64,000 bases of DNA from Buxus sempervirens (lineage: Eukaryota > Streptophyta > Magnoliopsida > Buxales > Buxaceae), in assembly GCA_947561395.2 (NCBI GenBank), contig OX387193.1:12400001-12464000 (forward strand). The letters are read 5' to 3'. Position 1 is the stretch's first letter; every line of letters starts with the position of its first letter. The notes below the pieces were generated by a model. The model searched no databases. It was not told the DNA's origin and saw nothing but the letters and a program-made list of their open reading frames with translations. The translations under genes and the position numbers were made by a program. Shown here in pieces: positions 1 to 64,000 of the stretch.

Positions 1-267
1 CAATCAGTTGGTATAGACAAATGCAAGAATTGCAGTACCACAAGCACTCAAGTTCAAAGAACCTACTGATGACCAAGAGAAAAAATCTGATAAGCATATG
101 CAGAATTCGGCAGTATTGTCCGACCAAGAAGTAAATAAGCAAGAGCACAACACCATTTGATCATGGAGTCAAATTCGTGCACAAGCTAAGATGTCTCAAT
201 CATGGAATCAAGTTGACAAATGTCAGATTGAACGATTATAAAAGAAAAGGGGGTTCGGCCACTTACC

Positions 268-620
268 TGTGATTAGCCGAAATCAAGGACTTGCAAGAAA
301 AAATGGAAGCTTTTCTCACCAAGACACCAATCGAGGTAGCTTGATCACGGTCTAGGCTCTCTTATCGGTGAGCAATGAGTTCAGACAACGATCAAAGGAT
401 GGCAGAAGTAAGAGGACAAAGCCGCCGCCAGGCGTTGCAAAACTTCAGGCAAAGAATAATGCCGCCGGAAGAAGATGAAGTCACCGGAGGATGTGTCTAC
501 GCCGGAGAAGAAGAGGTGAAGACCGGAGAGAAGGCACGGTCGCAAGAGGAAATAACAAGCTTCAGAGTTCCAGGGTTTTCGTGAAAGCAAAGTGAAGCCA
601 GTCGCGGTCGCGTTTATATG
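268..620 (-). promoter_or_regulatory. Antisense promoter and ATG-free leader with 5' splice site
   Basis: Read on the minus strand, three 21-bp palindromes (729-631) are followed by a TATA-like box (CATATAAACG, 620-611). Then comes a leader of about 320 nt, rich in C and T, in which I find no ATG. It ends in CAG|GTAAGTG, a consensus plant splice donor (exon end 268, intron from 267). This is the form of a transcription unit with a 5'-UTR intron running leftward, antisense to E0. Tat-lineage elements are known to carry antisense extra ORFs between pol and the 3' LTR. The downstream exon is not identified, so the product is unknown. Confidence 0.5.
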
Positions 621-630
621 CAACCTAGAA

Positions 631-729
631 AACCGCACATACAGAATGGTTGGTATTAATATTGTCCAAAACCGCACATACAGAGCGGTTGAAATCGAGA
701 TTGCTAAAAACCGCACGTTCAGTACGGTT
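631..729. repeat. Palindrome array, three units, 39-bp period (E0 internal)
   Basis: Three 21-bp units start at 631, 670 and 709, exactly 39 bp apart. Each has the form AACCG-N11-CGGTT; the first has TGG in place of CGG. The array lies just upstream of the antisense TATA-like box at 611-620. Confidence 0.9.
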
Positions 730-1057
730 GGCACCCAAAAATGAATTTTCAAAACTTTTTCCAATCTCTTTCAAAAAATCTATGTCCAGGATAGTCATGA
801 ATTGCAAGAAATACCACCCTATCAACTTTTGCTTTAAAAATTTGCTCAAATCTCACTTCATAGCCACGAGTGCTCTGTGAGACGCGAGAAGAGGATTTGC
901 CCCTTAAAGTTAGGGACTTTTCATCAGATCCTCTAAACAAATTCTTTTTCAAAAATCATGTTGGAGTTCTTGCAGGTCATAATTGAATGGACATGATTTT
1001 GGGAGGCGCAATTTGCGGGTCTTTTGCTCTCCGCTGTCAATTGATTCCAAATTCCAG

Positions 1058-1072
1058 CGAAGAGGGGGCAGT
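1058..1072 (+). other. Polypurine tract of E0
   Basis: A purine-rich run of the form GCGAAGAGGGGGCAGT lies directly before the LTR start. Elements A, B and C have the reverse complement of nearly the same sequence beside their 3' LTRs. It would prime plus-strand cDNA synthesis. Confidence 0.8.
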
Positions 1073-3298
1073 TGTAGACACCCCAAATTGCACCTCGATA
1101 TAAGAGAATACTTAAAATGGGCTTTAAATGTCTTATTCGAGCATTGACATTTGTCAAAAACTCAAAAACTCTCGAAAGTGGTTCTAACCGTACTGAATAA
1201 ACGGTTTTTGTATTTTTGGTCTCAACCGCTCTGTATGTGCGGTTGCAACCGCACACACATCACGGTTGATATCCATGCTTGTTGCGTGAGCTGCCACGTG
1301 GCTTCGCGAAGCTTCGGCTGTTGAGCCACGTCGACAGCAATCATGACGAGCGTAACTGAATTGAACCGTCCTGTATGTGCGGTTTGGTTAAATTTGCAAG
1401 GGAACCGTACTTAAGGTGACGGTTCTGTGGAAACCGTACTGTGTATGCGGTTTTAGCTGTTTCGAGGATTTGCGAAATGGATCGATCTCTGAGCCTTATT
1501 TACGCATATTACCTCTCTCTCAGGGACTTGAACTCCCTATTTCACCCTCCGAAACTTCTAGTATTACTCCAATTCAAGCCTTGGAGGAGAATTGGAATAA
1601 TCTAGAAGGCTTTTTAGGCCTACCCTTGGGACTCTTATACCCCTGACTTGGCCTATAAATAGAGGGGTCCTCCTCTTGCAAATGGCTGACAATTTGAGGC
1701 TTAGAAGCTCTGCAAGAAGAAGGAGAAGCTCTGCTGGATTGTCTACTCAAGTGTTCAAGCTACCAAGGTAAAGCTCTTTACATTTCCAGCACTCTTTTTA
1801 CATTCCAACTCTCTCATCTTCTACCTTTCTGTAGTGTAAGGCCCTCTTGTGCATTTTTGCAACCCCAAACCTCTTCCAAAGTACCTGGGATTTCTCTCTA
1901 GCCGTAAAACGTGAAGAGAGAGCCTTGGGAAAAAGAAGAAGGAATGGAACCTGTAGGCTAGAACCTATTTTGAATAACATGCTTGTTGAATTTGTGCTAT
2001 TCATTTTGTGTTATTTGAATGAAGGGAAGATTTAAGAATCCATGCTCTCAATAGCAAGAGATTCAAATCTTCTCTTAGATAGGTAATTTCCACATTATCA
2101 CACACTTTTCACTGTTTTTTGCAAAAATAGGCTAGATCCTTGATCTTCCATGCAATATGGAAAATCTGGGATCATTGGCCTTAGAATGAGTTTTTAGAAC
2201 TTCATGAGTCCTTTTTTATGATTTTCAGTTGTTTTGGTCGAATTCACTTGCACACATGCAATGATTTTGGTTTTTTTTATCCAAAAATCTTCAAAACAGG
2301 GCAGATCTGTGGCCTGTCTTGGAATGCTTATAACTTCATCCTCCGGATGAATTTTTGAGTGATTCCAAAGACATGTGATAGATGGGTTGGCCTATTTTAT
2401 ATTTGGAAAATTTGGTCCACTTTTATGTAGCCAATTTTTGACACCATCTGTTCAAAGTTTGTAAGTCAGTTCAGCCCAGATTGCTGAACTTGCCGCTTTG
2501 ATGGTGCACCGTTTGCTCAGTTTTAATCCGTTTTGAGTGATTCTAATTCCTGAGTTTTCCTTGAGAAGTATATTTTCATTTCCAATTGGTTTCAGCAGAT
2601 TTGGATCTGTTTTGTGCTTTGGGTGCTCAGTTGACTCAGAGGTGCTCGCTGGCATAGTCCAGAGCTAATCTGTGGTCTTCTAGGCCTGTTCAGGAGAGCA
2701 CACAAGTCACATCCGGATAGAGTTTGGTGTGAGGTTTTTTTCTTCGGAAAGATGGAACTACATACTTCCCCCATACCAATTTTCATGAATTTTTATTGAG
2801 CCAAACTCCACGAATAGGACTTTGAAAATGCCTACTTAACACTTTTTTCAAGTTATAATAGCAAATTTCAGATGTGGATTTCTCTCTCATTTTGAAGCGG
2901 ATTGAGCTGAAATTTTTACTGTACACACTACTATATACCAGTTTTCAAATGGCTTTAGTTTCATTGGATTTGGATTTAAATTGAGTGAGTTATGTTTAAT
3001 CGAAGCTTTCAAGCTCTTTTGATCTAATTTCTCCAGATTTGCCTTAGCTTGATTTTCTTCATTTTTTACTTTGATTTCCATTCACTCATGAAGTTTTAGA
3101 AGTGATGAATCCACGAAGAGAGTCTAAGCCCCTTACCTGATCTCTGGATTTTTTGAGCTACTTTGGCTCTATTTGGTTTCTATGAACCCTTTGGTGCCCA
3201 TTCACACCTTAAGATGGATGGTGGCGACTCTTTACATTTATCGATCCCCGCGTGACGATATCGAGAAATCATCCTAGATGACATTTCCATATCTCACA
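1073..3298 (+). mobile_element. 3' LTR of element E0
   Basis: The LTR runs from TGTAGACACCCC to TCTCACA, about 2226 bp, with TG...CA ends. The next five bases are ATATG, the expected 3' TSD copy, whose partner is outside the window. In order it holds six palindromes (1186-1452), a TATA box (TATAAAT at 1654), a conserved block after TATA with GCCGTAAAACGTGAAG near 1900, and GGTGGCGACTC about 75 bp from the end, which repeats the start of the family's primer binding site. It is homologous to but diverged from F, and opposite in orientation to A, B and C. Confidence 0.85.
1186..1452. repeat. Palindrome array in E0 LTR upstream of TATA
   Basis: Six units of AACCG-N11-CGGTT start at 1186, 1224, 1247, 1364, 1403 and 1432; the unit at 1403 has N12. 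Some steps are 39 bp or a multiple (1247 to 1364 is 117, 1364 to 1403 is 39), the others are 38, 23 and 29. They end about 200 bp upstream of TATAAAT at 1654. Confidence 0.85.
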
Positions 3299-3494
3299 AT
3301 ATGCTAACTTCCAACATATACAGAAAGATGCTTTTGCCTCTGAAATTTACAGAACATATGTATGCTGCATGTCATCATAGAGTGATCTTATCTGTCTCAC
3401 AATTCTAGTTTCCTGGGGAGTTGTTGATTTTCTGCAATTTTGGAGTGCTAACTGCTAAGGCAGTCACATGGGCAAAAAGGAGAATATATCAGCT

Positions 3495-3613
3495 AGTCCC
3501 TCAAGCTGGAATATCTGCTGGTCCAATGGTGGAGCGTGTGTACATGTAGGCTTTATGCACCTATGTGGGCATGTATTTCACCATTGGACCAGCAAATCTT
3601 CCAGTCAAGGGCT
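3495..3613. repeat. Foldback (imperfect inverted repeat), MIR-like or small MITE
   Basis: Left arm 3495-3531 pairs with right arm 3579-3613. A 16-bp core (TGCTGGTCCAATGGTG against its complement) is perfect and pairing continues outward with mismatches over roughly 35 bp. The 47-nt loop can pair again (ACATGTAGG with CCTATGT). A transcript would be a hairpin of about 119 nt. The surrounding 3299-3848 holds nothing else I recognise. Confidence 0.6.
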
Positions 3614-3985
3614 CCAGCAGATTTCAAGTCAGCAAAAAGTTGTCCACATAAGCCACATTCCCGCTTGTGTATTAGAAGTTTTTACGCGTAATTGCATTCA
3701 TCAATAATCTTCTCTACAACGTACTTGGGTGTTTTTCCAGCCTGACAGATGTATTTGGTTTTAAAACTCAATATATGGTAAGCATTTTCTTCTAGAGCCA
3801 AAATCCGGTGGTTCAATGAAACCACCGGCTGGGATGCATTTTTTGGGTCACTATAAAAAAGCAATGCTGACGGTAAAGGTTTTAGCGGCCGTAATTTTCT
3901 TCCCGCTGCTATTTCTAGGTCATTATCGTCGAAACAATATCGTCGGTAAAAAAAATATTAAAAAATAAAAAAACCGTATAATGAC

Positions 3986-4015
3986 TTTTAGCGGCGGTAA
4001 TTACCGCCGCTAAAA
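3986..4015. repeat. Perfect 30-bp palindrome in the CACTA element
   Basis: TTTTAGCGGCGGTAA is followed at once by its exact reverse complement with no loop. Similar imperfect copies surround it at about 4060-4220 and at the right end near 6700-6770. Confidence 0.95.
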
Positions 4016-4279
4016 ATAACAATTTAAAAAATAAAAAATAAATTAATGACTTTTACCGGCGGTAATTTCAGCTTTTAGCGGTGGTAATTCCCACCGCTAA
4101 AAATAACATTTAAAAAAATAAAAAAATAAATTAACAACTTTTACCGGAGCTAATTACCGCCGCTAAAAAAGTAAATAAAAATAAATTAACGACCTTTACC
4201 GGCGGGAATTACCGCCGCTAAAAACTATATTAAAAAAATAAAAAAAAATTTGCTGCCGTCGTTCGGCAGCAGAGATATT

Positions 4280-4280
4280 T

Positions 4281-4319
<39 letters not shown>

Positions 4320-4440
4320 GAGAGAGAAAAAGAGAGATAGAGAGAGAGTGAGAAAGTGAGAAAGAGAGATAGAGATAGACAGAGAGTGAGAAAGAGAGAG
4401 AGAGAAAGAGAGATAGTGAGAGAGAAAGAGAGAGAGTGAG
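4280..4440. repeat. GA-rich microsatellite
   Basis: A long tract of GA dinucleotides interrupted by AAAG, GATA and GTGA. On the other strand it yields long Ser/Leu-rich open frames, which I treat as artefacts of the repeat. Confidence 0.95.
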
Positions 4441-4848
4441 ACCTTTGAAGAAATCTGTAGAGAGAGAAAGACCAACATGTTTGTGAGAGAGTACATTTGC
4501 AAAAAAAAGAAGAAGATATAAATGATGGGTAAAAAGAAATGCATACCTGTAGTTGGATTGCAAGAAGAAAGACAAGAAGAAAGAGACAATTTGAAGAAGA
4601 AGAGGTTCGGTTCATATTTATAGAAGAGACTTTTAGGGGCGGTAACAAGCTTACCGCCGCTACAAGTTGAATAAAATTTGAAAATTGGCGCTTTAACTTT
4701 TAGTGGCGGTAGCTTGCCGCCCCTAAAAGTCAAACAAAAATTCATTTCATTTGGAAAGCAGGAAAATTCCCGCTTTTGCTTTTACCGGCGGTAGCTTCCC
4801 GCCCCTAAAAGTCGATTTCTCTCTCTTAATTTTTTTTCTTCTAGTTAA

Positions 4849-5526
4849 AGGTGGCAATTGTGACCTGTAACCCGCCAACCTGCCCGAACCCACCCGGTCT
4901 TAGGCGGGTTAGGGTTGACTATTTCAATAAACGGATTGGGTTAGGGTCATGAATTCTCAACCCGATTATAAACGGGTTGGGTTAGGGTTTGACCCCTCAA
5001 CCCGAAATGACCCGATTACAACCCGTTTATTTTTGTGTGGAATAAAAGTTTGAAAAATTATAATAACAATACTTGTGGCTATTGAATCTTTCTTCTTTTA
5101 ATATAAATAACGACAAAGGATAAATTAAAGAAAGAATTTTTACATATAAATATTTCAAATTTCTTAGCTTCTACTGATATAAATTGACACATTGATGACA
5201 GGTAAAGTATTTTAAAACTTTATTATTACATTTTAGTTCTTTTCTTCATGTTATTTTAGTTTTATCTTAATGATTGTTGTGTTATTATGCTTGTTAGGTG
5301 TCCTTTGATAGTAGAATGAATTAAAAAATAAAATTTGTATAGACTTTAATATTAGAATGAATTAAAAATTTTAATTTTTAGTAGTAATTTAAATTATTTA
5401 AATGGGTTGGCGGGTTAGAGCGGGTTGGGATATTCCAACTCGTTTATTAAACGGGCGGGTTTGGGTTGAGCCTTGGCTCGTTAACCCCATACATCAACCC
5501 GACCCGAACCCGACCCATTGCCACCT
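4849..5526. mobile_element. Probable hAT-like MITE nested in the CACTA element
   Basis: Terminal inverted sequences AGGTGGCAAT and ATTGCCACCT are followed inward by clusters of AACCCG/CGGGTT. The 678-bp insert has no CACTA subterminal motifs and interrupts their pattern. The flanking octamers CTAGTTAA and CTACTTCC match at only 5 of 8 positions, so the target duplication is weak and the superfamily assignment is tentative. Confidence 0.5.
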
Positions 5527-5689
5527 CTACTTCCAGTAGTAGTTGCGTTTTAAAAAAAAAACTGAATAAGTGATTTACCGGCGGTTTAACCACCGGTAAA
5601 TAATGTGTTATCGGGTTATTACGGGCGGTTTTTTAAACCGCCGGTAATAACCTCACATCTTTCCCCCGCAAAAAAATTTTTTTAGGGGC

Positions 5690-6540
5690 AATAATCGACT
5701 TCCCGCCTCTAAAAGGGACTTTTAGGGGCGGTAAAAAGCTTACCACCGCTAAAAGTAATTTTTCGTATTTTAATAAATGGCTTTTAGGGCGGTAATAGGT
5801 TTACAACCCCTAAAAGTCCACTTTTAGGGGTGGGAAGTCGATTACCGCCCCTAAAAGTCATTTTCATTTTTTTAAGAAATGGACTTTTAGGGGCGGTAAC
5901 AAGCTTACCGCTTCTAAAAGTAATTTTTCATTTTTTAATAAATGCCTTTTAAGGGCGGTAATGGGTTTACGGCCCCTAAAACGGACTTTTAGGGGCGGTA
6001 ATGAGTGTACCGCCGCTAAAAGTAATTTTTCGTTTTTTATTATATGGCTTTTAGGGGCGGTAATAGGTTTACAGCCCCTAAAAGTCCGCTTTTAGGGGTG
6101 GGAAGTCGATTACCGCCCCTAAAAGTCATTTTCATTTTTTTAAGAAATGGACTTTTAGGGGCGGTAACAAGCTTACCGCTGCTAAAAGTAATTTTTCGTT
6201 TTTTTATTATATGGCTTTTAGGGGCGGTAATAGGTTTATAGCCCCTAAAAGTCGGCTTTTAAGGGCGGGAAGTCGATTACCGCCCCTAAAAGTCATTTTC
6301 ATTTTTTTAAGAAATGGACTTTTAGGGGCGATGACAAGCTTACTGCCGCTAAAAGTAATTTTTCATTTTTTAATAAATGCCTTTTAAGGGTGGTAATGGG
6401 TTTATGGCCCCTAAAATTGACTTTTAGGGGCGGTAATGAGTGTACCGCCGCTAAAAGTAATTTTTCGTTTTTTATTATATGGCTTTTAGGGGCGGGAAAG
6501 ATCGTACCGCTTGTGAAAGTCGGCTTTTAGGGGCGGTAAT
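5690..6540. repeat. Direct repeats of CACTA subterminal blocks
   Basis: Blocks with TTTTAGGGGTGGGAAG, a short spacer, TTACCGCCCCTAAAAG, an A/T spacer and GGACTTTTAGGGGCG recur near 5820, 6090 and 6255. Each is itself an inverted repeat, so the region can form several cruciforms. Confidence 0.8.
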
Positions 6541-6793
6541 ATGCTTACCACCGCTAAAAGTGTTATTACCAACGGACTCGTACCGCCGGGAATAAGTCTT
6601 TTTTGGCGGGAGCTTCCCGCCAACTTATTGCCGGCGGTAGATATGTTACCGCCGGTAAAACTTAAAATAGCAGCGGTACGTACCGCCGCTAAGGGGAGGG
6701 AAGTGCTTTTACCGCCGGTTATAGTGCTTTTAGCGGCGAGATTTAGCTTACCGCCGCTAAAAGGCACCGCTAATTCTCCTCGTTTTTGTAGTG

Positions 6794-9101
6794 GGTGTTG
6801 GGCCCTCTATTGAAAAGGGTCATCCATCTGCATGTTTCACGCTGGAACCACTAAGTGGCTCCAATATATGAAGTGGGACCACATGAAAACATGTATGAAT
6901 CATTTAGCACAAGTACACACCAACTTGCAAAACATTTCTCACTATGGTGTCTTGTCTGTGTGTTGCCGCTGAACCTGCGGTCTTATTCCATAATAAAGGT
7001 AGTGGGTGTAAATGGACACAATTAATATTGTATATAAAATGGCCTTCTTTTGCATTTTCATTTTACAATTCAACTTCTTTTGCATTTTTTAAAATCACTT
7101 CTTAAGATTGTGTAGAGCTGCAGTGACCAACATGACATATCCACGACCTAAAAAGACCCTAATGCCCACACCGAGAGGTCATAGCTGCTACCTTCATGTA
7201 ACAACATTTGAAGGACGGATTCATTCCAACAGCGCAGCATGACAGAGCATAACACTATCTTGGGTAGTAATTTCCGTAACTTTTAATTGGGAACCATATG
7301 AAGTGGCTGTTGTATTGGATTTTATTACCAAAAGCAACATGTCACATAGAAATGAATCAAACAAGAAAGGACTTTCCTTGCAAGGAAAATCCTTTTTTAT
7401 TGTCAAGAGCGAACAGCATGCAATTTGCTTTATTATTTTTAATATATATTTTTTTTAACATTTATGCATCAGGAAGCGCATGAAAATGTTGACCTTTAGG
7501 AGGTGAATACAAAATCAACTGGATTTAGAAGTTAAAATCCAAATAACCACCAATTCAGAAAATGCAAAATGTATCTAATTGAAATAAGAAAAATTAATGA
7601 CATTTTTGAATCTTACACAGCAAATCTCAAAAGAAGACATAATCGCCAAGACCAGAATCTCCAATGAGCAAAAGCTTGAAGAGGTAGTCACTACAAATAG
7701 AGCAAACTAAAGTGAAAATTTAAAAAAAAAATTAAAATTTTTTTCTAACTGGAAAAACAAGTGAAGAATATTTCTTCATCAAAAAATATAGTCACGTGAC
7801 ATACTTCAAAGAGAACCAAGGAACTATCATGTAAGCAGGACCCTTTTCCTTAAACAAAATGCCTTAATGCATGGAAAGCATGCATTTATTTTCCCTAGAT
7901 CGATATGAAATTTTACACAGAACCACTGGATAAAAAATAAACTAGGCAATCCACAAGTTTTCATCTCTTTAATAACCCCAGCACCTTTCATGCATATCTA
8001 AGCCAACAGATCAGACAGGGGTTGATAATGATAATGAATTGGATTGAGAATAGTGAGGAAAAAACAATGCATGGAACAGGTTTGATCAAATGGACATTAT
8101 TTTACCAGGCTTCAGTTGTGAAATCAAAACACCTAAAATATATCAGGCCCCTGTGGCCTATGTTCATCCTTTGTAGCTTGTAACTAGTTGTTTAACTGTG
8201 CTAAGCACAGGAACGTATATATTTAAATATGTTCTTTTAAAATAATAAATAATTGAAAATAACTACTATATACAGTGTTGGATAGGACAAAAAATATGGT
8301 TGTATAGATACAGGGAGCAAGCTTAGCCTTGTTGTGCACAATTGGAGATTTTTGAATACTGTGTAGGGGGTACTCCCTTACTGTACATACCTTATTTCAT
8401 ATTAATACAATTTTTAGCTTACCTTCCAGTATCTATATATATATAATAGTTGGACGTTTTGTTATCATGTGTAAGCAAGCTAGTAATTTATTTATAGTCC
8501 AAGATTTTAATGGTAAAAATTCCTTATGTCATTGAATCTTTTATCGCCAAAATTATACAATTTTCATCCATTGCGCGTTAATGACGTAATTATCCAAGGA
8601 CGTTTCTTCCCTATATTTGTTTAATAACATGTTTTAAAAAGTATTTATCTTGTTTGCATGAGACCCACAAAAATATGATATAAATTTGAAATAACTTTGA
8701 TTAGGATTCTAAAAATATTGAAATATGTTATATTTATCCTAATTTGGTAAATATAGAATTTAATATATTATCTTTTTAAGAGAAATATGATATATTAATT
8801 AAGATTCTAAAAGCATAATATTTTTTTCTTAATAATAATATTAGGTTTCTTATTAGAGACATGTCTTAAACCTTATATTAAGTGTATTTATTAAATAACA
8901 ATATTTTGATATTATCTTCCAATTAATAAAACTAAAAAAAATTGTGAAAAAGAGATATTTTTAATATCTAATTAATATAAAATATTTTTGTTTTCTACTA
9001 TCTTATATGAAATTAAAGATTTTAAGAAAGGATATTTTAGGGATGTGAAAGTGAAAAAAAAAACTTAAATTTTAATTTAATTATCAAAATATTGATTCTT
9101 G
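6794..9101. other. Intergenic A/T-rich sequence, no gene seen
   Basis: I find no long open frame, RNA gene or clear element end. The only local structure noted is a near-palindrome around 7366-7394 (GGACTTTCCTTGCAAGG and partner) and a short TA run near 8443. The sequence becomes very A/T-rich from about 8600. Confidence 0.5.
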
Positions 9102-9594
9102 TGTGCGCGTCCGGACCGGCGGCGGGTGTGCACATAAGCTAAGGTTTGGAGGTGCACCGGGGACGTGCCCCTTCTTTCGGAACATTCAGGGTTTTGGAGT
9201 CACCACTACCTGATGGGGTGTAGGCAGAAACCTGGGTGCCTAGGTTTGTTTATTAGGCGGTTTGCAGCTTGAGATTTTGGCTAAGCTCTCGGTTACGGTC
9301 TGGGGAAGTCCGAAAACACCCCGGTCCGCTTCGTCAGGTGACGGGTCCCACGGGTCTCCTCGGTTTAGAGTCAACTCGGTTTTTGTCTATTCACCCAATC
9401 CTAATCCGATGTGTAGCACTTATGTTAAGTCTGGTGGGGACCACCTGAGTGGTGTGGGTCCCTTTTTATTTTATTTTATCTTTTTTATTTAAGTGACCAT
9501 GGTCTGATTGGAAGGCCCGCGGATTCCTTGGTGGACTGGGTCCAGCCCACATGTCCCTTTCATGGACCTTGATCTATCCTTAGAAGGCCCTTTA
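9102..9594 (-). mobile_element. LTR relic related to solo LTR G, left part
   Basis: It begins TGTGCGCG and is similar along its length to the reverse complement of the last ~550 bp of LTR G (about 28760-29315), including the repeated-clause region around the GGTGGCGACTC-like site. It is therefore an older LTR of the same family in the opposite orientation. It is interrupted at 9595 by the PIF/Harbinger element and resumes at 17142. Confidence 0.75.
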
Positions 9595-9638
9595 GGCTGT
9601 GTTTGGAAGTTCGGATTTTGAAGGAAAAGAAAAGAAAT
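9595..9638. repeat. Left terminal inverted repeat, PIF/Harbinger
   Basis: 44 bp identical to the reverse complement of 17098-17141. The outer part is GGCTGTGTTTGGAAG; the inner part is A/G-rich. Confidence 0.95.
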
Positions 9639-10318
9639 CTAAAAGAGAAAAGAAAAGAAGAGAAAAGAAATGAAAATAAGATATTTTCTGCTGTTTGGTT
9701 TGCTAGAGAAAACAAAGAAGAAAATTTTCAAAAAATCACTTTCTTCTGTTTGGTTGTATACAGATAAATTCAAAATGAAAATCTGAACAGTTATGATTTT
9801 TAGCACTTGTATGGATATTTCCTACAAAAAAACTAATTTGCATTGACACTTCCACTCACCATCCAAATACCCATTATAGTAAATATTGTCATATTTGATT
9901 GTTAATAATTCGATTTCTTAACTAACCACCTCAAAATCACATCAAAAAAAAAAAAAAAAGGAATGATAATATTAGAATAAGAATGTGCATATCGCTCCAA
10001 AAAAGAGATTTTAGTTTGTTCATTTAAAAACCTGTTCATAATTTGATACGTACCAAATAAACTTATAACATTAAACATAACATTAAGCAATTAAATAATA
10101 GAATTCTACCCAACTCTATTCTCAAAATTTTTTTTTTGGTCAACCCCAAACTAAAACTTGCAACTTGGATAAGCATTACTAAATACAATGCATATATCAT
10201 AGCATTAGTAGCAATCCAAAAACCTTATATCCAAGTTACATCACAACTAAGCCATAAATTAAAGTCTAGGAAGACTCTTAACAAGAAGTTTTAACAAAAA
10301 GTTTAACAACAAGTTTAA

Positions 10319-11291
10319 TTATGGTAAAGTAGAATTATTGTTTCCCATCTTCATCTCTAACCACTGCTTGCGTTGTGTTGGTGGGACTCCCATGAAAGAT
10401 CTAGCCCTGATAATATCTCCAGCAATGTAGTCATACGCTCTCACCTGATAGTCTTCATCCAAGCCTTCTATCTTCATCACTTCATCAAACAGTTCTTCCT
10501 CTGTGTATGACCGGGCATTGCCCCTTTCAAGTGCCTTTGCAACTGCATCTGTTGCACTTTTAAGTCCTCTCAACTCTTCACCCAATGAGTCTATTGCTCT
10601 TAGTTTTTTGCTCGGATTACCTTTACTTGCAGATGGCTGGCTGATGATGCTCTCAACGACATTTTGTAGCCCACCGTCATTCTCCTCGAAATTATACTCT
10701 ACATTGTTCACACTCGTTTCAGCTCCTTCCTTTTCATATCGTAAACGCCTTTCCTTTGCAGTCTCACCATGTTGACCAGTTGCTCTATCTTTTCCAAAGA
10801 GCGTATACATACTTTCATAGTTCAAAATGGGCTTCGTTTGAAAGTTTTTTGCATCTGGATGTGCCTACCCAAGAACCACAATGTGAATATTAGAGATCCA
10901 TGAACACATGTTTTGCATTATATGAAAATATAAAAGAAATATAAATACAAACCTTTACATACTCAGCCCACACTTCTGGTTCAGCTTGTACCATTCCATC
11001 ACTAGTACAACTGAAACCACTAGCATTAAGAAGGTCATGAGCAATTCCAAAGTTTTTTTTCAATGTTTTCAACCGATTCTTCAAGTGCTGGACACTACAA
11101 ATAATACTAAACCTTCCAGACAAAGTGGCAGCAACCTTCATATACGCCGTGTTGGAGAAGCTCCTATCGGGTTTTTGACCAACTTGCATTTGTTCCAGGA
11201 GCCCTTCTAACATGCATTCGTCAATTTCTGTTGTCCAACTAAAATTCTTTTTTTCTTTCATCTCAGATGCTTCTCCTTGAGGCTTATTCAT
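10319..11291 (-). CDS. Myb/SANT-like ORF1 protein of PIF/Harbinger, two exons
   Basis: Join 11291-10953 with 10864-10319, giving 294 residues. The start is ATG at 11291; an in-frame TGA lies two codons upstream. The 88-bp intron has GT...AG ends (donor after AAG at 10953, acceptor before 10864) and splicing restores EYVK-AHPDA, a junction typical of the family. The N-terminal part (about 15-105) is the Myb/SANT-like domain, with WTTEIDECMLEGLLEQ and a following helix set. A polar middle and a helical C-terminal region follow. In characterised Harbinger systems this protein binds element ends and helps the transposase enter the nucleus. No frame break is seen, in contrast to the transposase. 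Confidence 0.85.
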
Positions 11292-12763
11292 TGTTCAACT
11301 TTAAACATCAGGAGCAACATACAAAATTAGCATATTAAACATGCTACTAGAAATTATTTTACCATGTTATAAGTAATAAAGGTGAAAAGTAATCAAGATA
11401 GCAAAAAAGAAGCTGGAGAAGCCATTTAGAAAGGATTAGATGCTAATAATTTTAATAAAGATACGACTTTCGAAGATCAAATGGAAGATGTTAGAGCATG
11501 TGATTGGGTATTGCACCTACCTAATCAACATTATTTTCAAATTTCCGAACATCAATGAGAGCATCTGGTGTCTATTACTGATTCTACCTCCATTAATACG
11601 AAATCAACACTCATTAATGCTACAAATGTGCTGGGCTGACTTCATGTCATTGATGGGTCGTTACCAAAAACAAAAAAACAAATGTCATTGATGGGTACAT
11701 GTAACACTAATCTTTGATTCCAACCAAAATATGTCAATGTAACATCTTCTTTGATATCTCTCTATATCTGGCTTTTCTTAAGTGGTGGCTGCCCCATTGA
11801 CTTTGTTTTTTGGTGAACACAGTGTGGCACACGTTGGCTCTTATTTCTTCTTCCATGAAAAGATTTCCACAAGAGAAATTTATCAAAGTCATCCTAGTAA
11901 AATCTTTTCTAGTTAGAATCAAATCACTCTTTCTTCTTCTACTGGTCTATCAGATGCAAATAGAGGATACTAATTAACCCCAGAAAATTTCTGGTCTGCA
12001 ACCATGAAATCTGTGGAGTTCACGCTTCACTGTTGCAGAAAAAGTGGTGCACAAGGAAATAATTGAGTATGTAGGACAAACTAAGGCCATTAATTCAAGA
12101 TCGTGGGCAGATTGTGACCACTTGTTTGTTTATGTCTCAGTTAGGTAACATCAAGTCAAGCATGAGAGAAACCTATCTATCCTGACTCTTGAAGTGTGCC
12201 ACTAAGGATTTGCACTACAACTAGCCCAGATCAATGGTTTGGATAAGTGTTATTTTTCTGTTTGGTTTGGTGGGGATCAAGTGCCTTGGGAGGACAAACA
12301 TTTGGATTTGAGTAATCAGGAGTTTGCTTTAATAAATATATGTTGGTTAGGGATTCTTAAACAACTTAAGCTTGAAAGACAATAATAAGAGATTTGGAAA
12401 CACAACAGCTTGGAGATTTGGTATCAAGCTGGAGCTACGAGCAGATATAAAAAGGATGAACTTTGCTGGTTTTCTTTTTGTTGTGTAGTTTTGCCCAGGT
12501 GGTCCAGATGAGATTTGGATTGATATGAAATAGTCATTTGACAAAATTATCATGATACAATATAGGCTTCTCTCTGATACATACATGTATAGTCATTTAT
12601 CAACCTATACAGCACAAAAAAACAAAAGTTTCACCAGGTCAAAGCAAAAACTGACAAGTGTATATCTTCATGTATCTATAAGCTATACATGACTATGTTC
12701 CTATTCCTTTTCTATTCACAAAAAAAGTAAAAAACAAAAGGTCAAAAGATATTGACTATCACT

Positions 12764-14152
12764 TCATCTCCCACGATTAGCATTATAGTCATTCCACATT
12801 ACTGAGGCAATTTCATGCCTTAAAGTTTCACCTACTCTACAATCATCAGCTAGAGACATAGGTGGTGGCTCCTCCACTGCTGGCTCTTGTTCCTCTAATT
12901 CTTTGTCGGCACGAGCAATTAGGCTAGGATCTGGATCAACGCCCATCAGATAATTATGGAGGATGCATGATACCAAAATAATATCCGTTTGTATATCAAT
13001 CGGATATTGAGGCTCTGTTCCACTAGCAATGATTGGAAACCTCTTTTTCAAAACTCCAAATGCCCTTTCAATGGCATTTCTCAATGATTAGTGATGGTGA
13101 TTAAAGATTTCTTGAGTGTTCTCAGGTTGTTGGACTGAATATTCTTTAAGATGATATCGAGTACTTCTAAATGGAACAAGAAAACCCTTTTTTAGCATAA
13201 ATCCGGCATCGGCAAGATAATATTTACCTATAAATGAAATATTGAGAAAGATATTAATCAAAACTATCTATTTTAAGAAATTGAATCACATATCCAAATA
13301 ATTTACAACATGCTATCACCTTCGGGTACACTAAGGTTGTCATTTTCCCTTCTCAAAGCATTATTCAATATCCTCGAGTCAGAAGCAGATCCCTCCCATC
13401 CAGCCAATATATATGTAAACTTTAAATCAAAGGTGCAAGCTGCCAAAACATTTTGGGTTGGATATTCTTTTCGCCCTCTATACCTAGGAACATCTTCTTT
13501 TGCCACTTTGACACGAAAATGTGAACCATCAATAGCTCCTATGCAATCCTGTAGTAAATTATACTGGTTAATTATGTAACTTCCATACAAATAACTTATA
13601 CATAATTAATCTTATGGAATGTCTATAAAAATATTTTGATACCTTGAAATAAGGCCAAAATTTGGCATTGCTTGTGATTTCAAGGGGGGTCTCAGATCCA
13701 TCTGCTTGCTTTATAAAGTGCCCTTCTAATGATATGATTTCATTTAACACCCGATGAAATTGTCAAGTAATTGTCTCACCAGAACGTTGAAAGTAGAAGC
13801 CAATAACTCTATTCTTCACATTATGAGCCAAAATATGAAGAAACTTTGCAAGTTGCTCCTCTACAGTGCAATTCCATGTATCGCTAAGTCGGTTTGTTAC
13901 TCTAAGAATCTGAACTAACTTAGCAAAGGTTGCTACCCCCATACGTAATGAGTGACGACAACGCTTGTCACTTTTATTAGTGAGTCTTTCCATTAAGTCT
14001 TCCCTAACTTCAGATTTGTAATCCGAAATATCTCTATCTACATAATTTGTGTAGTACAATACCGAGGCAATACTAGCTACGTGCACTACATTTGCTACAA
14101 CACTACCAGCAGCCCACTTTCGTTTTCTTTCCCACTCTTCAATACTATCCAT
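12764..14152 (-). pseudogene. PIF/Harbinger transposase (DDE), three exons, two stop codons
   Basis: Three exons, 14152-13643, 13548-13320 and 13227-12764, sum to exactly 401 codons, normal for HARBI1-like transposases. Introns of 94 and 92 bp have GT...AG ends. The N-terminal part is the helix-turn-helix region; exon 2 holds IGAIDGSH (Asp about 177) and GSASDSRIL (Asp about 227); exon 3 holds NAIERAFGVLKKRFP (Glu about 300), so the DDE triad is present. Two in-frame stops break it: TGA at 13765-13763 (codon 130), probably from CGA, and TAA at 13090-13088 (codon 293), seven codons before the catalytic Glu. Either would abolish activity. Confidence 0.88.
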
Positions 14153-17097
14153 CTACATATAATAAATCGGAAATAACTTCATCAGAGTTAAACGTTCTTA
14201 GACAAATTTGAATCCAATGGAATAGTAATTTGGCAAAGAAATCTTAAAAGAGAGAACTTCATTCATCTAAAATATATTGTTTTCAAGTAAAAATATGAGA
14301 AATCTTAAGCAACAACAATAGAACCAGGTTTAATCAATTAAAATGTAAGATGATGTTTGTTTAACACTAATGAATTAGGATGGACAAGACTGATCTCGTT
14401 CCATCCCTTCTATCTATCTATCACAATCAAATACCGTTTCTTCACTCAGGTTCTCTTAACTAATGAATTAAGGTGGCATGCATACAAACACACACAACAA
14501 ATATGAACCTTTGTATAGAAGTAACGCCATGATCATTTCTTATTATGGACAAAATAATTACAGCCCACCAAAGAAATCACAATGAAAATTCCAAAGGAAG
14601 ATGTATATAGCATACCCCTATAAATACCATCATACTAAAACGAAATTACAGATATAATGGGTCGATACAAGCATTTCATTTGACCCAATTCTTGGTGGAT
14701 AATAAGTGACATATCAGAAAGACTCCAGCAAACGGAATCATGAATAAAATCAAAAGAATTATCAACAATTCCAAAGATTCAAAGTGAAACATCCTCTACA
14801 TGGATCACCAATCTGAAAGGTCAGAACCAAAATTGTTAATTAGCAGTCCTACAGTATAGATTTCAAACCATTAGATGAGTTTAAACCAAAAGGAATGAGA
14901 TGGTTCAACATATTTGTAACAGCTGCAACTAACCTTAGGATGAGTCTTGGCAGCCCTTGGGCATTCCATGTAGCTAACCCAACCATCTTATTTACAATCC
15001 ATAGCCACTTCTTAAGGTTGAATATGAGATAGTTTAATGAGCACAGAAAGATGTATATAGCATAACCCTATAAATACCGAAGGTAACTGCCTTTTTATGA
15101 TGTCCCTAACCTTTGTCTTCTCCCCCAACCCAGAACCACATATGATCAGTCTACCATCCTAATTCACATGATCAAATACATCATCAAAGATAGATATAGC
15201 TAGTACTCTTTCTCTTCTCAAACAACAATACTTTGCAATATTTTTTTATTTCAGTAGGTTTGATTCTTCCTACTTTATGTCCAGTTTAGTTCTCATGTTT
15301 TCTATTCAAATTGCATATACCTTTTTTTTTTCGGTAGAAACAAATTGCATATACTTGAAACTGTAAAATTCTAACATTTGTTTTAGAAATACTTCCAAAG
15401 TAAATAACATTCTTTTGGATCATCTATAGGAGTATGATTAAACCTAGAATCTGTGGCTCAATTTACAAATTTTATTTTGCCTTTATCATGAATTCCATCT
15501 TGCTCATCGAAACAACAATACAAAGGACCATTTAACATCTATTGGTCAACATGTTCGTACCAATGATATTGATTTTGGGGACTAATTCATAATCCCTTCC
15601 AAGAGGTTTTGCAAACTAAGCCGAAACTGTACAAAATTTTGGCAGGAAGGGAGAAACAAGAGTAATACCACAATCCTTTAAAAAGAATAAGATAATGAAA
15701 GAACAATCAGATTCCAAGATCAATAGGTGATCCTTGCATTCATTTTTCAGTTTTCTATGGTTATAAATTTTGCAGCCTTGTGCTGGCTGTTCAAGAACAT
15801 CTTCAAACATAACCAGAACTATTTACTGAAAGTTCAATTGTGATAAAGAAATGTGCATTACTTGCTCGATGGGATCAGACTATTATATAATAACAGCAAC
15901 AAAACAAAATTGTTCAAACAAAAGGGGTTTCTTATCAATGATGGTTGGTGCTCTGTTAGTGCAAAAGTCTTCTTCTACAGCTGTGCAAAGATGTACTTTC
16001 AGTTTTATTTTGATGAGGCGTGCAAGAAAGCTGTGTTGACCTCCATTGGTTGAGAGTATCTTTGATTGGAGCAAATTCTGACTCTAGTGTCTTGATAGGT
16101 GTAATGGTCCTTGGTTCTCGGATTTACCCACCAATAAAGCTAGTTTTGAGGAATAGAGAAAAAAGCCTAAATGATCATTATCTAACCTGTTAAAGGATCA
16201 AAGTCCAAATGGTTCGATCTAAACTGTTGCAGCTGTTCTGTAATTTTTTTTCTTCTTCTTGAGGTGTATCAAGAGAGAGGAAGGGAGAAAACGTAGCAAA
16301 ATAAAAGACAAGAACAAATAAAAAAATGACTAGATTTAGCTACAGGAAACCTAAATCCAGGGACCTGCTAAGTTGTTCAATGTAGGCAAGAAAAAAAGAT
16401 GAGTAACAAATCAGAGTCCATGATCGAAGATAGCAAGAAAGAAAAGGAAACAAATAAATAACAGAACACAACACAACAATATCCATCCACACGCTCAAAA
16501 GCTTAAAGCAACATTCATAAACTTCTCTGCAAGCAACGAACAGAAGCAATGAACAATAGCTTGGGATTTTTTATAAAAACAAAACCACATAATATGGGGG
16601 AGATGCTGCGATTAAGAAGTGCTTACATTTCAACGGTTGGAGGAGAAAACAATGTGCCGTAGGTTTCAGGAGATTTGGGGGAGATGTTGCGATTGCTTAC
16701 TGTTGGAAGCGTCTCTCCTCTTGCCTGAACAATGGCAGCCACTCTCAACCATCAATCGAAAGAGAAGCATTCAAAGGACAGATTCATCTCTTTCTCTCTA
16801 TCTCGTCTAAACAATGGCCGCCTCTTCCAACAATCGACTGGAAGAAAAGAAGCCTTCAAGGAAGAAGAGAAGCCTTCCGAGGTTGGGGTCGAGGTGAAAG
16901 TCGGGGTCTTTGCGCGTTTGATCGAGAGACGTTTCTCCCCAAATCCCGCGTGCTTTCGTTTCCTCCGGAATGACTAGGCTTTTGGGGGAAAAAAATTTAG
17001 ACGAGGGAAAGAAAAATTTTGGCTAAAAATTCTTTCCTTTTCCGTCCAAACTTACTTTCTTATATAACACCAAATAGGGGAAAAGAAGTTCTTACAA
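14153..17097. other. Upstream region of the PIF/Harbinger genes
   Basis: About 2.9 kb between the transposase start and the right TIR without a supported gene. Next to the TIR, on the minus strand, a TATA-like box near 17061-17068 is followed by a C/T-rich, GC-richer stretch (about 16600-16980) that looks like an untranslated leader. Short open frames there on the plus strand have no family features. Confidence 0.5.
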
Positions 17098-17141
17098 ATT
17101 TCTTTTCTTTTCCTTCAAAATCCGAACTTCCAAACACAGCC
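17098..17141. repeat. Right terminal inverted repeat, PIF/Harbinger
   Basis: Exact reverse complement of 9595-9638 and followed by the second TTA target copy. A TATA-like TATATAA lies about 40 bp inside it on the minus strand and could drive the element's genes. Confidence 0.95.
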
Positions 17142-17262
17142 TTAGGGATTGGCTAATTTGATTGATTTTATTTTGAGTTGGGCCAAGAATTAGCTTAAGA
17201 CTTTATTTGGTAGGCCTGGATGGTTTGCGGGCCCATTGGATAAGCTTCCATTAACTAATTTT
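17142..17262 (-). mobile_element. LTR relic related to G, right part
   Basis: It resumes the sequence interrupted by the PIF/Harbinger element and remains similar to the reverse complement of LTR G (about 28740-28880), including the GGGCCCA-rich stretch. The far end is not defined. Confidence 0.6.
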
Positions 17263-17783
17263 AGGGATGGCAACCAAAACCCTAAATCGCTACTATCAAG
17301 TTGATAGTGTGGGCATGTTGGGTTGACTCGATTGTATAAAAAAAATGAAATAAGTATTTTCTTTAGAATATATCTATAATAATGTGTTTACATAATCAGA
17401 ATTGGAGTACATTAATTGGGCTAAACCCGAACCCATTCCTAACCCGGTTTTGGTAATAATGTTAAAAGCAGTATTTTTGAAGTGAACTTGATTGTTGTTT
17501 TACGAACTTCCACGCATATAATAGTTATTGTTTCTGTTCATGATGGGACTCATTGAGAAATCATATATTGGAAATTTGTTGGCATGGGCATACGGATATA
17601 TCATAAACAATGAATTTCATTATAAATTTCATATATGTTTTTAGGATGCTACACAACCAATGGATGGAGATGGATGAGGAGCTTGGGTGATTGGTCCTCT
17701 TGGGTAATATTAAAACGATGCAATGTGAAGGAAAAAGAGTGGCATTAATAATATTTAATCAACTATTTTATATATTACATAAT
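17263..17783. other. Unassigned sequence, possible MITE remnant
   Basis: It begins AGGGATGGCAACC and has AACCCG-type clusters, which recall the MITE-like insert at 4849-5526, but no matching right end is found. The rest is A/T-rich without genes. The last five bases, ATAAT (17779-17783), are the left TSD of F. Confidence 0.35.
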
Positions 17784-17973
17784 TGTAGACACCCCAAATT
17801 GCACTGTATAAAACAACAAGTGAACATATGAAGAAAAATTTCATTGGTGTTTGATCGAAATTCAATTTCAGATATGAAGATTTGTTGCGTATCCACATAA
17901 AAACATCGGTCATAAAGGTTTGATGTGTAACTAAAATTATATTTCTTATATTAAATAAATGTATATCCAATAT
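17784..17973 (+). mobile_element. Solo LTR F, left part
   Basis: It starts TGTAGACACCCC like the E0 LTR. F continues at 35305 after solo LTR D. The outer target duplication ATAAT is present at 17779-17783 and 37681-37685. Removing D and one AATAT copy leaves an LTR of about 2566 bp with no internal element sequence, so F is a solo LTR left by recombination. Confidence 0.85.
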
Positions 17974-18896
17974 TGTAAAATCCCTAAATTTTTTCTGAAA
18001 ATAAAATTTTTTAGCTTAGTGATTAAATTAAAGATAATTGGTGATTTTGCAAACAAGGAGATTATGGAGTAATTCGGAAATTTTGGTTAAGCCGGATGGA
18101 ATATTTAAAATTAAAAAGGTATGAGAAATTTCTGGAATTTTATTTAGTCGATTTATATGCTCGGATGATGTGGCAAAATAAGTGATGCTAAGTTAAATTG
18201 AGCTACTGGTATAGGGAGCTTTGTAGTGTGGCACTTTAGGGAATCGTGATTTAAGTTTGCTGTTGAGCGGCAACTATAAATACCAAGTAAAAATGAGCTC
18301 GCTGGTTTCGTTTGGTATTTGAGCAATTGGAGAAGAGATCTCAGAGAAAAGAGAAGTTCAGAGCTAGGGTTTCTGGAGTTAGAGTGGAGATATTCCAGTG
18401 TTTGAAGAACTATTGTGCTGGCCGGTTGTGTTTCTGTTTATGAGAATTGGAGTATTCCTGGCGGCAACACTACAAGTTAATTAGAGCCACATGATCAATC
18501 AAATTGAGCTTGAATTCAGGTAAGTCTAGCTGATTAGAGTCATTTTAGTAGAATTTGATCAAGAGTAATTAAGAGATAAAGAGATCTGATCTAAAGTTGA
18601 AATTCAATAGAGATCTGCTTAGTCGACCATTGCTGGAATCAGTAGATCGGTCTTTGTTCGAATAATTGAGGAGTTTCCAGCGAGGAATTGCTTTTATCAA
18701 GTAAGTAGCATAACCTGATTTCTTCTTGGACGATTTAAACAGATATGTGGTAGTGTTTGAGTAGATATCTGCCGAATCCCCTGTTTCTGATGGTAATGTC
18801 GCTTAGAATTTTGTAGGATGTTTTTGTGCCTTAATTACATCTGGATGCATGTTATTTGAATAATTGTAGGATTAGAATTATGCTGGAATTAGTTTG
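17974..18896 (+). mobile_element. Solo LTR D, left part
   Basis: It starts TGTAAAATCCC and continues at 33029 after element A. The target duplication AATAT is at 17969-17973 and 35300-35304. The net LTR is about 3194 bp, with a TATA box (TATAAATA at 18275). Terminal sequences resemble those of Del/Tekay-type Ty3/gypsy LTRs, which is my inference. The last five bases (GTTTG) are the left TSD of A. Confidence 0.8.
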
Positions 18897-19764
18897 TGTG
18901 AGACATGGGAAAAAATCAAAAATCCTTTTGACTTCCTCTCTCATCACACGGGATTAAATAAAACAAAGAGTCGCCACCATTCAATTTAGGTGTGAATGGA
19001 CACCAAAATATTAAATAAGCACAAAAGGCAATTTTAGGGTAAAAATAACCCTCCTAAAAAGACAACCAGAGATGGGTAAGGGGATTAAGTTATGAACAGG
19101 GGAAGGTGTTAGGCACCCCTATTCATTCACACAAGGTGGTTGCCAGGTATTGTTCATGTTTTTCAAAGAAAAAAGGCTTGCTATAAAAATCAGGAAAAAT
19201 AAAAAAAAGACAAAATATATGGTTTTTTCATATGAATAGTCTGATTGATCCAGAACTTTCAAATATAATCATACCATTCCTAGGGTTTCATGATCAAAAC
19301 AAAATTGAGATAAAATCAAATAAAATCAATTTAAAGTGAAGAATCCAAAAATCTGGCTTCAAGTTAAATTCTAGAAATCTAGAAAAATATGCTTTTTATA
19401 AAATATTTCAAAATTGAACTTGAACAGTCCAGGACATAGGTAGAGCCCAAATTTCACATTAAATCAAAAAATAAAAACCAAAAAATACCCATGTTGATGG
19501 AAGACATCAAAAGGGGAGAACTTAGACCGTAGGGTCTTCTCTCAATAATGAAAAACAATTTAAAAACCACATCATGAAACCCTGTGACCGTATTATTAAT
19601 ACGGGCACACTGTGACCGTATATCAACTGCAGGTATGACCAGTCCGTAAACAAAATACGGTCATGATCAGTTTGGCCAGATTTTACACTTTTTTGACCTG
19701 TTTCAAATCCCAATTAATATTTTCAATTATTTTCTCATTTTTAGTGCAATTTGGGGTGTCTACA
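18897..19764 (-). mobile_element. 3' LTR of A, internally deleted (868 bp)
   Basis: It matches the ends of the 1807-bp LTR at 31217-33023 but lacks about 939 bp in the middle. The break lies just after CATCATGAAACC, where CCCTG is shared by both sides and may have served as microhomology. The lost part includes the TATA box and one palindrome; three palindromes remain at 19586, 19614 and 19642. Confidence 0.88.
19586..19662. repeat. Palindrome array, 28-bp period (A 3' LTR)
   Basis: Three 21-bp units start at 19586, 19614 and 19642, all CCG-based; the outer two keep CCG-N11-CGG. The fourth unit seen in other A/B LTRs is lost to the deletion. Confidence 0.88.
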
Positions 19765-19780
19765 GCTGCCCCCTCTTTGC
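19765..19780 (-). other. Polypurine tract of A
   Basis: On the minus strand GCAAAGAGGGGGCAGC directly precedes the LTR start TGTAGACACC. Confidence 0.8.
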
Positions 19781-22700
19781 TGGTAATTGGAACCAATTAC
19801 AAGTAGAGAGCAAAAAGACCCACCAATTGCACTTTTTGAGATCTTTGTCTAACTAATTGCATTTTGCAAGGATTAAATGGATGAAAAAGGATTTATTCTG
19901 GAAGATTTGCTAAAAGTCCCTCAGCTTAAGGGCCAAATCCTCCTCTCTCCTCTCACTGAGCACTCGTGGCTATGAAGTGAGATTTGAGACAATTTTAAAC
20001 AAAAGTGGGTAAGGCGGCAATCCTTGCAACTTACAATTAATATAGACATTGATCTCCTAAAAAGTGTGGAGAAAATAATAAAAAAGACAATTTTTCTGGG
20101 TGGCCTGCAGTTGTAGCATAATGAACAGCAAAGAACAGACACAACTCAAAATTGCACATTTGAAAAACATCTCATTAATTGAAATTGCTTTGGTCAAACA
20201 AAGAAATGATAAAAACATGGATTCGAAGATAGCCAATGAAACCCCTGCTTGAAGCCTGATGGGGTGGCGTCTCTTCCTTATCTCAGATTTCTTGGAGCTG
20301 TCGTGGCTATGAAAAGAAATCTGAGACAAGCAAATTTTGAAAAGGATGTGGATTGACCACTGCAAACTCAATTGATTTTGATGTTTTTCACTTTTTGAAT
20401 TTTCCTGATTGATTTTCTTATTTGATATACCTGGGTGCCATTTGATGCCCGAACCTGTGCTTGAATATTCTGCAACTTGCTTTTGCTTCTTTATCTTCTC
20501 GCTCTCTCAATAACGATGTATGTGCCCTTACTGCCCATAACCTGTCTTCATGCTTTTTAATTGCCCAAGTAAATGCCCTCATCTTGATTGATGGATCATG
20601 ATCTGTTGATCTAACCTCATGCCTTTACAACCCATGATCTGTCTTTCATGCCTTCTTGCTGCCCCAGTAAAATCCTTCTTCATGATTAAAGAATTTGGAA
20701 CCCTTGTTTAACGAAGAAAACATGCCATTGCTTCGAAGACTTTTTTTTTCTTTCAAATTCGAAGACTAAAGCTTGATTGCTTCTTCCAGATGTTGGAATT
20801 CATTCCAATGAAAACCCAGAAGGAAAGACATTGAGCATGCCCCAGTTTTGATTGTTTGAAGAGGTATTTGCCCCTCAGTAGAGATGATCCTCTTTTTTCC
20901 TTTTTCTCTTTTTTTTCCTTTTTTTCTTTTTTTTTCTTATTTTCTTTTTCTCTTTTTTTTTTAACCTTTGCCAAAAAGAAACCCTAATAGAAGAATGCAA
21001 ATGCAAAATTAAAAAAATATGTTTTATACTAGTGGCCTCAGAATTCTCTAATGCTTGAAAAACCAATGTTTTATGAAAAGATATAGATTTTCATCATAGG
21101 CCAAAAATATATTTTTTTGCTTTTTTTTGTGTTTTTATATATATATATATATATATATTTTGAAAAAATGATCCAATCGCTTATTAGCATATATTCCAAA
21201 AGAATTAAAATCAAGTTGAATAATGAGAAGATTATTTCAAAAAATGAAGAAAGACCAAAATAAGCCTTTGGAACCTTTAGAATCATTCCCATGACCATCG
21301 GCTTGTTAATTGATGCTCCAGATATGACGACTCTTTCAATCTGACTATTTTGTCCCAGTCTAGAAAGACATTTTCCTTTATCCAATTGAAGAGCAATTGT
21401 TTCTCCATTGTATCCATGATATGAGAATTTATAACTTCAAATTCAGCAATAATTTCCTAATGGCAATTTTGATGGCCATCAACTTGTTCACAGATGATTC
21501 ATATCATAGTTCTGATTATGTTGCTTCAGTCTTGAAAAGAGAATTTTCCTCAATCACTTGATGAGTGACTGTATCTCAAAATAACCTCCAATATGAGGAC
21601 TTCATATGGATCTATGCCAATTTTGGACTTTCCTCTCTGACGATTTCCTTCTTGTAGATAGCTGATTATTTGCCATGTAGCGCCCTTTCGGGTTTTCACT
21701 ACATTTTCTCCATTTTTTCCTTTTTTTTTTCTTTTTTTTTTTTATCCTTCATCACCAGCAACTATGTAGTCAAAACTGCCTTAATTCAAAATTTCTTAAT
21801 CAAAGAGGACTTATGAATGGGACGAAACGAAGGCTTGGTGTTAGTTTAGAAAGAAAAGGAATAAAAGGCTCAAATACCCTATGATCAAATGGGTTAACTG
21901 AAATTTTAATTTTTAAGGCATTTCTTCCCTTGGAATGAATACAAAATTGCCCCCAGTAATGAAGTTCTTCCCTCAATTTGATTTCTTCATTTGAAACTTA
22001 TTCTCCAATATTGAACTTCTTTTTTCTATTCTTTTCTTCACAATTTTGAAGACATTCTCCAAATAGCATTTGATTATCTTTTTTTTTTTCTTCCTTTTTT
22101 TTTCTTTCTTTTTCTTCTTCTTTTTTTCATTTCTTTGCCCCATTTTCTGAAAACATATTCAAAATCCCTTTTGAACTTCAATAATTGTCCCTTCATTCCT
22201 TTTTTTTTTATGCCTTAATAAATTTGCCCCAGTGTGGGGTTACAATTCTCAGTTTAGGTTACTTGGAAAAATGTATCAAGCTCAAAGGGTCTAACTAGGG
22301 ATTTCAAAATTTTTGGGGATATAAGAAAGAAAGGCCTCTTATCATTTTAAGAAAAGTTTGAATTTTAGACTTGGAAGAGTTGCACTACATGACTGGCTCA
22401 GGACTTTTTCTTCTCTTTTTTTTTTCTTCTTAATCACCTTTCGTCAACATGAAAGCCTCTTTAAATAGAACTTCTGTTATGAACAAGTTTTTCATCTTTT
22501 GATCAATCTTATGAATTTGGATTCTTTCCATCAAATGATGCCCAATTTTATTTCCAACGAAAAGGTCAGATTCTCCCATATTTTCAAGTGCAAAGCCCCA
22601 AAATTTCTTCAAACAATATTATTAACTTCCCTTTGAACGAATCAGCAAGTGGTGCGATCCTTTCTGTATTCTAATGAAGAAACTTCAAATCTTCTTCTAT

Positions 22701-23054
22701 CTTTTCTGTTAAAACTGTGGGTCATCTTTGGTTCCAAAGGCCATAAAATTGGTCACTTCATAATTTTGCAGAATATTCTTCTCATGACACTTAAAAAGAT
22801 TTGAATTTTCACATAAAATGTCTTTTTCTTCGATTTTGGTCTCAAAATTGAGCCCAATGTCAAAGTTATATTCAACTCAATGAAATTCAATAAGAAATAT
22901 GATTCATAAGTAAAAGGAGCTTGCTGAAACTTTTTTTTTTTCTAGAAAAATGTTAAAGGGAAAAATCTTTTTTTATTTTTTTTTGAAGAGCCTTCATTGA
23001 AATCACTTCCTGAGAACAAGGCTCCTTAGGATCCTCAGGAAATGTGCATTCTTC
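19781..23054 (-). other. 3' non-coding region of A, between gag and polypurine tract
   Basis: About 3.3 kb with no recognisable pol domain. It has many T-rich tracts (plus strand), a TA run at about 21138-21158, and segments alignable with B (39977-43451) and C (48738-52061). An open frame at 21385-21071 with a segment QNSQIERVVISGASINKP recurs in B (41574-41275) and C (50005-49733); it might be a small gene or a decayed one, and I do not recognise it. Confidence 0.6.
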
Positions 23055-24752
23055 TTATGGGAGTTTCTTTTCAAAGAACATGGGAGTTCGAAAACTGCCC
23101 CTGTTCTTAAAGGCAAAAGCTGATTTTTCTTTCTTTTTCAGAAAACTTCTTTCTCTTGCTGGGTGAGGCAAGTCTTCCTGCTCATAACCAGGAGCATTTC
23201 TTTCAAGATAAACCCCGACTGTTGGACCAATAGGAGCGATAAGCTGAGAAGGGTCAAATCTTCTTTCTCTATAGAAAATTGCCCCTATTGCATTTGAGCT
23301 GCCTGCCCCATTGTTATCGGTAGGTGGGATGGGAGTGACTGAATTGAATGATAAGGAGTTATTATCCAACAAATCCTGGATTGCATGCTTTAGGGCCACG
23401 CAACGATTTGTGGTATGCCCTAGAGTGCTCATATGATAATCACATATTGCAGATGAATCATAACCCTTCTCTTTGCTTGCATGAGGATTTGGCAACCTCA
23501 AAGTCACGTAACCCTTTTGAAGTAAAGTAGGCAAAAGTTCAACTGGTCTCATAGGCAGTTTAGAAAATTCCCTTCTCTTCCTTACTTCTATTGCCTCCTT
23601 CACAGGCTGTGCAGAAGGGACATTAATTTGGATAGGCAGCAAAGGGACTTGATGGGTTGGCTTGATAGGATGTGGATGGACATTGATTTGAAAGGGTTCC
23701 CTAGGAAGTTGCACCATATTCACTTCTGCTTCTCCCCTTTCTTCATTCTTTATTCTTCCATTACCATTCTCCTTTTTCTGTGTAGAGAAAGTGGTGGAAG
23801 CTTCCTGGTTCAACACTGCAGAGTAATCAGCTATTTTCCCAGACTTGATCCCATCTTCAATTCTGTCCACCACTTGCACTAGGGCAGCAAAGTTGGTGGT
23901 AGTTTGACCCACCAAGTGACTGTAAAATGGTTGCCCCAATGTCATGATGAAAGTTGAAATCATTTCTGGTTCTCCCATGGGTGGCTTGACTTGTGCAGCC
24001 AACTCCCTCCACTTTTTAGCATATTGCCTTATGGTCTCATCATTTCTCTTCATCATCCTCATCATGTCATACCTATCTGGTATAATCTCATAGTTGAACC
24101 TGTATTGTGCCAAAAAGGAATCTGTTAAATCCTTCCACCTTCTGATCTTTCCATGGTCTAAGGTGGCAAACCACCTCAAAGCAGCTCCAGTCAAACTCCT
24201 TTGGAAGAGCTGGATCAGTATGCCATCATCCCGACCGAACTGGCATAAAGCCCCGCAGTATAACTTCAAATGGCTTATGGGGAAGCCCGTGCCATCATAC
24301 TTGTCAAAGTCCGGACACTTGAATTTGGCCGGTAAGCATACATCGGGGTATAGACAAAAATCTTCGAAATTGGTGCCTCCAAAGTTATTCACCCCTTTTA
24401 CCTCCCCTAGTTCATCTTGAATCATCTCCAGCTTATGCATGAACTTCTTTTCCATCTCATCCCTCATCTTTTCTTTTTCATTCTCTTTCACAGACTCAAC
24501 CATCTCCTCCCTGATCAGTATAGGTTCAGGGGTAGGTTCAGAAATGGGTTCAGGAATAGGTTGAACCGGAGGTGGGATATTGATTGGAGGTAGAGGTGCT
24601 TGGTTGGAAGTGGAGGCTTGGTTCTGGGCTTGCACTTGTTGGGCCTGCACCGATAGTATGTTCTCTAACATTCGGGCTAGTCCTGCCACTTGCTCCTGAA
24701 GCAAGACAATATCTGGGTGAGGAGCATCAGCTTCAGTCTCAATGGGATTCAT
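23055..24752 (-). CDS. gag: Gag protein of element A, intact, 565 residues
   Basis: The start is the ATG at 24752, matching the ATG used in B and C; the open frame extends 20 codons further upstream without an ATG. Order: a heptad-like Leu/Val segment (about 10-40), a Pro/Gln-rich linker (about 45-80), an acidic-basic helix (about 85-120), then PDFDKYDG and HLKLYCGALCQFG (about 147-175) leading into the retrotransposon gag capsid core (about 180-285, with LRWFATLDHGKIRRWKDL). A zinc-knuckle variant C-X2-H-X5-H-X4-C is at about 437-451, followed by ALKHAIQDLLDNN. These features match Tat/Ogre gag. Relative to B the C-terminal tail is shortened by about 330 bp. Gag would form virus-like particles; no protease follows. 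Confidence 0.88.
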   Translation of the reverse strand: MNPIETEADAPHPDIVLLQEQVAGLARMLENILSVQAQQVQAQNQASTSNQAPLPPINIPPPVQPIPEPISEPTPEPILIREEMVESVKENEKEKMRDEMEKKFMHKLEMIQDELGEVKGVNNFGGTNFEDFCLYPDVCLPAKFKCPDFDKYDGTGFPISHLKLYCGALCQFGRDDGILIQLFQRSLTGAALRWFATLDHGKIRRWKDLTDSFLAQYRFNYEIIPDRYDMMRMMKRNDETIRQYAKKWRELAAQVKPPMGEPEMISTFIMTLGQPFYSHLVGQTTTNFAALVQVVDRIEDGIKSGKIADYSAVLNQEASTTFSTQKKENGNGRIKNEERGEAEVNMVQLPREPFQINVHPHPIKPTHQVPLLPIQINVPSAQPVKEAIEVRKRREFSKLPMRPVELLPTLLQKGYVTLRLPNPHASKEKGYDSSAICDYHMSTLGHTTNRCVALKHAIQDLLDNNSLSFNSVTPIPPTDNNGAGSSNAIGAIFYRERRFDPSQLIAPIGPTVGVYLERNAPGYEQEDLPHPARERSFLKKKEKSAFAFKNRGSFRTPMFFEKKLP

Positions 24753-24805
24753 GGCACAAGATCTTGATCTGGTTACAGGAGCTATGATTGCAAGTGTATT
24801 GGTAC

Positions 24806-24825
24806 CTGGCAAAACAATAAAGGAA
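24806..24825 (-). promoter_or_regulatory. Candidate 3' splice site before gag (A)
   Basis: On the minus strand a T-rich run ends in GCCAG|GTACC, 54 nt before the gag ATG. B (45321-45340) and C (53728-53747) keep a pyrimidine run and CAG|GTAC at the same place. It could join gag to an upstream exon and remove the structured leader. No donor was identified. Confidence 0.4.
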
Positions 24826-25003
24826 AAATATTAGTGTCCATTTAATCTCATTCACATGCCTAGGAATGCCTATGTGCAAGCTGGGTGAACACGAGTTTGG
24901 ATTTTTTCTTTATTTGCTTCCTTTTTTGTTTTTTTGTTTTTTTTGAATTGAATTGTTGGAATATTCTAGGGCTTCCAACAGGTCCCAAAAAAAAAGAAAA
25001 GGA

Positions 25004-25909
25004 TCTGAAATTTAAAGGCTTTCAGAGGCCCAAAGAAATTTTTGGAAAAAGTCTGAAATTCAAAGGCTTTAAGAGGCCCAAGGATATTTTTGAAAAAAGT
25101 CTGAAATTCAAAGGCTTTCAGAGGCCCAAAGGATATGTGTCTATAATTCAGAGGCTTATAGACGGCCCAAAGAAATGATTTGTCTAAGATTCAGAGGCTT
25201 TTAGACGGCCCAAAGAAATGATTGTCTAAAATTCAGAGGCTTTTAGACGGCCCAAAGAAATGATTGTCTAAAATTCAGAGGCTTTTAGACGGCCCAAAAA
25301 AATGATTTGCCTAAAATTTAGAGGCTTTTAGATGGCCCAAAAAAATGATTTGTCTAAAATTCCGAGGCTTTTAGACGGCCCAAAAAGGTGTGTGTCTATA
25401 ATTCAGAGGCTTATAGACGGCCCAAAAAAAAGGATATGTGTCTATAATTCAGAGGCTTATAGACGACCCAAATAAAAGATTGTGTCTATAATTCAGAGGC
25501 TTATAGACGGCCCAGAGAAATGATTGTGTCTATAATTCAGAGGCTTATAGACGGCCCAAATGAATGATTTGTCTAAAATTCAGAGGCTTTTAGACGGCCC
25601 AAACAGGTGTGTGTCTATAATTCAAAGCCTTATAGACGGCCCAAAAAAAGGATATGTGTCTATAATTCAGAGGCTTATAGACGGCCTAAAGAAATGATTG
25701 TGTCTATAATTCAGAGTCTTATAGACGGCCCAAAGGAATGATTTGCCTAAAATTCAAAGGCTTTTAGACGACCCAAACAGGTGTGTGTCTATAATTCAGA
25801 GGCTTATAGACGGCCCAAAAAAAGGATATGTGTCTATAATTCAGAGGCTTATAGACGGCCTAAAGAAATGATTGTGTCTATAATTCAGAGGCTTATAGAC
25901 GGCCCAAAG
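25004..25909 (-). repeat. Tandem hairpin array in the A leader, distal part (about 21 units)
   Basis: Units of about 40 bp each hold a 7-8 bp inverted repeat around a 9-nt near-constant loop (TTCAGAGGC on the plus strand), then GGCCCAAAG. Stems occur in matched forms: GTCTATAA/TTATAGAC, GTCTAAAA/TTTTAGAC and TCTGAAA/TTTCAGA. A related hairpin GTTGGAA/TTCCAAC precedes the array at about 24954. In element RNA these are hairpins with loop GCCUCUGAA. The array continues at 29321 beyond G. Confidence 0.9.
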
Positions 25910-25914
25910 GAATG

Positions 25915-28900
25915 TGTAAGCACCTCATTTTTGCGCTCCCATAAAAACCAAAAATGCAAACCCTGGACAGAAAGTCAAACCCTAAGGGGTGAAAAGTTGA
26001 CTTTTTGATCAAATGAAAATTGGCCACCTCGCTTTATATCATTGGATAGAGAATCTCGACACGGTTCCAACGCAACTAAGTTTGCAGGAATCGGGGTCCG
26101 GATGAAGGTTCTGCGGGTGGTCAAACCTGAGCAGAGCCAAAAGTTGACTTTCTGCTAAAATCGATCCAGAGGCCTACCCCTAGGTCATTGGATAGAGAAT
26201 CTCGACACGGTTCCAACGCAACTGAGTTTGCAGGAATCGGGGTCCGGATGAAGGATCTGCGGGCGGTCAAACCTGAGCAGAGCCAAAAGTTGACTTTCTG
26301 CTAAAATCCGATCCAGAGGCCTACCCCTAGGTCATTGGATAGAGAATCTCGACACGGTTCCAACGCAACTGAGTTTGCAGGAATCGGGGTCCGGATGAAG
26401 GATCTGCGGGCGGTCAAACCTGAGCAGAGCCAAAAGTTGACTTTCTGCTAAAATCCGATCCAGAGGCCTACCCCTAGGTCATTGAATAAAGAATCTCGAC
26501 ACGGTTCCAACGCAACTGAGTTTGCAGGAATCGGGGTCCGGATGAAGGATCTGTGGGCGGTCAAACCTGAGCAGAGCCAAAAGTTGACTTTCTGCTAAAA
26601 TCCGATCCAGAGGCCTACCCCTAGGTCATTGGATAGAGAATCTTGACACGGTTCCAACGCAACTGAGTTTGCAGGAATCGGGGTCCGGATGAAGGTTTTG
26701 CGGGCGGTCAAACTTGAGCAGAGCCAAAAGTTGACTTTCTGCTAAAATCCGATCCGGAGGCCTACCCCTAGGTCATGGGATGGAGGGCTCCGAAACGATT
26801 CTAATGAAACTAAGTTTGCCTAGATCAGGGTCCGGATGAAGAAAATATGAGCTGATGAAGTTTCCGAGCAGCAAAACCGGCAATCTGCGCACGTGGCAAA
26901 AAGCTGCACACGTGGCGAGTTGCGCCGGAAAATATCTCGGGGATCAAATCCGTGAATATCCGAACATTCGAAATATCCCAAGGACTAAATCTGTAAAAAT
27001 CCAAGAATATTGGATTAAATTGAAAATTACCAGGGATTAAATCTTAATTTCCCGATTTTTTAGACAAACGAGCGGCCGCATTTAATGATTTTTCATTATG
27101 CGGTCGCTCAAGCGGACGTGGCAAGCAAGTGGGCGCCCCTTTCTTTTTCCCTTATATAAGCCGCGCGACTTTTCGCGCAGGAGGTTGGAAGATTTTTCGA
27201 AAAAAAAAGCTAAGTGTTCGGCATTTTTGCTTGGCAGCTCTCGGGTTGGAGGTTTCTGGGTGTCGGCTCCCTTGGCTCGAGCCTTCTTCCTCATTCCCCC
27301 TTGCTCAAAACCCTCTCGGCATACCTCTCCTGGCCTCCACCCTCTGACAGAAGCCCCTCCGACCCCATGCCCTCTCTTCCTCTTCTTCCTCATCAAACCC
27401 GAAGGAGATAAACCCTAAGGAGATCTTGCTGTGGGCGTGGAGAGGTGTTGCTTCGGTGGCTGCTCGCACAAGGAGGCTCCACCCACGTCGGATAGGTGTT
27501 GAAACATCCAGGTAATGTTCCCGATGAACTCATGTACAAAATAAATAAGTTCATTGCGATATCCTGTTTTCCAGCATTTTTGTTTTTCACCGCTATTACT
27601 TGTCTGATTGATTCGAAGGGGGAGCATGTTCCCCCATGAGTTCTCCCTCTCTGTTGTATCCCATAAAGCCCCCAGTTCCCTTCCTTGCATGTTCTGTTAG
27701 TGTTTAGGTGTTCGGATTTGCAGGTTTGCAATGAGGTTTGATTTTCATAAAATGTGTTTAGATTAAATCCAAAATTAGTTGGGAGGTGTTCTGGGCATGT
27801 TAGGAGGCTAGTGGAACAGTTACAGACCGAAAAAAAATCGGCCAGAGATGGAGATCTCAAAATAACAGAGAGTTAAAAATCACAGTGAGCCGCCGCCCAC
27901 TTGGCGCTCACTTGGCGCTCACTTAGGAAGTACGCGCCCCTTTTATCTCACTACCCGCCGAGCTGGCGCCCACTTGGCGCTCAGCTCGCGCCTAGCTCGT
28001 GCCCACTTAAAACATGCACAAATTTTGGCGCCCATCTCGCGCTTAGCTCGCGCTCACCTCCCGCCCAGCTCGCGCTCACTTAGTATCGAGTGAGCGCTAG
28101 GTCAAAATTTTTCCAAATTTTGGCGCCATCTGGCGCTCACTTCAGGAAGTGAGCGCCTACCCTAAAACAGGCCGAATTGTTATATTTTGGAAAAATTCCA
28201 AAAATACCCTTTGTTCGCTACGCGTCCAACTCGTACCTCCCCTTGGACCCAGCACAATGAGCCAGTTTTTTTTCTGAGAGAGTGTCCATCTTGTGTTTTT
28301 TTTCTGTGATTATTGCTAGATGTGAATGCCATTTCCAAACCGAACCGGATAAACCAATAGGGTTTCTGGGTCACCCGGAAACCCAACGTTGGACTTGGAC
28401 TCCCGGTCCAACTTGATTTCCAGTGGGCCTTCCAACGGGGCCCACCCAGCCCAATAAACACCAAAGCATGCAATTAAATAACTTAAGTAAAATGAACAAT
28501 TTGAACCGGGCGGGCCAAACCCAATGCGGTCCACCCGAGCCTTGTTATGTGAAATTGATGCATGAATTGCGTGGTTTGGCCGAGACCAAGGGCAAGGGCC
28601 TACCGGGCCCGCCAAAGCCCACCAACCGAACTGAGGAAGGGTGCAAACCCTAATTTCTGGTAACTTGGGCTTACAAGCCCAGATTTGGACTACGGGCCCC
28701 AAGCCCAGTGTCCAGCTCACTTTGGTAGAATAAAAAGATAAATCCAATAAAAATACTTGGCCACCATGTGGGCCCACCTTAGGGGCCCACAAACCAGTCC
28801 GGCCCACTTGTGCATGAAAAACACTTAATCTTCAAATCTGAACTTAAAGTAAAATCAATTGAACTAACCAAAGCCCAAAGGACCTCTCAGGCTAGACTGA

Positions 28901-29315
28901 GGTCCACAAGGGTACACGGGCTTGACTAAGCCCACCAAGGATACCATGGGCCTTCCAACGGGGCCCACCCAACTAGACTCAGATCACCTAAGTAATCAAG
29001 ATAAAAGCAATTAACGGGACCCACAACACTCAGGTGGTCCCGCCAGACTTAACCAAACTGCATATCGGATTAGGAATAAGGTGAGACCAATGTAAGCTGA
29101 CTCAAACCAGGGAACCCACGGGACCCGTCATCCGACGGGGTGGACCGGGGTGTCCACGGACTTCCCCGGACCATAACCGAGACCCTACTTAGAATCTCAA
29201 AGCCGCAGACCAAAAAGCCCTGATAGACAAGATTAGGCACCCAGGTGTCCGCCTGCACCCCATCAGGCGGTGGCGACTCTGAATTCCCACGTGCCACGTT
29301 TCCCACGCGCGCACA
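25915..29315 (+). mobile_element. Solo LTR G (3401 bp) inside the leader of A
   Basis: It runs from TGTAAGCACC to CGCGCACA with perfect target duplication GAATG (25910-25914 and 29316-29320). The hairpin array of A resumes directly after it. It holds a 147-bp tandem array (26026-26850), a TATA box (27153-27159), a GC-rich block with repeated TTGGCGCTCA and GGGCCC motifs (27890-28800), and GGTGGCGACTC near its end. No internal element sequence lies between its ends. It is the youngest level of this nest. Confidence 0.9.
26026..26850. repeat. 147-bp tandem repeat, about 5-6 copies, within LTR G
   Basis: The marker CCTACCCC starts at 26173, 26320, 26467, 26614 and 26761, exactly 147 bp apart each time. 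Middle units are nearly identical; the first (from about 26026) and last are diverged. The unit includes CTCGACACGGTTCCAACG and CGGGGTCCGGATGAAG. Confidence 0.92.
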
Positions 29316-29320
29316 GAATG

Positions 29321-29720
29321 ATTTGTCTAAAATTCAGAGGCTTTTAGACGGCCCAAACAGGTGTGTGTCTATAATTCAGAGGCTTATAGACGGCCCAAAA
29401 AAAGGATATGTGTCTATAATTCAGAGGCTTATAGACGGCCCAAAGAAATGATTGTGTCTATAATTCAAAGGCTTATAGACGGCCCAAAAGGAAAAAGATC
29501 TGAAATTTAAAGGCTTTCAGAGGCCCAAGGATTTTTGAGAAAAAGTCTGAAATTCAAAGGCTTTCAGAGGCCCAAAGGATTTTTGAGGAAAAGTCTGAAA
29601 TTCAAAGGCTTTCAGAGGCCCAAGGAGTTTTGAGAAAAAGTCTGAAATTCAAAGGCTTTCAGAGGCCCAAAGGATTTTTGAGGAAAAGTCTGAAATTTAA
29701 AGGCTTTCAGAGGCCCAAAG
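29321..29720 (-). repeat. Tandem hairpin array in the A leader, proximal part (about 9 units)
   Basis: Continuation of 25004-25909. The first four units are of the GTCTAWAA type and the last five of the TCTGAAA type, so unit types are grouped along the array. Confidence 0.9.
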
Positions 29721-29859
29721 GATTTTCTCTCACATTATTTATTTATTTATTTATTTTTTTGAAGCATTTTATTCAAACTCATTTCCCTTTATCATTATTT
29801 AAAGGTTAAAGGAATAAGATTTAGTGGGAAAAACTGATTAAAATTGAATTTTCCGAGAA

Positions 29860-29992
29860 AACCGTATACACAGTACGGTCCAGCCCTGCCCGTATTCAAA
29901 TTACGAGCAAGCCGTGCCCGTATAGCAAACACGGGCGAGCCCAGCCCGTATAATCAATACGGGCGAACCCAGCCAGTGTACTAAATGCGGTT
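29860..29992. repeat. Palindrome array, five units, 28-bp period (A leader)
   Basis: 21-bp units start at 29860, 29888, 29916, 29944 and 29972. The core is CCG-N11-CGG with half-site GCCCGTA/TACGGGC in the middle units; the second has CGA and the last CAG/CGG. With a 28-bp period, CCG and CGG alternate every 14 bp. Confidence 0.93.
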
Positions 29993-30606
29993 TTACGGAA
30001 CTCTTTTATGTTTTCTCAGTTTTTACATGGTTTGATCACTTTGATTGCTCATCCAAACATACGGTTCACCCAGTGCAGGGCTTCTAAACTGTCCCAAAGT
30101 GGACTTTGACCTTTTTGCTAAAACACATGCTTAGGAGGGTACATGCACCCTCCGAATTGACACCATATTCTAGAATTTGGTACCCTTTTGTTGCCTCTTG
30201 TATGAACATTGGGTAAGATTGATTCTAAACAGAGTTAGAAACTCTTCCTATAGGCTACACCAATTTTAGGAAACATGCATATTTTGGGACCAATTTTATC
30301 CCGAACCAATGGGCACCATGACACCCCTATGACATGAAAATAATGGAAAACAATAGGATTACTTTGTTACCTTGTTTACCTTCAATATGGCATCCGCATT
30401 ATGCCCTGGTTTGTAATCAATGCAAACGGCATTCCCACAATTACAAGCCCATATCCCCACGTAATTGTGTACTTTAGCCAAAAACGTGTAACTCCACCTT
30501 CAAGCGTAGGGGTTTTGGGTTTTGGCTTAATGGCAACTTAGCACTCAAGCCTAGTGATAACCAGAATCCCAGATCCACGTTATCATTACATCATTAGCTC
30601 AAAGTT

Positions 30607-30710
30607 CTAAGGTGAATGTTTTCACTTTCGCTTTCCGAAGTATCGACCTCGTTGCGCCAAGCTACACACATTCGGGTTCAACTTCCTATAGGTTAAGGGT
30701 AGGCTGTGTA
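30607..30710 (-). other. Conserved leader block of A
   Basis: About 100 bp including GTTGCGCCAAGCTACACACA and TTCAACTTCCTATAGG are nearly the same in B (60917-61020) and C (55530-55640), although the surrounding leaders of C and A differ much more. It lies about 500-600 nt downstream of the primer binding site in element sense. Confidence 0.7.
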
Positions 30711-31196
30711 AAAAAAATAAAAGGTGCACAGTGAATTGTAAAAATAAGGTGCATTCACAACGTCCCAAACCCTTGCCACTCTTTTCGTAGCCATGCATAA
30801 ACAAACCAAGGCATAATATGAAGGCATATTTAAAGTAAACAAATAAATACAACAATCCTATAGCTCCTAAAACATGCTCATAAAAAAATCATCTAATCAT
30901 GCAAACATATGATCATGTTATACACCAAAAATCATCATGGAGATCATGCTGAAAATTAAAACATGCTATCATAAAAATATAGCAAGAAATAAGCATGGTT
31001 CAGCAAAACGGACCTACCCTACGCATGTTTGTAGAAACAATCCTATAAATCAAAATTAAGCATGTTTCTACCCCCATGAATTCTTAAGCAATCATTCAGA
31101 TTTAAAACATACTCAACATGCTTAAGAACACAAAATAGTAAGCAAATCAAAGAAATAAAAAACATGAACAAACACCAAAAGGCTGAAATCCTCAAG

Positions 31197-31214
31197 TCCC
31201 CAGCAGAGTCGCCA
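31197..31214 (-). other. Primer binding site of A
   Basis: On the minus strand TGGCGACTCTGCTGGGGA starts two bases after the 5' LTR end. It begins TGG, as needed to pair with a tRNA CCA end. Ogre/Tat elements are usually reported with a tRNA-Arg primer; I have not matched the tRNA. Confidence 0.75.
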
Positions 31215-31216
31215 GT

Positions 31217-33023
31217 TGTGAGACATGGGAAAAAATAAAAAATCCTTTTGACTTCCTCTCTCATCACACGGGATTAAATAAAACAAAGAGTCGCTACCAT
31301 TCAATTTAGGTGTGAATGGACACCAAATATTAAATAAGCACAAAAGGCAATTTTAGGGTAAAAATAACCCTCGTAAAAAAACCAGAGATGGGTAAGGGGA
31401 TTAAGTTATGAACAGGGGAAGGTGTTAGGCACCCCTATTCATCCACACAAGGTGGTTGCCAGGTATTGTTCATGTTTTTCAAAGAAAAAAGGCTTGCTAT
31501 AAAAATCAGGAAAAATAAAAAAAAGACAAAATATATGGTTTTTTCATATGAATAGTCTGATTGATCCAGAACTTTCAAATATAATCATACCATTCCTAGG
31601 GTTTCATGATCAAAACAAAATTGAGATAAAATCAAATAAAACCAATTTAAAGTGAAAAATCCAAAAATCTGGCTTCAAGTTAAATTCTGGAAATCTAGAA
31701 AAATATCATTTTTATAAAATATTTCAAAATTGAACTTGAACAGTCCAGGACATAGGTAGAGCCCAAATTTCACATTAAATCAAAAAATAAAAACCAAAAA
31801 AACCCATGTTGATGGAAGACATCAAAAGGGGAGAACTTAGACCGTAGGGTCTTCTCTCAATAATGAAAAACAATTTAAAAACCACATCATGAAACCTAAA
31901 AGTTATTTTCAGGCTTCTGGATCCAGATCTATCATATTGATCATGATAAATCCAAGATCTTAGCGTAAAACCACAAAAATCACGAAAATAGTGCTGTAGG
32001 TGCAAAAGTGGTGAAAATCCAAATTTTATCAAAAAGTGGGGATCTACTGCTATAAACACCATGAACTCATAGGATTCATCCAGATATATCATAAAAACAA
32101 TTAAAATATGATCAATATATTCAAAGCAGCCACATCTCACAGATTTGAGCACATGGGGGTCTACCCTACGGATCCAGCTGTTCTCTTTTCCCTAGCTCTC
32201 TCTTCACGTTTTACGGCTAGAGAGTATTCTTGAGGTACTTGGAGATAGGTTTGGTTACACAAGCACAATCAAAGGCCTTATTCTAAAAAAGGAGAAAAAC
32301 AGATATGGGGTTCTATTCTAGGGATCCACTTGTTCTCTTTTCCCCTAGCTCTCTCTTCATGTTTTATGGCTAGAGAGACTCTTGAGGTACTTGGAGGTAG
32401 GTTTAGGAATACTAGATAAAAGATGGCCTTATTCTACAGCAATAGAGATGATCCTATTACTTCTAGAATTAAAGACAGAAAATAAAAGGGAAAAGGTACT
32501 TACCTGGATTGAGCAAGCAAAGCAGCAGGGGTTCCTCTTCTTCTCTTGGAGCTCTTGAGTCTTCAAAATTTCGTGTTCTTTTGCTTGAGGAAAGGCCCTC
32601 TATTTATAGGCAAACACAGGGGTATAGTTGGTCCAAGGTTTGGCAAGATAGAGTTTCAGTTTGAGTTAAACACAAGATCATGCCAATCCTTTATCCACAA
32701 GGATAAATGAGATAATTCGAACAGATAAATAAGAGAATTCGCTTATCCAAGAGAGATTTTTGGGTGCAGATAAGGCTCAAAAATAAAAAAGGTAAAATTC
32801 GCACAAAGACCCCCGTGCCCGTATATATATTACGGTCGCGCCCTGCCTGTATTATTAATACGGGCATGCTGTGACCGTATATCAACTGCAGGTATGACCA
32901 GTCCGTAAACAAAATACGGTCATGATCAGTTTGGCCAGATTTTACACTTTTTTGACCTATTTCAAATCCCAATTAATATTTTCAATTATTTTCTCATTTT
33001 TCGTGCAATTTGGGGTGTCTACA
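31217..33023 (-). mobile_element. 5' LTR of A, full length (1807 bp)
   Basis: In element sense it starts TGTAGACACCCC, then a four-unit palindrome array (32921-32817), TATA box (32608-32601), and two tandem copies of a block with GCCRTAAAACRTGAAG near 32210 and 32365. It ends CCCATGTCTCACA next to the primer binding site. Compared with the 3' LTR, the shared parts look nearly identical. Confidence 0.9.
32817..32921. repeat. Palindrome array, four units, 28-bp period (A 5' LTR)
   Basis: Units start at 32817, 32845, 32873 and 32901. The array lies about 210 bp upstream of the TATA box (32608) in the element's U3. Confidence 0.93.
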
Positions 33024-33028
33024 GTTTG

Positions 33029-35299
33029 AACATGAAGTGTTAGATCAAACTTGGGCAAATTCCAATTGCCGCAAGTCGTGGAATGTGAAAATGGGACGGT
33101 GCCAAGGATGGCCTAGGTTGGCCTACCTTCTGTGGTAGGCGGTAGTGCAAATTTTTGAGACCGCCTAGGATGGTCTACCTTCTGAGGTAGGTGCTAGTGC
33201 AAAAATTGGAGAGGGCTTAGGATGGCCTACCTGAAGGAGGTAGGCTCTCATGCAAAAAGTGTATAGCCTTGTGCGGCTATGCTCTCAGAAGCTGCATTTC
33301 ATAAATTAAATGTTTAAAACATGTCCTAGGATACTTAAACAAATGTTAGAAGTATCTGATTAAGATTTCTAGCTGAGGTGTCATACAATGGTATTATGGA
33401 GGAATTAAAGTATAAAAAGGGGAACGAATTTTCGAAGCAAACCAGCTCTTGTTCAGTACTTTATTAATTGCTTTAATCTTTAATTGTGGGAGAATAATTA
33501 GGGAATTAATCAGTAGTATTAAGGGACTATTGGGAAGCAGCAAAGGCTGAATCTGGGAAGACATTTTCAGGTATTATGGTGTGAAAATCAGCACAACTGT
33601 GTTAGAGTGAAATGGGAGTGTTCATATGAGTTGGGATCTATCCAGCTCTTCTTTCCTCGTAGTTAAAAATCTGAATGGGGTAATTAGCTAAGTAATACAG
33701 TAGAAATGAAGAAAGCGAATCGTGGTGAAATGCTAAATGCTGAAATGAATTTATAAAAAAGGGTTTTAAGTTGAGTAGCAGAGAAATGGTTTCAGGCTTA
33801 GATATAGTTGAAACAAAAGCGTTAAAGTCAAGTGAGAATCATGGTGAAGGTTATGTTAGGTTCAGATTATATCTGGGTTAATTGGTCTTGTAATAGAGGA
33901 TAACATGATAGTTCCAATTGATCCAAAGTAGAAAGTTGAGTTCTCATAAGATGGAATTAGGTATGTTAGTAGAAGACATCCTTGGTCCATGTTAAAGAGA
34001 GTGAGTTAGGGTAATTCAAGTAGGGAAATTTTTTTTGTTTGAGTATAGAATAAATGTTTCAAGTCTAAACTTAATAATACTACAGAATTTTGATATCTAT
34101 ATGCAGATTTGCCGGTTTAACCGAGATTTGGCAGTTTTACCAAATTTTGATTATAAAAGGGGATTTTATGCACTATTTTGGAAAGGACCTTTAAAACAAA
34201 TTTATTTTGGACAAATCTGACTATTTGGAATTTTTCATACATTTGGAGGATGGTTTTGTGAATTGTGATGGTTTGATGGTTATCTTACCTCCGTGTACTT
34301 GGGGATGCCCATGTACTTGGGATGGTGTTCCTCTATGTACTCAGAGATGCCCGTGTACTCGGGATGGCACATTTTGAGTTTGGAACAAGTTGATATTATC
34401 GAGATTTCTGTTTTGGCTTTAGCTCGAGTCTAGATGGCATAACTCGGTGTGGATCCACATTTGTCAAGTTAAGAGCTAGGTAGTGGAATAGATTGTTTCT
34501 TTGCTAGTTGTAATGTGTTGTTCACGCACGCGTTTCCACCGTGTACTCGGTGAGGCTTGATCGTGTACTCAGACTGTGACTGGATTGGTACATTCCAACT
34601 CATCACTGTACTGGATGAGTTCTCCTACAATAAGACGATGATCGTGTACTCGGCTTCGCACCTAAGCCGGGAGGTGGCATAGTGGATTTCGGCATTACCT
34701 AGTTAAGGGCAGTCTTATTTCATGAGTCCACCGTGGACTTATTTTATGATTACACATTATGAATTGCTGTTATGTATTGATTGTTAGTATTTTCCCTTAT
34801 CAGCATATATGTTGGATTTGGATTACTCGGATTACTCGTAATTGTTGGTTATCGTTACTGATGCATGTTTTACTACTGAAGCATGTTCTAAAGCTATTAT
34901 AAATGTTTTGTGCATGCATGTGCTACTTGCTGGGATATCCGTATCTCATTACGTTTTGTTTTGTTTTCAGATCCTGATGAGGACGATATCCGTGGGGTTG
35001 AGCAAGATGAGGATTACCCCGAGTATAGGGGAGAGGATTATTTTGTTGAGTGACATTTGAGAGACATCTTTAGTTGTTGATTTCATTTGAGATAGTGAGT
35101 AAACTTTTGAATTGTAATTCTTTCATTTCATTGTGGATTGGTGATTGGGATATTTGTAGCAAACTCTGATATTGTGGTTGAAGATAATAAAATGCAATGT
35201 CATGTTTCTTACACTTTGATATAGATCCTGCGGTTTAGTTATCTAACACTCGGGTAAGAGTTACGATTCCATTACGTAACCCGGATCCGGTGCGTTACA
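33029..35299 (+). mobile_element. Solo LTR D, right part
   Basis: It resumes after the second GTTTG and ends CGGTGCGTTACA before AATAT. It holds three CCTACC...GGTAGG inverted repeats (33121-33245), a second TATA-like box near 33410, and a cluster of GTACTCGG/GTACTTGG repeats at about 34290-34640. No coding frame is supported. Confidence 0.78.
33121..33245. repeat. Three short palindromes in LTR D
   Basis: Inverted repeats CCTACC...GGTAGG lie at 33121-33140, 33174-33192 and 33225-33245, 51-53 bp apart. Their cores differ from the CCG-N11-CGG family. Confidence 0.85.
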
Positions 35300-35304
35300 A
35301 ATAT

Positions 35305-37680
35305 AAATCCTTGGTTCAAATGGATGAGCTGGCATTTCAAATCTTTGGCAGTTATGCCACATCAGCAATTGCATGTGGGCTGTAACTGAGTTGAATCCGA
35401 AATTAAAATTCGGTTATACATTTACTTATTAATGACTGAAATTATATATCTGTTATAAGGGCTTTTTTTGTAATTGAACTAAGTTTTCGGTTATAGGCTG
35501 AATGTTTCAATTGAAATTTCCTGCGAGCTTCTTCTCATTTATCTTTAAACCTCTCTTTGTGAAGTTTGAATTCCCCAAATTGACCTTAGAAATTGGTCAA
35601 ATTCTCCCAAATTCATGCCTTAGGCTTGAATTGAAGGATCTAGACGCATTTTTGTGTCTACCCTTGAGACTTTCTTGCCCTCCCTTTTGCCTATAAATAA
35701 AGGGTCTCTCCTCTAGCAGAGGGCTAAAGAATTGGTGTCTAAGAGCTCTAGAAGAGAAGGGGAAACGCTGCTCATTTTTCTACTCAAGCTTCCCAAGGCA
35801 CTCAAGGTAATTCCTAGCTTCTGTCTTTACTTCTTCAATTGAAGCACTCTCTCATATTTTTACCTTTCTGTAGTGTAAGGCCTTTAGTGTGTTTGTAGCC
35901 CCAAACCATGCTTAAGGTACCTTGAGCCACCTCTCTAGCAGTAAAACGTGAAGTGAGAGCTAGGGGAAACAAGCTATGGGATGGATCCTTACGCTTAGAA
36001 CCTTTAACTGCCATTATTTGTAATTGATTACTGTTTATGTGTATGTTTACTTCAATTTAGGAAGAATTACATAGATCCGTGCTGTTTGATAGCATTAGAT
36101 CTCAATTTTCTCCTCAAATCTGATTTCATATACACTTCTATGCACATGATGACTTGATTTCATCAAATTAGGCATAGATCTACTATGCTCCATATGATAG
36201 ATCTGGGATTATAAGCCTTAGATCAACATCTCAGGACTTTTTGATATTGATTTTAATGGTTTTAATTTTTTAGAGAAGGCCTTATAGTCTAATCTCTCTC
36301 AAGATGAGCAAATCTTAAGCAATTTGGGTAGATTTGGCTCTCATTCTCCAAATAATGAGAGATCTGAGCTAAATCCATGCCCTAAATGTTGTTAGATTGT
36401 TTTCAAGTCACTTCAAGTGATTGCAAATTAGATTTATTGGATCAAGTACACAAACCCGTGGTTTTAGTTTGATTTTGCTTAATTTTTACAGATCTGGACA
36501 GAACCTATACCTTATCTTGTATCATTCATAACTTCATCATATAGATGAATTTTTGAATGATTCCAGAGGCATATGAAATGTGAGGAAGTCTAGTTTAATC
36601 CTAAAAATTTGAGTAATTTATATGGAGCTGTTTGCTCACACTATTTGATTGAAGTTTATGAGTTAGATCGGCACAGTTTGATGTATTTGTCACTTTGATT
36701 GAACACCGAAGGTCCATTCAACTCCATTTTGGGTGATTTTGATTTTTGAGTCTTCCTTTATGAGTTTAGTTTCAAATTCAATTAGTTTCATTGGTTTTCA
36801 ATTAGATTTTAGATGTGTATGCTTGATTGACTCTGTGTTGCTTAGTAGCAAATTACAGAGTTAATCTGTTATCATGTGAGCATGTTTTGAAGAGCATACA
36901 AGCCACATATGGATGAAGTTTTGGGTGAAGCCTATGCGATTTGAAAGATGGTATCTCATGCTTCATTCACACTAATTTTCAAGGATTTATATAAAGTCAA
37001 TCCCCACGAATAGGCTCTCAAAGTTGGCTACTCATCCCTTTTACTGTGTTACATTAGTAACTTTGAACAAGCGTAATTCTCTTGTTTTAAATTGGATTTG
37101 AGTGAAATTTTTACTGTATCTTATACTCCATATAAAATTTCAAATGGCTTTGGTTTCACCCAATTTGAGTTTGAATTGAATGACTTATTGTTGATTGAAG
37201 TTGCATAGCTCAAATATCTTAAGTTGCATCAATTTTTCCAGATTGATTTGTTGTCCTTTTTCTTTATTTTTGTTTTAATTTTCACCATAATCACAAAGTC
37301 CTGAAGGTGCTATATCCATAGAGAGAGTCCAGAATCCATTGGACTATTCATATAGAGAAATCACATATATGTTTTTTTATTTTTACATGTTTTTTGAGTG
37401 ATTTTAGTATGCAAGCAAATGCATAACATGAATAGGCATATGGCAACCATCTTGTATGGATGAGTAAGGGTGCCTAACACCTTCCCTTACTCATAACCTA
37501 ACCCCTTTTATCCAATCTCTGGATGTAGACCATGATTTGAGTTACTTTGACTTAATTTTTGCATGTTTTGCACATTTTGGTGCCCACCCACACCAAGACC
37601 TTGGATGGTGGCGACTCTATGCTTTATTAAGACCCATGTGGTATTTAGGAGGTCATCTAGGTAATTTTCATGGTCCCACA
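35305..37680 (+). mobile_element. Solo LTR F, right part
   Basis: It continues F after D, with decayed palindromes (35397-35490), a TATA box (TATAAATA at 35692), the conserved GTAAAACGTGAAG block near 35940, GGTGGCGACTC near 37608, and the end ATGGTCCCACA. It is alignable with the E0 LTR but diverged. The following five bases are ATAAT. Confidence 0.82.
35397..35490. repeat. Decayed palindrome array in LTR F
   Basis: CCG-N11-CGG occurs intact at 35397-35413. The next two sites, 39 and 38 bp on, read CTG-N11-CTG (35436) and TTG-N11-CGG (35474), as expected from C-to-T decay of the same core. Confidence 0.65.
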
Positions 37681-37685
37681 ATAAT

Positions 37686-38143
37686 TGTAAATTTAAATAT
37701 CTAATTTTAATAATTAACTATTATTTAATAATTAAATAATTATTATTTATCTAAAGGATTACTATTAAAGAAATGTTGGGATAACGCATTTAAATTATTT
37801 TAAAAAATAATTATTTAATTTATTAAAATATAATTATAATTATATTATATTAGTAAAATAAATATCTTTTCATAAAAATAATAGTTAAATAAATATTTAA
37901 AGTGGCACCCAAAAGGGCCACTTTATTTAAATAATTTATCTATGATTACTATTGTTAAATAATATTAAAATAAATATTTAAATTAAGAAATAACTAAATA
38001 TTAACTATTCTTTTCGGTTTCAATATTTAAAATTCTTATTAATTTTCTTGGTAAATTAATTTTTGATTTTTGATTTAATTAGGTGGTAGAAATTGAGAAT
38101 TTGAGGCTAAAAAGGGGCAAAATGGACTTTTACAGCGTCCTGG
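37686..38143. other. A/T-rich spacer between F and B
   Basis: Mostly TTAATTATT-type sequence without a gene. The last 5 bases CCTGG (38139-38143) are the left target copy of B. It should be continuous with 63380 onward, the same locus before B inserted. Confidence 0.6.
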
Positions 38144-39960
38144 TGTGAGACATGGGAAAAAAATCATATTCAATGACTTCCTCAATCATCACACGGGATT
38201 GGTTAAAAACACAGAGTCGCTACCATTCTGTTTAGGTGTGAATGGACACCAAAATATCAAATAAGCACAAAAGGCAAATTTAGGGTAAAAATAACCCTCT
38301 AAAAAAAACAACCAGAGATGGGTAAGGGGATTAGGTTATGAACAGGGGAAGGTGTTAGGCACCCCTATTTATCCACACAAGGTGGTTGCCAAGTATTGTT
38401 CATGTTAAAATAAAGGAAAAAGGCTTGCTATAAAAATCACAAAAAATCACAAAAAAGACAAAGGTGTATGGTTTTTTCATACGAACATCCTGATTGATCT
38501 AGAACTTTCAAATATGATCATACCATTCCTAGGGTTTCATGATTAAAACAAAATTAAGATAAAACCAAATAAAACCAAAATAAAGTGAAAAATCCAAAAA
38601 TCTGGCTTCAAGTTAAATTCTAGAAATCTAGAAAAATATGATTTATTATAAAATATTGCAGGATTGAATTTGAACAGTCCAGGACATAGGTATAGCCCAA
38701 ATTTCACTTTAAATCAAAAAATAAAAACCAAGAATACCCACGTTGATGAAGAACATCAAAAGGGGAGAACTTAGACCGTAGGGTCTTCTCTCAAAAGTAA
38801 AAAAGGACTCCAAAACCATATCATGAAACCCTAGAATTTACTTTCAGGCTTCTGGATCCAGATCTACCATATTGATCATGATAGATCCAGGATCTTAACC
38901 TATAATCACAAAAATCACGAAAACAGTGCTGTAGGTGCAAAAGTGGTGAAAATCCAAATTCTAGAAAAAATTGGGGATCTCATGCTATAAACATCATGAA
39001 CTCATAAGATTAATCCAGATTAAATCACAAGATCATTAAAACATTATCAGGATATCAAAAACAGCCACATCTCATAGATTAGAGCACATGGGGGTCTACC
39101 CTACGGATCCACCTGTTCTCTTTTCCCCTAGCTCTTTCTTCGTTTTATGGCTAGAGAGGATTCTTGAGCTACTTGGAGATAGGTTTGGGTACACAAACAC
39201 AATCAGAGGATTTATTCTAGAAAAAAAGGAGAAAAACAGATATGGGGTTCTATTCTAGGGATCCACCTGTTCCCCTTTCCCCTAGCTCTCTCTTCACGTT
39301 TTACGGCTAGAGAGACTCTTGAGGTACTTAGAGACAAGTTTAGGAATACAAGACAAAAGATGGCCTTATTCTACAGCAATAGAGAAGATCCTATTACTTC
39401 TAGAATTGAAGACAGAAAATAAAAGGGAAAAGGGACTTACCTAGATTGAGCAAGCAGAGCAGCAGGGATTCCTCTCTTCTCTTGGAGTTCCTTGGACTTC
39501 AAATTTTCGTGGCATTTTGCTTGAGGAGAGACCCTCTATTTATAAGCAAAGGCAGGGGTATGGTTGGTCCAAGGTTTGGCAAGATAGAGTTTCAGATTGA
39601 GTTAAACACAAGGATAATGCCCATCCATAGCCAACAAGGATAAATGAGATAATTCGAACAGATAAATAAGAGAATTCGTTTATCCAAGAGAGATATTTGG
39701 GTGCAAATAAGGCTCAAAAATCAAAAAGGTAAAATTCGCACAAAGACCCCCGTGCCCGTATATATATTACGGTCGCGCCCTGCCCGTATTATTAATACGG
39801 GCACGCCGTGACCGTATATCAACTGCAGGTTTGACCAGACCGTAAACAAAATATGGCCATGACTAGTTTGGCCAGATTTTACACTTTTTTGACCTGTTTC
39901 AAATCCCAATTAATATTTTCAATTATTTTCTCATTTTTAGTGCAATTTGGGGTGTCTACA
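38144..39960 (-). mobile_element. 3' LTR of B (1817 bp)
   Basis: Full-length partner of the LTR at 61570-63374, with four palindromes at 39754, 39782, 39810 and 39838 (28-bp steps) and a TATA box near 39537-39544. Few differences to the 5' LTR are seen by eye. Confidence 0.9.
39754..39858. repeat. Palindrome array, four units, 28-bp period (B 3' LTR)
   Basis: Units start at 39754, 39782, 39810 and 39838. The second is the clean GCCCGTA...TACGGGC form; the last has decayed to ATGGCC on one side. Confidence 0.92.
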
Positions 39961-39976
39961 ACTGCCCCCTCTTTGC
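39961..39976 (-). other. Polypurine tract of B
   Basis: On the minus strand GCAAAGAGGGGGCAGT precedes the LTR start. Confidence 0.8.
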
Positions 39977-42900
39977 TGGGTATTAGAACCAATTACGAGC
40001 AGAGGGCAAAAAGACCCACCAATTGCACTTTTTGACATTTTGTCTAACTAATTGCACTTTGCAAGGATTAAATGGATGATTTTGGAAAAATAATTTGTGT
40101 GGAAGATTTGCTGAAAAGTCCCTAACCTTAAGGGGCAGATCCTCCTCTCTAGTCTCACTGAGCACTCGTAGCTATGAAGTGAGATTTGAGACAAAATTTT
40201 TAAACAAAAGTGGGTAAAGTGGCAATCATTGCAACTTACAACAAATATAAACATTAATCTCCTGAAAAGTGTGAAGAAAATGATGAAAAAGACAATTTTT
40301 CTGGGTGGCCTGCAGTTGTAGCACAATGAACAGCAAAGAACAGACACAACTCAAAATTACACATTTGAAAAACATCTCATTAATTGAACTTGCTTTCATC
40401 AAACAAAGAAATGATAAAAACATGGATTCGAAGATAGCCAATGAAACCCCTGCTTGAAGTCTGATGGGGTGGCGTCTCTTCCTTATCTTAGATTTCTTGG
40501 AGCTCTCGTGACTATGAAAAGAAATCTGAGACAAGCAAATTTTGAAAAGAATGTGGATTTAAAATTGACCACTGCAAACTCAATTGATTTTGATGTTTTT
40601 CACTTTTTGAATTTTCCTGATTGATTTTCTTATTTGATATACCTGGGTGTCATTTGATGCCCAAACCTGTGCTTGAATATTTTGGAACTTGCTTTTGTTT
40701 CTTTATCTTCTTGCTCTCTCAATAACGATGTATGTGCCCTTACTGCCCCTAACCTGTCTTCATGCTTTTTAATTGCCCAAGTGAATGCCTCATCTTGATT
40801 GATGGATCATGATCTGTTGATCTAACCTCATGCCTTTACAACCCATGATCTGTCTTTCATGCCTTCTTGCTGCTCCAATAAAATCCTTCTTTATGATTGA
40901 AGAATTGGGAACCCTTATTTAACGAAGAAAACATGCCATTGCTTCGAAGCCTTTTTTTTCTTTCAAATTCGAAGACTAAAGCTTGATTGCTTCTTCCAGA
41001 TGTTGGAATTCATTCCAATGAAAACCCAGAAGAAAAGACACTGAGCATGCCCCAGTTTTGATTGCTTGAAGAAGTATTTGCCCCTCAATAAAGAAGATCC
41101 TCTTTTTTCCTTTTTCTCTTTTTTTTCTTTTTTTTCTTTTTCTTTTTCTTTTTTTTTTATTTTTCTAACCTTTGCCAAAAAGAAACCCTAATAGAAGAAT
41201 GCAAATACAAACATAAGAAAATATGTTTTATACTAGTGGCCTTAGAATTCTCTAATGCTTGTAAAACAAATGTTTTATGAAAAGATATAGATGCTCATCA
41301 TAGGCAAAAAATATATTTTTTTGCTTTTTTGTGTTTTTATATTTTTTTGAAAAAAAATTATCCAATCACTTATTAGCATATAGTCCAAAAGAATTAAAAT
41401 CAAGTTGAATAATGAGAAGATTATTTCAGAAAATGAAGAAAGACCAAAATAAGCCTTCAGAACCTTTAGAATCATTCCCAAGACCATCGGCTTGTCAATT
41501 GATGCTTCAGATATGACGACTTTTTCAATCTGACTATTTTGCCCCAGTCTAGAAAGACATTTTCCTTCATCCAATTGAAGAGCAATTGTTTCTCCATTGT
41601 ATCCATGATGTGAGAATTTATGACTTCAACTTCAGCAATAATTTCCTAATGGTAATTTTGATGGCTATCAACTTGTTCACAGATGATTCATATCATAGTT
41701 CTGATTATGTTGCTTCAGTCTTGAAAAGAGAATTTTCCTCAATCACTTGATGAGTGACTGTATCTCAAAATAACCACCAATATGAGGACTTCATCTGGAT
41801 CTATGCCAATTTTGGACTTTCCTCTCTGAGGATTTCCTTCTTGTAGATAGTTGATTATTTGCCATGCAGTGCCTTTTCGGGTTTTCACTACATTTCCTTC
41901 ATTTTTCCTTTTTCTTTTTTTTTTTTAATCCTTCATCACCAGCAACTATGTAGTCAAAGCTGTCTTAATTCAAAATTTCTTAATCAAAGAGGACTTATGA
42001 ATGGGACGAAACGAAGGCTTGGTGTTAATTTAGAAAGAAAAGGAATAAAAGGCTCAAATACCATATGATCAAATGGGTTAACTGAAATTGTAATATTTAA
42101 GGCATTTCTTCCCTTGGAATGAATACAAAATTGCCCCCAGTAATGAAGTTCTTCCCTCAATTTGATTTCTTCATTTGAAACTTATTCTCCAGTATTGAAC
42201 TTCTTTTTTCCATTCTTTTCTTCACAATTTTGAAGACATTCTCCAAATAGCATTTGATTATCTTTTTTTTTTCTTTCTTCTTTTTATTTATTTTTTTCAT
42301 TTATTTGCCTCATTTTTTGAAAACATATTCAAAATCCCTTTTGAACTTCAATAATTGTCCCTTCATTCCTTTTTTTTATGCCTTAATAAATTTGCCCCAG
42401 TGTGGGGTTACAATTCTCAGTTTCGGTTACTTGGAAAAATATATCAAGCTCAAAGGGTCTAACTAGGGATTTCAAAATTTTTGGGGATATAAGAAAGAAA
42501 GGCCTCTTATCATTTTAAGAAAAATTTGAATTTTAGACTTGGTAGAGTTGCACTACATGATTGGCTCAGGATTTTTTCTTCTCTTTTTTTTTTCTTCTTA
42601 ATCACCTTCTGTCAACATGAAAGCCTCTTTAAATAGAACTTCTGTTATGAACAAGTTCTTCACTTTTTGATCAATCTTTTGAATTTGGATTCTTTCCATC
42701 AAATGATGCCCAATTCTATTTCCCACAAAAAGTCTGATCTTCTCCCATATTTTCAAGTGCAAAGCCCCAAAATTTCTTCAAACAATATTATCAACCTCCC
42801 TTTGAACGAATTAGCAAGTGATGCGATCCTTTCTGTATTCTAATGAAGAAACTTAAAATCTTCTTCTATCTTTTCTATTGAAGATTGTGGATCATCTTTG

Positions 42901-43451
42901 GTTCCAAAGGCCATAAAATTGGTCATTTCATAATTTTGTAGAATATTCTTCCCATGGCACTTAGAAAGATTTGAATTTTTATATAAAATGTTCTTTTCTT
43001 CGATTTTGGTCTCAAAAAATATATGATTCATAAGTAAAAAGGACCTTGTAGAAAAACTTTTTTTCTTTTTTCTAGAAAAATGTTAAAGGGGAAAATCTTT
43101 TTTTTTAAGAGCCTTTATTGAAATCAGTTCCTGAGAACAAGGCTCCTTAGGATCCTCAGGAAATGTGCATTCTTTTTATGCGGGTTTCTTTTCAGAGAAC
43201 ATGGGAGTTCGAAAACTGCCCCTGTTCTCAAAGGCAAAAGCTGACTTTTCTTTCTTTTTTAGAAAATATCTTCCTCCTACTGAGTGAGGCAAACCTTCAA
43301 TATTTGGGATCATCTCCTTCTCTGGGGCATTATGCTCAGTCTCTGAAAGAAGTGACATTCCTTGATATGAAATCTGGATTGCAGCCTAGTCAATCAATGG
43401 AAGCTTACACCTGGCCTCAATCTTTTCATTTGATTCTTCTTCTTTCTTTTC
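39977..43451 (-). other. 3' non-coding region of B
   Basis: About 3.5 kb alignable with that of A. T-rich tracts, no pol domain. It includes the open frame 41574-41275, a homologue of 21385-21071 in A. The segment 43358-43176 keeps coding-like similarity to the C-terminus of the gag of A but lies past the gag stop here. Confidence 0.6.
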
Positions 43452-45266
43452 CTAGGATTCTCCCATTTCAATTGCCCTTGCTTCATTTTCTTCTTGTATG
43501 AAGAGTGATTCCATACCCTTCGGACAATCATTATGGTCCATACTGAATTCCTGTTCAACATCCAGTGCTAGGTCATTTGTTTGCTCAAACTGCTCAAAGG
43601 GAATTGTTTGCACCTCCTCTGCCCTTTCACCTTTCATTTCATTTTCTTTCAACTTCAGCTTAAAATCTGCCCCTGTGTGAGTCTCTTTCTCCATATGGCC
43701 CCCTTCATCTTCTTTTTCAAAGTAAACTCGGACTATGGTACCAACTGGAGCAATAAGTAGAGAAGGGTCAAATCTTTTTTTTCCTGAAAAAATTGACCCT
43801 ATTGCATTTAAGCTACTTGCCCCATTGTTATCGGTTGGTGGGATGGGTGTAACTGAATTGAATGATAATGAATTATTATCCAACAAATCCTGGATTGCAT
43901 GCTTTAGGGCCAAGCAACGATCTGTGGTATGCCCTGGAGTGCTCATATGATACTCACAGATTGCAGATGAATCATAACCATTCCCCTTACTTGCATGAGG
44001 ATTTGGAAACCTCAAAGTCACATAACCCTTCTGAAGTAAGGTAGGCAAAAGTTCAGATGGTCTCATAGGCAGTTTAGAAAATTCCCTTCTCTTCCTTACT
44101 TCTATTTCCTCCTTAACAGGCTGTGCAGAAGATACATTAATTTGAATAGGCAGCAAAGGAAATTGATGGGTTGGCTTGATAGGAGGTGGATGGGCATTGA
44201 TTTGAAAGGGTTCCCTAGGAAGTTGCACCATATTCACTTCTGCTTCTCTCCTTTCTTCATTCTTTCTTCTTCCATTACCATTCTCCTTTTTCTGTGTAGA
44301 GAAAGTGGTGGAAGCTTCCTGGTTCAACACTGCAGAGTAATCAGCTATTTTCCCAGACTTGATCCCATCTTCAATTCTGTCTGCCACTTGCACTAGGGCA
44401 GCAAAGTTGGTGGTAGTTTGACCCACCAAGTGACTGTAAAACGGTTGCCCCAGTGTGCTGATGAAAGTGGAGATCATTTTTAGCTCCAGCATAGGTGGCC
44501 TGACTTGAGAGGCCGTCTCCCTCCACCTTTTAGCATACTGCCTTACAGATTCGTCCCCTCCTTTGCTCATTCTCATTACATCGTACCTATCTGGCCCGAT
44601 CTCTGAATTAAACTTGTATTGAGCTAAAAAGGCATCTGCTAGGTCTTTCCATCTTTTGATCCTTCCATGGTCTAAGGTGGCAAACCAGCTCAAAGCAGTT
44701 CCAGTCAAGCTCCTTTGGAAGAGCTTAATCAGTATGCCATCATCCCGGCCAAACTGGCATAAAGCCCCGCAGTATAACTTCAAATGGCTCATTGGGCAGC
44801 CAGTGCCATCATATTTGTCCAGGTTTGGGCACTTAAACTTGGCTGGCAGGTTAACATTGGGGTATAGGCACAAGTCTTCAAAGTTGGTGCCCCCAAAGTT
44901 GTTCACCCATTTTACTTCCCTCAGTTCATCTTGGATCATCTCCAAGCTGTGCATGAATTTCCTTTCAACCTCCTCCCTCATTCCCTCTTTTTCTTTTTCT
45001 TTCTCAGACTCAGCAATATCCTCCCTGATCAGTATAGGTTCAGGGGTAGGTTCAGAAATGGGTTCAGGAATAGGTTGAACCGGAGGTGGGATATTGATTG
45101 GAGGTGGAGGTGCTTGGTTGGAAGTGGAGGCTTGGTTATGGGCTTGGACTTGCTGGGCCCGCACCGCCAGTAAGTTTTCTAGCATTCGGGCAAGTCTTGC
45201 CACTTGCACTTGCAGCAGGGCAATGTCTTGACTAGGACTATCGGCTTGATTCTCAGTGGGATTCAT
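43452..45266 (-). CDS. gag: Gag protein of element B, intact, 604 residues
   Basis: ATG at 45266, no frame break. The domain order is as in A: Leu/Val heptads, Pro-rich linker, PKFKCPNLDKYDG-type segment with HLKLYCGALCQFG, capsid core with LSWFATLDHGRIKRWKDL, then ICEYHMSTPGHTTDRC, a C-X2-H-X5-H-X4-C knuckle, and ALKHAIQDLLDNN. The acidic C-terminal tail of about 100 residues is longer than in A, which has lost this part. No protease or later pol domain follows. Differences to A are scattered and mostly conservative, as expected for a frame that was under selection until recently. Confidence 0.88.
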   Translation of the reverse strand: MNPTENQADSPSQDIALLQVQVARLARMLENLLAVRAQQVQAHNQASTSNQAPPPPINIPPPVQPIPEPISEPTPEPILIREDIAESEKEKEKEGMREEVERKFMHSLEMIQDELREVKWVNNFGGTNFEDLCLYPNVNLPAKFKCPNLDKYDGTGCPMSHLKLYCGALCQFGRDDGILIKLFQRSLTGTALSWFATLDHGRIKRWKDLADAFLAQYKFNSEIGPDRYDVMRMSKGGDESVRQYAKRWRETASQVRPPMLELKMISTFISTLGQPFYSHLVGQTTTNFAALVQVADRIEDGIKSGKIADYSAVLNQEASTTFSTQKKENGNGRRKNEERREAEVNMVQLPREPFQINAHPPPIKPTHQFPLLPIQINVSSAQPVKEEIEVRKRREFSKLPMRPSELLPTLLQKGYVTLRFPNPHASKGNGYDSSAICEYHMSTPGHTTDRCLALKHAIQDLLDNNSLSFNSVTPIPPTDNNGASSLNAIGSIFSGKKRFDPSLLIAPVGTIVRVYFEKEDEGGHMEKETHTGADFKLKLKENEMKGERAEEVQTIPFEQFEQTNDLALDVEQEFSMDHNDCPKGMESLFIQEENEARAIEMGES

Positions 45267-45320
45267 GGTGCGAGCTCTTGATCTGGTTACAGAAGCTATG
45301 GCTACAATTGTACTTGGTAC

Positions 45321-45340
45321 CTGGAAAAAATAAAGAAAAA
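45321..45340 (-). promoter_or_regulatory. Candidate 3' splice site before gag (B)
   Basis: T-rich run then CCAG|GTACC on the minus strand, 55 nt before the ATG, as in A and C. Confidence 0.4.
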
Positions 45341-45493
45341 TATCAGTACCAATTTAATCTCATTCACATACCTATAAATGCCTATATGCAAGCTGGGGTG
45401 AACACGAGTTTGGATTTTTTTCTTTATTTACTTTTTTTTGAATTGTTGGAATATTCTAGGGCTTCCAACAGGTCCCACAAAAAACGAAAAGGA

Positions 45494-45946
45494 TCTGAAA
45501 TTCAAAGGCTTTCAGGGGCCCAGGGGTATTTTTGAAAAAAGTCTGAAATTCAAAGGCTTTCAGAGGCCCAGGGATATTTTTGGAAAAAGTCTGAAATTCA
45601 AAGGCTTTCAGAGGCCCAGAGATTTTTGAGAAAGGTCTGAAATTCAAAGGCTTTCAGAGGCCCGAGGAAAAAGATCTGAAATTCAAAGGCTTTCAGAGGC
45701 CCAAAGAAAAAAGATCTGAAATTCAAAGGCTTTCAGAGGCCCAAAGGATAGGTGTTTATAATTCAGAGGCTTATAGACGGCCCAAAGAATATGTATCTAT
45801 AATTCAGAGGCTTATAGACGGCCCAAAGGATATGTGTCTAAAATTCAGAGGCTTTTAGATGGCCCAAAGAAATGATTGTCTAAAATTCGGAGGCTTTTAA
45901 ACAGCCCAAAGGATATGTGTCTATAATTCAGAGGCTTATAGACGGC
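45494..45946 (-). repeat. Tandem hairpin array of B leader, distal part (about 11 units)
   Basis: Six TCTGAAA-type units followed by five GTCTAWAA-type units, loops TTCAAAGGC or TTCAGAGGC. The array is cut within GACGGC|CC by element C and resumes at 59603. Confidence 0.9.
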
Positions 45947-48721
45947 TGTGAGACATGGAAAAAATCACGGAAGATGATCATCCCTCCGTCAACACACGGG
46001 CTCGACATAAAAACATGGGAGTCGCCACCATTCAAGTTTTAGAGGTGTGAATGGACACCAAAAGATTAAAAACAAACAAGCAAAAAATAGATAAAAGACA
46101 AATTCTAGGGTAAAAATAACCCTACTTGAAAATCAAATCCAGAGATGGGTAAGGGGATTAGATTATGAACGGGGGAAGGTGTTAGGCACCCACATTCACC
46201 CACACAAGGTGGTTGCCAAGTGTTGCTCATGCTAAAGAAAATAAGAAAGCTTGCTAAAAATCATTAAAAACCTTGAAAAAGGACAAATGTATGATATCTT
46301 CACATGAAAATCCAAATGAATTCCAGATCCTCTTTTATGTCAATATCATTTCTGGAATATCACAAAAAGATGGAAATCAAAGCAAAAGTTGCACAAAACC
46401 AAGTTGATGCAAATCCGGGGAATTCGGTAAAAAGTAATGCCATTTGTCTTGAAATCATTCAAATCCAATCTTAAATTTATCCAAACCAAATCCATTTGAA
46501 AGATTATGGTAAATAAAAGTCTCATGCAAAATTTCGATTAAATCCGGTTGAAATTTTAAGAGTTATGCCTCTTCTAAAGTTGCTGTTGGAGATAATTGAA
46601 AGTAACAAGTAAGCTAGTTTGGAAAATCACCTAGAAAACTCGGCTTCATAAAAATCCATGAAATTTGGTGTCAATGAAGTCTGTATGGCTGTCTTTCAAA
46701 TGAAACTGGCCTCATATAGAAACTCATTCGGATGTGCCTTGGGTGACTTCCCGAACAGGCCCCGAGGATCACAGATTAACCCATAAAAGTGCTGTTGAGC
46801 AGTTCTGAGTAAATCTGCTACCCACGACACAATTTGAATCAAACAATTATGAAACTAGACTCATAAAGGAGTTCCTAGAAACAAAAATCACTCGAATCGG
46901 ATTTAAAACAATCAGATGTCGCCCATTCGAAGTGATAGGTTCAACAGTTTTACCTGAAATGACCTCTCAACTTCGGCAGAATGGTGTCAAAAATCTGCTT
47001 CATAGAAATTAATGAAATTTGGTAGGCATAAACTAGACAGCCTCACCTTTCTCATGGTTCTAGAATCACTCCAAAATGCATCCGGATGATGAAGTTATGA
47101 GTGTCCGAAGTTAGGGTACAGTTGCTGTCAAGTTAAGCCTTTTTTGGAGAAAAACAATTCAAAACTGTGACAAAGTGTGTGCAATTCGTGCAAGATGAAT
47201 GCAAATCCTTTAAAAATCATTTAAAGACATTCCAGAATTGATTGAGACCATTTATTTTAGGTTTATCACAACGAATGTAATAAATCCCCAAATATGAGCC
47301 TATCCTGCCAAAATCATGCTATGTATGTTCAAGTGTGAAAAATCATTCAAGAACAATATAACGACATAGCATGCATTCATATTTATCAAAATAAGGTTCT
47401 AAAAGCAACATAGGGATCCGTTCCATTATCGTTTCCCTTAGTTCTCTCTTCCCGTTAAACACGGTTCTTCAAGGTAATCTTAGGGTACTTTGAATATGAA
47501 ACGGGCTTCACAGATTCAAAAGGCTTATGCAAAATAAGGTTCTAGCACCAGGATCAATCCCCAGTCTCGTTTCTCCTAGATCCCGCCTTCACGTTTTACG
47601 GCTAGGGGGAGTCTTGAGATACTTTGGGCCAGGGAAGGGTTTTCACACACATAGAAGGCCTTATTCTACAGAAAGGTAGAAGAAGAGATCTAGAATCTAG
47701 AATATAAAAACAGAAAATAAAGAAGAGGTTTGAGGCTTACCTGGGGTTCTGGAAGCAATCCGGCAGCGGTTCCCTTCTTCACTCGGAGCTCTTGGATCTC
47801 CAACTTATGGCCATTTGCTTAAGGAGGAGCCTCCTATTTATAGGCAAAGGATAGGGTTAGGGTTGCAGGGATGGTAGACACAACCTAATGTCTAGAGCCC
47901 ACCAACCTTAACCCTAAGGCCATTTCCGAGATTTCCCCTCATTTAATGAGGGACATGATGGTAAAAAGTGAAATCTCTCAGAAAACCCTAATTTTGAGCA
48001 AAACTAATGTATCCGGCACATCAGGTCGGATATACAAGCGCCTATGTGTATCCGGCATATGTTGCCGGATACATTAAGGTCTACTTGTATCCGGCATTAT
48101 CTGTCGGATACAATAAAGATCGTTTGTATCCGACATTATCTATCGGATACAATAAAGATGTTTTGTATCCGACATTATCTGTCGGATACAAAAAAAGAAG
48201 AAGCTTTTATCCGAATTTTAACACAGGCAATACTTATTTACATGTAATATCGTTTAAGTAAATTTGTAAATAAGCAAACACCCCCCATTTGAATCCATTA
48301 AAAATAGTTCCAGACCCAAATTCCAAGTGAATAAAAAGTCAACTTTCCAGTTCTAGGCAAAATTCCGATTTTTCAGGTCTGGAAAAAAGGTTCAATATGT
48401 TAAAACCAAGGTATTCTTCAAGATTTAAAATCTCAAAAAATTCTTTTATGCAATAACATGGCTAAAAACCTGATTACCGGGAAAAATTATCTTGAAATCT
48501 GGCTTTAAAAAATATTTCATTTTCTGGGGTCAAAAGTCAACAAAATTCAATCGGAAAAAGTTTGACTTTGCATAAAAGATTGAATTCGGGCATTTTCCTT
48601 TGCTGTTTTGGATTCAAATGGGTTAAGTACCTCAAACCCAATGCAAAGAATTGAAAATTCCAATAAAATATTTCTCTCCTTCAAGATTGATAAAAAATCG
48701 TGCAATTTTGCGGTGTCTACA
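45947..48721 (-). mobile_element. 3' LTR of C (2775 bp)
   Basis: Partner of 56767-59597. It has the palindrome array 48189-48009, TATA box (47842-47835) and conserved GCCGTAAAACGTGAAG block near 47595. It lacks about 56 bp present in the other LTR near 59090-59145. Confidence 0.88.
48009..48189. repeat. Palindrome array, five units, 39-bp period (C 3' LTR)
   Basis: 25-bp units start at 48009, 48048, 48087, 48126 and 48165. Form: GTATCCG-N11-CGGATAC. In element sense the array ends about 170 bp upstream of the TATA box. Confidence 0.95.
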
Positions 48722-48737
48722 ACTGCCTCTCTTTGCT
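48722..48737 (-). other. Polypurine tract of C
   Basis: On the minus strand CAGCAAAGAGAGGCAGT precedes the LTR start; one G is replaced by A relative to A and B. Confidence 0.75.
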
Positions 48738-51700
48738 GGAGTTGTAGCACAATGAACAGCAAAGAATAGACACAACTCAAAATTGCACGTTTGAAAGACA
48801 CCTCATTAATTGAACTTGCTTTGGTCAAATAAATGAGTGATAAAAAACATGGATTTGAAGATAGCCAATGAAACCCCTGCTGTTTATAGTCTGACGGGGG
48901 TGGCGTCTCTTCCTTATCTCAGATTTCTTTGAGCTCTCGTGGCTATGAAAAGAAATCTGAGACAAGCAAATTTTGAAAAGAATGTGGACTTAAAATTGAC
49001 CTCTGCAAACTCAATTGCTTTTGATGTTTTTCAACAATAAGGAAGGAAATATTTTATTGAATTTTCCTGATTGATTTTATTATTTGATTTACTTGGGTGC
49101 CATTTGATGCCCAAACCTGTGCTTGAATATTCTGCAACTTGCTTTTGCTTCTTCATCTTCTTGCTCTCTCAATAAGGATGTATGTGCCATTGCTGCCCAT
49201 AGCCTGCCTTCATTCTTTTCAACTACCCAAGTGAATGCCTCTTCTTGATTGATGGATTTGAAAATCATGATCTGTTGATCTAACCTCATGCCCTTACAAC
49301 CCATGACCTCTCATTCATGCCTTCTTACTACTCCAGTAAAATCCTTCTTCAGAATTGGAAACCTTTGTTTAAAGGAGAAAACATGCAACTGCTTCGAAGC
49401 TTCTTTTTTCAAATCCAAAGACTAAGGCCTGACTGCTTCTTCTAGATGCTGTAATTTATTCCAATGAAAAACCAGAGGGAAAGACTCTGAGCATGCCCCG
49501 ATTTTTGGTTGCTTGAAAAAGTACTTGCCCCTCAGCAGAGATAATCCTTTTTTTTTCTTTTTTCTCTTTTTTTCTTTTTTTTTTCTTTTCCTCCTTTTTT
49601 TTAACTTTTGCCAAAAAGAAACCCTAATAAAAGAATGCAAATACAAAAATCAGAAAATAATTTTTATACTAGTGGCCTCAGAATTCTCTAATGCTTGCAA
49701 AACCAATGTTTTTATGAAAAGACAGATGCTCATCATAGGCCAAAAATATATTTTTTGCTTTTTTGTGCTTTTTTTTTTTTTTGAAAATTGATCAAATCAC
49801 TTATTAGCATATAGTCCAAAAGAATTAAAATCAAGTTAAATAATGAGAAGATTATTTCAGAAAATGAAGAAAGACCAAAAGAAGCCTTCGGAACCTTTAG
49901 AATCATTCCCATGACCATCGGCTTGTCAATTGATGCTCCAGATATGACGAATCTTTCAATCTGACCATTTTGCCCCAGTCTAGAAAAACATTTTCCTTCA
50001 TCCAATTGAAGAGCAATTGTTTCTCCATTGCATCCATGATATGAGAATTTATGACTTCCACTTCAGTAATAATTTCCTAATGGCAATTTTGATGGCCATC
50101 GATTTGTTCACAGATGCTTCATATCATGGTTCTGATTATGTTACTTCGGTCTTGAAAAGAGAATTTCCTCAATCACTTGAAGAGTGGATGTATCTCAACA
50201 TAACCACCAGCATGAGGACTTCACTTGGATCTATGCCAATTCTGGGCTTTCCTATCTGACGATTTCCTTCTTGTAGATAGCTGATTATTTGCCATGTAGC
50301 GCCCTTCTGGGTTTTCACTACATTTCCTCCATTTTCTTTTCATTTTTTTCCTTTTTTTTCCATTTTTTTTTATCCTTCATCACCAACAACTATATAGTCA
50401 AAACTGCCTTAATTCAAAATTTCTTAATTAAAGAGGACTTATGAATGGGACGAAACGAAGGCTTGGTGTTTGTTTAGAAAGAAAAGGAATAAAATGCTCA
50501 AATACCATATGATCAAATGGGTTAACTGAAATTGTAATTCTTAAGGCATTTTTTTTCTTTGGAATGAATACAAAATTGCCCCCAGTAATGAAGTTTTTCC
50601 CCTACTTTGATTTCTTCATTTGAAACTTATTTCCCATTATTGAACTTCTTTTCTCATTCTTCGCTTCACCATTTTTATTTACCCCTTTTTGAAGACATTC
50701 TCCAAATATCCAATAACATTTGATGATCTCTTTTCCTTCTTTCTTTTTTCTTTTCTTTTCTTTTCTTTTCTTTTCTTTGCCCCCTTTTTCTGAAAACATC
50801 TTCAAAATCCCTTTTGACCTTCAATAATGCCCTTTCATTCCTTTTTTTTTTTTTTTTGCCTTAATAAATCTGCCCCAGTGTGGGGTTGCAATTCTCAGTT
50901 TAGGTTACTTGGAAAAATTTATCAAGCTCAAAGGGTATAACTAGGGATTTAAAAAATTTTGGGGATATAAGAAAGAAAGACCTCTTATCATTTTAAGAAA
51001 AGTTTGAATTTTCAGACTTGACAGAGTTGTACTACATGACTGGCTCAGGATTTTTCTTTTTCTTTTTTTTTTTATCACCGCCACCTGGGAAGATAAAATT
51101 TCAACCATAAAACATCCTTCTTACCGGATCAGCCTCTTAAATCGCAATCCAAATCTTTCCATATTTTCCAATGCAAAGTGCAAACTAGGAGTCATCTTCA
51201 AATGCAAAAATTTCATCTTTCCGTTTCTTCTCCATATGCTTTTTCTTGATGAGCAAGTGATGCGATCCTCTCTGCATTTTTATGAAATAAATCCCTGTAC
51301 TTGCTACTTTCAAGTGAAAACTTCGGGTCATCTTTGGTTCTAAAGTCCATAAGATTGGTCATTTCAAAATTTTGCAGAAATATTCTTCTCATGAGACTTA
51401 AAAATATTTGAATTTTTATATAAAATGTCTTTTTCTTCGATTTCGGTCTCAAAATTGAGCCCAATGTCGAAGTCATATTCAACTTAATGAAATTCAATGG
51501 GAGATATGACTCATAAGTGAAACAGGACCTTGTTGAAAACCTTTTTTTTTGTAGAAAAATGTTAAAGGGGAAAATCTCTTTTTTTTTTTTTTTTTTTGAA
51601 AGAGCCTTTATTGAAATCACTTCCTGAGAACAAGGCTCCTTAGGATCCTCAGGAAATGTGCATTCTTCTTAAGGGGGCTTCTTTTCAGATAACAAGGGAA

Positions 51701-52061
51701 TTCGAAAATTGCCCCTGTTCTCAAAGGCAAAAGTTGATTTTTTTCCATTTTTGCAAAAATTTTCATCTTTTGCTGGTTGAGGCAAGAATTCCTTTCTTTG
51801 ATCAGCCATTGCCTTCATATTTAGGACATCATGCTCAGCCCTTGGAAGAAGTGACGTTACTTGGTCTGGAACTTGGATGACTGCCCAATCAATGTGTGGC
51901 AAAATGAATTCAACATTTGCCTCTTTCTTTTCTTTGAAAACACCCCCATTCTTTCTCTGCCATCCTTCTTTCTCAATTGACTCTACCCCATTGTGTGTCC
52001 TGGCTTCTTGTAGAATATTCTGCCCTAGAACAATCTTTACATCACCTTGTCTTGATCGCTC
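48738..52061 (-). other. 3' non-coding region of C
   Basis: Alignable with A and B over long parts, with T-rich tracts and no pol domain. It holds the third copy of the unknown open frame (50005-49733). Confidence 0.6.
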
Positions 52062-53680
52062 TTACAGTGTAGTCATGGTCATCTGCACCATTTCTTCTTC
52101 TTTTGGCTCTTCTTTTCCTTCTTCTTCTTCATTCTTTTTTTCTTCCCCAACCATCATATTTTCTTGTTCTTCTTCCCTTTCAAAATAAACCGAGATAGTT
52201 GACCCTATAGGAGCAATAAGTTGAGAAGGATCAAATCTTCTTTCTCCAGAGAAAATTGCCCCTATTGCATTTGAGCTGCCTGCCCCATTGTTGCTGGTGG
52301 GAGGAGGAGTGGGTGTGACTAAATTGAGTGATAAAGAGTTATTATCTATCAAATCCTGAATTGCATGCTTTAGGGCCAAGCAATGATCAGTGGTATTCCC
52401 TGGAGTGCTCATATAATATTCACAGATTGCAGATGGATCATAACCCTTCCCTTCTTGCATGAGGATTTGGCAACCTCAAAGTCACATAACCCTTTTGAAG
52501 TAGGGTAGGCAAAAGTTCAGATGGTCTCATAGACAGTTTTGAAAACTCCCTTCTCTTCCTTACTTCTTTTTCCTCCTTCACAGGCTGTGCAAAGGGGACA
52601 TTAATTTGGATAGGCAGCAAAGGAACTGGATGGGCATTGATTTGAACGGGTCCCTTGGGAAGCTGCACCATATTCACTTCTGCTTCTCTCCTTTCCTCAG
52701 ATTTTTTCTTTCCATTACCATTTCCCTTGTTATGAGTGGAGTCTTCTTGACTGATCATGGCAGAATAATCAATTATCTTGCCAGATTTGATCCCATCCTC
52801 AATCCGGTCGGCCACTTGTACCAGGGCAGCAAAATTGGTGGTGATCTGACCCACCAGATGGTTGTAGAAGGGCTGCCCCAGTGTGCCCACAAAAGTTGAG
52901 ATCATCTCGGGTTCCAGCATGGGTGGTCTAACCTGGGAGGCAGCCTCTCTCCACCTCTTGGCGTACTGCCTTACAGACTCTTCTTTCCCCTTGCTCATCC
53001 TCATCATGTCATACCGGTCTGGCACGATCTCAGAGTTGAATTTGTACTGGTCCAAGAAGGCGTCAGCCAAGTCCTTCCACCTTCTAATCCTGCCATGGTC
53101 CACGGTGGCGAACCACCTCAAGGCTGACCCTGTCAAATTCCTCTGAAAGAGTTGGATCAGTATGCCGTCATCTCGGCCAAACTGGCATAGGGCAATATAG
53201 TTTCAAGTGGCTCATAGGGCAACCCGTGCCATCGTATTTGTCGAAGTCCGGGCACTTGAATTTGGCCGGTAGACATACATCCAGGTACATGCACAAGTCA
53301 TCGAAGGTGGTACCTCCGTAGCTGTTTCCTCCTTTCACTTCCTTGAGTTCTTCTTGTATTCTCTCTATCCTGAGCAACATTTTTCTTTCCATTTATTCCC
53401 TGGCTTTTTCCTTCTCCATTTCTTTCTCAAATTCTGCTGTATTTTCCCTGATCAGAATCGCCTCAGGGACAGGTTCAGAAATGGGCTCAGGCATGGGTTG
53501 AGCCGGAGGTGGAATGTAAGCTTGAGGTGGCGGTGCTTGATGGGAAGTAGAGGCTTGCTTTTGGGCCTGAGCCGCCAGTAAGTCCCCAAGCATCTTGGCT
53601 AGATCAGCCACTTGCTCCTGCAGCTGAGCAAAGTCCTGAGCGGGTACGGTGGCTTGAGCTTGATTCTCCTCAGTATTCAT
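52062..53680 (-). pseudogene. gag: Gag of element C, broken
   Basis: The ATG at 53680 corresponds to that of A and B. Three breaks are visible by comparison: a TAA at 53395-53393 where A and B have Glu; a 5-nt deletion near 53195-53200 after HLKLYC; and a 2-nt deletion near 52450-52460 after NPHA, shortly before the zinc knuckle. Between breaks the capsid core (LRWFATVDHGRIRRWKDL) and knuckle (ICEYYMSTPGNTTDHC, in which two expected His are Tyr and Asn) are recognisable. The copy cannot make full-length Gag. Confidence 0.88.
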
Positions 53681-53727
53681 GGTGCGGGCTTTGGATCTGG
53701 TTACTGGAGCAATGATTGCAAGTGTAC

Positions 53728-53747
53728 CTGGGTAAGAAAAATCAAAG
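53728..53747 (-). promoter_or_regulatory. Candidate 3' splice site before gag (C)
   Basis: Pyrimidine-rich TTTTTCTTACCCAG|GTAC on the minus strand, 47 nt before the ATG. Confidence 0.4.
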
Positions 53748-53819
53748 AAACTTGTCAGCTCCAATTTATAGCTTATTTCATACACCCATAAATATAGATA
53801 TGTGAGGTAGGTGAACACA

Positions 53820-53823
<4 letters not shown>

Positions 53824-53866
<43 letters not shown>
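53824..53866. repeat. TA microsatellite in C leader
   Basis: About 21 TA dinucleotides in a row, absent at the same place in A and B. Confidence 0.95.
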
Positions 53867-53869
<3 letters not shown>

Positions 53870-54027
53870 TGGTTTTTTTTTTTTATACTTGAGCTAAAAG
53901 AATTGTTGGAATATTTTAGGGCTTCCAACATGTCCCACAAGGTATGAAAATGATTGGTACGAAAAAGACCAACCAAAGGGTTGTTGGAATATTTTATGGC
54001 TTCCAAAGGTCCCAAAGAATGAGAAAT

Positions 54028-54392
54028 GTCTAAAATATAGAGGCTTTTAGACGGCCCAAAGGATACGTGTCTATAATTCAAAGGCTTATAGATGGCCCAA
54101 AAAAGTTGTGTCTAAAATTCAGAGGCTTTTAGACGGTCCGAAGAAATGATTTGTCTAAAATTTAGAGGCTTTTAGACAGCCCAAAAAGGCTGTGTCTAAA
54201 ATTCAGAGGCTTATAGACGGCCCAAAATAGGTTGATGTTTGAAATTCAGAGGCTTTCAAATGGCCCAAAAAGGTTGTGTCTAAAATTCAGAGGCTTTTAG
54301 ACGGCCCAAAGGATATGTGTCTATAATTCAGAGGCTTATAGACGGCCCAAAATAGGTTGATGTTTGAAATTCAGAGGCTTTCAAATGTCCCA
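54028..54392 (-). repeat. Tandem hairpin array of C leader (about 9 units)
   Basis: Units with stems GTCTAAAA/TTTTAGAC, GTCTATAA/TTATAGAC and TTTGAAA/TTTCAAA around loop TTCAGAGGC. Related hairpins GTTGGAA/TTCCAAC (about 53903 and 53981) and CTTGG/CCAAG (about 54437) flank the array. Confidence 0.88.
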
Positions 54393-54784
54393 CAAATGTT
54401 TTGATTTGATTGATAAAAATAACCAACCAAAGGTTTCTTGGAATATTCTAGGGCTCCCAAGTGTCCCACAAATTTTTGATTTGATTGATACGAAAAAGAC
54501 CAACCAAGGGGTTTTTTTTCTTTTTGAAATTTGCTGAGTTTTCTCAGTTTTCAAGTTCAAAAGCTTGATTGACACATGTTTGAATTGAATTGATATCAAA
54601 AAAATATGACACCTTAGCTTGCTCTTTGAGTTTCAAAATTAGGTTAAATCCTAAAAGAATATTTTTTTTTATTTTTTGAAACATTTTTATATTTTCTTTG
54701 GGGTGCCTAAGGATTATCCACAGTGTTTAGGCATTTTATTCTAAAAATTCTGGCTGAAAAAACCAATTTATACATTTTCTGCAT

Positions 54785-54926
54785 GTATCCGGTATGAAGT
54801 GTCGGATAAGGCTATGGCTTATTGTATCCGGCAACAATGACTGGATACACGCATACACCTTTGTAACCGATAACATATGCCAGATATGAATGGAATTATT
54901 CTTAACCGGCCTGAGTTGCCGGTTAA
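54785..54926. repeat. Palindrome array, four units, 39-bp period (C leader)
   Basis: 25-bp units start at 54785, 54824, 54863 and 54902. The first is GTATCCG-N11-CGGATAA; the last is the perfect TTAACCGGC-N7-GCCGGTTAA, so both arms changed together. The second and third carry single decay changes (TGG, CAG) in place of CGG. Confidence 0.92.
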
Positions 54927-55529
54927 GGCCGAAATGGCCCTTTTTGACTCATTTTTCACCAGATTATGTTATTTTCATTCCCACTTGATGTTCACCTTGA
55001 CTTGACCTTCAAAACTTGCCCCAAATTGGGCCTTGACCTTATACTTGCAAAATTCACAAATTCATGAGGGTACTTGTCCCTCCAAAGCTATGCACCAATT
55101 CTTGGGTTTTGTACACTTAATTGCTTCTTACATTGACTTTGGGTAGGATGACTATTAAATTGAGTTGGAAACTCATCCTATAGGTTACACTAACCTTAGG
55201 TTATATACATTTTTGGGAAATATTTCACCCCAAGCATATGGACTTTAATTTACATGAAAATAAAAAAGAACATGGCTTTACCTTGCCACCTTGTATTACC
55301 TTCAATATGGTATTCATATTATACCTTGGCCTGTAAAACATGCAAACGGCCTTCCCACATTTACACCCAATTCCCCTAAATGCAATTGTGTACTTTTAGC
55401 TGAAAACGTGTTTCTCCACCTTCAAGCGTATGGTTTTTGGGTTTTGGCTTAATTGGCAACTTAGAACTCAACTCTAGTGATGCCCGGAATCGAATCACAG
55501 ATCCCATTGTCATCACATCATTGACTCAA

Positions 55530-55640
55530 ATTCTAAGGTAAATGTTTTCACTTTCGCTTTCCGAAGTAACGACCTCGGTGCGCCAAGCTACACACATTTG
55601 GGGTTCAACTTCCTATAGGTAATGGGTAGGTTGTGCAAAT
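55530..55640 (-). other. Conserved leader block of C
   Basis: Homologue of 30607-30710 (A) and 60917-61020 (B), including GTGCGCCAAGCTACACACAT and TTCAACTTCCTATAGG. Confidence 0.7.
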
Positions 55641-56746
55641 AGTTTAAAGTGCTCAAGTGCATTTAAAATTGAGGTAACATTCACAACGTCCCAACCCCTT
55701 GCCACTCTTTTTCGTAGCCATGCATACAATTCCAAGCCAAGGCATATACAATTATCATATTGGAAGCAAAATACAAGCCAATTAAGATGGTAAACACCCA
55801 AACATGCTCATGACCAAAAGTGACACCCAAAACATGTTATTGTACAAACAATTGGAACATGGAAAGCATGCTTGAAACCCCAAAAGTATTACCCCAAATT
55901 TCCAGATTTTCATGCTTTTTCTCATGCTCAAAGTGTACAATTTCTACCCAAATTGAAACCTAAAAATTCAGCACTACTTGACATGATATAAGAAAGGTTT
56001 TGATGGTTGAAACATGCTTGAAAACCCCCAAAATATACACTGAAATTTCCAGATTTCTTTTTTGTTTTCATGCTCAAAGTGTGTCACTTATACCCCAAAT
56101 TAATGCCTCAAAATTCAGCAACTACTTGACATGGTATAAGAAGAGTTTTAATAGTAAAAACATGCTTAAAACTCCCAAAATATACACTAAAATTCCAGAT
56201 TTCATGCTCTTCATTTTTTGTGCTCAAGTGACATTGTTTTATGCCCAAATCCAAGCCTAAAAAAAGGGCACCTAAGAACATGGTACAAGAAGCCTTTTAG
56301 CTAGGGAAAATATGCTTGAAAATCCCAAAATTCCCACCAAGCATTTCAGATTTTTTTTTTTCATTGTTTAAATCATGTCATCCCATACACCCAAATCAAA
56401 ATCATGGCATAAAACAAACATTAAGCACAAAAAAACATTATTCATGGAAAGCATGCTTGAATACCCACAAAATTTCCAGATTTCAAATATTATATTTTTT
56501 TTTAGCTTATGGCATTCAAACCCCAAAATAACACATGCTATCACATAATATAGCCAAGTCATATCACAATATGGGCTTTCCTTTAAACAAAATCAAGCAA
56601 CATGCCCATGCCTTTATCCATGTGAATTTTCTAATCATACAAATTAGATTTGAGATTCAATATACACAAGTAAAATAAGCAAAATAGCAAGAATTCAAAA
56701 GTAAAGAAAAAGCATGAATATACACAAAATGGCTTAAATCCACAAG

Positions 56747-56764
56747 TCCCCAGTGGAGTCGCCA
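56747..56764 (-). other. Primer binding site of C
   Basis: TGGCGACTCCACTGGGGA on the minus strand, two bases after the 5' LTR. It differs from A at positions 10 and 12. Confidence 0.75.
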
Positions 56765-56766
56765 GT

Positions 56767-59597
56767 TGTGAGACATGGAAAAAATCACCGAAGATGATCA
56801 TCCCTCCGTCAACACACGGGCTCGACGTAAAAACGTGGGAGTCACCACCATTCAAGGTTTAGAGGTGTGAATGGACACCAAAAGATTAAAAACAAACAAG
56901 CAAAAAATAGATAAAAAACAAATTCTAGGGTAAAAATAACCCTACTTGAAAATCAAACCCAGAGATGGGTAAGGGGATTAGATTATGAATGGGGAAAGGC
57001 GTTAGGCACCCCCATTCACCCACACAAGGTGGTTGCCAAGTGTTGCTCATGCTAAGGAAAATAAGAAAGCTTGCTAAAAATCATTAGAAACCTTGAAAAA
57101 GGACAAATGTATGATATCTTCACATGAAAATCCAAATGAATTCCAGATTCTCTTTTATGTCAATATCATTTCTGGAATATCACAAAAAGATGGAAATCAA
57201 AGCAAAAGTTGCACAAAACCAAGTTGATGCAAATCCGGGGAATTCGGTAAAAAGTAATGCCATTTGTCTTGAAATCATTCAAATCCAATCTTAAATTAAT
57301 CCAAACCAAATCCATTTGAAAGCTTATGGTAAATAAAAGTCTCATGCAAAATTTCGATTAAATCTGGTTGAAATTCTAAGAATTATGCCTCTTTTAAAGT
57401 TGCTGTTGGAGATAATTGAAAGTAACAAGTAAGCAAGTTTGGAAAATCACCTAGAAACATCGGCTCCATAAACATCCATGAAATTTGGTGTCAATGAAGT
57501 CTGTATGGCCATCTTTAAAATGAAACTAGCCTCATATAAAAACTCATTCGGATGTGCCTTGGGTGACTTCCCGAACATGCCCCGAGGATCACAGATTAAC
57601 CCAGAAAAGTGCAGTTGAGCAGTTCTGAGTAAATCTGCTACCCACGAGACAATTTTAATCAAAAAATTATGAAACCAACTGGATTTAAAAGTAGACTCAT
57701 AAAGGAGTTCCCAGAAAAGAAAATCACTCGAATCAGATTTAAAACAATCAGATGACGCCCATTCGAAGTGATAGGTTCAACAGTTTGACCTGAAATGACC
57801 TCTCAACTTCGGCAGAATGGTGTCAAAAATCTGCAACCTAGAAATTAATGAAATTTGGTAGGCATAAACTAGATAGCCTCACCTTTCCCATGGTTCTGGA
57901 ATCACTTCAAAATTCATCCGGATGATGAAGTTATGAGTGTCCGAAGTTAGGGTACAGTTGCTGTAAAGTTAAGCCTTTTTTGGAGAAAAACAATTCAAAA
58001 CTGTGACAAAGTGTGTGCAATTCGTGCAAGATGAATGCAAATCCTTTAAAAATCATTTAAAGACATTCCAGAATTGATTGAGGCCATTTATTTTAGGTTT
58101 ATCACAACGAATGTAATAAATCCCCAAATATGAGCCTATCCCGCCAAAATCATGCTATGTATGTGCAAGTGTGAAAAATCATTCAATAACAATATAACAA
58201 CATAGCATGCATTCATATTTATCAAAATAAGGTTCTAAAAGCAACCTAGGGTTCCGTTCCATTATCGTTTCCCTTATTTCTCTTTCCCCGTTAAACACGG
58301 TTCTTCAAGATAATCTTAGGGTACTTTGAATATGAAACGGGCTTCACAGATTCAAAAGGCTTATGCAAAATAAGGTTCTAGCACCAGGATCAATCCCCAA
58401 TCTCGTTTCTCCTAGATCCCGCCTTCACGTTTTACGGCTAGGGGGAGTCTTGAGATACTTTGAGCCAGGGAAGGGTTTTCACACACATAGAAGGCCTTAT
58501 TCTACAGGAAGGTAGAAGAAGAGATCTAGAATCTAGAATGTAAAAACAGAAAATAAAGAAGAGGTTTGAGGCTTACCTGGGGTTCTGGAAGCAATCCGGC
58601 AGCGGTTCCCTTCTTCACTCGGAGCTCTTGGATCTCCAACTTATGGCCATTTGCTTAAGGAGGAGCCTCATATTTATAGGCAAAGGCTAGGATTAGGGTT
58701 GCAGGGATGGTAGACACAACCTAATGTCTAGAACCCTCAAACCTTAACCCTAAGGCCATTTCCGAGATTTCCCCTCTTTTAATGAGCGACATGATGGTAA
58801 AAAGTGAAATCTCTCGGAAAACCATAATTTTGAGCAAAACTAATGTATCCGGCACATCAGGTCGGATATACAAGCGCCTATGTGTATCCGGCATATGTTG
58901 CCGGATACATTAAGGTCTACTTGTATCTGGCATTATCTGTCGGATACAATAAAGATCCTTTGTATCCGACATTATCTGTCGGATACAATAAAGATGTTTT
59001 GTATCCGACATTATCTGTCGGATACAAAAAAGAAGAAGCTTTTATCCGAATTTTAACACAGGCAATACTTATTTACATGTAATATCGTTTAAGCAAATGT
59101 CCTCATATTTTTTAATCTCCATTTACGTAAGATGTTACATGTAAATAAGCAAACACCCCCCCATTTGAATCCATTAAAAATAGTTCTAGACCCAAATTAT
59201 AAGTGAATAAAAAGTCAATTTTCCAGTTCTAGGCAAAATTCCGATTTTTCAGGTCTGGAAAAAAGGTTCAATATGTTAAAACCAAGGTATTCGTTAAGAT
59301 TTAAAATCTCAAAAAATTCTTTTATGCAATAACAAGGCTAAAAACCTGATTACCGGGAAAAATTATCTTGAAATCTGGCTTTAAAAAATATTTCATTTTC
59401 TGGGGTCAAAAGTCAACAAAATTCAATCGGAAAAAGTTTGACTTTGCATAAAAGATTGAATTCGGGCCTTTTCCTTTGCCGTTTTGGATTCAAATGGGTT
59501 AAGTACCTCAAACCCAATGCAAAGAATTGAAAATTCCAATAAAATATTTCTCTCCTTCAAGATTTATCAAAAAGCGTGCAATTTTGCGGTGTCTACA
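56767..59597 (-). mobile_element. 5' LTR of C (2831 bp)
   Basis: Partner of 45947-48721 and highly similar by eye. It holds the palindrome array 58845-59025, a TATA box near 58671-58678, and the conserved GCCGTAAAACGTGAAG block near 58430. Confidence 0.88.
58845..59025. repeat. Palindrome array, five units, 39-bp period (C 5' LTR)
   Basis: Units start at 58845, 58884, 58923, 58962 and 59001. The third has CTG for CCG; otherwise the arrays of both LTRs agree. Confidence 0.95.
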
Positions 59598-59602
59598 ACT
59601 GC

Positions 59603-60030
59603 CCAAAAAGGTTCTTGAAAAAGGTCTGAAATTCAAAGTCTTTCAGAGGCCCAAAGATTTTTTTGAGAAAAAGTCTGAAATTCAAAGGCTTTCAGAGGCC
59701 CAAAATGGCTGAAATTCAAAGGCTTTCAGAGGCTCAAATGATCTGAAATTCAAAGGCTTTCAGAGGCCCAAAAGATCTGAAATTCAAAGGCTTTCAGAGG
59801 CCCAAAAGGTCTGAAATTCAAAGGCTTTCAGAGGCCCCAGGATTTTTAAGAAAAAGTCTGAAATTCAAAGGCTTTCAGAGGCCCAAGGATTTTTTGAGAA
59901 AAAGTCTGAAATTCAAAGGCTTTCAGAGGCCCAAGGATTTTTTTGAGAAAAAGTCTGAAATTCAAAGGCTTTCAGAGGCCCAGGGAGTTCTTGAGAAAAG
60001 GTTTGAAATTCAAAGGCTTTCAGAGGCCCA
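59603..60030 (-). repeat. Tandem hairpin array of B leader, proximal part (about 10 units)
   Basis: All units are of the TCTGAAA/TTTCAGA type with loop TTCAAAGGC, two with one-base changes in a stem. Confidence 0.9.
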
Positions 60031-60184
60031 GGGATTTTCTCTCACATTTATATTTATTTATTTATTTCTTTTTTTTGTTTTTTTTAAGCATTTTATTCAA
60101 ACTCATTTCCCTTTTTTCATCATTTAAAGGTTAAAGGAACAAAATTTAGTGGGAAAAACTGATTTAAATTGAATTTTGCGCGAA

Positions 60185-60317
60185 AACCGCATATTCACCA
60201 TGGTCCGGCCTTGCCCGTATTCAAATTACGAGCAAGCCGTGACCGTATGATTAACACGGGCGAGCCCAGCCCGTATAACCAATACGGGCGAGCCTAGACC
60301 GTGTACCAAATGCGGTT
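60185..60317. repeat. Palindrome array, five units, 28-bp period (B leader)
   Basis: Units start at 60185, 60213, 60241, 60269 and 60297, the same spacing as 29860-29992 in A. Confidence 0.93.
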
Positions 60318-60916
60318 TTACGGAGCTCTTTTATGTTTTTCCAGTTTTTATATGGTTTGATCACTTTGATTGCTCATCCAAACATACGGTTCACCCAGTG
60401 CAAGGCTTCTAAACTATCCCAAAGTGGACTTTGACCTATTTGCAAAACACATGTTTAGGAGGGCACATGTGCTCTCCAAATTGACACCATACTCAAGAAT
60501 TTGGTACCCTTTTGTTGCCTCTTGTATGAACATTGGGTAGGATTGATCCTGAACAGAGTTGAGAACTCCTCCTATGGGCTACACCAATTTTAGGAAATAT
60601 GCATATTTGGGACCAATTTTATCCCAAACTAATGGCTATCATGACACCCCTATGACATGAAAATAATGCAAAAATTTAAGGTTACCTTGTTACCTTCAAT
60701 ATGGCATTCGCATTATGCCCTGGTTTGTAAGCCATGCAAATGGCCTTTCCACAATTACAAACCCATATTCCCACGTAATTGTGTATTTTAGCCAAAAACG
60801 TGTATCTCCACCTTCAAGCGTAGGGGCTTTGGGTTTTGGCTTAATGGCAACTTAGCACTCAAGCCTAGTGATCACCAGAATCCCAGATCCACATTATCAT
60901 CATATCATTGGCCCAA

Positions 60917-61020
60917 AGTTCTAAGGTGAATGTTTTCACTTTCGCTTTCCGAAGCATCGACCTCGTTGCGCCAAGCTACACACATTCGGGTTCAACTTCC
61001 TATAGGTTAAGGGTAGGCTG
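60917..61020 (-). other. Conserved leader block of B
   Basis: Nearly the same as 30607-30710 in A; lies between the palindrome array and the primer binding site. Confidence 0.7.
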
Positions 61021-61549
61021 TGTAAAAAAAATAAAATGTGCACAGTGCATTGTAAAAATAGGGTGCATTCACAACGTCCCAAACCCTTGCCACTATTTTC
61101 GCAGCCATGCATAAAGAAACCAAGGCATAATAGGAAAGCATATTTAAAGTAAACAAATACACAAAGCAATCCCTATAGCACCTAAAACATGCTCATAAAA
61201 ATCATCCAATCATGCAAACATATGATCATGCTATACAACCCAAAAACACATCATGGAGATCATGCTGAAAATTAAAATATGTTATTATAAAAATATAGCA
61301 AGAAATAAGCATGGTTTAGCAAAACGAACCTCCCCTATGCATGTTTCTAGAAACAATCCTATAAATCAAAATTAAGCATGTTTCTTCCCCCATGAATTCT
61401 TAAGCAATAAATCAGATTTAAAACATACCCAACATGCTTAAGAACACAAAATAGCAAGCAAAACAAAAACATGCTAAAAACATAAAATAGCAAGCGAATC
61501 CAAAAATCTCAAAAACATGAACAAACACCAAAAGGCTCAAATCCTCAAG

Positions 61550-61567
61550 TCCCCAGCGGAGTCGCCA
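61550..61567 (-). other. Primer binding site of B
   Basis: TGGCGACTCCGCTGGGGA on the minus strand, two bases after the 5' LTR. Confidence 0.75.
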
Positions 61568-61569
61568 GT

Positions 61570-63374
61570 TGTGAGACATGGGAAAAAAATCAATTCAATG
61601 ACTTCCCTGATCATCACACGGGATTGGTTAAAAACACAGAATCGCCACCATTCTGTTTATGTGTGAATGGACACCAAAATATCAAATAAGCACAAAAGGC
61701 AAATTTAGGGTAAAAATAACCCTCTAAAAAAAACAACCAGAGATGGGTAAGGGGATTAGGTTATGAACAGGGGAAGGTGTTAGGCACCCCTATTCATCCA
61801 CACAAGGTGGTTGCCAGGTATTGTTCATGTTAAAATAAAGGAAAAAGGCTTGCTATAAAAATCACAAAAAAGACAAAAGTGTATGGTTTTTCATACGAAC
61901 ATCCTAATTGATCCAGAACTTTCAAATATGATCATACCATTCCTAGGGTTTCATGATTAAAACAAAATTAAGATAAAACCAAATAAAACCAAAATAAAGT
62001 GAAAAATCAAAAAATCTGGCTTCAAGTTAAATTCTAGAAATCTAGAAAAATATGATTTTTTATAAAATATTGCAGGATTGAACTTGAACAGTCCAGGACA
62101 TAGGTATAGCCCAAATTTCACTTTAAATCAAAAAATAAAAACCAAGAATACCCACGTTGATGAAGAACATCAAAAGGGGAGAACTTAGACTGTAGGGTTT
62201 TCTCTCAAAAGTAAAAAAGGACTCAAAAACCATATCATGAAACCCTAGAATTTACTTTCAGGCTTTTGGATCCAGATCTACCATATTGATCATGATAGAT
62301 CCAGGATCTTAGCCTATAATCACAAAAATCACGAAAACAGTGCTATAGGTGCAAAAGTGGTGAAAATCCAAATTCTAGAAAAAATTGGGGATCTCATGCT
62401 ATAAACATCATGAACTCATAAGATTAATCCAGATTCAATCACAAGATCATTAAAACATTATCAGGATATCAAAAACAGCCACATCTCACAGATTAGAGCA
62501 CATGGGGGTCTACCCTACGGATCCACCTGTTCTCTTTTCCCCAGCTCTCTCTTCACGTTTTACGGCTAGAGAGGATTCTTGAGGTACTTGGAGATAGGTT
62601 TGGGTACACAAACACAATCAGAGGCTTTATTCTAGAAAAAAAGGAGAAAAACATATATGGGGTTCTATTCTAGAGATCCACCTGTTCCCCTTTCCCCTAG
62701 CTCTCTCTTTACGTTTTACAGCTAGAGAGACTCTTGAGGTACTTAGAGACAAGTTTAGGAATACAAGACAAAAGATGGCCTTATTCTACAGCAATAGAGA
62801 AGATCCTATTACTTCTAGAATTGAAGACAGAAAATAAAAGGGAAAAGGGACTTACCTGGATTGAGCAAGCAGAGCAGCAGGAATTCCTCTCTTCTCTTGG
62901 AGTTCCTTGGACTTCAAATTTTTGTGGCCTTTTGCTTGAGGAGAGACCCTCTATTTATAAGCAAAGGCAGGGGTATGGTTGGTCCAAGGTTTGGCAAGAT
63001 AGAGTTTTAGATTGAGTTAAACATAAGGATAATACCCATCCATGGCCAACAAGGATAAATGAGATAATTCGAACAGATAAATAAGAGAATTCGCTTATCC
63101 AAGAGAGATATTTGGGTGCAGATAAGGCTCAAAAATCAAAAAGGTAAAATTCGCACAAAGACCCTGTGCCCGTATATATATTACGATCGCGCCCTACCCG
63201 TATTATTAATACTGGCATGCCGTGACCGTATATCAACTGCAGATTTGACCAGACCGTAAACAAAATACGATCATGACCAGTTTGGCCAGATTTTACACTT
63301 TTTTGACCTGTTTCAAATCCCAATTAATATTTTCAATTATTTTCTCATTTTTAGTGCAATTTGGGGTGTCTACA
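61570..63374 (-). mobile_element. 5' LTR of B (1805 bp)
   Basis: Partner of 38144-39960. In element sense: TGTAGACACCCC, palindromes, TATA box (62959-62952), two tandem copies of the block with TAAAACGTGAAG-type sequence, end CCCATGTCTCACA. Confidence 0.9.
63168..63272. repeat. Palindrome array, four units, 28-bp period (B 5' LTR)
   Basis: Units start at 63168, 63196, 63224 and 63252. Several CGG cores have decayed to CGA or TGG. Confidence 0.92.
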
Positions 63375-63379
63375 CCTGG

Positions 63380-64000
63380 GCCCTATGCTCGTCAGACAGC
63401 AGGCTGGGCCGTGCATTGAGCCCAGGCGCTCTAAACCCAGGCGGGTCGGCCTGGCCGTGGCCAAGACCCGCGCCCAGGTATTAAGGCTCGCGCGAACCCA
63501 AATATCGTAATCAGTCCAATCCGGCCCATACGCACTTTGCTGGCCCATATACACGCCCAGGCCTATACCGGTCCGCTCTTGTCTCTTCCGACCCGTGCGC
63601 GCCTGTACCGGCCCAAACCCAAAAGTTCTGACCCGTTTCACCTTGATCAGGCCGTTTGGCCTGAACTGTTTGACCTGGGCCGCCTGAACCGGTAGCCTCT
63701 GAACCACAAAACCAGTCCGGTTTAACCCAAAATTACTATTTTAAGCCTAATTTGACTCTAGAAAAATCCGAGAAAATTCATAAAAATCCCAGAAGTCTTC
63801 TAAAACCTAAATTCATCAAAATTACATCAAAACTCATGATGTAAAAATATAATTACTCTCCTTCTTCATAAAAAAGTGTTTTAAAAGCATCCAAAGTGCT
63901 TTCAACCAACCCACAATGTTTCCAAAAGTGTTCAACATTGGACTAGAAAGTCATATTTCAATCCAAATTGAACCATTAAATGTCTAACATAATGGTTCTC
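63380..64000. other. Right flank of B, GC-rich then A/T-rich, unassigned
   Basis: The first ~330 bp are rich in GGCCC and CCCAGGC motifs, the rest A/T-rich. The style resembles the GGGCCC-rich part of LTR G but I cannot align it. No gene is supported. Confidence 0.4.

Follow-up and report, generated by a model that had tools for sequence, protein, structure and literature searches.

Spaced CCG-N11-CGG dyads arrayed at the LTR and antisense PMD promoters of giant plant retrotransposons: candidate sites of a shared dimeric factor

Arrays of a short palindrome, in which CCG and CGG are separated by exactly 11 bp, occupy the U3 regions and leaders of LTR retrotransposons in a 64-kb stretch of Buxus sempervirens DNA (hereafter the window). 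In pol-bearing relatives of these elements, arrays of the same kind are found at the promoter positions of two antisense genes, PMD1 and PMD2, encoding plant mobile domain proteins. The geometry and the positions of the arrays are kept, and their half-sites change in concert from one family of elements to the next. These arrays are very probably, as predicted from their letters and layout, the binding sites of one dimeric factor common to the promoters of an element. The chances appear even that this factor is encoded by the element, and slightly better than even that the arrays would serve the joint regulation of sense and antisense promoters by one dimeric factor, the most likely candidate being an element-encoded PMD protein.

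Results and discussion

Dyad arrays in the window

The search of the window for CCG-N11-CGG returned 36 matches where 1.19 were expected (sd 0.97; maximum of 4 in 100 dinucleotide shuffles). The counts at N10 and N12 were 1 and 4, every other spacing between k=0 and k=40 gave at most 12, and the highest count reached at any spacing in 100 Markov resamples was 7. The near-invariance of N11 asserted by an earlier, sequence-only reading of this DNA is therefore borne out in the window. Six of the 36 matches (523, 6507, 25362, 26864, 29132 and 35397) lie outside the arrays and look like chance occurrences.

The arrays belong to the elements E0, A, B and C (Table 1), C being nested within B. The latter is taken as non-autonomous, since no protein family beyond gag was recognised in its other scanned ORFs of at least 90 aa. 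In all, 46 units were counted in these arrays, in fair agreement with an initial estimate of about 50; 30 of them have perfect cores and 16 carry one core mismatch. The steps between units are mostly 28 bp (A and B) or 39 bp (C), and those of E0 are 39 bp in the array at 633-727 and irregular in U3 (38, 23, 117 and 68 bp). If the distance is counted to TATAAATA from where the last perfect unit ends, the U3 arrays stop 171-212 bp before the TATA, as the 170-210 bp of the sequence-only reading had announced. The distance given for A is that of the LTR copy at 31217-33023. The B copy at 61570-63384 contains no perfect unit, and its four one-mismatch units occupy the matching places, 211 bp from TATA. 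Two corrections to the same reading are needed. The arrays of E0 (633-1450) fall outside the interval that it gives, 29860-63272, and the E0 array at 633-727 does not belong to a leader: it precedes the 3' LTR and adjoins a TATA on the minus strand.

Table 1. Elements and dyad arrays of the window; distances to TATA are those of the U3 arrays
Element	Feature	Positions	Strand	Description
E0	Minus-strand TATA beside array 633-727	613-618	-	
E0	Array, presumed antisense PMD2 promoter	633..727	-	three AACCG-N11-CGGTT units: 633 (one core mismatch), 672, 711; 39-bp steps
E0	3' LTR start (TGTAGACACC) and U3 array	1066..1650	+	204 bp to TATA
E0	U3 array units	1188, 1226, 1249, 1366, 1434	+	five AACCG-N11-CGGTT units
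A	Damaged LTR copy, U3 array	19588..19660	-	GCCCGTA class, 28-bp steps, 3 remaining units
A	gag ORF	23055..24830	-	591 aa, Retrotrans_gag
A	Leader array	29862..29990	-	5 units, 28-bp steps; flanks of the outer units AACCG/CGGTT-like
A	U3 array of LTR 31217-33023	32819..32919	-	4 units, 28-bp steps, 211 bp to TATA
B	3' LTR	38144..39970	-	96.2% identity with 61570-63384
B	3' LTR U3 array	39756..39856	-	4 units, 28-bp steps, 212 bp to TATA
B	gag ORF	43452..45353	-	633 aa stop to stop, Retrotrans_gag
C	3' LTR	45947..48727	-	94.7% identity with 56767-59603
C	3' LTR U3 array	48013..48185	-	5 perfect-core units, GTATCCG class, 39-bp steps, 171 bp to TATA
C	gag ORF piece	52438..53202	-	254 aa, Retrotrans_gag
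C	Leader array	54789..54922	-	4 units, 39-bp steps; two with one core mismatch
C	5' LTR	56767..59603	-	
C	5' LTR U3 array	58849..59021	-	5 units, 39-bp steps, one with core mismatch, 171 bp to TATA
B	Leader array	60215..60315	-	4 units, 28-bp steps
B	5' LTR	61570..63384	-	
B	5' LTR U3 array	63170..63270	-	4 units, 28-bp steps, one core mismatch each

The leader of C shares 80% identity over 600 columns with that of a 20-kb relative (L075), which has a 39-bp array of its own. No clear TATA was seen by eye in the leaders of A and C or in a further stretch (L031), and the idea that the leader arrays are antisense promoters was rejected on this ground.

The core mismatches are C>T or G>A in 14 of the 16 decayed units, a bias that fits past methylation, and every unit offers CG and CHG contexts. 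Both observations could suggest that the arrays attract or seed silencing, their dense CG and CHG being read by methyl-readers or as siRNA loci. This explanation is nevertheless improbable: methylation contexts require neither N11, nor fixed steps, nor family-specific flanks, and the conservation of half-sites that contain a mutable CpG points to a benefit for the element.

Spacing and location in the source genome

Across the source genome, N11 accounts for 30,553 of the 30,971 matches to GTATCCG-N(0-30)-CGGATAC, and the reversed control gave none at N11 and 47 over the whole N0-30 range. The preference for N11 over N10 and N12 thus extends to other copies of the family. For CCCGTA-N(0-30)-TACGGG, 12,806 matches were obtained against 1,703 for the reversed control, and the spacing was N7, which corresponds to CCG-N11-CGG, in 49 of the 50 matches listed. 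The steps were counted by hand in the first 50 matches listed for each query. The gaps of CGGATAC-N(0-30)-GTATCCG were N14 (the 39-bp step) in 34 cases, N13 in 2 and N27 in 14, the last being overlaps due to a GGATAC inside a centre. Those of TACGGG-N(0-30)-CCCGTA were N9 (the 28-bp step) in 44 cases, N8 in one and other values in 5; only the spacing among the matches listed is used for this query, the total of which (8,874) is lower than that of its reversed control (18,510).

The genome-wide N11 signal is visible only with longer half-sites. The bare CCG-N11-CGG is no outlier in a 120-kb sample made up of twelve 10-kb stretches, with 9,907 bases masked: 12 matches occur at k=11, and as many or more at k=4 (12), k=13 (12) and k=40 (16). 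The AACCG-N(0-30)-CGGTT query is uninformative at this scale (34,877 matches versus 29,360 for the reversed control), being drowned by other repeats. Neither was retained as a genome-wide signal.

On contig 1, 21 GTATCCG clusters were listed. The 16 that were examined all lie in this element type, 11 of them in U3, four at the PMD1 promoter and one in the leader; the remaining five are the LTR partners of examined clusters.

Arrays at the antisense PMD promoters

In the pol-bearing relatives, PMD1 and PMD2 are located between pol and the 3' LTR. In both the L032/L054 element and E0, Pfam recognises PF24924/PF10536 in PMD1 and PF10536 in PMD2, and no DNA-binding domain in either protein. No public homologue of PMD1 passed the search and no PDB relative was found. 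PMD1 is under purifying selection, its core differing between two families by a dN of 0.165 and a dS of 1.97. In E0, the reading frames of PMD2 are found in the left flank (flank stretch L033, 6001-3467, minus), and the array at 633-727 is presumed from its position to be their promoter.

The relative L032 contains an ORF (2242-5202) with RVT_1, RT_RNaseH, RVT_3 and rve in this order. A second RNase H domain is a hallmark of the Tat clade. This element therefore displays the Tat/Ogre features of an RT-RNase H-integrase order with a second RNase H, and PMD extra ORFs are present as well. Transposase_28 (PF04195) was considered as an antisense gene and was not found: it had no match in the source genome, and the control genomes were equally silent.

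The stretches upstream of PMD1 were compared between families, from three genome hit lists limited to the best-scored 121 of 8,373, 150 of 5,442 and 118 of 5,751 first-look candidates. In the GTATCCG family, all 20 stretches contain perfect units, three in five of them and four in the rest, and the last unit ends 16-17 bp before TATAAA in 19 of the 20 (the last unit of L051 is decayed). An AACCG array is present in 18 of the 20 stretches of the AACCG family, 16 of which show four units with no more than one core mismatch, against three units in the other two (L070 and L072). The two misses are L064, where the stretch is coding sequence, and L068, where other sequence replaces the array. No TATA was found beside the array in these AACCG-family promoters.

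Among 20 stretches upstream of other DUF7745 genes, eight carry between one and four perfect units of the GCCCGTA class, followed by a TATA whose position is constant. This third family was grouped by its common layout (TATA at position 534) and not by a protein tree, and one of its members (L093) has a single perfect unit. Six of the other 12 stretches have no unit, five, from a single-exon family, have one lone unit, and one has a single AACCG unit; arrays are absent from some DUF7745/PMD genes. The 3' LTR of the third family was then guessed from the distance separating PMD1 from the LTR in the two other families, and both stretches examined bore the guess out: besides the start of the LTR, each contained a U3 array of the GCCCGTA class and, upstream of the LTR, a further array. 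The A LTR at 31217-33023 is 81.5% and 72.9% identical to two LTRs of this family. GCCCGTA-class arrays beside a minus-strand TATA were also seen in L076 and L077. Antisense PMD genes are present in two families.

Concerted change of the half-sites

In the three families (AACCG, GCCCGTA and GTATCCG), the family's own half-site is found in most units at all 11 array positions that were read. Within one element, the arrays of U3, PMD1 and the PMD2 position are alike in their half-sites and in their exact steps (28-27-28). When these arrays are aligned on their units and compared in both orientations, 20-24 of 24 core bases are identical, a value that this alignment partly builds in, as are 11-15 of 16 inner bases, whereas the centres (5-13 of 28) and the spacers (4-11 of 20) are only near chance identity. 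The same contrast holds among 24 promoter copies, with a mean pairwise difference of 0.035 in the half-sites and of 0.123 in centre plus spacer. The sequence between array and TATA (0.035) is as conserved as the half-sites, and the upstream sequence (0.072) is in between. Flanks are also variable inside families: AACCG flanks surround the first leader unit in the GTATCCG family, and the outer units of the A and B leaders resemble the AACCG type.

The sequence-only reading had stressed that spacing and symmetry are held while the flanks differ by family, and this is what the genome-wide spacing and the half-sites confirm. It is hardly credible that the arrays are recent passive tandem duplications free of constraint. 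They are indeed short tandem repeats in LTR pairs that are near copies, but this origin is contradicted by the spacing spectrum, by equal steps combined with unrelated centres and spacers at three places of one element, and by a geometry retained between families with a dS of about 2 in the neighbouring gene.

Symmetry was counted on 25 distinct units, after removal of reverse-complement duplicates. Of these, 22 are symmetric at inner positions 1/11 and 17 at 2/10 (shuffle means of 17.6 and 9.5); for positions 3/9, 4/8 and 5/7 the numbers are 6, 11 and 2 (8.5, 10.7 and 8.4), without any excess. These numbers bear on the very unlikely proposal that the units are hairpins, cruciform in DNA or stem-loops in transcripts comprising 3' U3 and leader, and not protein sites. 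Many GTATCCG units are long-armed inverted repeats and the leader copies are expected in the transcript; against this, symmetry ends at inner position 2, the inner bases of the AACCG units are asymmetric, the PMD1-promoter arrays are upstream of their own TATA and hence outside that transcript, and hairpins have no need for fixed steps from unit to unit.

The half-site class tracks the element as a whole, and PMD is inseparable from the other genes of the element as the determinant of this class. A dimeric protein with evolving recognition, as first proposed, is still the simplest reading of the held geometry; what that proposal overlooked is the set of sites at the two antisense PMD promoters, which brings in both a co-varying second site set and a candidate protein.

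A proposed sense/antisense circuit

Protein binding, the dimeric state, the equation of the factor with PMD and the direction of the effect are what we infer here from sequence. One sequence-specific dimeric protein per element family would read the arrays. Each unit would be a dyad in which the CCG/CGG ends, exactly 11 bp apart, set the geometry of the dimer, family specificity coming from flanks and inner bases. With two to five units at fixed steps, neighbouring dimers could load next to each other, possibly cooperatively. Every promoter would be under this one factor, that of the sense LTR (U3, about 170-210 bp before TATA) and those of both antisense PMD genes, and so would the leader site. 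Most likely, PMD1 or PMD2 would regulate both the gene that encodes it and the genomic transcript, acting as an activator or an anti-silencer; the presence of sites at the antisense PMD promoters makes an element-encoded factor the simplest circuit. The gag-only elements A, B and C retain the sites and would use the factor of their PMD-bearing kin.

A less probable, though plausible, alternative is that the arrays act as enhancers bound by host transcription factors of one family, dimers reading CCG-N11-CGG with various flanks, and that the sense and antisense promoters of each element family came to depend on a paralogue of their own. The location upstream of TATA in U3 and in the antisense promoters suits ordinary enhancers, and there is a precedent in plant LTR enhancers such as the U3 boxes of Tnt1, which are reportedly bound by host factors. 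However, all 16 sampled GTATCCG clusters are in this element type (16 of the 21 listed, on one contig), a constant N11 across three half-site types is more readily understood with homologous readers borne by the elements themselves, and we know of no plant factor with the CCG-N11-CGG geometry.

Returning to the element-encoded factor, a broader proposal can be put forward tentatively. Retroelement PMD proteins may be dimeric, sequence-specific regulators that recognise CCG-N11-CGG both in the LTR and in the antisense promoters of their own genes, with a mutually exclusive half-site code for each family, gag-only elements borrowing the code of a PMD family. The giant plant retroelements would then contain a sense/antisense switch that is self-contained and co-evolving, and this activity may be ancestral to that of the host MAIN/MAIL proteins.

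Significance

Host PMD proteins are reported to silence Arabidopsis transposons (PMC5418596, PMC7156037). For the element-encoded PMDs, the arrays supply a precise candidate target, defined by its letters, spacing and promoters, and three natural specificity variants (AACCG, GCCCGTA and GTATCCG), so that the question is directly open to binding and reporter assays. Should the proposal hold, the giant LTR retrotransposons would possess a regulatory code of their own, dividing them into separate control groups. It would bear on the control of tens of thousands of sites and copies, on the mobilisation of non-autonomous families and on the origin of host PMD silencing.

Comparison with known systems

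In the literature searched, we found no description of N11 palindrome arrays matched between LTR and antisense PMD promoters, and the portions of the literature on LBD factors and Tnt1 that were available contained nothing on the CCG-N11-CGG geometry. Gal4-type sites, CGG-N11-CCG, are read by fungal Zn2Cys6 dimers. The units share with them two three-base ends and an 11-bp gap, but their half-sites face outward (CCG-N11-CGG) and not inward. Where units follow each other at 28-bp steps, 11 bp also separate one unit from the next, so that CGG-N11-CCG arises as a by-product.

The arrays resemble the VANC anti-silencing system of VANDALs, which are DNA transposons, by family-specific motifs massed in the non-coding regions of the element. 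The VANC21 motif of Arabidopsis VANDAL (Mutator-like) transposons, YAGTATTAY, is a tandem 9-mer in a single orientation, and both motif binding and methylation loss are reported for VANC (PMC5735166). The present arrays, known from sequence alone, are instead spaced dyads in LTR retrotransposons; PMD1 and PMD2 match PF24924/PF10536, and a VANC-like role is proposed for them by analogy. Retand elements have antisense ORFs with Transposase_28, for which DNA binding is predicted and a regulatory role proposed, together with family-specific tandem repeats (PMC11963269). They are comparable in such repeats and in the place of the antisense gene, between pol and the 3' LTR, and differ in that the gene here is of the PMD family; the accessible part of PMC11963269 describes no dyad sites for Retand. 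The host PMD proteins MAIN/MAIL1 are tied to the "DOWN" promoter motif and to transposon control (PMC7156037). This link of a PMD protein with a promoter motif and transposon control is a point in common, but these are host genes, and no dyad geometry is given for the DOWN motif in the available part of PMC7156037.

PMD is found in 57% of the Ogre elements surveyed in PMC6317226, and the clades PMD-A1 and PMD-A2 are restricted to Gypsy elements (PMC5418596). The accessible parts of these two papers describe no function, target, mechanism or palindrome array for element-encoded PMDs. The elements studied here likewise combine two PMD genes in a Gypsy element, as in the PMD extra ORFs of Ogre, and PMD1 and PMD2 may be representatives of the PMD-A1 and PMD-A2 clades.

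Arrays of spaced dyads in nested LTR elements

The window contains nested minus-strand LTR elements, C being inserted inside B, and the 3' end of one plus-strand element, E0. Elements A, B and C each possess a gag ORF (Retrotrans_gag). Since no family was recognized in ten further ORFs of at least 90 aa scanned in or near them, these three elements look gag-only and non-autonomous.

The motif CCG-N11-CGG is found 36 times in the window for 1.19 occurrences expected, with one match at N10 and four at N12. The arrays claimed by the sequence-only reading are real. The interval to which they had been assigned (29860..63272) omits E0; the finding is confirmed and extended here. The arrays of the window comprise 46 units. 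Of these, 30 are perfect; the other 16 have one core mismatch each, which is a C>T or G>A change in 14. Successive units are separated by steps of 28 bp in A and B and of 39 bp in C, and with 28-bp steps the alternating half-sites are evenly spaced at 14 bp. The distance from the end of the last perfect unit to the TATAAATA downstream of it is 171-212 bp in the five LTR copies having a perfect unit.

Features of the window
Feature	Position	Strand	Remark
Element C LTRs	45947-48727; 56767-59603	-	94.7% identical
Element B LTRs	38144-39970; 61570-63384	-	96.2% identical
Element A LTRs	31217-33023; damaged copy from 18897	-	
E0 3' LTR	start ~1066		element enters window from left
TTCARAGGC-loop repeats	24984-25914; 29317-29726; 45474-45946; 53998-54403; 59601-60038		
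Myb_DNA-bind_3 ORF	10890-11294	-	
DDE_Tnp_4/Plant_tran fragment	12764-13087	-	

Other repeats were observed in the same DNA. Upstream of gag (window 25058-60008), tandem repeats consist of short inverted repeats around the constant loop TTCARAGGC. Their stem has at least 7 pairs in 41 of 50 units, and both arms changed together in at least three stem sequences; this looks like an RNA hairpin array, separate from the DNA dyads. At window 5680-6561, palindromic GGGGCGGTAA...TTACCGCCCC units occur in repeats 40-268 bp long, which we take to be like the sub-terminal repeats of a CACTA element. The Myb_DNA-bind_3 ORF and the DDE_Tnp_4/Plant_tran fragment are probably remains of a PIF/Harbinger transposon.

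Spacing across the source genome

The sequence-only reading held that the 11-bp gap is kept, and a scan of the source genome (676.5 Mb) bears this out: N11 accounts for 30,553 of the 30,971 matches to GTATCCG-N(0-30)-CGGATAC, against none at N11 among the 47 matches of the backwards-read control. For CCCGTA-N(0-30)-TACGGG, 12,806 matches were obtained versus 1,703 backwards, and 49 of the 50 places listed have N7, which corresponds to the CCG-N11-CGG geometry. The gaps between units are comparably regular among 50 places listed per class, these being the first ones along contig 1: N14 in 34 and N13 in two for the GTATCCG class (the other 14 being within-unit overlaps), N9 in 44, N8 in one and other values in five for the GCCCGTA class, whose total is below the reversed control, the spacing alone being usable. 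For AACCG, the shortness of the half-site precludes a genome-wide spacing test, and the bare CCG-N11-CGG motif is no outlier in 120 kb sampled from this genome. Sixteen of the 21 GTATCCG clusters listed on contig 1 were fetched, five LTR partners being left out, and all 16 fall in elements of this type (11 in U3, four in the PMD1 promoter and one in the leader).

Arrays at the promoters of antisense PMD genes

Large elements can be recognized on contig 1 by identical arrays spaced ~20.5 kb apart. In one of them, the pol-bearing relative L032, pol encodes RT, two RNase H domains and integrase, and is followed by antisense ORFs. The first, PMD1, gave hits to DUF7745 (7e-19) and to the plant mobile domain (5e-13), and its promoter contains an inner array of GTATCCG units followed by an antisense-strand TATA box. 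A second antisense PMD gene (PF10536, 6e-14) comes after PMD1, with two further GTATCCG units ~1 kb upstream of its ORF. In the left flank of the window, E0 is organized in the same way: a sequence sharing 75.6% identity with the end of the L032-element pol is followed by PMD1, PMD2 and the 3' LTR. Its AACCG units occur at four places, behind pol, ahead of PMD1, ahead of PMD2 (window 633-727) and within U3.

PMD1 promoters of the GTATCCG family contain 3-4 perfect units in 20 of 20 copies, at 38/39-bp steps, with a double step wherever one unit has decayed. The last unit ends 16-17 bp before TATAAA in 19 of these copies; in the other, L051, this unit has decayed. In the AACCG family, 18 of 20 PMD1 upstream stretches have an AACCG array with steps of 28, 41 and 28 (four units in 16 and three in two, one core mismatch allowed), and the two others are coding sequence and foreign sequence; no TATA was found beside the array in these 18 stretches. 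Further families were found by a DUF7745 profile search, in which eight of 20 upstream stretches share one layout: 1-4 perfect GCCCGTA-class units at 28/27-bp steps, then a TATA in a constant position. One of the remaining 12 has a single AACCG unit, five, all from a single-exon family, show just one isolated unit and no array, and six have none, so that not all PMD genes come with arrays. The single-exon genes have ~498 codons, and their frames are open in many listed copies (source genome C6:43794347, C9:26480406 and others).

The gag-only elements bear the half-site class of their PMD-bearing kin, as indicated by the likeness of their LTRs: in the best stretches, those of A and B share 73-82% identity with two LTRs of the third family, and that of C 77-83% with LTRs of the GTATCCG family. 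A segment of ~200 bp in each (window 20937-21136, 41152-41338 and 49576-49793) resembles the stretch just past the 3' end of E0 PMD1 (left flank L033, 1140-1349), as if A, B and C derived from elements with PMD genes by loss of these and of pol.

A predicted 3' LTR in the third family

The start of the 3' LTR lies ~4.7-4.85 kb beyond the PMD1 array in the GTATCCG and AACCG families. Two 1.4-kb third-family stretches picked by this distance both contain TGTAGACACC and a GCCCGTA-class U3 array, 195 and 203 bp before TATA. Both also contain a second GCCCGTA-class array, assigned by position to the presumed PMD2 promoter. All three arrays of the better-preserved element, C22, show steps of 28-27-28. 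Pairwise comparisons across the two elements and both orientations show 20-24 matching positions out of 24 in the array cores, a value partly set by the alignment itself, 11-15 out of 16 among the inner bases, 5-13 out of 28 in the centres and 4-11 out of 20 in the spacers. What these arrays keep, as judged from such alignments, is the half-site and the geometry.

Related arrays were seen elsewhere. GCCCGTA-class units with steps of 28, 28, 110 and 28 adjoin a minus-strand TATA in two other genomic stretches (L076 178-388, L077 162-372), those of L076 recurring identically 12 kb away. Three CCG-N11-CGG units (L020 14-85; steps 27, 28) flank a GTATCCG-class element, immediately beyond its 5' LTR, in sequence similar by eye to the third-family U3, as if this element had inserted into a third-family-like promoter.

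Concerted change of half-sites and possible readers

The half-site class changes in concert at the eleven array positions read: U3, leader, PMD1 and PMD2 for GTATCCG; U3, PMD1, PMD2 and pol end for AACCG; U3, PMD1 and the PMD2 position for GCCCGTA. Single units break class, as with the AACCG flanks of the unit that comes first in the GTATCCG-family leader. Among 24 aligned promoters, the mean difference per pair is 0.035 in half-sites (CCG/CGG plus four flanking bases) versus 0.123 in centres and spacers (Mann-Whitney p 2e-5, only a guide as the copies are related), with 0.072 upstream of the array and 0.035 on the TATA side. The PMD1 cores of the AACCG and GTATCCG families differ by a dN of 0.165 and a dS of 1.97 (159 codons); these genes are, to judge from their codons, long separated and under purifying selection. 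Across this separation, N11 was kept and the flanks changed.

Within 25 distinct GTATCCG units, inner positions 1/11 and 2/10 are symmetric in 22 and 17 (shuffle means 17.6 and 9.5), with no excess at 3/9, 4/8 and 5/7 (6, 11 and 2; shuffle means 8.5, 10.7 and 8.4). Confined in this way, the excess points to two outward protein half-sites, not to a stem.

Most likely, each dyad would be read by one dimer, the 11-bp gap providing a fixed geometry and the flanks the specificity, and a row of two to five sites with fixed steps would load several dimers. This factor would jointly control the LTR promoter on the sense strand and both antisense promoters, and the leader site may have the same role or another. 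The concerted class change at eleven positions would ask for one reader per family. The main rival explanation is that a host factor family reads the dyads. With a reader encoded by the element itself, homologous readers would explain one geometry across unrelated half-sites, and autoregulation would explain the sites at the reader's own promoter; for such an element-borne reader, PMD1 and PMD2 are candidates by position only. The effect of PMD1 and PMD2 may be activation, repression or prevention of silencing.

Comparison with known systems

Such arrays are undescribed in the literature searched at the level of titles and abstracts, most subscription journals being outside its coverage and priority therefore unproven. 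Among the sources consulted, the nearest known mechanism is that of VANC (PMC5735166), and the nearest known facts are the PMD in Ogre elements (PMC6317226), the PMD-A clades (PMC5418596), the antisense ORFs of Retand (PMC11963269) and the MAIN/MAIL1 DOWN motif (PMC7156037). VANDAL already provides a precedent for this kind of system, in which a mobile element has family-specific cis arrays together with a reader that is likely element-borne. The novel features, as far as searched, are the spaced dyad, its use at both the sense and the antisense promoters in a retrotransposon and its link with PMD genes.
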